From Candidatus Woesearchaeota archaeon (GTDB lineage Archaea; Nanobdellota; Nanobdellia; Woesearchaeales; UBA525), in contig JACWAN010000011.1 in assembly GCA_014874255.1 (NCBI GenBank), positions 1 through 35,327 of the forward strand: 35,327 nt of DNA. Direction: 5' to 3'. The notes under the pieces were generated by a model that worked only from the letters and a program-made list of their open reading frames with translations, was not told the DNA's origin and made no database searches. Positions 1-35,327 of this stretch are shown here, piece by piece (positions within the stretch are counted from its first letter, which is position 1; each line of letters begins with the position of its first letter). The translations under genes were made by a program, and so were the position numbers.

Positions 1-50
1 CGTTGCTTCAGCTCGCGGAAGGAGTGCGAGGGCGAAGCGCGTGTTACGAA

Positions 51-108
51 CGCGCGGCCCGAGCGAAGCGAGGAACGCCCCCGACTTCAGTCGGGGGATG
101 GCCGCGCG
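51..108 (+). repeat. GC-rich nested hairpin resembling an IS200/IS605-type right end
   Basis: Outer inverted repeat CGCGCGGCC (51-59)/GGCCGCGCG (100-108) encloses CCCCCGAC-TTCA-GTCGGGGG (78-97), similar to right-end hairpins of IS200/IS605 elements. No transposase ORF visible. Confidence 0.5.
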
Positions 109-207
109 CGAGTTTACAACCGTCGGACTGGACTCGGAGAAGAAGCGATTCCGGAAGAGGAGACCGCCGGGGTGCGACAGGAGACTTTCATCGCAGCCCG
201 TCTATCC

Positions 208-341
208 GGCTCCGAGGCAAATCGCTCCGTGCTGCGCCTCGAGATTTCTGGCCGTCGTCCGGAGGTGCCGACCGAGCCTCGTGGAATCGCGTCTGCTCCC
301 GAAGCAGTCTCTGGGAGGCGCAGCCCATTCGCCTAAGAACC
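208..341. mobile_element. MITE-like element copy 1 (terminal inverted repeats, imperfect 9-bp flanking repeats)
   Basis: Left end GGCTCCGAGGCAAAT (208-222); right end ATTCGCCTAAGAACC (327-341), complement GGTTCTTAGGCGAAT. Inner stem GCTGCGCCTC/GAGGCGCAGC. Flanks CGTCTATCC (199-207) and AGTCTATCT (342-350) share GTCTATC in register. Confidence 0.65.
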
Positions 342-344
342 AGT

Positions 345-500
345 CTATCTCGTCGGTCCCGAGGCGACGCCGACGCAGACGGTCTTCTCCGTGTGGCAGC
401 TCGCGCACCGGTACGTGATGTAGCGCGAATTACCGGAGTTGAGCGTCCCGACCTTCGTCATCTGGGTCTTGCAGAGATTGCATTGCGGATTGTCAGCCAT
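345..500 (-). CDS. Small zinc-ribbon-like protein (51 aa, two CxxC motifs)
   Basis: MADNPQCNLCKTQMTKVG...YRCASCHTEKTVCVGVASGPTR; ATG at 500; TATA (TTTATATA, minus) at 544-551. Confidence 0.7.
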   Translation of the reverse strand: MADNPQCNLCKTQMTKVGTLNSGNSRYITYRCASCHTEKTVCVGVASGPTR

Positions 501-566
501 GAAAAGCACCTCGTCGTCGCTGAGCCGTCCCCGCCGCGCACAGTATATAAATGTTCCGGGAGGGTT

Positions 567-846
567 GGCTCTTAGGCGAATCAGGTTCGTGGTCGTCACC
601 GGCTGCTCGGCAATCGCTTCTCCTCTCGAAAGCGCTCCTCCCCGTAGGTCCTTGGTAGCGCGGACGCTACCGGGACGCTCGGAATCCGGAGGATTCCGGC
701 GCACGAAGACTCCCTCCTTCGGAGTCTTCGTTGCCACGGCGAGCCCCGTGCTCGCCCGGGGGGCATCCCTCCTCGTCGCGCTCCGGCCCCCCTTCCTCGC
801 TTGCCACACCCTCGGAGCCGGTGACGACTCAATTTGCCTAAGAGCG
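567..846. mobile_element. MITE-like element copy 2 with multi-hairpin interior and 9-bp direct flanking repeats
   Basis: GCTCTTAGGC (568-577)/GCCTAAGAGC (836-845); inner perfect 13-bp stem GTCGTCACCGGCT (592-604)/AGCCGGTGACGAC (816-828); flanked by GGGAGGGTT at 558-566 and 847-855; four internal hairpins between 654 and 756. Confidence 0.8.
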
Positions 847-895
847 GGGAGGGTTCGAGGCAATCAATAAAAGAGGATGACCCTTCCCGAAAGAG

Positions 896-1666
896 ATGGA
901 GCTTCTTCCCGGACTGGAGCCGGACGGCGCGGCGCTCTACCTCCCAGCGAGCAAGGCGCTCGTCCTCGCCGACCTCCACATCGGGTACGAGGAGGAGAAG
1001 CGGAACAGGGGCGTCCTGCTCCCAGCCGCGCAGCGCCGGCTCTTCATCGACGAGATCGAACGGCTGCTGGAGAAGCACGACGTCGAGCTGATTGTGCTCG
1101 CGGGTGACGTGAAGCACGAGTTCGGCCGGATCTCGCAGCAGGAGTGGAGCGGCGTCCTCGGCTTCCTGCGACGGCTGCAGGAACGCGCCAGCGTCGAGGT
1201 GATTGCGGGCAACCACGACAACCTCCTCGCTCCCATCCTCGCCAAGGAGTCCATCCCGCTCGTGAAGAGCATCCTCCTCGGCGACGTGCTCGTCGTCCAC
1301 GGCGACGCGACGCTGTCAGAACTGATCGAGAGCGGCGATCTCCGGAAGGAAGACCTTGCCGCCGCGAGGACGATCGCCATGGGGCACGAGCATCCCGCGC
1401 TCAGGTTGACGGACGGTGTCCGGACGGAGACGGTGAAGTGCTTCCTCGTCGGGAAGGCGCGGCACGGCCGTCGGTCGGTCCCGCTCGTCGTGCTGCCGTC
1501 GTTCAACCCGCTCAGTTACGGTACCGATGTGCTCCGGGAGCGGCCGCTCGGGCCGCTCCTCAGAGCATTCGGTGATTTCTCTGCCTTTGCGCTTGTTGAT
1601 GGGAAGGTTTTGGCGTTCGGGTCGGTAGAAACTCTGCAAAGGCGTGAGCGTGCGTTCATTCGATGA
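896..1666 (+). CDS. Metallophosphoesterase (archaeal ICC-like/COG1407 type)
   Basis: Motifs LADLHIGYEEEKRNRG, LAGDVKHEF, IAGNHDN, VVHGD, MGHEHPAL. Confidence 0.85.
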   Translation: MELLPGLEPDGAALYLPASKALVLADLHIGYEEEKRNRGVLLPAAQRRLFIDEIERLLEKHDVELIVLAGDVKHEFGRISQQEWSGVLGFLRRLQERASVEVIAGNHDNLLAPILAKESIPLVKSILLGDVLVVHGDATLSELIESGDLRKEDLAAARTIAMGHEHPALRLTDGVRTETVKCFLVGKARHGRRSVPLVVLPSFNPLSYGTDVLRERPLGPLLRAFGDFSAFALVDGKVLAFGSVETLQRRERAFIR

Positions 1667-1802
1667 TGGGACTGATGACCTCCTCTTCTTTATCGAGGGC
1701 GAGGCAGTCGGCCTCTGGGATGGCGATCTTCCCCTCGGGAACGCGGCTCCTGTTGAAGCAGTAGCCGTCGAAGTGGTAGAGCGATGGACTGCATTTGAGC
1801 AT
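1656..1802 (-). CDS. Small hypothetical protein (48 aa), absent from supplied ORF track
   Basis: Read from the minus strand: MLKCSPSLYHFDGYCFNRSRVPEGKIAIPEADCLALDKEEEVISPIIE*. Codon-like composition; AT-rich TATA-bearing spacer upstream; tail overlaps the 896-1666 gene by 11 bp. Confidence 0.5.
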   Translation of the reverse strand: MLKCSPSLYHFDGYCFNRSRVPEGKIAIPEADCLALDKEEEVISPIIE

Positions 1803-1937
1803 GGGAAACCCCTTTGTCGCAACGTATTCAGGTATACTAAAACGTATATTGGTATATCTAGTATATAAATGTTTTGGTGGCTCGAAGAAGTGTCATCACT
1901 TCGAAAAAGATAAAAAGGAGCTGTTGACGGGGCAGCC

Positions 1938-2969
1938 ATGGCGCATCCGCTGTCGCGTTTCGAGCCTATCGTTCTCCAGCTCAGGCACAGGAAGATGATC
2001 GCAAAGGCATCATTAGACGAATACCTCAATGACCCTGATCCGCGGCACCTCCATTCGTCGAACGTAGCATTCGCCATACCGCCCGAAGCGATGCTCAAGG
2101 GCGGATACCAGGTGCATACGCACCAGAACGGGCACCAGGATCTTATCCGCTACACGGCCCCGGGAGAAGAGTCCAGGCCAATCTTCACGCTCGACGACCT
2201 CAGGCATTATCGGCAATACCTCGAAGTGTTCCACCCAATCCAACCGGAAGGGACGAAAGCGAAGAAACTCGACGTCCAACTCGCCCTGAAAGGGATTCTC
2301 GGCGAATATCTGCTCAGGGACCACGTCCGTCAGCTCCTGCCGGCAGAAGCGGAGCTTTTCGATGAATACCCGCAGAAAGACCTGATCCTCAGGAACAACG
2401 AACGGTACGTCCTCAAACGGAAGACGACAGGGAACGTGGTGCTTCTCGAACCGAAGCAGGAGGGAAAGTTCGGCTATCGCGTCGTCGCGGAGATGGACGG
2501 TCTTGCCAAGTGGGAGGACCACCTCTACGTCCTTGAGGCGAAGACCGGTGTCGCGAACATCCCCCTCAAACACGTCCTCAACGATCTGTTCATGCCCCTC
2601 CAAGAGCTCTATGACGGATGCACGTTCCATTATGTCATGATGGCCCATCATCATCCGATACAGGTCCGGAAACATGATCTCCTCGGCTTCAGACTCACCG
2701 AAGAAGAGCGCCACAGGATTCTCGCGTTCCGTCGGAGAGGTATCGAGACGACCTTCCTCAACTTCAACGAATCGAGGGAACGGATCAGGGAGATGGGCGA
2801 GCATCTCATCAAGGAATACCATCGGCTGAAGCACATCCCGTTCGAGCACAAGGTCCAGGGCGTCCGGAACGGCAACAATCTCACCATCCTGGACGACCAA
2901 GGCACACCGAACCTGAGACTCAGGAAGACCGGAAAAGAGACCTGGAAAGAAGTCGTCAGCGACAAGTAG
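1938..2969 (+). CDS. PD-(D/E)XK nuclease-like protein
   Basis: 343 aa; ILGEYLLRDHV helix, then AEMDGLAKWEDHLYVLEAKTG (D...ExK pattern). TATA-like tatataaat at ~1861. Confidence 0.55.
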   Translation: MAHPLSRFEPIVLQLRHRKMIAKASLDEYLNDPDPRHLHSSNVAFAIPPEAMLKGGYQVHTHQNGHQDLIRYTAPGEESRPIFTLDDLRHYRQYLEVFHPIQPEGTKAKKLDVQLALKGILGEYLLRDHVRQLLPAEAELFDEYPQKDLILRNNERYVLKRKTTGNVVLLEPKQEGKFGYRVVAEMDGLAKWEDHLYVLEAKTGVANIPLKHVLNDLFMPLQELYDGCTFHYVMMAHHHPIQVRKHDLLGFRLTEEERHRILAFRRRGIETTFLNFNESRERIREMGEHLIKEYHRLKHIPFEHKVQGVRNGNNLTILDDQGTPNLRLRKTGKETWKEVVSDK

Positions 2970-3097
2970 GAACCTCGGGGCGCTCGACCTCGACCAGACA
3001 GGGGAAGAGCGCTGCGACGGTTGACGAAAAGAAGTTATCACTCGACGATAGAAATGCTTATATAATCCATCCCACCGAGGCCCACGCAGGGGGCAGT

Positions 3098-5248
3098 GTG
3101 GGAATCGAAGCGATAGCGACAGGACACCCCGATTACTGCGAAGGCGGGGACCAGGACGGGCTTTTCGGCTCGGCACGAGGGCTCGCCACGCACTTCTTGG
3201 ACAAGGCGAAGAGCGGGACGCTCGAAGCGCTCATCGCGGCGCACGGCGCCGACGCGGACGGCTTCGGCTTCGAAACGGTGATGCGCCTCCTCGAGGAGAC
3301 GCTCCGGTTGGCGGGCATCGACACGCAGTTCGACTACGTCCGACCGATGCGCTATCATGAGGAAGAGCACGAGCACGGCTACGCGACGCTGGGCGAGCGG
3401 CACAAAGGCAAGTTCCTCATCAGCGGCGACGTCGGCGGCGCGGACCTCACCACGCTCGGAGAGCAGTTCCGGGAAGGGATCATCATCGACCATCACCCGG
3501 TGAAAGGCGAACCGGGGAAGGGCTTCCGGCAGCTCAACCCGATCGACCATGGTTACGGCGGCAACACCCTCTCAGGGGCGGGCGCAGGTTACCTCTTCTT
3601 CGACGCGGTGAGAGAACAGCTCGAGCAGGACGGCGCGTTCCGGACGAAGGAGGCGCAGAAGGAGGTCGAGCGGCTCGGCAGGACGGCGCTCGTCGCCGCG
3701 CTGGCAGGCTCGAACGCGGACCGGATTGACGAGCAGGGCGTGACGAGGCTCCTCTACGAACAGGCGAAGGAGTGGAAGCTGCTCCGGGAGACGGGTATCG
3801 GCGCGTACGGGTACACGACGAAGCAGATCCACAAGGTGCTCGCGGAGTCGAGCATCCCGGCCAACCTCCAGTACCCGGTGCTGCGGCGCCAGCAGTTCCT
3901 GCACGGCCTCGCGGGAAGCCTCGGGAAGGAATCGTTCACCTCCGACGAGGTGAGCGTCGCGAACAGGCTCTACAAGGAGCACCGGACGCTCTTCATGCAG
4001 CAGTACCGGAGCGTGGACGGCGGGTTGCGGGTGGACGAGAGCGCGATCGAGGTGAACCTGCTGAACGCGCAGGCCCTCAAGCAAGAGGAGATCGACGAAG
4101 TCAACAAAGCATTGCGCAGCCTCGGCGCCCGCACGGACGTGCTGGTCAGGGAGGAAGTGATCGACTGGCTGGGCGTCCTCGAGGTCGTCTCGGTCGACCC
4201 GTCAGCAGGCATCAGGCCGTCGGAGTTCCGCAGCTTCACGGACGATGTCTATGAGACCGAGGAACGGTGCAAGACGGCGAACAGGACCATCACGCAGCAG
4301 CTCCGCAGCCTCGAGAAGGAGGCGCAGGGGCTCGAGAAGCTGCTCAAGACACCGAATCTCGCCGAAGCGCTGCTCGGCGAGAAGCGACTCTGCGACCTCA
4401 CCCCGGACGAGCTCGGCCTCTTGAAACGGTGGTGGCGGGAGAACATCGAGTCCTACGCCGACCCGTTCAAGCGGGAAGGGATGATCGCGGACCTCGACCG
4501 GCCGAACTACCTCACCGAAGGGAAAGGGCTGACGCCGCTCCTCGCCGGCCGGACGCTCGCGGAACTCGGCAACGTGATGACCGCGATCTCCAAGACGGGG
4601 CTGCGCGACCATTTCATCGACGCCCTCATCCTTCCGGGAGAGCGGGGCGAAGACGCCGAACGGAAGGTGCACGACGCGCACAAGCTCTATCGCACCATCA
4701 TCTATGAAGGGCTCCGCGCGGCGGAACACCGCTTGCTCGAGAAAGGGTCGTTCGCGAAGGAGATCGCCGACAGGGTCTACCTGCTGGACTTCTCGTTCCT
4801 CGAGGAGACGATCAACGACGTCGCGGAGCGGCATTACGAACGCGGCTCCCTCCTGACGAAGGAGGAGATCGGCAACCTCGACCTCAAGACGCTCGTCGGC
4901 GTCTTCGCAGGCATCCTGACGAACACGCGGAAGATGCCGGAGCATTACGCGCTCGTCTTCGCCTACGTCCCGGATCTCGAGCAGGTGGAAAGGGGCATCG
5001 ACGGCATCAAGCTCTCCGGACGCGTGAGCGAACGCGCGGACGACATCTTCCCCGGTCTCCATCTGGGCGAGGATTTCCTCGTCTATGACGGCGGCGGGCA
5101 CGCGGGCGCGGCGGCGGTGAGGCTCACGCGCAGCCAGCTCCCCGGCTTCCTCAAGAAGATGTCCGAGCGGGAGGCGCAGGACGAGAAATACAAACAGCTC
5201 GGACGCGTCAAGGACCATCTCGAACTCGGTCCGGGGAGGAGAGCGTGA
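3098..5248 (+). CDS. DHH/DHHA1 phosphoesterase (RecJ/GAN-like) with long helical insertion
   Basis: GTG start; HGADADG, ISGDVGGADL, IIIDHHPV and C-terminal YDGGGHAGAAAVRL (DHHA1 GGGH). TATA-like ttatataa upstream at ~3057. Confidence 0.8.
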   Translation: MGIEAIATGHPDYCEGGDQDGLFGSARGLATHFLDKAKSGTLEALIAAHGADADGFGFETVMRLLEETLRLAGIDTQFDYVRPMRYHEEEHEHGYATLGERHKGKFLISGDVGGADLTTLGEQFREGIIIDHHPVKGEPGKGFRQLNPIDHGYGGNTLSGAGAGYLFFDAVREQLEQDGAFRTKEAQKEVERLGRTALVAALAGSNADRIDEQGVTRLLYEQAKEWKLLRETGIGAYGYTTKQIHKVLAESSIPANLQYPVLRRQQFLHGLAGSLGKESFTSDEVSVANRLYKEHRTLFMQQYRSVDGGLRVDESAIEVNLLNAQALKQEEIDEVNKALRSLGARTDVLVREEVIDWLGVLEVVSVDPSAGIRPSEFRSFTDDVYETEERCKTANRTITQQLRSLEKEAQGLEKLLKTPNLAEALLGEKRLCDLTPDELGLLKRWWRENIESYADPFKREGMIADLDRPNYLTEGKGLTPLLAGRTLAELGNVMTAISKTGLRDHFIDALILPGERGEDAERKVHDAHKLYRTIIYEGLRAAEHRLLEKGSFAKEIADRVYLLDFSFLEETINDVAERHYERGSLLTKEEIGNLDLKTLVGVFAGILTNTRKMPEHYALVFAYVPDLEQVERGIDGIKLSGRVSERADDIFPGLHLGEDFLVYDGGGHAGAAAVRLTRSQLPGFLKKMSEREAQDEKYKQLGRVKDHLELGPGRRA

Positions 5249-7596
5249 CGACGAGTGACGGACGGACGGTCTTCGGCGAGGATGTTCCGCACAGGGATGA
5301 TCTCGACGCGAAAGTGACGAGCATCCTCACCAAGCAGAACCGTTTCCTCAAGGTCGTCGACGCGAACGGGGACCGGACGCGGCCGGCGATCATCGTCGAC
5401 GAGCCGACAAGGGATATCTCGTTGAAGCCGGACCCGGCACTGACCCGGTTCTCCGGAGGGATCGTCGTGCCCGTCGATTACGTGAAGCGGCAATATCTCT
5501 TCCCGGAGAAGATGCCCGCAGGCATCGCGCTTCCCGACATCCTCTATGTGTCGCGGTCTGACGACGGCACCGCGAAGGTCATGCCGCTCGATGTGAAAGG
5601 GAAGAGACTGAGGGATCGGCGGAAAGTGGAGAGGAACTACATCTCCGCCGCCCAGGTGACGGGGTGGAACGCCTACTCGCTCTTCATGCGGAGCGAGACG
5701 GTCAACCGGATGGTCAGGACGGCCGCCTCGGCTCTCGGCTGCGTGCCGGACCGTTTCACGTTCACGGACGGCGCGCTGGTGATGGAACAGGAGGAAGGAC
5801 CGAACCGCGAATTCTCGGAGTTCCTCGCCTCTTCCGGCCTGTTCGGGAAAGGCAGGGTGCTGAACATCGGCCGGGAAAGCGTCAGGATCAGGGAAGAAGG
5901 TCTGGAGAAAGCAGGTGACGGAGCATACCGTCTCGAGGAGGGATTGGAAGGCTCACGGGCATTTTGCCGGCCGATGAAACGCACCACCGGTTTCAAGCTC
6001 TGGCAGAGCCAGACGAGGAACCAGGTCAAGCAAGGGGTCAACTATCCATCGATGGTGAGCGTGATACGGGGCTTCGACGAGGAAGGATTACCGGCCTACT
6101 CGAGGAAGTTCTCGCCGGAAGAGGGGTTGCTCCTGAACTACGACCGCAGGCTCGAGCACCGCCTGACGCAGCTCAAGGAGCTGCGGGAGACGAAGGACCT
6201 CGTCGTCCTGCAGACCGTGACGCGGGAACGTCTCCAGGAGGCGCGGGAGAGGATCCGACATCTCGAGCAGGAGAAGGAAGCGGTCGAGGAACGGATCGGC
6301 GAGCTCTCCAGGGAGGAGACGACGCGCCAGGTCTCACTCGAGAAGCGTCTGAGCGAGGCGCTTGCGACCAATCCGCTCATCAGGGCGCTCGACCGTGCGG
6401 CGTTCGACGTGCCGGAAGCGGTCGTGACAAAGACGAAGCGAGAGCTCGGACTGCTGGAGAGAGGCATCGGGCGGTCTCCTCCGCCCTACAATCGGGAGCT
6501 CCTCAAGCAGAAGGCGCACGAAGCCTTGGCACAGGTAGAGAAAGGCGGTTTCCGTCCGAGAGGGGGGAACGAGCTCACGGGGCCGATGGGCGACTATCTC
6601 CGCACGGCATACGGCACAGACATCACCACGATCAGGGAATCGCTCGCGGAACGACAGAAGAACGGGGGGAAGGACCCGAATCTCGTCAAGCAATTCCTGA
6701 AATACCATGTGAAGGAGCAGAGGAGGAAGCTCCTCGCGAGCAGGGAAGCGGAAGCGCACTACCTCGATATCTGCGGCTCGACACCCGCGGACCGGAGCGC
6801 AGCTCTCAGTTCGAGAGGCGTGCAGCAGGCGAAGGTCTACCTGCGGCTGGCGGAGGAGGGGTTGATAGCGAGCGAGGAGGGTCTCTTCAAGGGAGTGGGC
6901 GAGAAGGCGGAGATGTATGAGGGGCTCGGCCGGAAGGTCATGGACCGGCGGACAGGTTACAGGAGGGGGATGGAGAGCCATGCAAAGGGAGGGAACGGCG
7001 GCACGAGAGGAGCGTTGCCGAACTGGTTCGCGACCTATCTTGAGAACAGGGCGTTCGGCGCCGCAAACATCACGGGATTCCTCAGGGGTAAGAGGAACAT
7101 CGAACGCGTGCTCTGCGCTCTCGAGGAGGACGCTGATGCTGCGCTCAAGGCGTGCGAGTCCTACCGCAGGGAGATGCGACAGACCGTGGACGAGTACGAC
7201 TCGTGGACAGGGACGCTCGACAGGATCAGCGAGAGCATCGGCCAGAAGATGGTCGAGGAACGACGGTACGAGAAGCTGCTGCGTCGGATCGCTGTCGAAC
7301 GCGCAGCCCTCGTCGGCGATCCCGAGCTCTTCGAGGACGCGGAACGGATTGCGGAGCTGAAGAAGCTCAGTGAGAAGCAGATAGAAGTGCTCAACGCGGA
7401 GTATGTGAAGCGTAAGAAGAGGATGGTGAACGAGTTCCGCGTCTTCAAGAAGGCGCACGATGGTATCATGCGCGCCCTGCCGTACGAGGTCGAGAACGGG
7501 AAGGTACGCGAAATCTACTTTGATATCAATCCGGGAAGATCGACCATCTATCGGGTGACCGTGCTGCCAGTCATCCTGCTGGGAGAGCAGAACTAG
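5245..7596 (+). CDS. Large coiled-coil protein with N-terminal RecB/PD-(D/E)XK-like segment
   Basis: GTG start overlapping the upstream stop (GTGA, 5245-5248); LPDILYV...MPLDVKGK...ISAAQVTGWNAY (PD...DxK...QxxxY-like); long charged helical middle. Confidence 0.6.
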   Translation: MTTSDGRTVFGEDVPHRDDLDAKVTSILTKQNRFLKVVDANGDRTRPAIIVDEPTRDISLKPDPALTRFSGGIVVPVDYVKRQYLFPEKMPAGIALPDILYVSRSDDGTAKVMPLDVKGKRLRDRRKVERNYISAAQVTGWNAYSLFMRSETVNRMVRTAASALGCVPDRFTFTDGALVMEQEEGPNREFSEFLASSGLFGKGRVLNIGRESVRIREEGLEKAGDGAYRLEEGLEGSRAFCRPMKRTTGFKLWQSQTRNQVKQGVNYPSMVSVIRGFDEEGLPAYSRKFSPEEGLLLNYDRRLEHRLTQLKELRETKDLVVLQTVTRERLQEARERIRHLEQEKEAVEERIGELSREETTRQVSLEKRLSEALATNPLIRALDRAAFDVPEAVVTKTKRELGLLERGIGRSPPPYNRELLKQKAHEALAQVEKGGFRPRGGNELTGPMGDYLRTAYGTDITTIRESLAERQKNGGKDPNLVKQFLKYHVKEQRRKLLASREAEAHYLDICGSTPADRSAALSSRGVQQAKVYLRLAEEGLIASEEGLFKGVGEKAEMYEGLGRKVMDRRTGYRRGMESHAKGGNGGTRGALPNWFATYLENRAFGAANITGFLRGKRNIERVLCALEEDADAALKACESYRREMRQTVDEYDSWTGTLDRISESIGQKMVEERRYEKLLRRIAVERAALVGDPELFEDAERIAELKKLSEKQIEVLNAEYVKRKKRMVNEFRVFKKAHDGIMRALPYEVENGKVREIYFDINPGRSTIYRVTVLPVILLGEQN

Positions 7597-8159
7597 AGCT
7601 TCTTCTTCTCCGCTTTCGGGGAGATGATGGCGCTGTTCCCCGTCGGGTCCTTGAGGACGAGCTTGAGGGGTTCCTGACCCCAGAGGACTCTCGTGAGCTT
7701 CTTGAGGTGGTTCTTCGCCTTCTGCTCGGTCTCGTCGTCGCCTTCCTCCTGCGCGGCCCGTTTGAGGTGCTCGATCTGGTTCTTGATCCTGTTGAGGATG
7801 CCTTCGACGTTGGTGACGTAGCCGTTCGCCGCCTCCCCGGGCTCGATGGAGCCGATCGTGCCGATCTTGACGAGGGCGTTCGCGGACTTGACGACACGGA
7901 TCCTGAGGTCCTCCTCGGACGTTATCTCGAGGGTGTACTGGCACGGGTCGTGCGCCTCCTCGGCCTCGAGGTCCGCCTTGTGGTAGCCGCACGCGCTGCA
8001 GTCCATGCTGAAGAGGTAGCAGACGCCGAAGTACGGGACTTCCCGCCTCGCTTCGGTGAGCGTCAATTGTTTCTCGTGGCAGACCGGACAGGTCTCTCCT
8101 GAGACGGTCTCGAAGTCGCTCGCGTCGGGCTCGGCTTTCGAGACGGGTGCTTTCGCCAT
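7593..8159 (-). CDS. ZPR1 zinc-finger domain protein
   Basis: CPVCHEKQLTLTEARREVPYFGVCYLFSMDCSACGYHKADLE; convergent stops share CTAG with the upstream plus-strand gene. Confidence 0.9.
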   Translation of the reverse strand: MAKAPVSKAEPDASDFETVSGETCPVCHEKQLTLTEARREVPYFGVCYLFSMDCSACGYHKADLEAEEAHDPCQYTLEITSEEDLRIRVVKSANALVKIGTIGSIEPGEAANGYVTNVEGILNRIKNQIEHLKRAAQEEGDDETEQKAKNHLKKLTRVLWGQEPLKLVLKDPTGNSAIISPKAEKKKL

Positions 8160-8252
8160 GGACCCCGCTCCGGAGAAGTCGGTTTATAAACATTATGCGG
8201 GAGAAAACTATATTCTTACCTGATGCGGAAAAGAAACTCTACGTTGTTGTTC

Positions 8253-8373
8253 AGGAGCGTTGCGGAGACATCATTCTCCCATCCGGTCCGAGAGATGGAC
8301 GGCGGCTCGCGATTATGGTCTCGCTCCGCTCGCCCATGCTCGCCGCCGGACTCTGTTCCAAGGCAACGCTCCT
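8253..8373. repeat. Intergenic structured element, type II
   Basis: Terminal stem AGGAGCGTTGC (8253-8263)/GCAACGCTCCT (8363-8373), perfect 11 bp; inner stem CGGCGGC (8300-8306)/GCCGCCG (8342-8348); GTTCCAAGGC motif inside the right arm. Confidence 0.75.
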
Positions 8374-8473
8374 TAGTCAGCACATAGTAAACGAAGAACG
8401 AATAGTCAGACGGCAGTAAGACGAGGAGACGTGAATAATAAAGAGAATGAGGAAAAGGATTGAAAGAAAGGGT

Positions 8474-9025
8474 TTACGCCTTCTTGAGCTCCTTGATCTT
8501 GTCCTTGAGGAACTCAATCGTTCTCGTGTTGTCCTGCTGGTGCATCAGGCTGCCGCATTCCGGGCACTTGAACTGGAACTCCATCGCGGTGTCGAAGTCC
8601 ATGCGCGAGCAGGCGTTGGTGCACAGGTAGAACGTGTTGGATTCCTCCTTGGCGAGGCGCTCCTCGAGCTTCTCGAGCTTCTGGCCGTTCAGCTTCGCCT
8701 GGATCTGCGGGATCATGGACTCGTTCAGGTCCCAGTAGCAGATGTACCAGCCCTTGATCCGGTCCTTCTTCCGGATGAAGGAGACGATGTTGTGCTCGAG
8801 CAGCTTGTAGAGGATGTTCCTCGTCTCGTTGATCTCCATCTCGAGCTCTTCCGCGACGATGAACTCGCTGATCCTGGTCTTGCCGCGGAGGAAGTCGATG
8901 ACCGGGAGCGCGTGCTCGCCGACCACTTCGGTGACCACCTCCTCGGTCTGTTTCCTGCTGGGTTTCGTGAGCTTCAGTTTCTGGTTCATGGTGGTTCCCT
9001 CATCTGGTTTCTTGGACTTTTTCAT
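8474..9025 (-). CDS. tfe: Transcription factor E, alpha subunit (TFE/TFIIE-alpha)
   Basis: N-terminal winged helix (VVGEHALPVIDFLRGKTRISEFIVAEELEMEINETRNILYKLLEHNIVSF) and C-terminal zinc ribbon (FYLCTNACSRMDFDTAMEFQFKCPECGSLM). Start may be the internal MNQKL. Confidence 0.92.
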   Translation of the reverse strand: MKKSKKPDEGTTMNQKLKLTKPSRKQTEEVVTEVVGEHALPVIDFLRGKTRISEFIVAEELEMEINETRNILYKLLEHNIVSFIRKKDRIKGWYICYWDLNESMIPQIQAKLNGQKLEKLEERLAKEESNTFYLCTNACSRMDFDTAMEFQFKCPECGSLMHQQDNTRTIEFLKDKIKELKKA

Positions 9026-9268
9026 GGATCGGTGTGCGACAGCACAGCCTCCCTCTTTTCTTGCTCATACTCTCGAACGATGCGCAGAACACCCCGTCGC
9101 TGCAGGATGTATGCTCCCCCAATTCTAAGTATGATTCCTGGGATTTACCCTATATAAACCTTTCGGTCAGAAGTGTGCCGTTTCCGTATACTTGGAGGAG
9201 GAGAATGTGAGTTTTCCACCAAAAAAATAGTTGGACAATTTTCACTGTCCAGGAACGAGCATATACCC

Positions 9269-9577
9269 CTAGTTCCGCGGAATCTGGGCGCAGGAATAAT
9301 GGGTCGCGACCGTGCCGCCGGCGCACTGCGCCTCGCACGCGTTCGGGAAGGTCATGTAGATGTTGTCCACCTTTGCGCAGACGGGCGCGAAGCCGGCGCA
9401 GCTGCTGCAGTCCGTCGCTGCGGCAGACGCGGCTGCCGGACCCGCCACCACGTTGCCGGTGGGGCTCGCGACAGTCGCGAGCGCGTCCTGGCTGGACGCG
9501 AAATCGTACCGCGAGAAGAGGCCGATGACGCCGACCAGCGCCACGATCAGGACGATGCCGAGTATCGCGCGTTCCAT
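9269..9577 (-). CDS. Membrane-anchored or secreted Kazal-like cysteine-rich protein
   Basis: N-terminal TM helix; CSSCAGFAPVCAKVDNIYMTFPNACEAQCAGGTVATHYSC follows the Kazal pattern C..PVC....TF.NAC.A.CAG......C; TATA tttatataa at ~9614. Confidence 0.65.
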   Translation of the reverse strand: MERAILGIVLIVALVGVIGLFSRYDFASSQDALATVASPTGNVVAGPAAASAAATDCSSCAGFAPVCAKVDNIYMTFPNACEAQCAGGTVATHYSCAQIPRN

Positions 9578-9702
9578 GCAACCACACTCCCTGCATAAGT
9601 TCAGGGACGGCATTTATATAAATCTTTGGGTGGCCGAATAGGAATATTTATAAACCTCCGACGGCGAGGAAGAACCATCACGGTTCGGCAGGTGAGACGA
9701 AC

Positions 9703-10239
9703 ATGAGACGAATTGACAAGCGCGCTTCTCTGGAGATTGGTGTCAACACAATCGTGATTCTCGTGATTGCGATGATGCTCCTCGGCCTCGGGATAGGGTT
9801 CATCCGCGGCCTCTTCAACAAGGCGAACCAGCTGCCCGGTCTCATCGACACGAGCCAATGGCAGAACCCGCCGACCGCATCCACGCCCATTGTCCTGACG
9901 CCGAGCAGCTTGTCGGTGAAGGGCGGCGACTCGTCGAACCTCGTCGTGGGCATCTACAATAAGGAAGCGAGCTCCGGCTCCCTGCAGTTCATTGTCGACA
10001 TCACGGGGTGCACGGGGGGAGTCTTCCCATCGGTGAAGACCCAACCCGCGAGCATCGCCGCGGGCGACAGCGTCGGCATCCCGATTATCGTCACCGCGGT
10101 CAATTCGACCCAAAGCGGGAAGCCGAAGATACTCCCCGACCAGTACATCTGCACGATAGAGGCGAACGCGACATCTCTCGTCGCTGGCGCCCCGCCGGTG
10201 AGTTACCAGACGCAGTTCATGATGACCGTGACGGGCTGA
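9703..10239 (+). CDS. Pilin/archaellin-like membrane protein
   Basis: Short basic N-terminus, then ASLEIGVNTIVILVIAMMLLGLGIGFIRGLF and an extracellular-type beta domain. Confidence 0.6.
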   Translation: MRRIDKRASLEIGVNTIVILVIAMMLLGLGIGFIRGLFNKANQLPGLIDTSQWQNPPTASTPIVLTPSSLSVKGGDSSNLVVGIYNKEASSGSLQFIVDITGCTGGVFPSVKTQPASIAAGDSVGIPIIVTAVNSTQSGKPKILPDQYICTIEANATSLVAGAPPVSYQTQFMMTVTG

Positions 10240-10246
10240 GAGGTGA

Positions 10247-10483
10247 ATGACGATGGCGAAGATCAAGCGGCACTTGACGCGGCAGGAGGAGTTCGACATC
10301 CTCAAGCTGATCCTGGACAAGTTCCTCTGGCTCGGCGTGGGCATCATGGCGTACGGGTTCTACCGCATGGTGACCCTGAGCAGCGAGCTCTGGTACGGCC
10401 TCGCGGTGATGCTCGGCGGCGCAGTCCTCCTCCTCATCTTCATGAGCGTGCTGGTGCGCGAGTACCACTTCATGAAGGACTGA
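10247..10483 (+). CDS. Small two-TM membrane protein
   Basis: 78 aa with two hydrophobic segments; sits between two pilin-like genes on the same strand. Start may be 10253. Confidence 0.65.
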   Translation: MTMAKIKRHLTRQEEFDILKLILDKFLWLGVGIMAYGFYRMVTLSSELWYGLAVMLGGAVLLLIFMSVLVREYHFMKD

Positions 10484-10526
10484 GAGAAGGGAGAAACATC
10501 TTTTCTTCTCGCTCTCAGGAACATAG

Positions 10527-11105
10527 GTGAAGATGACGATGCGGACAGGACGGCGCGGCATGGAGCTGGCGGTCAACACGCTCGTCGTCATCATCCTCGG
10601 CATTGTCATCGTGGGCGGCGGCATCCTCCTCATCTCGAAGATCGTGGTCAAGGCCTCGAGCGTCGTCCCCGAGGTGAACGACCAGACGCAGCAGGCACTC
10701 TTCAACGTCCTGCTCAACTCGAAGCAGCGGATTGCGGCGCTCAACAACGTCCAGACTGTGGCACGGAACAGCTACGCACAGTTCGCCATCGCGTTCCAGA
10801 ACCAGCAGGCGGGCCAGGAATCGATCTTCACCGTGGCGGTGGACGCCACACCGGAATCCTACCCGAACACCGCGCTGAACAACGCAGACTGTGGGGGAAG
10901 CCCGCAGAACTGCCCGAACGCGACCGCGCTCCCCGGCCCGTACAAGCTGCCACGGTACGGCTCGCAGGCGTTCCCCATCCTCGTCAAGGTGCCCCGAACC
11001 GCGGCCACGGGCGAGTACACGTTCAGCGTCGAGGTCTACAATTCCACGACGCAGGATACCAAGCACCTCTATGCCCGCACCAAGATCAGCGTCGACGTCG
11101 ACTGA
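10527..11105 (+). CDS. Pilin/archaellin-like membrane protein
   Basis: RRGMELAVNTLVVIILGIVIVGGGILLISKIV, architecture as in 9703-10239. Start may be internal. Confidence 0.6.
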   Translation: MKMTMRTGRRGMELAVNTLVVIILGIVIVGGGILLISKIVVKASSVVPEVNDQTQQALFNVLLNSKQRIAALNNVQTVARNSYAQFAIAFQNQQAGQESIFTVAVDATPESYPNTALNNADCGGSPQNCPNATALPGPYKLPRYGSQAFPILVKVPRTAATGEYTFSVEVYNSTTQDTKHLYARTKISVDVD

Positions 11106-11163
11106 ACAGCCGTCAGTCCTGAATGTGCTGGCTCGCGTAGTTGGGATTTTTCTAAGTAGACTT

Positions 11164-11232
11164 CCGTACGAGCCGGTGGCGGGGCCGCGGCCGGGTCATC
11201 CCCTGCGCGACGCGCAGCGCTGGCTCGTACGG
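11164..11232. repeat. Short intergenic structured element between convergent genes
   Basis: CCGTACGAGCC (11164-11174)/GGCTCGTACGG (11222-11232), perfect 11-bp terminal stem; core contains GGGTCATCCCC. Confidence 0.75.
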
Positions 11233-11282
11233 TCACGAATAACTGATAAGGATCGTCAACCGGGGAAAGAAGAAAGCGGGCC

Positions 11283-11930
11283 TCATAACCGCAGCAGCTC
11301 CTCGAGGGCCTCGTGCGGGTCTTTCGCTTTCGCGACGCCGCTCGCGAGGAGGACGCCTTTCGCGCCGAGCGCGAGCGCGATCCTCACATCCTCTGCGGTG
11401 TGGACGCCCGCGCCGACGAGGAGCGGCGCATCTATGAGCCTGACCGCGTCCTTGATCAGGGCGGGGTTCGCGGTGCTGACGCTCACCGTGCCGCCGATCA
11501 GTTCGGGGGGCTCGACGGCGACGAACTCCGGGGAGAGGTGAGCGAGCGCCGCGCCTTCTTCCACGGTCCGGGCGCAGAGCACGATCTTGAGGCCGGCCTC
11601 TTTCGCCTGGCGCACCGCTTCTTCGAGCTGCTTGCCCGGGAGCCGGTGCTCGGAGTGGTTGAGGAGCGTGCCGACGGCGCCTTCCGCCTCGACATCCTCG
11701 GGGAGGATGAAGCCGGTGTTCTGCCCCGGGTCGATGGGGTCGACGTGCTCCGCGTAGACAGGGATCGAGACTTTCGAGGCGACGCGGTAGATGTCCGCGG
11801 CCTGGACCGCGACGCGGATGTCGGCGTCGTGCTGCTTCGCCGCCCGCTCGCAGAGCTTCGCGAGGCGTTCCGCGTTCTCGCCCGTGGCTTGCGCGTACGT
11901 CTTGAAGTTGACGATGATGACCGGTTTCAT
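11283..11930 (-). CDS. tpiA: Triosephosphate isomerase, archaeal type
   Basis: MKPVIIVNFKTYAQATGENA, AEHVDPIDPGQNTG, LLNHSEHR, VAVEPPELIGG, LVGAGVHTAEDVRIALALGAKGVLLASGVAKAKDP. Confidence 0.95.
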   Translation of the reverse strand: MKPVIIVNFKTYAQATGENAERLAKLCERAAKQHDADIRVAVQAADIYRVASKVSIPVYAEHVDPIDPGQNTGFILPEDVEAEGAVGTLLNHSEHRLPGKQLEEAVRQAKEAGLKIVLCARTVEEGAALAHLSPEFVAVEPPELIGGTVSVSTANPALIKDAVRLIDAPLLVGAGVHTAEDVRIALALGAKGVLLASGVAKAKDPHEALEELLRL

Positions 11931-12070
11931 GCGCGCCCTCTTTCTTCCACTCCCAGTCACGTCCCGATATAAAGGTTTTGCTGATAAATCAATAGTGGTG
12001 GGTCTCAGGAGCGGTTTAGTTAATAGTAATCGATTAGTTAGCAGTAATTATTAGTAGTGATGTAATCGTT

Positions 12071-12135
12071 ATCAGTAAAAGTTATTAGTAAAAGTTATCA
12101 GTAAACGTCATTAGTAATTGATATTGGTAATTATG
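12071..12135. repeat. Degenerate 13-bp tandem repeat, AT-rich
   Basis: ATCAGTAAAAGTT / ATTAGTAAAAGTT / ATCAGTAAACGTC / ATTAGTAATTGAT / ATTGGTAATTATG in exact 13-bp register, with similar sequence on the left side. Confidence 0.7.
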
Positions 12136-12157
12136 AGTGATTCTAGTCATCGGGATT

Positions 12158-13000
12158 CTAGTTCCGACGTTTCTTCTTTTCCGCACGCTTCTTGCCTGGC
12201 CAGTACAGCCAAGCGAGCGCAGCCGCGCCGATGACGGCCATCGCGAGGCTGAGCCATTGGCCCGCCTGGATCCCTGTCGCGTGGACGATCCACTGCGCCG
12301 CGGGCGTCGGGTCGGGCTCACGGTAGAAGTCAGTGAGGAAGCGCCCGAGGCCGTAGAGGAGGACGAAGAGCCAGAGCACCGTTCCTTCGCGGAGCCGTTT
12401 CCGCCAGTAATCGATGTAGGCGAGCGGCGCGAGGATGAGGAAGAGGAGGAGCTGGTGACCGGCCTCATAGAACTGGCTCGGGTGGCGGCAGCCCTGGATG
12501 GCAGGGTTGTTGGGGTAGTTGATGCACCACGGCACCGAGGTCACCGTTCCTGGCAGTTCGCCGTTGACGAAGTTCGCGATGCGCCCGAAGACGAGCATCA
12601 GGCTGAGCGGCGCCATGAGGAGGTCGCCGAGCGCAAGGAAGCGCACCTTCTTCCGCCGGCAGAATATCCAAGCGCCCAGGGCAGCGCCGACGAAGCCGCC
12701 GTGGAACGACATGCCGCCCTCCCAGAGCGCGACGATCTTCCACGGCGCTGCTGCGAAATAGGCGGGGTTGTAGACGAGCGCGTACGTCAGCCGCGCGCCC
12801 ACCAATGTGCCGAGGATGAGCCAGACGACGAGCTCCTCCGCACCCTCAATGTCGAGGTTCTCGACGACGCCGCGCTTCGCCCAGCGGACGAGCAGCCAGT
12901 ACGCGAGCAGGAAGCCGGCGACGTAGACGAGGCTGTACCACCGCAGCGCGAACGGCCCGAGCTGGACGATGACCGGGCTGAGATCGTAGGTGAAGGGCAT
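12158..13000 (-). CDS. lgt: Prolipoprotein diacylglyceryl transferase (Lgt)
   Basis: LRWYSLVYVAGFLLAYWLL, WEGGMSFHGGFVGAALGAW, FGRIANFVNGELPGTVT, HPSQFYEAGHQLLLF: Lgt signature regions in a multi-TM protein. Confidence 0.93.
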   Translation of the reverse strand: MPFTYDLSPVIVQLGPFALRWYSLVYVAGFLLAYWLLVRWAKRGVVENLDIEGAEELVVWLILGTLVGARLTYALVYNPAYFAAAPWKIVALWEGGMSFHGGFVGAALGAWIFCRRKKVRFLALGDLLMAPLSLMLVFGRIANFVNGELPGTVTSVPWCINYPNNPAIQGCRHPSQFYEAGHQLLLFLILAPLAYIDYWRKRLREGTVLWLFVLLYGLGRFLTDFYREPDPTPAAQWIVHATGIQAGQWLSLAMAVIGAAALAWLYWPGKKRAEKKKRRN

Positions 13001-13037
13001 GGGTGCAGAAGAAAGAGTCCTCTTAAAAAAGTTACTC

Positions 13038-13163
13038 GTGCCGCCACGTCCTGCTCACGTATCGCTGTCGGAACGGAAGGGACTCGTCCCCGTAGGGGGC
13101 AACCCCCGACTCGTCCTCCGATGTTCTTGTCGCTACGTTCACCCGTAAGGACGGAGGCGGCAC
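13038..13163. repeat. Intergenic structured element, type I core
   Basis: GTGCCGCC-A-CGTCCT (13038-13052) pairs with AGGACG-GA-GGCGGCAC (13148-13163); core CCCCGTAGGGGGCAACCCCC (13088-13107); ACTCGT occurs at both edges (13034-13039, 13162-13167). Confidence 0.75.
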
Positions 13164-13170
13164 TCGTTGT

Positions 13171-13485
13171 TCAGCCGAAGTGCCTCTTGATCTCCTGCTC
13201 GAACATCTCCTTCGGGTACGCGCCGCTGAACCGGCCGACCTCCTTGCCGTCCTTCAGGAAGACGGCGGTCGGGATGCCGCGGATGCCGTACTGCATGGCG
13301 AGCATGCCGTTCGCGGGCTCCTCGGTGTTCACCTTGCCGAAGACGATGTCGGGGTGCGCCTTCGAGCTCTCCTCGAAGATCGGGCCGAACATCCTGCACG
13401 GGGCGCACCACGGCGCCCAGAAGTCCAGGATCGCCTTGCCTTTTTTCGCTTCGTTGAAATTCGTCGGTGTCAAGTGGATGACCAT
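13171..13485 (-). CDS. Thioredoxin
   Basis: ILDFWAPWCAPCRMFGPIFEE, GIRGIPTAVFLKDGKEVGRFSG. Confidence 0.93.
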   Translation of the reverse strand: MVIHLTPTNFNEAKKGKAILDFWAPWCAPCRMFGPIFEESSKAHPDIVFGKVNTEEPANGMLAMQYGIRGIPTAVFLKDGKEVGRFSGAYPKEMFEQEIKRHFG

Positions 13486-13581
13486 GTCGATTCACCTCGG
13501 ATAGTCCTTGGATGCTCCTTGAAAAAAACGGGTTGTTTAAAAGGGTTATGTGCGAGTGTAAAGAGGTGCACCTTCCGCGCA

Positions 13582-14853
13582 CTACTTCAGCTTCGCGATC
13601 GCTTCCTCGACGGTGAGCAGCGATTCCTCGCCGCTCGTCATGTCCTTGAGCTTCACCTTGCCCTCAGCCAGCTCTTTCTTGCCGACGATCAGCGCGTACG
13701 GGATGCCGTAGCTGTTCGCGTAGTCCAGGTTCTTCGAGATCGAGCGGCCGTTCAGGTCCATGTCGACGGGGATGGACGCCTGCCGCAGCAGTTCGGCGAC
13801 GGCGAACCCTTCCTTGGAAGCCTTGATCGGGATGACGTACGCTTTCGCGAGGGTGCGCCGTTCCGTCGGATTCTTCTCCTTCAAGGCGTCCATGATCGGC
13901 TCCAACCCGAAACTGAACCCGACCGCGGGGTAGGCCAGCTTGTTGTCGAGCAAGCCGGCGATCAACGTGTCGTACCGGCCGCCGCCGCAGACGGACGACG
14001 TCACGTTGCTCTCCGGGACGAACCCCTCGAAGACCGTGCCGGTGTAGTAGGCGAGGCCGCGCGCCAGGCTCGGGTCGAAGACGACGTTCTCCGCGTCGGC
14101 GAGATAGTCGAGGAGCTCGGCCATCTCCTTCGTGCCAGGGGTCTCGCCCAGGTACTTCTTGATCGCATCGAGTTTTTCAGTATCGGGGTCATTATTTGTA
14201 CTGATGGTGATGATGAAGTCGACGGCATCCTCAGGGATGTTCTTCTCCGCGAGCTCCTTCTTCACGTCGGCGAGGCCGACCTTCTTGAGCTTGTCGAGGA
14301 CGAGCATCGCCTCGACCGCCCGCTCCTTCGGGACGCCGCCTTTCTCGAGCAACTCGTCGAGGAGCTTCCGGTTGTTGACGCTGATCCGGACGGGGAGATC
14401 AAGCTGTTTGAAGCCGGCGAGCGCCATCCGGACGCATTCCGCGTCGGCGAGCATGGAGGCGGAGCCGACGACGTCCGCGTCGCACTGGTAGAACTCGCGG
14501 TAGCGGCCGAGCTTGATCGGGCCGTCGCGGTAGACGCGGCCGATCGCGTACCGCTTGAACGGCTGCTTGAGCTGCGGGTTCATCCCGACGAACCGGGCGA
14601 ACGGCACGGTGAGGTCGTACCGGAGCGCCAATTCCCGGCTGCCCTGGTCGGTGAAGCGGAACGTCTCTTTCAGGATTTCCGCGCCGCCGGCGTACTTCGC
14701 CGAGAGGACGTCGAGCCGCTCGAACGTCGGCGTCTCCAGCGGGTTGAAGCCGTACCGCTCGAAGACGGCCTGCAACGTAGCTATGAGCCTGTTGCGGAGG
14801 ATCATCTCCTCCGGCGGGAAGTCCCGCACCCCCTTGGGCAGTTGGAGTTCCAT
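13582..14853 (-). CDS. hisS: Histidyl-tRNA synthetase
   Basis: LPKGVRDFPPEEM, RYDLTVPFARFVG, GRYREFYQCDADVVG, ARGLAYYTGTVFE, SVCGGGRYDTLIAGL; TATA-like CTATAAAA (minus) at 14878-14885. Confidence 0.96.
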   Translation of the reverse strand: MELQLPKGVRDFPPEEMILRNRLIATLQAVFERYGFNPLETPTFERLDVLSAKYAGGAEILKETFRFTDQGSRELALRYDLTVPFARFVGMNPQLKQPFKRYAIGRVYRDGPIKLGRYREFYQCDADVVGSASMLADAECVRMALAGFKQLDLPVRISVNNRKLLDELLEKGGVPKERAVEAMLVLDKLKKVGLADVKKELAEKNIPEDAVDFIITISTNNDPDTEKLDAIKKYLGETPGTKEMAELLDYLADAENVVFDPSLARGLAYYTGTVFEGFVPESNVTSSVCGGGRYDTLIAGLLDNKLAYPAVGFSFGLEPIMDALKEKNPTERRTLAKAYVIPIKASKEGFAVAELLRQASIPVDMDLNGRSISKNLDYANSYGIPYALIVGKKELAEGKVKLKDMTSGEESLLTVEEAIAKLK

Positions 14854-14894
14854 GATGGTTCACCTGTGACGGGCTGTTTTTATAGTTAGTGTCT

Positions 14895-15020
14895 TTTTGT
14901 TTAGCATCTTCGAAATCCTCGCCGTTATCCCGTGGGCGCGGCGTCCCCGGATGGGGCGACCCCCCGCACGCGCGGGCTGCGGCGTTCGCGGGGATTTCGA
15001 CTTGAGGATGCTAAACAAAA
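14895..15020. repeat. Intergenic structured element, type I core, between tRNA-His and hisS
   Basis: TTTTGTTTAGCATC (14895-14908)/GATGCTAAACAAAA (15007-15020), perfect 14 bp; CGAAATCC (14911-14918)/GGATTTCG (14992-14999); core CCCCGGATGGGGCGACCCCCC from 14945. Confidence 0.8.
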
Positions 15021-15043
15021 GCGTTGAGGCTGATGAAGACGAG

Positions 15044-15116
15044 GGCCGCGGGCGAGAGTCGGACTCGCGTCTGGAGATCCACAGTCTCCCATCCTAACCG
15101 TTGGACGACCGCAGCC
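15044..15116 (-). tRNA. tRNA-His (anticodon GTG), G-1 encoded, CCA not encoded
   Basis: Minus strand GGCTGCGGTCGTCCAACGGTTAGGATGGGAGACTGTGGATCTCCAGACGCGAGTCCGACTCTCGCCCGCGGCC folds to a cloverleaf: acceptor GCTGCGG/CCGCGGC, anticodon stem GGAGA/TCTCC with loop CTGTGGA, T stem GCGAG/CTCGC. Confidence 0.95.
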
Positions 15117-15313
15117 ATTGCGTATGAGCGTGCCGATGATGGCCTAAAGAGAGAAGGTGAGCGCGACGAGAAACGGACTGCGACGTAGTCGGAAGGGGCC
15201 TACCGATGATGAAGGCAACCAACTCGCGTCATGATGGCACCGAGAGACCAAGGAGTGTTTATAAACATTACTGTCGTGGAAGGAAAAATCTTCCGGGCAC
15301 AGGGGCGAAAGGC

Positions 15314-15796
15314 TCACAAATCGAGAGAGACGTTCTCGAGCACTCGCGCGCGAGCGGCAGGCTTGAGCAGAGAGGTCCCTTCAAGGTACTCGGGCTCAGG
15401 ACCCTCATACGCGCTCGCACAGCGTTTCGCAAGGGACGCGACGCAGCGACGACAGTAGATGCCGCCGAAGCCGACGGTGCAGTCCTCGATCGTCCGATCC
15501 GTCCCGGCCGCGAAGAGATCGATGAGCGAAAGGAGTTCCTCAGGCACGAAGTACTCCTCGTCCGAGAGGCAGTTCCAGGAATCGGTCAAGGCCCCGAAGC
15601 GTTCCTTAACCCCGGTTTCAGATGTGTATGGAATCGCGACCACAGGCAGGTCTTTCTCGAGGAAATAGAGGGTCGCCGTGTTCAGCCGTTCGAGGAGCCC
15701 CTTGTCGAAGTGCTGCGGATAGTCGGGATGCACCAGGACGAGGCCATCCAGACCTTCGAGCTCTTTCCTGACTGCGTGCTCAATCAGTTCGTCCAT
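15314..15796 (-). CDS. Hypothetical protein (160 aa)
   Basis: MDELIEHAVRKELEGLDGLVLVHPDYPQHFDKGLLERLNTATLYFLEKDLPVVAIPYTSE...; intact ORF with CRRC motif. Confidence 0.7.
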   Translation of the reverse strand: MDELIEHAVRKELEGLDGLVLVHPDYPQHFDKGLLERLNTATLYFLEKDLPVVAIPYTSETGVKERFGALTDSWNCLSDEEYFVPEELLSLIDLFAAGTDRTIEDCTVGFGGIYCRRCVASLAKRCASAYEGPEPEYLEGTSLLKPAARARVLENVSLDL

Positions 15797-15867
15797 GAGA
15801 AAAGAGAAGAAAGAGACGGATATAAAAAGTTTCTCTATTATTACTATTTATATGTAGTTACAAATAA

Positions 15868-17709
15868 TCAGTAGTTGACCAGGACTTCCACGTCCTTGCC
15901 GAAGACCATCTTGAGGTCCTCGAAGATCGGCTCCTTGATGAACGCCTTGTGCGGAATCTTCAGGTTGGCGAGCGCCTTCTCGAGCTCTTCCAGCGACGAG
16001 CCGGTAATCCGGCCGAGGCCGCCGGTCGGCTTCAATTCGGCGCGCGTGATCTCCTTCTGCTCCGCATCCACGTCGTGGATGATGAACGCCTCCTTCTCGA
16101 GGAGGATGACCTCGCCGTACTTCTCGCCGTGCTTCACCCGGATCCTCGCCTTCTCCAGTTCGCGGCCGCGTTTCCGCTGGATGTGCTCGACCATGAAGCG
16201 GAGCAGCTCCCGGGCTTCCTTCTTGACGCGGTGCGCCTCAGCCATGGACAATTTGCCCTTGTCGTAGTCGCGCTTCGCCTTCTCCACCTCCTTGAGCACC
16301 CGCAAGTACTTCTCCGGGATGATGCCCGCGTGCACCACTTCCGTCTCGAAGAGGCGCACCATCGCCTCGTCAGAGACCTTCTCGATGCCCTCGAGCTTGA
16401 GGATGTCCCGCACCACGGTCACGGTCGATTCCCAGACCTGGACGACGTCCTCCTTCTCCTTGACTTCTTCGATCTGCTCGAAGAGCTTCGCCAGCCGCTT
16501 CAGGTACTTGTCCACGGAGCCGATGAGGTCGTCGAGCTCCACGCCCGTGACGTCCTTCTTGGTGAGGTGCTCCATGTCCTTCCGCACCTTGAGGATCTTC
16601 TCCAGGATCCTGACATACTCCTCCTCGAGGAGCTTCTCCTTCTTGACGAAGACGTCGCGCATCACTTCCGGCGTCTCCTTCGGCGTCGGCGGCGGCAGGC
16701 CGTAGAGCATGATGGCGGCTTGACTGGGGGTGAACGTCGCCCAGAACGTGTCCTCCATCGCGATCTCGTTCAGCTTGAACTTCATGCGCTGGAGCATCTG
16801 GTCGCCCGTGGACTTGTAGATGTCAATCGCTTCCGAGGACGGCTTCACTTTCCCCATCTTGAGGAGCTGCTTCCACGGCATGAAGATGCCGCGGTCGTAG
16901 AACGGGATGCCGTCGCGCAAGAAGGTGAAGATGATCGGGTTCGCTTCCTTGATGTTGTCCCAGAAGTCGGTGAGGATGTAGACCTGGATGTTCAGCTTGT
17001 TCTTGATCCCGGTCATGTTCCCCGCGTCGATGCCCATGCCGATGATGATTGCCCGTAATTTGTCCTTCAATTCGGCGCGCGTCATCTTCTTCACGTCCGT
17101 GTCGTCGATGACGATGAAGACGTCGATGTCGGATTCGGGAGTGGCGCGTCCCTGGACGAGGCTGCCCGCCAGCACGTACGAGACGATGTACTTCTCGAAC
17201 TTCTTCAGGACCATCGTCTTGTGGATCTCCGCTATCTTGACGGCCGCGAGCATGCCGCCGTCGTAGACCGGAGCGCTCATGGCGATCATCTGCAGCAAGT
17301 CATGCTTGCCGTCGTAGCACGCCTGCCACAATTCGCTCAGGAGCAGGACTTCCGGCTTGAGGTTCTTCTCCACCTCCTGCGCCTGCGCGTCGACCAATCC
17401 TTGCAGCTTCTGCTGGAGGTCGGCCTTCGCCATCTTCGTGCTGTCCGAGTCGTCCATCAGCACCAGGACGTTGATGTCCTCCTTGCGATCCTCCTCCTTC
17501 GCCGGCGGGAGGAGCGCGATGCCCATGGTGTAGTCCTCGAACTTGGCGCGCACCTTCTTCTCGAACTTCTCCAGGAGCGACTTGATCGCTTCCAGGCGTT
17601 TCCGCGCCTCGTCCGGGAGCTGCTGCTCGGCCGTGAGCTGCGCCTCGACGCCGGTCAGCTGATCAACGGGAGCGTCCTGAGAACCCTTCTTCGCCTCTTT
17701 CTTCGCCAA
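15868..17709 (-). CDS. Nucleotidyltransferase-domain protein (Pol-beta superfamily) with helical C-terminal region
   Basis: VLAGSLVQGRATPESDIDVFIVID (GSxxxGxxxxxSDIDV); preceding segment MGIALLPPAKEEDRKEDINVLVLMDDSD looks like a degenerate second copy. Confidence 0.8.
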   Translation of the reverse strand: MAKKEAKKGSQDAPVDQLTGVEAQLTAEQQLPDEARKRLEAIKSLLEKFEKKVRAKFEDYTMGIALLPPAKEEDRKEDINVLVLMDDSDSTKMAKADLQQKLQGLVDAQAQEVEKNLKPEVLLLSELWQACYDGKHDLLQMIAMSAPVYDGGMLAAVKIAEIHKTMVLKKFEKYIVSYVLAGSLVQGRATPESDIDVFIVIDDTDVKKMTRAELKDKLRAIIIGMGIDAGNMTGIKNKLNIQVYILTDFWDNIKEANPIIFTFLRDGIPFYDRGIFMPWKQLLKMGKVKPSSEAIDIYKSTGDQMLQRMKFKLNEIAMEDTFWATFTPSQAAIMLYGLPPPTPKETPEVMRDVFVKKEKLLEEEYVRILEKILKVRKDMEHLTKKDVTGVELDDLIGSVDKYLKRLAKLFEQIEEVKEKEDVVQVWESTVTVVRDILKLEGIEKVSDEAMVRLFETEVVHAGIIPEKYLRVLKEVEKAKRDYDKGKLSMAEAHRVKKEARELLRFMVEHIQRKRGRELEKARIRVKHGEKYGEVILLEKEAFIIHDVDAEQKEITRAELKPTGGLGRITGSSLEELEKALANLKIPHKAFIKEPIFEDLKMVFGKDVEVLVNY

Positions 17710-17854
17710 TGAGCATCACCTTGCCCCGTCATCGACGGGCCAAAACTGTCAGAACCCAATGTGCTTTATAAATATTATGACGAGAAGAACGGAAGAATTA
17801 CGCAGAGAAAAATCATGAGAAAGAAGAAAAGAGAAAGAAAAAAAGGTTGAGCGT

Positions 17855-18511
17855 CTACTTCTTGTAGAGGCCCAGCTGTTCCAGCGTGGACTTGTCGATT
17901 GCCTTCTCCTTGCGATACACATCGAGCAGGGAGAGGAGGTGGGCGGGTTCGATTGCATCCTTGTTGACGCTGCTCTTGAGCTCGCCCTTGTCCAGACCGA
18001 CGTAGCTGAGGACCTTGTCTCTCTCGAGGTCGTTCGCGAGGGTCAGGTTGGTCCGCTTGATGACACCTTGCGACTGGCCGATCTGCTTCTCGAAAGCCTT
18101 CTTCAGGGCTTCCGGAGAGAATCCGGCCTTCATCTGGCCGGCAGCCTCGTAGATGTCCTGCGAAGTGACGCCAAAATAGCCGCTTTGGATACGGGCGATC
18201 TCGTCGGCGGCCAGTTTCTTCGAATCGAACTTCCCTTTCGAGGCGGCATTGATGCGGCTCTCGAGGACGCCATTGAGGTATTTGTTCGCCGCGTCGCTGA
18301 CCGTCTTCGCGCCATCCCCTTCCTTGCCATCCTCGGTCTTATCGAACCGGTTGTACTTGAGGCGACCGTTTTCGTCATAGCCGAGCGCTTCGATGCCCCG
18401 GACCGTAGCCATATTGAGATGGTGAGTGTGCGTCGCGAGCGCCGTGTCGGTCCCTTTCAGCGCCTTGAGCATCTTCTCGATCTTCTCGTCGATCTTCTCC
18501 TTGTCTGCCAT
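17855..18511 (-). CDS. Hypothetical protein, paralog of 18909-19598
   Basis: C-terminal LLSLLDVYRKEKAIDKSTLEQLG resembles VSALLGVYRKEKTIGKNVLQRV in the neighbour. Confidence 0.75.
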   Translation of the reverse strand: MADKEKIDEKIEKMLKALKGTDTALATHTHHLNMATVRGIEALGYDENGRLKYNRFDKTEDGKEGDGAKTVSDAANKYLNGVLESRINAASKGKFDSKKLAADEIARIQSGYFGVTSQDIYEAAGQMKAGFSPEALKKAFEKQIGQSQGVIKRTNLTLANDLERDKVLSYVGLDKGELKSSVNKDAIEPAHLLSLLDVYRKEKAIDKSTLEQLGLYKK

Positions 18512-18611
18512 CGTAGCACCTCACAGCAATTATCTGGATGTTTGTTTAGTACTGTTTAGTGGTATCATTAGTGGAACTGATTTATATACCTTTCGGTGTT
18601 GTTTATAAATG

Positions 18612-18879
18612 AACCTCCCCGGTCTAAAGGCGGGGGTACAAGGGATTCGAAAAATCCCTGTACGCGCGGACCCGAAGTCCGCTAGCGTATCCCCTCGTAA
18701 AGCTCGAGGAAAGCCGCGGAGATTTACTGCTCGTCCCTCGCAGCGTATTACGATTTCGCACCTGCATGCCCGCGACGGCACGTCGGGGCGCCGAAAGCTG
18801 TGGCTTTCGTGCGAATCGGCGCGAAATCTGCTTTTGCTCCAAGGCGGCATTCCTCCTCGAGCTAAAGCACGAGGTATCC
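18612..18879. repeat. Compound structured element (type II core plus hairpin chain with IS200/IS605-like end hairpin)
   Basis: CCTCGT (18693-18698)/ACGAGG (18869-18874); AGCTCGAGGA (18701-18710)/TCCTCGAGCT (18854-18863); GCCGC/GCGGC; GTATCC at 18687-18692 and 18874-18879; hairpins CCCCGGTCTAAAGGCGGGG, GTACAAGGGATTCGAAAAATCCCTGTAC, GCGGACCCGAAGTCCGC. Confidence 0.75.
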
Positions 18880-18908
18880 ACGGATTTAATGAACTAAAAA
18901 AGGAACCC

Positions 18909-19598
18909 CTAAGCGGCTTTCTTCTCAACGTAGTCAGTTCTATAGGTCTTGTCCTTGAGCGCATAATCATGGACCACCCGTTGAAGGACATTCTTGCCGA
19001 TTGTCTTCTCCTTGCGATAGACCCCGAGGAGCGCAGACACCTCATTGACGCCGATCTTCTCCCCGTCAACAATCTTGTCGAGACCGGCGTGCTTGAGGAT
19101 GTCAGCGACATGCTCCTTCTTGAGATGCGAACCGGGGATCGGCGCGAGCGTGTTCTGGAGCTGACTCATGAACTTGCTCTGGTACTCCTTGAAAAAAGTG
19201 TCGTAGGAAAAGTTGTCTTTCTCGTTCCTAATCGCATCCAGCATCTGCGCTTTCGTCGTGCCAGTATACGCATGGATGAGCTGCTCGTTCCAGACCGCGT
19301 CGCCCTTCGCATCCTTACCGATCTTGAAGTACTTCTTCGCGGCGTCGAAATACGTGTCGCTCATCGCGTTGGCAAACTTCTCCTGATAATCGCCCTGCTT
19401 GAGCAAGTCGTAGTCAATCGTCCCATTCTTGTCCTTGATCGTCTCTTCGCCAGCCAGGTGGGCTTTCCGGTGATGATGCTCCGTCGTCTTGAGTGCGCCC
19501 TCGACCTTCTTCGAGAGGTCGTAGAATCTCTGGATATGTTCCGGGAGCTTCGGCTTAGGAGGCTCCTCCTTCTTCTTGAACGGGATGACATCACCCAT
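18909..19598 (-). CDS. Hypothetical protein, paralog of 17855-18511
   Basis: MGDVIPFKKKEEPPKPKLPEHIQRFYDLSKKVEG...; TATA-like catataaatg at ~19620; shared C-terminal motif with neighbour. Confidence 0.75.
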   Translation of the reverse strand: MGDVIPFKKKEEPPKPKLPEHIQRFYDLSKKVEGALKTTEHHHRKAHLAGEETIKDKNGTIDYDLLKQGDYQEKFANAMSDTYFDAAKKYFKIGKDAKGDAVWNEQLIHAYTGTTKAQMLDAIRNEKDNFSYDTFFKEYQSKFMSQLQNTLAPIPGSHLKKEHVADILKHAGLDKIVDGEKIGVNEVSALLGVYRKEKTIGKNVLQRVVHDYALKDKTYRTDYVEKKAA

Positions 19599-19698
19599 AA
19601 GAGCACTCCAATGCAGAAGGACATATAAATGTTTCTTCGATGGGAGAGGCACACAAGTTTTTTAAAGAAACGCCATCATTTCTGCTTTGGGTGCTGAG

Positions 19699-20943
19699 GT
19701 GAGCGACCGGTCTCTTGCGGAGTATGTGGGCGGATTGCTGCGGCAGGGCTATACCGAGGAGCAGATTCGCGCCTCGCTCCTGCAGAACGGGTATCCGCAG
19801 AGCCTCGTCGACGCGACGTTCCGCGCGCTCGGCCAGGGTCAGGGGAACGCGCCTGCGCCCGCTACGGGCCAGCAGCCGTCGAGCGCGGCCGGCCAGCTCG
19901 CGTCGTATCTCCGGACGTATCTCAATCAGGGCTATCAGGTCGAGCAGCTCCGCCCCTATCTGCTCGACCAGGGGTACGCGGCTTCTGACGTGGACGCCGC
20001 TATCGGCGCCGCCACGGGGCAGCCGGTCATCCGGCACGAAGTCCACATGCCCGGCGCCACGGTGGCGAAACTGGCGCTGCTCCTCCTCATCGCCGCGGCG
20101 CTCGTCTTCGGCCTCCTTTACTTCCGGGGCGCGTTCGCCGGAAACGGGAGTCCGGCACCGGTCTCTTCCGACGGCTCCACGCCCGCCCGGCTGCTCGACG
20201 TCAGGATCTCCCTCGACAAGACGACGGCCGCGCCGGGCGACAAGGTGAACGCCCAGATAGAGGCGACGAACATGGGGACCAGCAACGGACGGTACGACGT
20301 CGCGTTCTCCTATCAACTCGTCGACAGCGCAGGCACGCCGATCGTCGCCGCGACGACGACCAGGGCGATCACGACCAGCCTCAGCTTCAACCAGCCGGTC
20401 ACCGTGCCCGCGGACGCGCCGGAGGGCAGCTACACCGTCGAGGTGAGCGCGGACTACGGCGGCGCTTCTCCGGCGTCCGCGTCGCAGCAGCTCACCGTGC
20501 AGAACGCGGCTGCGCCGCAGCCGTCGCAGAACACGACGAACGAGACCGGTCCGCAACCGACGGGGCCGCCGATTGTCATCGTGACCGACCAGTCGAACCC
20601 GACGGACGAGGCGACGGCCGCGGCGAAGGCGGGCGATTCCGCGAAGGCGGAAGGGATCTGCGCCGGCATCAAGAACCAGGCGAACCACGACCAGTGCCTC
20701 AGCCTCATCGCGATGACGGACGAGCAGGTGAGCCACTGCACCGCCATCATCGGCGACGAGGAGCGGGATGCGTGCTACATGGCGGCCATCCTCAGGAAGG
20801 GGGACTACTCGTACTGCGCCAAGCTGGTGAGCCCGGACAAGAAGCAGCTCTGCGACAACGTGCAACACATCGGCACCCTCGAGAACTCGACGAACACGAC
20901 GCAGCCGGCGACGCAGCCGTCCATCGGCAGCTTCGCGTCGTGA
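19699..20943 (+). CDS. Membrane protein: two ~36-aa N-terminal helical repeats, one TM, extracellular beta domain, Cys-rich C-terminus
   Basis: LAEYVGGLLRQGYTEEQIRASLLQNGYPQSLVDATF and LASYLRTYLNQGYQVEQLRPYLLDQGYAASDVDAAI; TM AKLALLLLIAAALVFGLLYF. GTG at 19699 or upstream TTG at 19687. Confidence 0.75.
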   Translation: MSDRSLAEYVGGLLRQGYTEEQIRASLLQNGYPQSLVDATFRALGQGQGNAPAPATGQQPSSAAGQLASYLRTYLNQGYQVEQLRPYLLDQGYAASDVDAAIGAATGQPVIRHEVHMPGATVAKLALLLLIAAALVFGLLYFRGAFAGNGSPAPVSSDGSTPARLLDVRISLDKTTAAPGDKVNAQIEATNMGTSNGRYDVAFSYQLVDSAGTPIVAATTTRAITTSLSFNQPVTVPADAPEGSYTVEVSADYGGASPASASQQLTVQNAAAPQPSQNTTNETGPQPTGPPIVIVTDQSNPTDEATAAAKAGDSAKAEGICAGIKNQANHDQCLSLIAMTDEQVSHCTAIIGDEERDACYMAAILRKGDYSYCAKLVSPDKKQLCDNVQHIGTLENSTNTTQPATQPSIGSFAS

Positions 20944-20997
20944 ACCGCTTCTAAGAAAACTCTAAAAAAAAAAACGGGAGACGGAGAGCCGCATCTA

Positions 20998-21109
20998 CGT
21001 CATTGCCGCGGCGGAGAGATCGTCCTCCCTCCGGTCCGGGGTCTTGCGAAATCGCGCCTGCATCAATCGGCGCTATTTCTGGTATCGTTCCAAGGCGGCG
21101 GCAATGACG
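20998..21109. repeat. Intergenic structured element, type II, between convergent genes
   Basis: CGTCATTGCCGC (20998-21009)/GCGGCAATGACG (21098-21109), perfect 12 bp; GTTCCAAGGC, CTCCGGTCCGG and CCTGCAT motifs inside. Confidence 0.8.
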
Positions 21110-21165
21110 CTGTGGAAGAAGATGACGGAAGAAAGTGCGTGAGGCATTATCCCCTGTTTACGCCC

Positions 21166-23358
21166 TCATGACGGCTCGAAGCGCGGGTCGGCCTTGTCGG
21201 GGAAGGAACGGGTGAACATCACCTGGTCGCTCATGAAGTCGAGGTCGTCGAGGCAACGCGGCGGCGGCGCGACGAAGATAGGCACGACGAGGACGTTGTC
21301 CGCGTAGAGCTGGTCGCGCTGCACCTGCCAGTAGTGCGTGCTGTTGGAGAGGTCGAGGCCGCCCCACGGCGCGGGCTTCACCACGACGTCCTTGTCCGGG
21401 AGGTCCTGGCCGTGGACGCTCTCGCACCCCTTCAGGATCGTGCGGCCCTTCGCGTCGATGTACGTCGCCTTGACCTCGTAGAGGCCGGGGATGAGGGAGA
21501 CGTCGCTCGTGTTCGTCCCGTTGTCGAAGAGCGCGGTCGCGCTCACCGGCGAGTCGCCCGCCCCTTGCGGCTGGCGGGTGAACGTGATGATCACCGTGTC
21601 GTTCTGGTCGAGGAGCTTCTCCTCGCCCAGGTCGAAACCGTAACCGGATGCTTTGATGGTGAGCGGCTCCTTGACGACACGCACCGTCTTCGTCACGTAC
21701 GGGTCGAGCGAGAGGTCCGGCACCGCGACCGGGCTCCCTTCCCTGGTCGAGATCCGCACGCTCTGTGTGCTGTACCCTGCTTTCTCCGCGGTGAGGATGC
21801 CGCCGATGCACTGCGGCAGCTCGGCGTCGAGGCGGTCGTAGATGTTCTGCGCGTCCGGCGCGGACTGTCCGACGTCGCATGTGGCGTAGAGGCCGCACGA
21901 GTAGCTGAACGTGACGTTGGGGAGGGGCTGCCCCGTCCGGCCGTCGAAGACTTTTGCGGTGACGGGGACGACCGCTTGCGTCGGGTCGCAGAGGAGCGTC
22001 GTGAGGGAGTCGTTGTGCTGGTACGGCTCGGCCGCCGGGGTCTCGTTCGCGGGGAGGCCGCTCGCCGGATCGGTGATCTTGTACTTGACGAAGTCGTAGC
22101 TCCACGGGATCGTCCCCTGTCCGAGGAGCCATTGCGCCATGTTCTTGTTCTCGCGGACGTTCCCCTCGAGGGCGAAGAGGAAGCTGAAGTCCCGGCCGGG
22201 GAGCGCGTTTTCCTGCCGGATCTCGATGATGAAGGGCGCGCTGATGTCGTAGTAGAAGTCGTAGTAGTTCTGCTGCCGCGCCGGGATGAGGAAGATGCCG
22301 CCCTGGCTCTCGGTCCGCGGCCGGATTACCTGGCCCGCGCGCGGGTTGACGTCGAGGTAGATCGGCATGTCCGGGGAGAGGAAGCTGACCCGGAAGCGCT
22401 GCTGCCCGAGATTGGTGCCGTTGAGGAGGTCAAGCTGCATCGTCTTGAGGAAGCCCTGGACGTAGGTGTCGTTCACCGCTGGCGGCGGCGTCCAGCCCTC
22501 GGTGCCCATCACCTGGAGGCTGGGCGTCGTGCTGTAGAGGAGCTGGCGGTACTCCTGCTGGACGTTGTACAGGATCCAGAGGTGCGGCGTGAAGCTCTCC
22601 TCGTAGCCCGCGAGCGGCGGCAGTTGCTGGTCGAGGCCGCTGTACGCGCTGACGAGATACATGAGGTAGTTCTCGAGGAACTGGGTGTCGATCTCCTTCT
22701 GCGTGATGGCGACTGCGGCCTCATAATAACGGAGGTACGGCAGGGGGAGCTGCTGGGTGAAGACCGATTGCTTCGCGCTCTGCTGGCCGCGCGCGATGGT
22801 GAAAGGGTGGTCATACTCGATCTCGACGCTCTCGTTGTCGAGGGTGATGGTCAGGGTCTCTTTCGCGCCTTCCGTTACCTGGTAGTTCGGGAGCTGGTCG
22901 AAGGCGAAGCACTGGTGGAGGTGCGCCAGCACGTACTTCTCCGCGTCCTGCTCCATGTGCTCCTTCGTCGGCGTGAGCGTGGTGAGGAGGCAGAGCTGGC
23001 ACGTGTTGCTGCCCGCCAGGTAGTAGTAGTACGGGACCGCGCTCTCGTTGTCCGAGGGGTTGAGGCGCAGCAGGTCCGATGCCGTCGGATGCTGCGGGTC
23101 GAGGACGAGCTGCCGTCCCGTGTCGTTCGCGTCCAACGGGTCGAGGTAGCCGCCGTGCGACGCCATGAGCTGGAGCGCGTCCACGGTGGTGTCGCGGAGG
23201 CAGCCCTGGATCCGGTCCTGCACCGCCTGGAAGTCGGACGGCAATTGTTGCTGCGTGCGCGGCTTGAGGAAGAGGAAGACGAGGATGAGGATGAGGAGCG
23301 CGACGCCGAGCAGGACGAAGAGCGTCACCTGTCCTTTCCGGTCCGTTCTCCGGCTCAT
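21166..23358 (-). CDS. Single-TM anchored surface protein (730 aa), paralog of 28662-30977
   Basis: MSRRTDRKGQVTLFVLLGVALLILILVFLFLKP...; shared YLVSAYSG/LISIYSG, P(N/L)..(T/I)SY.CG and carboxypeptidase-regulatory-like beta segments. Start shortened from the long ORF; 4-bp overlap with the next gene. Confidence 0.8.
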   Translation of the reverse strand: MSRRTDRKGQVTLFVLLGVALLILILVFLFLKPRTQQQLPSDFQAVQDRIQGCLRDTTVDALQLMASHGGYLDPLDANDTGRQLVLDPQHPTASDLLRLNPSDNESAVPYYYYLAGSNTCQLCLLTTLTPTKEHMEQDAEKYVLAHLHQCFAFDQLPNYQVTEGAKETLTITLDNESVEIEYDHPFTIARGQQSAKQSVFTQQLPLPYLRYYEAAVAITQKEIDTQFLENYLMYLVSAYSGLDQQLPPLAGYEESFTPHLWILYNVQQEYRQLLYSTTPSLQVMGTEGWTPPPAVNDTYVQGFLKTMQLDLLNGTNLGQQRFRVSFLSPDMPIYLDVNPRAGQVIRPRTESQGGIFLIPARQQNYYDFYYDISAPFIIEIRQENALPGRDFSFLFALEGNVRENKNMAQWLLGQGTIPWSYDFVKYKITDPASGLPANETPAAEPYQHNDSLTTLLCDPTQAVVPVTAKVFDGRTGQPLPNVTFSYSCGLYATCDVGQSAPDAQNIYDRLDAELPQCIGGILTAEKAGYSTQSVRISTREGSPVAVPDLSLDPYVTKTVRVVKEPLTIKASGYGFDLGEEKLLDQNDTVIITFTRQPQGAGDSPVSATALFDNGTNTSDVSLIPGLYEVKATYIDAKGRTILKGCESVHGQDLPDKDVVVKPAPWGGLDLSNSTHYWQVQRDQLYADNVLVVPIFVAPPPRCLDDLDFMSDQVMFTRSFPDKADPRFEPS

Positions 23359-24185
23359 CGGGCCCCACCCTTGACCTGCTCCTTGACGAGCGTGCCGACG
23401 TAGCCCCGGCCCCAGGCGAGGAAGAGGAGCGTCCACGCGGCGAAGAGCGCCGTGTACAGCCATTCGTTGATCCAGACGGTGAGCGCGATGAGGTTGACAG
23501 CGACGAGCCAGGTGACGAGCTCGGCGGCCGCGACGACGAGATAGCCGCCGATGAGCCGCCAGGAGAGGAGCGGACGCCAGCGTTCCGCGGCGTAGAGGAG
23601 CGGCAGGACGAGCAAGGCGAGGACGAGGAGCGCGAAGAACGTGTAGGCCGCCGCTGCCGGACTGAGATAGAGGATGCCGAACGGGACGCCGAAGAGGAGG
23701 AGCGCCGCTATGACGGTGGCGAGGAGGTTCTTCCCGTAGCGGCGCCAGACGAACGGCCGCTGCTGGAGCGATGCCCAGATTCTCGTCTTGACGATCGCGT
23801 ACGCGGCGGCGAAGGCGAGGCCGAGCGCCAGGGTCGCGAGCACCCCTTTCAGGATGGCGCCGTTGACGTCCGGCTTGTACGCGTTGAGGAGCGCGACCCG
23901 GTCCGCGGTCGTCGCGTTCCCCGCACTCTCGAGCTGCGCCACCGCCTGGAGCGTCGGGACGAGAGGGGTCGCGACGGCGTCCCACGCCGCGCTGTTGACC
24001 ATGAGGAGCGTGAGGAGGATGGCGATGAGCAGCAGGTCGAGGCCGACGTGCAGCAGGGTGCGCCACCGCCACGGAGAACGCCAGGAGTCGGCGTAGCGCT
24101 TCGCGTGGCTGCGCCAGTAACCCGTCGGTGACGCAGTCTTCGCGGGTGCGGTCTCTTTCTTGCCGGTTCTCACCGTCGTTTTCAT
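23355..24185 (-). CDS. Multi-pass membrane protein (276 aa)
   Basis: MKTTVRTGKKETAPAKTASPTGYWRSHAKRY...; several hydrophobic segments; 4-bp overlap with downstream gene. Confidence 0.8.
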   Translation of the reverse strand: MKTTVRTGKKETAPAKTASPTGYWRSHAKRYADSWRSPWRWRTLLHVGLDLLLIAILLTLLMVNSAAWDAVATPLVPTLQAVAQLESAGNATTADRVALLNAYKPDVNGAILKGVLATLALGLAFAAAYAIVKTRIWASLQQRPFVWRRYGKNLLATVIAALLLFGVPFGILYLSPAAAAYTFFALLVLALLVLPLLYAAERWRPLLSWRLIGGYLVVAAAELVTWLVAVNLIALTVWINEWLYTALFAAWTLLFLAWGRGYVGTLVKEQVKGGAR

Positions 24186-24190
24186 CCTGA

Positions 24191-24808
24191 TCACTGGTTG
24201 GTCTCGTTGACCTTCACGAACTTGCTGAGGAGGTACTGGTCCTGGCCGCCGCTCTTCCAGTCGAGCCGCACCTTGGTGAAGTTGCCGCTCACTGGGAGGC
24301 AGGCGTCGCTGTATATCGTGGGATTGCACGGCACGGGGAACGCCCTGTACCCGTCGAACGCGGTCTGCTGGGACGCGGTCCCGCTGGCGAGCGTGTACTT
24401 CTCGCCCGCGTCCGTGAGGAGCGTGACGTTCACCTTGAAACTCCCCGTGAAGGGCTGGACGTACCAGCCGACCTCGTAATAGGTCAGGTTGCCGGTCTCG
24501 ATCCTCTTCGCGAGGAGCGTGACCGTGTCCGTGTAGAGCGGGGAGGAGATGCGGTAGCTCACGATCCGGTTCGCCTTCGGATCGTAGGCGAGGTTGGTGC
24601 TGAGGCCGCGCGTGCAGACCTGGATCTCCCAGTCCTGGACCTGGTACCAGGGCAGGACGTACGTGCCACCGGACGAGCCGCCGAAGGTCTGGCTGAACGC
24701 GTCGCCGAGGTTGGTGAGCGGGCTCGTGATCGGATTGTCTGCGAGTACCGGCGCGAGGCAGAACGTCGCGACGAGGAAAGCGAGGAGGATGAGGGCGAGC
24801 GGTCTCAT
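24191..24808 (-). CDS. Secreted hypothetical protein (205 aa)
   Basis: Signal peptide MRPLALILLAFLVATFCLAPVLADNP; 4-bp overlap with upstream gene. Confidence 0.75.
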   Translation of the reverse strand: MRPLALILLAFLVATFCLAPVLADNPITSPLTNLGDAFSQTFGGSSGGTYVLPWYQVQDWEIQVCTRGLSTNLAYDPKANRIVSYRISSPLYTDTVTLLAKRIETGNLTYYEVGWYVQPFTGSFKVNVTLLTDAGEKYTLASGTASQQTAFDGYRAFPVPCNPTIYSDACLPVSGNFTKVRLDWKSGGQDQYLLSKFVKVNETNQ

Positions 24809-27800
24809 AGGAGACCACCTCCAGAACTGGCGGTCGAGTCCGGCTTGACGCCCTGCAGGCCGGCGCAATAGTCCTGGCCGGACGGCACGTCGCTGTTCTG
24901 CGACCGGAGGCTGTGCGCGAAGCTGCTCAGTTCCTCGAAGTTGAAATAGGATTGCGCGAGGCCGCACGCGACCGCTTTCGCGCCGCAATAAGGAAGTGAC
25001 CACTGCAGAACGCCTGCCTGATCAATGAGCGTACAGGTGGACGCGCTCCCTCCTGCCGTCGACGCGAGAACCGCCCCAGGATCAGTCATGCTGAACAAGG
25101 CGGCGCACTGGCTCTTGAACGCCCACTGGATGCCGAACCCGATAGCGGTCTGCAGCGCGATGGCTGCCACCGCCTTCTCGAGGATGTCGGTGATGCTCGA
25201 CCCCATCTTCGCCTGCGCGCTCTCGAGGTAGAGGCAGCTCTGCGCCGCGTAGTTCTGCTCGCACTGCGTGATCGGCACGCCCGTCGGCGCCACCTCGCGG
25301 ATGCACTTGAGCTCGATGCACTTGAGCTGCTTCTCCTTCCGCAGGTTGTACAATTGCGCCGGGATGCAGAGCGCGTCGTACTCCGTCGAGCGGTACGGGT
25401 TCACGATCCAGTTGTCGCCGGGGATGGAGTCGACGAAGGCCTTGTTCTGGTTCAACATATCGTTATACAGATTAGAGCCTGGAACCGCAGAAACAACTGA
25501 CTGGACATGGTACGTTGATGTAATTGTAACCGATTTATCGGAGAGTGAGGGAGTGTAGCCATACCAAGAAGCGACATCGTTAGAAGAGGAGAAATCAGGA
25601 ATATAATATGTGTTTGAAGTCGTGACGGTGTCGGTCACAGGCACCTCATTCATATGAAAGACGTTCTCATACTGTCCGACTTCCATCCCAATCTGTGCCC
25701 AGGTGCTCGCGTCGTACATCTTGCATTCGTAGAGGCCGCACGTCCACTTGACGAGGTAGCCGACGATCTGCGTCGAGAAGGCGCTCGAGGAGGTCGGCAT
25801 CCAGCCGATGGGCCAGATGTACTTGTTCACGGTCGCGCCGATGTTGCTGAGACCGATGTTCGCGTGATGCCAGAGCGCAATACCTGCGGTCGCTCCAAAA
25901 ACCGTTCCCATCAAAACCATCGCAATCCCATACAGGACCGCCTTCACCGCCTGCAACGCCGAGTTGATGTTGCCGATCGTCTCGGCGAGGTTGCAGAGCT
26001 TGCCGATCGTGTTGTCGAGCCGGGCCTTGCTGTCGATGCTGCCCTGGAGGCCGTTGATATCCTGGACGAGGCCGTTCTCCTTCTGCTTGATAGCGGCGCC
26101 CGGGTTGCCGATCTCCTGGCCGACGAGCGGAAGGGACGCGGTGACGTTCTCCTGCTCGGGCTTCGAGTAGACGGTGTTGCCTCGCCGGATGGTGAAGTCG
26201 AGGGTGCAGTTCAGCGGCACCTCCTTCTTCGGCCACGCGCCCCGGTACTGGTACGAGGTCACGAGGACCGGCGCCGAGGAGAAGTCGTTGACGACGTACG
26301 ACGGGCCGACGATGAAGTCGTTCGTGCACGTGACGCGCGACACCTGGAGGACGCGCGCCCCGCCGGTGATCGTCATGGTGAGGGGGAGGACGACGCGGAA
26401 CGGGATGAGGCTGGCGATGCGCTTGTCCACCGCGGGCGCGCTGCCGGCGAGGCCGATCCGGGTGATGTAGTTCGGCGTCGCCTCGTTCTCCGCCTCGCAG
26501 ACCTCGAGGGGCATCTGCATCTTGACGGCGTTCCCGGCCTGGTCGGTGATCGCGATTGGCACCGTCGCGGTGGTGTGGACGCTGACGAAGCCGCTGATGG
26601 GGAGCGAGCACGTGAAGGTCTTGTTCCCGACCGGGGTGCAGTCCGCGGTGGCGGCGTCCTGATCAGTGACGGCGGAGACGTTCGCGCTGATGACGAGCGT
26701 TTGCGCCACGCTGTCCGTCGCGGTCGCGTTCACGGTGAGCGTCTGGTCCGCGGTGGGGCAGGAGAGGTCCGCCGTCGGCGTGCCGACGAGCTTGGGCGGG
26801 TCGTTGTCCACGATGAAGGATCGCGTGAGGTTGCCCGTGAACGCGTTGCCGAGGTCGTCCATCGAGCTCGGCAGGATAGTGAGGGTCTGCGTGCTGCCGG
26901 ACGGCGCCTCAGGGAGGAGCGCGGTGATGGCGCAGTCCCAGGTCGTGCCGTCCGCGCTGCTGCAGTTCGTCGCCGCCGCCGCGCTGCCGCCGAAGGAGAC
27001 GAAGAGGCCGGCTCCGGCCATGCCGCCGGGCGCGTTCACCTCCGCGAGCAGCTGGTTCGCGCCGCTCCGCGCGTAGCACGTGCCGTCGCACCGCGGGTCC
27101 GCTCGTCCGAGGTAGGTGATCGTCGGGTTGGTGTTCTCGATCGTGAGGACCTTGGTCGCGACGCCCGTGGCCCGGTTCCCTTTCGCGTCCGTCGCGGCGA
27201 GGTTGATCGTGACCGTCTCGTTCGCCGGGTCGAGCTTCAGGTTATCGGCAGTGCAGTCGTAGAGCCCGCCGTCCTGGACGCAGTCGAGCTTGAGCGCCTT
27301 GTACGCCTGCTGCAAGGAGGGGTCGGTGGTGAGGGCGGAGGCGTCCGCCACGGCGGAAGCGAGCGCGTCCTCCTGGATGGAGAGGTTGAGCGTCACGCGG
27401 ATGTCGCCCTGCGAGTTGGTGCTGATCCGCTGGACGTCGACCCCGTTATGGAGGAGCTGGAACGTGCTGGGGAGCGAGGGCGGCACGGTGTCGACCGTGA
27501 GGGTCTGGAGGGTGCTGTTCCCTGTGTTGCCGAGCCGGTCGCTCGCGAGGAGGTACGCCTTGACCTGGCCGCTCCTGCCCGGGAGGTCCGCCTGGAGGCT
27601 GCCGGTGTCGCTGCACCCGGACTGGTTGAGCGTCTTCGTCGCGACGGTGTTGTCGTCCACGACGAGGCTGAGCGTGCCGAGGCCGGAGCACCCGTTCGTG
27701 TCGCCGGGATAGGAGGTGTCCGTCACCGAGTAGTCCGCGATGAGGTACTCGCCCGCCTGACGGTACGTGATCCTGTTGAACGTCGGCGGGACGCCGTCGA

Positions 27801-28182
27801 CGGTGTACTGCTTCGTGATCTGCGCGGGGGTGCCGTCCTGCTGCGCGACCTGGAGCGAGTACACGCGGGGCGCCTGGTACTCCTGGGGGAAGGTGTACGA
27901 GCACGTGTAGCCGCCGCCCGTCGCGGGCTGGCAGGTCATGTTGAGGGCGCCGCTGTTCCCGAGGAGGCTGACGAGGTCGCTGTCCGCGTAGACGAAGACG
28001 GTCGTGGTGTCGTTCGCGCGGCGGAAGTCCTGGACCTGGTCCTGGCCGTACACGACGGCGGAGAGCGCGGCGTCGGCGCGCATCGAGAGGGCGGAGACGA
28101 AGATGATGCTGACCGTCAGGTAGATCATGAAGAGCGCCGCCATCTGCAGCAGCGTCCGCTCCGTCACGTCCCGTTCCTCCAT
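24805..28182 (-). CDS. Large surface protein with Ig-like repeats and Cys-rich C-terminal half (1125 aa)
   Basis: N-terminal TM, repeated TxTVDxxPP/IENTNPTI beta modules; CIPAQLYNLRKEKQLKCIELKCIREVAPTGVPITQCEQNYAAQSC shared with the 30974-35128 protein. Confidence 0.85.
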   Translation of the reverse strand: MEERDVTERTLLQMAALFMIYLTVSIIFVSALSMRADAALSAVVYGQDQVQDFRRANDTTTVFVYADSDLVSLLGNSGALNMTCQPATGGGYTCSYTFPQEYQAPRVYSLQVAQQDGTPAQITKQYTVDGVPPTFNRITYRQAGEYLIADYSVTDTSYPGDTNGCSGLGTLSLVVDDNTVATKTLNQSGCSDTGSLQADLPGRSGQVKAYLLASDRLGNTGNSTLQTLTVDTVPPSLPSTFQLLHNGVDVQRISTNSQGDIRVTLNLSIQEDALASAVADASALTTDPSLQQAYKALKLDCVQDGGLYDCTADNLKLDPANETVTINLAATDAKGNRATGVATKVLTIENTNPTITYLGRADPRCDGTCYARSGANQLLAEVNAPGGMAGAGLFVSFGGSAAAATNCSSADGTTWDCAITALLPEAPSGSTQTLTILPSSMDDLGNAFTGNLTRSFIVDNDPPKLVGTPTADLSCPTADQTLTVNATATDSVAQTLVISANVSAVTDQDAATADCTPVGNKTFTCSLPISGFVSVHTTATVPIAITDQAGNAVKMQMPLEVCEAENEATPNYITRIGLAGSAPAVDKRIASLIPFRVVLPLTMTITGGARVLQVSRVTCTNDFIVGPSYVVNDFSSAPVLVTSYQYRGAWPKKEVPLNCTLDFTIRRGNTVYSKPEQENVTASLPLVGQEIGNPGAAIKQKENGLVQDINGLQGSIDSKARLDNTIGKLCNLAETIGNINSALQAVKAVLYGIAMVLMGTVFGATAGIALWHHANIGLSNIGATVNKYIWPIGWMPTSSSAFSTQIVGYLVKWTCGLYECKMYDASTWAQIGMEVGQYENVFHMNEVPVTDTVTTSNTYYIPDFSSSNDVASWYGYTPSLSDKSVTITSTYHVQSVVSAVPGSNLYNDMLNQNKAFVDSIPGDNWIVNPYRSTEYDALCIPAQLYNLRKEKQLKCIELKCIREVAPTGVPITQCEQNYAAQSCLYLESAQAKMGSSITDILEKAVAAIALQTAIGFGIQWAFKSQCAALFSMTDPGAVLASTAGGSASTCTLIDQAGVLQWSLPYCGAKAVACGLAQSYFNFEELSSFAHSLRSQNSDVPSGQDYCAGLQGVKPDSTASSGGGLL

Positions 28183-28209
28183 GCGCGCATCCCCTGTGGC
28201 TGTTGTTTT

Positions 28210-28247
28210 TAACTCTTTCTACTGTCTGTAACTCTTTCTGCTGTCTG
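28210..28247. repeat. 19-bp direct tandem duplication
   Basis: TAACTCTTTCTACTGTCTG followed immediately by TAACTCTTTCTGCTGTCTG (18/19 identical). Confidence 0.85.
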
Positions 28248-28263
28248 GCGTCTACTTCACACG

Positions 28264-28516
28264 ACCTTCATCGCCACGACGTCCTTCGATCCGGCCCTTC
28301 ATCGCCACGGCCTAACTATCCTCCCGCACGGAACGCGTTCCGCGTTCCGGCGCCCCGGCAGCCTCTGGCTGCCGCGGGCTCCGGTCCGGGCAGATCGTCG
28401 GGCGCTCACGATTATGCAGTCGCTTCGATCCAGTCACTGCGTTCCTGGCCGACTCGTATAACTCGTCGCTCCTGCATGTTCGCGCCCGTCAATCGTGCCA
28501 AGGCGGCGATGAAGGT
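28264..28516. repeat. Large intergenic structured element, type II, with duplicated left arm
   Basis: ACCTTCATCGCC (28264-28275)/GGCGATGAAGGT (28505-28516), perfect 12 bp; second left-arm copy CCTTCATCGCC at 28296-28306; internal palindrome GGAACGCGTTCC (28330-28341) and hairpin CGGCAGCC-TCT-GGCTGCCG (28356-28374). Confidence 0.8.
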
Positions 28517-28661
28517 GTTTGTCGCGTCGTTGACGGTGTTGTTGACGCCGTTGATGATGCTGATGATGAAAGCGTTGATTGCGTCGTTGATGAAGGCGAC
28601 GTTGAAATGTGTTATAAGCGATAAGTGTTAATTATTAGTGGTTAATTATTAGCGGCTGTTC

Positions 28662-30977
28662 TCAATTGTTCGTCGGGATCTCGAGGATGCGCTTGTCCTG
28701 GAGGAAGTCGTCCGGCGTCTGGTAGGACTCGAGGTCGTGCCACGACGCGGGCAGGGGCTGCTCGAGCACGTAGAGCGTGTAGCTGCCGTGCGCGTAGAGG
28801 ATGTTCTGCGGGAGCTGCCAGGGCTGGCTCTCGTTGAGCGACGCCCCTCCCGCGAGCCACGAGGAGAAGTTCGTCGCCGGCAAGGTCATGGTCTGCTTGC
28901 CGATGCACGTCGAGCCGCCGCCGGCGAGGCAGAACGCGCTCGTCTCCTCGGGGATCTCGAGGGGCTTGGTGTGGAGCAGGTACGCGTCGATCGTGTATTC
29001 GCCCGGGGCGAGCTGGAGCGTGACGTTCGGCTGCTCGGGCGAGAGGAGCGTGCCGTTGCTCTGGTTGAGCGCGGCCAGGTAGTCCTGGACGTCCTGGTCG
29101 GTGAGGACGCCCCGGTCCTTGAGCGTCTGCAGCTCAGCCTTGCGCGCGGCGAGGTCGAGCCCCATGGTCTGGTTCTGCGTGCTGAGCGTGAAGAACCCGA
29201 CGAGCGGCTGGTCCTCGTCGTACGGGCTCTCCTTGATGCGCGCGATGTTGACGATGACGAGGTCGTTCTTGCTCAGGTTCTCGCTCCGCTTCGCGATCGT
29301 GTCGTACGTCGGCGTCGTGGCCTGGAGCGCGGCGATGTCGTCCGGCGAGCGTTTCCGCACGCTGATCGTCACGTTCCGAAGCGGCCAGAGCGCGAAGCCG
29401 AACGCCTTCGTGATATTCTCTTCGTAGTTGTCGTAGTCCGTGCCGCTGCCGAGGTAGCCTTCCTTGCTGTAGAGGAGGGCGCCGCCGTACCGGCAGTAGG
29501 GGAGCTGCGTCACTAGGCTGCCGTCGTCGCCGGTCTCGCCGACGAAGTATTCCTGGCCGCACTGGTACGAGATCCTGACGCCGCCGAGGGGCTGGCCGGT
29601 GAGCCGGTCGGTCGCCGTGATGTTGATCGTGTTGTCCACCGCCTGCTGCGGCGCGGAGAGGTCGACGCTCGCGTCCGTGAGGGTGAAGGCGGAGGCCGCG
29701 GCGCTCGTGTTGAGGGGCTCGTTGTGCCAGATGTTCGCCTGGAGGGCGAAGCTCCAGTCGTAGCCCTTGCCGCCGAACGCGCTCTCGTCCGTGAGGGTGA
29801 CAATCACCGGGTAGGAGAGGTCGTAGCTGAACCGGTAGTCGTTCATGAAGAGGCCGACGAGCTTCGACATGAGGCCGCCGAGGTCGGCGCTGCGCGGCTT
29901 GAGGAGCTCCTGGCCGCCGTTGATGCTCAGGTAGGGCGTCGTCCCGGGGTAGAAGAACCGCGCCTTCATGTCAGGATAGGTCTCGTTGTTCGGGTGCACG
30001 TAGAGGTAGGAGAAGACGCCCGCGTACATCGTCTGCTCCTCTGGCGTCAGCCCGGCCGCGTCCGCCCCCGAGGGCCAGATCGGCGCGAACCCTGCGAGCG
30101 CGTTCGGCACCTGGATGAAGTCCACCCAGGGCAGCACGTCGTCCTGGAGGGACTGCTGCACCTGCGTCCGGCTCCAGTACGTCTTCTGGCCGAGGAGCGT
30201 GACGGCGCGCATCGGCGGCAGCGCCTCGCCGACGCCGCTGTAGATGCTGATGAGATGGAGCGTCAGGCGTTCGAGGAAGCTCGTGTTCCGTTCCGCGTCG
30301 GCGAGCTCGTTCGCGAGGCGGTAGATCCGGGGGATGTCGACGTCCGCGCTCCCCGAGAACTGGGAGAGGAGCGTGCTCTTCCCCGTGGAGAGGTCGGTGA
30401 CGAGGAGCGGCATCGTGACGGTCGCCATCGTCTTGCCGCTGGCGAAGAGGACGGACGCGGACGCGGTCCCCTTCTGCTGCACGGAGTACTGGTCGCTGAG
30501 GAGCGTGAAATTGTCGAGGCATCGGAGCGTCGCTGCGGGGAGCGCGTCCTCGACCTGCTCCTGGACGCTGTCCTTGCCGAAGCTGTCGAACGGGCAGGTC
30601 GACGCGCCGTCCTTGCAGAGCGGCGGCTGCTCGCTCGCCGCGCAGCCCAGCGTGCTCTGGCCGCACCGCTTCACGTGGCTCCAGTACGGGACGTCCTGCG
30701 GCGGGAACTGGACGGTGTCGCCCTGCTGCGGATCAGGACTGTGGAGGAGGCGGCTCGTGTCGAGGTAGCCGCCGTTCCCGCCCGCTTGCCGGAGGAGCTG
30801 CTCCAATGCCTGCGAGACGCAGTCCGTGACGAGCTGGTCGACGGGCGCGACGGTCGCGGACTGCTGCGCCGTCGTCTGCGGCCGGCGGAAGAAGAGGAGG
30901 AGCAGGATGAGGATGAGGGCGACGAGGCCGATGACGACGAAAAGCGCGACCTGGCCGCGCGTGCGGAGAGTGTTCAT
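28662..30977 (-). CDS. Single-TM anchored surface protein (771 aa), paralog of 21166-23358
   Basis: MNTLRTRGQVALFVVIGLVALILILLLLFFRRP...; 4-bp overlap with upstream gene. Start shortened from the longer ORF in the track. Confidence 0.8.
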   Translation of the reverse strand: MNTLRTRGQVALFVVIGLVALILILLLLFFRRPQTTAQQSATVAPVDQLVTDCVSQALEQLLRQAGGNGGYLDTSRLLHSPDPQQGDTVQFPPQDVPYWSHVKRCGQSTLGCAASEQPPLCKDGASTCPFDSFGKDSVQEQVEDALPAATLRCLDNFTLLSDQYSVQQKGTASASVLFASGKTMATVTMPLLVTDLSTGKSTLLSQFSGSADVDIPRIYRLANELADAERNTSFLERLTLHLISIYSGVGEALPPMRAVTLLGQKTYWSRTQVQQSLQDDVLPWVDFIQVPNALAGFAPIWPSGADAAGLTPEEQTMYAGVFSYLYVHPNNETYPDMKARFFYPGTTPYLSINGGQELLKPRSADLGGLMSKLVGLFMNDYRFSYDLSYPVIVTLTDESAFGGKGYDWSFALQANIWHNEPLNTSAAASAFTLTDASVDLSAPQQAVDNTINITATDRLTGQPLGGVRISYQCGQEYFVGETGDDGSLVTQLPYCRYGGALLYSKEGYLGSGTDYDNYEENITKAFGFALWPLRNVTISVRKRSPDDIAALQATTPTYDTIAKRSENLSKNDLVIVNIARIKESPYDEDQPLVGFFTLSTQNQTMGLDLAARKAELQTLKDRGVLTDQDVQDYLAALNQSNGTLLSPEQPNVTLQLAPGEYTIDAYLLHTKPLEIPEETSAFCLAGGGSTCIGKQTMTLPATNFSSWLAGGASLNESQPWQLPQNILYAHGSYTLYVLEQPLPASWHDLESYQTPDDFLQDKRILEIPTNN

Positions 30978-33900
30978 CCTGCCAGTCCTCCACCCATGCC
31001 GAAACCCGTCGCTCCGGTACCGAGACCCGTCGTCCCTGTACCGAGACCGGCGCTCTGGTTCGCCTGATACTGGTTCGTCGAGTACGGGTCCTTGACGCCG
31101 AAGTCCGGCAGCCCCTGGCTCGTGACGCCGCCCCGGTCGAAGGCGTTCGGCTCGATCGGCCGGCAGTACTTCGTGTCGCCGCCCGCCTGCGGGAACGGCT
31201 TGGCGAAGAGGACACACACCTCGGTATACGCCTCGGTGTCGTTCACTGAGTATGCTTCGTTGACGACGTCGCCCTTCGCGAGCGCGACATTGCTCGCGAC
31301 GCTCTTCCCGCCCGGGTTGAGGATGACGCCCATCGTGTTGTCGCCGAACGGGCTGACCGCGACCGTGCTGATCGTGTAGAGCCTCTGCGTCGCGGTGCCG
31401 GTCTGGTTGGCGCGCGCGCCGACGTTGAGCCGCTCCGCCGCGAACGTCAGGACCGCACGGTAGTTGTCGCCCTGCCACGCATAGACCGCGCCGTCGTCCA
31501 GCGTGAAGTCGCTGAACGCGCCGGCCGGGTTGCAGAGGTTGTTCTTCCACTCCTCCGGGTTGAGGAGCGTGTTCGCCTGCGCGCTGAGCGACGCGCCCCA
31601 ATCGCCCCACCCGCTGAGGAAAAGGAAATCGAGCTGGCCGTTCTCGCGCATATATTGATAGAGCGTGTTCGAGAGCATATCCACCCAGCCGTACACGTTC
31701 GCCGCCGTCTGCGCCTTGTGGCCGGCGTCGCTCGCAGCCTTCTGCGCCGCGGCGCGCTGCTCCTCGGTCAGAGGGGGGCCGCCACAGTGTTGACAGGTTC
31801 CGTCTTTGTTGAGCATGAGACACACGCATATCTCTCCCGTGACCGTGGGAGCGTATTTCGTGTCCTTGTAGAGGTTCGCCGCGGCGGTGTTGTAGGCAGT
31901 AGTGAGTTTATCGCATTCCACGTTGTTGTACGTCGTTCCCTGCTGGCAGACGGGGTTGCTCGTCGGCGTCTGCTTCAGCGTCGCGAGGCTCTGGGCGATC
32001 GCGTCGTTCGTCAGCTGGCTCGTGGAGAGGAGGCTCGCGCCCGGCACAGTACCCGTCTTCGCGAGGCCGGCGAGCTGGCCGCCCGAGGTGATGGGCTGCC
32101 CGGCGACGAACTGGGAGCGGAGGACGTTCCGGTCGTTCTGGCCAACGCTTGTTCCGGCCCCGGAATAAGGAGTCAGGTCGTTCAGCGATAACCAGAGGCT
32201 CGCCGCGTCGGCCGCTCCCTGCGTCGTACTCGTATCGATGCCGACTTCCTTCATGTAGGACTGGAATGCCGTGTTGCTCTGCCAAGCGTTAGGATTCACA
32301 GGTCCGACGAAATGCGAAAGATCCGGGAGGCTCTTCAGCATCGCGTCCGCGACCTGGACACGCGCCTGCTTGTCGTGCTGCGCGAACCATTGCTGCCGGT
32401 ACTGGTCGCCCGTGTAGCCGAAAGCGGGGGAGAGCTGCTCGAGGAAGCCGCTCGTCGTGCGGCCGCACGCGCTGCCCACGCAGAGCGCCTTCTGGCAGAG
32501 GTCCGCCTGGTAGGGGAAGGAGAAGAGCATGTTGTACTTCGTGACGCTGCTGAAGTCCTTCTGCATGGCGAGCGTCTTCATGAGGTGGCATCCGAACCCC
32601 TTCCAGTTGAGCGTCTGGTCCGTGCCGGCGCACGAGGCCGAGTTGAGCTGGTTGACGAGCAGCGTCAGGGGGGACTGCACGATCTGGTTGATGTTGGCCG
32701 CGAGGTTCTTGATGACGCGGATGTAGGGCAGCTCGAAGATCTCGCCGGTGACGAAGCGGCACATCTTGACCCCCCGTGCTTGCTCGCACGGCGTGATCGA
32801 CGCGCCGTCCAGCGCCTGCTCCTTGAGGCATTCGAGATAGCCGCAGTCGATCTCCCGGTACTTGTTCAGGTTGTAGACGACGCCGCTCCAGCACTGCGTG
32901 GCGACGGACATGATGAGGCTGTTGCCCACGTCCGGCGTGTTGAGGTTGCTGAAGTAGTCGCCGGCCATCTTCTGGGCGGCAGGGGGCAGCTCGCTGCCGA
33001 TGTTCAGGTCGTTGGCGAAGCCCTGGTCGCCGGCGAGGAGCCAGTTGCCGCCGCCGCTCTTCTGCGCCGCCTCGGCCGCCGCCTGGGTCTTGTTCGCGAC
33101 GTCGCAGTAGATGTAGTCGCAGAACTTCTTCGTCGTCAGGGTGGCCTTCTGGAAGTCGTCCTTCACGGCGGAGGTGGCGCCGTTGAGCGGGTTCGCGGGC
33201 GAGGCCTGCGGCATCTTCCCCATCCAGTACGTGGCGCTCGACATGAACATCATGTTCCAGAGCTGGTTGCCGCTGCTCGCGAGGCCCTGGCCGACGCCGG
33301 TCTGCATGAGGAGCAGCCCCATCGCCTGCATCTGGAGGCCGGGCGTCTGGAGCATGTTCATGATGTTCTGGAGCTGGCACATCTGCGCGAAGGTGGCGGT
33401 GAGCTGGTTCGCCGTGCCGACGAGCTTGTTCAGCCCCGTGTTGAGGCTGTTCTGCTCGTCGTCGATCTTCTTGAGGAACGCCTTGCCGGGCGTGCCGAGC
33501 TTGCTGTCGTGCAGCCGCAGGGGGAAGTAGAGCGTCAGCTGCTCGGGCGAGGGGTAGATCGTGTTGTCCTGCTGGACGACGAGGGAGAGGTTGCATCGGA
33601 CGAGGATGAGGTCGCTCTTCAGCGTCGAGGTGTCCAGCTTGAGGAATGAGGCGTCGAGCCGGTTGTCCTCATTCCAGTCCGCGTCCGGGTAGAAGACCCT
33701 GATCGGGTCGAGGAAGAGCGCGGGCGTGGCGCTCCAGTTCTGGCCGTCGTTCGGGCCGAACGGGTCGCTGTTCGCCTTCGGCTTCTTGACGACCTGGCAC
33801 GTCGTGGCCGCCACCGATTGCTGGAGGATCTTCGCTCCCGGCGCGAGCCGGGTGAGATGGTAGTTGATGAAGAGCGGGTAGTCGAACGCGTTGTCCAGCG

Positions 33901-35128
33901 CCAATTGGAGGGCTGCGCGGTCGACGGTGCCAGGCGTGACGGCGGTCGCTTTCGCGGCGAAGAGGGCGGGCGTCGTCGTCGCGTTCGAGACGTTGAGGAT
34001 CGCGGGGACGGTGACGTTCGCCGTGAGCGTCCGGCCGAGCTCGTCGGTGAAGACGAGGCCGAGGGGCAGGTTGCGGCCCGCGGCGAGGGAGCCGACGCTG
34101 AGCGTGCATTCCTGGAGATCGTTCACGGTCTTCGTGCACTGCACGCTCTGGAGCCGCTCCGTCGCGTTGGCCGAGGCGTTCGTGGCGTTGACGGAGGCGT
34201 CCGCGGCGTCGCCCGCAGCCTTGAGGACGAGCTGCGTGACGTCCGCAGTCATCGTGACGTGCAGCACGGGCTTCTCGATCGTGGCGGTGACGGTGAGCGT
34301 GCCGTCGTTGGTGACGAGGCCGAGCGGTCCCGTGCCGGCGAGCGTGACGTTGAGCAGCCGCAACGGGGTGGCGTCGCAGATCACGGTGACAGGCGTCTCG
34401 TTCGTGGCGGGGTTGCCCGCGTCGTCCTGCGTAGGGACGCCGTTCGCCGAGGTCACCGTCAGGTCGTAGCGTTCGCCGTCCGCGCAGGTGAGGAGCGCGG
34501 TGCCCGTGCAGCTGTCCCCCGTGCAGTTGTCGACGGAGAAGACGTGGGTGCCGATCCGGTAGAAGACGAGGCGCTTGTCGAACGCGCCGTCGGGGTCGTC
34601 AAGGGAGACGGTGACGTTCGTCTGGATGCCGCTGCCGATGTAGCAGCGTTGGCCGTCGCAGAGCTGCGTCGCGATGCCCGTGACCACGGGCGAGGTGTTG
34701 TCGATGGTGAACTGCGCGGTGAGGTTGCCGGGGTAGTTGGTGCCCGCATTGAAGAGGCGGTACGGGATGGTGACGCTCCCGTTCGCGGGCATGATGAGGA
34801 GCTGGTCGGTGCACGTCGTCGTGTTCGCGGTCGCGTTGCGTTCGCAGCCGGTGAACGGGTACTGGCGATTGCTGTATGAGGCGCTCGTCCCCGGGTCGGT
34901 GGTGAGCTGGCTGAGGTCGAGGAAGGCGTAGCCCTGGTTCAGGTCGGTGGTGAAGCTCATGTCGACGAGCTGCGGGTGGCCGGGGCTGATCGCCGCTATC
35001 GGCTGGCCGTTGCTCGTGAACGTGAGGTCGGTGATCGTGTAGGCGAGCGCGGAAGATCCGAGGAGGGCGAGGAGGGCGAGCGAGCAGGCGGAGAGGATGA
35101 AGCCGATGCGTAGCTGCCTGCCGTCCAC
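30974..35128 (-). CDS. Giant secreted/surface protein (1384 aa) with Ig-like N-terminal part
   Basis: GTG start (VDGRQLRIGFILSACSLALLALLGSSALAYT signal-like sequence); CWSGVVYNLNKYREIDCGYLECLKEQALDGASITPCEQARGVKMC matches the 24805-28182 protein; TATA (TTTATAAA) at 35178-35185. Confidence 0.8.
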   Translation of the reverse strand: MDGRQLRIGFILSACSLALLALLGSSALAYTITDLTFTSNGQPIAAISPGHPQLVDMSFTTDLNQGYAFLDLSQLTTDPGTSASYSNRQYPFTGCERNATANTTTCTDQLLIMPANGSVTIPYRLFNAGTNYPGNLTAQFTIDNTSPVVTGIATQLCDGQRCYIGSGIQTNVTVSLDDPDGAFDKRLVFYRIGTHVFSVDNCTGDSCTGTALLTCADGERYDLTVTSANGVPTQDDAGNPATNETPVTVICDATPLRLLNVTLAGTGPLGLVTNDGTLTVTATIEKPVLHVTMTADVTQLVLKAAGDAADASVNATNASANATERLQSVQCTKTVNDLQECTLSVGSLAAGRNLPLGLVFTDELGRTLTANVTVPAILNVSNATTTPALFAAKATAVTPGTVDRAALQLALDNAFDYPLFINYHLTRLAPGAKILQQSVAATTCQVVKKPKANSDPFGPNDGQNWSATPALFLDPIRVFYPDADWNEDNRLDASFLKLDTSTLKSDLILVRCNLSLVVQQDNTIYPSPEQLTLYFPLRLHDSKLGTPGKAFLKKIDDEQNSLNTGLNKLVGTANQLTATFAQMCQLQNIMNMLQTPGLQMQAMGLLLMQTGVGQGLASSGNQLWNMMFMSSATYWMGKMPQASPANPLNGATSAVKDDFQKATLTTKKFCDYIYCDVANKTQAAAEAAQKSGGGNWLLAGDQGFANDLNIGSELPPAAQKMAGDYFSNLNTPDVGNSLIMSVATQCWSGVVYNLNKYREIDCGYLECLKEQALDGASITPCEQARGVKMCRFVTGEIFELPYIRVIKNLAANINQIVQSPLTLLVNQLNSASCAGTDQTLNWKGFGCHLMKTLAMQKDFSSVTKYNMLFSFPYQADLCQKALCVGSACGRTTSGFLEQLSPAFGYTGDQYRQQWFAQHDKQARVQVADAMLKSLPDLSHFVGPVNPNAWQSNTAFQSYMKEVGIDTSTTQGAADAASLWLSLNDLTPYSGAGTSVGQNDRNVLRSQFVAGQPITSGGQLAGLAKTGTVPGASLLSTSQLTNDAIAQSLATLKQTPTSNPVCQQGTTYNNVECDKLTTAYNTAAANLYKDTKYAPTVTGEICVCLMLNKDGTCQHCGGPPLTEEQRAAAQKAASDAGHKAQTAANVYGWVDMLSNTLYQYMRENGQLDFLFLSGWGDWGASLSAQANTLLNPEEWKNNLCNPAGAFSDFTLDDGAVYAWQGDNYRAVLTFAAERLNVGARANQTGTATQRLYTISTVAVSPFGDNTMGVILNPGGKSVASNVALAKGDVVNEAYSVNDTEAYTEVCVLFAKPFPQAGGDTKYCRPIEPNAFDRGGVTSQGLPDFGVKDPYSTNQYQANQSAGLGTGTTGLGTGATGFGMGGGLAG

Positions 35129-35200
35129 CGTCCTACCACCTGCGCCCGCGGCGCGTGACGTCCCCCCGTCGACAGGCTTTATAAAGTTTATTGCCTTCTC

Positions 35201-35327
35201 GGCTCTTAGGCAAATTCGCCTTCGGCGGTGTTGCCGGCTGCGACCCGTGTCGCTGCGTTCTTCGCTGCATCGTTGAAGCCCCGTAGGGGGCATCCCCCTC
35301 AACTCTCCGTTTCTTCTTATCGCTACA
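35201..35327. mobile_element. MITE-like element copy 3, truncated by window end; type I core
   Basis: GGCTCTTAGGCAAATT (35201-35216), same terminal repeat as 208-341 and 567-846; core CCCCGTAGGGGGCATCCCCC (35279-35298). Confidence 0.65.

Follow-up and report, generated by a model that had tools for sequence, protein, structure and literature searches.

We posit that the spacers of a 35,327-nt archaeal window, the entire contig C89 of a 122-contig, 1.29 Mb Woesearchaeota (DPANN) MAG, hold members of a mobile DNA family, short non-coding repeats that form hairpins and exchange their cores within resident palindromes (probability about 0.57). The resident palindrome would be a locus-specific closing stem (P1), or that of an IS200/IS605-type or terminal-inverted-repeat miniature element, carrying at its tip a branched core of roughly 110 nt. 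The likely recognition determinants are the bases conserved at unpaired and junction positions (GGAG..CTCC, CTCCGGTCCGRG, TGCATNAATC and TCCAAGGC), while the stems would need only to pair. If the family is mobile, sister genomes would allow a direct reading of the shape of the substrate and of how hairpin-dependent mobile DNA is exchanged, a rare opportunity, and this in archaea (DPANN) whose mobile elements have received little study.

A branched core among the window's hairpins

The first-pass annotation of the window had described nine elements, most of them closed by perfect stems, as a single family. The closing stems are exactly where it had placed them (Table 1) and lie well above dinucleotide-shuffle chance, the 3.6 kb of spacers containing 11 perfect inverted repeats of at least 10 bp versus 0.67 in shuffles (maximum 3, n=200); five window elements fold as single-stranded DNA with z-scores of -2.4 to -6.2. 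The single family, by contrast, dissolves: only the elements at 8253, 18693, 20998 and 28264 have the CTCCGGTCCG..CCAAGGC core, that at 28264 being assigned by its motifs and not among the covariance-model matches.

Table 1. Hairpin elements of the window, with perfect closing stems where present, and ends of core-holding cassettes in other genomes.
Location	Strand	Element	Perfect closing stem (positions)	Further features
1..118	-	Right part of palindrome-associated element		CCCCCGACTTCAGTCGGGGG hairpin; 96-100% identical at many contig ends
206..337	+	Hairpin-rich repeat, interrupted stem		End ..CGCCTAAGAACC; relatives at C54, C59, C11
567..853	+	Terminal-inverted-repeat miniature element (GGCTCTTAGGC .. 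GCCTAAGAGC)		Nested inner stem GTCGTCACCGGCT
8253..8373	+	Core-family element, type B inner hairpin (GCTCGCGATTATGG..CCATGCTCGC)	AGGAGCGTTGC (8253/8373)	P1 AGGAGCGTTGC/GCAACGCTCCT, GGAG..CTCC hairpin, TCCAAGGC
11164..11232	+	Simple palindrome CCGTACGAGCC..GGCTCGTACGG	CCGTACGAGCC (11164/11232)	
13038..13165	+	Hairpin, other module class		CCCCGTAGGGGGCAACCCCCGACTC core
14895..15020	+	Long palindrome TTTTGTTTAGCATCTTCGAAATCC..	TTTTGTTTAGCATC (14895/15020)	Adjoins tRNA-His
about 18606-18890	+	IS200/IS605-type palindrome-associated element	AGCTCGAGGA (18701/18863, of the nested 18693 element)	End hairpin ATGAACCTCCCCGG..GGCGGGGGTA .. CACGAGGTATCC
20998..21109	+	Core-family element, type A, P4 stem with TGCATNAATC loop	CGTCATTGCCGC (20998/21109)	P1 CGTCATTGCCGC
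28264..28516	+	Core-family element, type B, long inner insertions	ACCTTCATCGCC (28264/28516)	P1 ACCTTCATCGCC/GGCGATGAAGGT
35201..35327	+	Left part of another GGCTCTTAGGC element, ended by contig edge		CCCCGTAGGGGGCATCCCCC module
L122, L132, L140		Cassette end GGTAAAGTCAAGT		
SI073_bin58		Cassette end GGCTAATATGAA		
G039, G028		Cassette end of GGCTCTGT type		
UBA10207		Cassette end, IS605-like CCCCGGGCTAAAGCCCGGGGTATC		

In these four elements the core occupies about 110 nt, and alignment of copies gives a fixed order of P1, a GGAG-N-CTCC hairpin (P2), the junction CTCCGGTCCGRG, P4 with its TGCATNAATC loop (type A), TCCAAGGC and P1'. Some copies have a second inner hairpin in place of that loop, either type B (GGCGCTCACGATTATGG..CCATGTTCGCG) or another, type D, at L255/L150. 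Copies of type A measure 108-111 nt, and TCCGG and CCAAGG lie exactly 60 nt apart in 13 of 13 despite differing P1 and P4 sequences. Among the family's copies, insertions concentrate in the loops of P2 and P4. About a quarter of type-A copies have GTCG/CTCC at the P4 base in place of GAAA/TTTC, a recurring symmetrical double mismatch.

Further copies, covariation and structured orthologous spacers, the three signs on which the annotation had staked its proposal, are all present. In the home genome (G000), a blastn search with positions 20998-21112 finds 43 places and a covariance model (R1) about 110 matches at E<0.01, the 8253 element scoring 4.6e-13; the 16-mer CTCCNTCCGGTCCGRG has 70 exact genome copies versus 0 for its reversed control, and relatives hold copies too. 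The reported density of one element per 3.5 kb comes down to about one per 11 kb for the core family genome-wide. Judging from the covariance-model matches, neighbouring copies within about 1 kb are apparently in no excess over a rough density estimate, and regular gene-plus-hairpin arrays were rejected on this ground.

Covariation without a preference for G·U

The claim that stem sequences change while pairing is kept is borne out strongly. In 13 aligned copies, 94.2% of cells are paired versus 70% in shuffles, compensatory changes occur at 21 of 28 pairs, and none of 500 shuffles reaches the observed values; P1 alone is 92% paired. Pairing drops to about 45% when partners are slid by one base, a control made favourable by deriving the structure from the same copies. 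Although a single genome supplied most of the 13, as paralogues, the magnitude of the effect is beyond doubt. The most conserved part of the copies is their unpaired and junction bases.

Such textbook covariation, combined with conserved unpaired bases, is what a structured RNA family, free-standing or cis-regulatory, would give, and this had been the annotation's main suggestion. A functional RNA is expected to tolerate G·U far better than A·C. Across 102 distinct home-genome copies, however, the two mismatches are equally common in P1 (29 G·U versus 31 A·C) and in P4 (14 versus 15), or 43 versus 46 together. P4 stems picked only by their loop and junction anchors gave 19 versus 20, and P1 stems picked by an anchor chosen for Watson-Crick pairing, which favours neither mismatch, 28 versus 31. 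The tRNAs in the same loci have 45 G-U and 0 A-C, a control biased by the ARAGORN stem definition and running in the expected direction. Nearly all copies are intergenic and near stop codons, with random gene orientation among 98 home-genome copies (28 antisense, 25 sense, 17 convergent, 14 divergent). Their flanks are pyrimidine-rich on the 5' side and purine-rich on the 3' side, and neither strand shows a TATA-like peak at any fixed distance. The window has no gathering-score match in Rfam except tRNA, and two loci have no credible match at E<=5.

Because G·U is no commoner than A·C, gene orientation is unbiased and no promoter is seen, the evidence points to a structure kept at the level of DNA and probably not of RNA. 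Of the annotation's two options, RNA or hairpin DNA, the first is disfavoured. An RNA function is improbable in our view, even granting that orthologous single changes lean slightly toward G-U (14 versus 8 A-C, not significant) and that in one AT-rich genome, RIFCSPHIGHO2_02_FULL_36_9 (e.g. L128, L143, L136, L109), the 3'-side gene is opposite in 17 of 22 copies, unlike in the home genome. As a general model, a riboswitch, 3'-UTR or terminator element was rejected on the random orientation in G000, one other genome being biased; a free-standing RNA gene was rejected for want of a fixed promoter, and a known RNA by Rfam. Nothing relevant was found in the literature on structured RNA of Woesearchaeota or on palindromic repeats of DPANN. 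Covariation is usually counted as proof of functional RNA. The roughly one hundred copies described here covary strongly and yet look like DNA structure, which should caution RNA searches based on covariance; the G·U/A·C ratio provides a simple test.

Parity of the two mismatches could also arise with no function at all, if template-switch (quasi-palindrome) correction at replication keeps the palindromes perfect, a process that would yield compensated changes without strand bias. We regard this as very improbable, given that the unpaired and junction bases are conserved most, the opposite of a neutral loop, and that several orthologous stems retain uncorrected mismatches, which implies that correction is not fast.

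Exchange of cores at orthologous loci

Comparison with G004, a sister species whose syntenic genes are 84-93% identical, shows cores being replaced over retained stems. The 8253 element is present in both genomes. At 20998, G004 retains P1 and P2 around an entirely different inner hairpin; at 14895 the stem is shared and in G004 is tipped by an additional hairpin domain; at 11164 the outer stem is conserved; and at 13038 the whole module differs, the orthologous spacer holding a type-B core. The 18606-18890 insertion is absent from the orthologous G004 spacer, which forms an empty site, and G004 for its part carries a different insertion near 20961. Over 22 aligned G000/G004 spacers, core class differs at 9 loci, as read from the alignments by eye, with P1 usually retained. 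A complete second P1 is nested within the old one in G004 (L261 versus L028), and the L051/L175 pair shows the element in opposite orientation. Across home-genome copies, identity in P1 does not correlate with identity in P4 (r=0.01), near-identical P4 copies occurring with unrelated P1, and therefore cores move or convert independently of P1.

All stand-alone positions in these spacers are occupied in both genomes, an occupancy that is partly a selection effect, 13 of the 22 having been chosen because G004 was occupied. A clean empty site was seen for none of the stand-alone copies, the nearest case being one shorter spacer in the more distant G002. In 13 orthologous P1 stems, with arms taken from the alignments by hand, double changes fall at 10 pairs versus 3.5 expected (permutation p=0.0005), 7 of them from Watson-Crick to Watson-Crick.

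Orthologous persistence and this excess of double changes could mean host selection, which would speak against mobile hairpins, as would the lack of a clean stand-alone empty site and of any intact mobilising enzyme among our findings. The copies might then be host-beneficial DNA hairpins or cruciforms at gene boundaries, serving as a supercoiling sink or as a nucleoid or replication binding site, as in proposals for REP/BIME; their intergenic setting near stop codons, the continued occupation of orthologous positions and the compensated double changes in P1 all accord with such a role. Cores nevertheless vary freely at the same locus, copies lie inside recently moved elements, and the family is absent or nearly so from several relatives, G005 and G008 among them, and from most of the order's other families, so that we consider a benefit to the host rather unlikely.

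Patchy distribution and carriage in mobile elements

In a stricter scan, 10 of the 59 genomes of the order have matches, with 61 in the home genome, 46 in G004 and 36-38 in each of G007, G009 and G039. Other congeners have few or none (2-13 copies in some), G005 and G008 lack the family or nearly so, and most other families of the order have none. Signature matches in named records belong to Candidatus Woesearchaeota; the signature is absent from IMG/VR, and a viral origin was rejected on that basis.

In several other genomes the core lies inside cassettes, whose ends are of at least four kinds (Table 1). Small transposon-like cassettes with terminal inverted repeats also hold core hairpins at L057 and L066 (G028; GGCTCTGTCCC..) and at L083, L096, L123 and L135 (SI073_bin58; GGCTAATATGAA..). 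Palindrome-associated elements of the home genome occur with a core hairpin (L291, L294) and without one (L306, L309, L318), and a hairpin insert in such an element has TATCC on both sides. In the window, the core-family hairpin at 18705-18858, whose P4 loop itself carries an insertion, is nested in the 18606-18890 element.

Because Y1 transposase relics adjoin the same end hairpin as the palindrome-associated elements (L321, G000:C103:7200-7961; L322, G004:C77:7300-8150), the carriers are linked to IS200/IS605, while nothing ties the Y1 enzyme to the cores. The G000 relic retains the HIH motif and is truncated, lacking the N-terminal part of the domain, and that of G004 has one stop; a search of the incomplete MAGs G001, G007, G009 and G039 found no Y1 transposase.

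Short mobile DNA hairpins agree with the finding of cores within several unrelated mobile ends, with the patchiness, and with the exchange of cores and the insertions at tips. The conserved function proposed by the annotation does not follow, because core swapping between loci, carriage in mobile elements and patchiness among relatives fit selfish DNA at least equally. We suggest that cores are inserted into, or swapped between, palindromes at hairpin tips, and that tip insertion would nest new hairpins in older ones. Such a process probably works on DNA that is single-stranded or extruded, a state that would account for covariation without G-U preference. From these patterns we infer that the substrate is single-stranded or cruciform, that a structure-specific enzyme acts on it in trans, and that the elements are selfish instead of serving the host.

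Relation to known systems

The closest precedent, likened here by description, appears to be SMR-A of Haloquadratum walsbyi, a non-coding element of about 110 bp with inverted ends and tens of copies, which strongly prefers to insert within palindromes of palindrome-associated transposable elements (PATEs) and IS605-type elements and makes no target duplication (PMC3119063). The core family is likewise about 110 bp (108-111 nt in type A), too short for a transposase, and has prominent inverted ends in its P1, whether this is part of the element or of its target. Some of its copies lie within palindromes of PATEs or IS605-type elements, in UBA10207 and at window 18693, and the hairpin insert in the home-genome PATE has TATCC on either side. 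SMR-A copies within a type commonly exceed 95% identity (>95%) and target other mobile elements (PMC3119063); core-family stems, in contrast, have diverged while compensating, the majority of copies sit alone in ordinary spacers, inner modules are exchanged, and the host phylum is different.

PATEs themselves, with IS200/IS605-type ends, are matched by the near-terminal hairpins of window 18606-18890 and of many UBA10207 copies. The window element has their features, being non-coding with IS605-type near-terminal palindromes, and mobile by its empty G004 site and the Y1-relic hairpin. The core lies outside the minimal element, however, and occurs mostly without PATE ends, as do most G000 copies. 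REP/BIME/REPIN sequences with their TnpA-REP (RAYT) enzyme are similarly high-copy intergenic DNA hairpins near gene ends, but measure 20-40 bp, unlike our three-way junction with covarying stems, and no RAYT gene follows the core copies. A RAYT/REP system was rejected, since the distribution of Y1 transposase, found only as relics in G000 and G004, does not track copy number.

Integron attC sites are single-stranded DNA in folded form, in which the unpaired bases are conserved and the stems and tip free to vary. The core family shares the conserved unpaired bases and variable stems, whereas no cassette arrays were seen by eye and no GTTRRRY/RYYYAAC boxes were noticed. Tentatively, and as a possibility we hold to be doubtful, there may exist a recombination system that recognises DNA structure in the manner of attC folding, though not bound to cassettes, and that swaps hairpin cores between resident palindromes genome-wide by reading three-way-junction DNA instead of sequence.

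In organelle genomes, for example those of Volvox, intergenic palindromes are nested in one another and form larger folded repeats (PMC2670323). These double-hairpin elements and nested palindromic repeats resemble the core family in the insertion of palindrome into palindrome, and differ in being organellar and shorter, with a conserved 5'-TAAA/TTTA loop and no shared core. What differs from the Haloquadratum and Volvox precedents is the scale, the covarying three-way junction and the exchange of cores over a retained stem.

Other repeats of the window and its sister genome

The palindromes at 11164 and 14895 are separate and lie outside the core family. The 13038 module, CCCCGTAGG (GGGCAWCCCCC), recurs in part at 567 and 35201 and has about 25-30 partial relatives genome-wide. 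Near-identical copies exist of the 567 element, one of 92% identity at G000:C28:4436-4712. Window positions 1-118, 113-198 and 567-648 are 96-100% identical repeats located mostly at contig ends genome-wide; these are recently active elements that break the assembly, and the window starts inside one. More multi-copy intergenic repeats are common to G000 and G004, at L247:9996-10126 and at L248:871-981, 1827-1990, 2746-2910, 6541-6651, 8036-8158 and 17061-17188, and some of them are probably cores or modules of the same kind as the core family.
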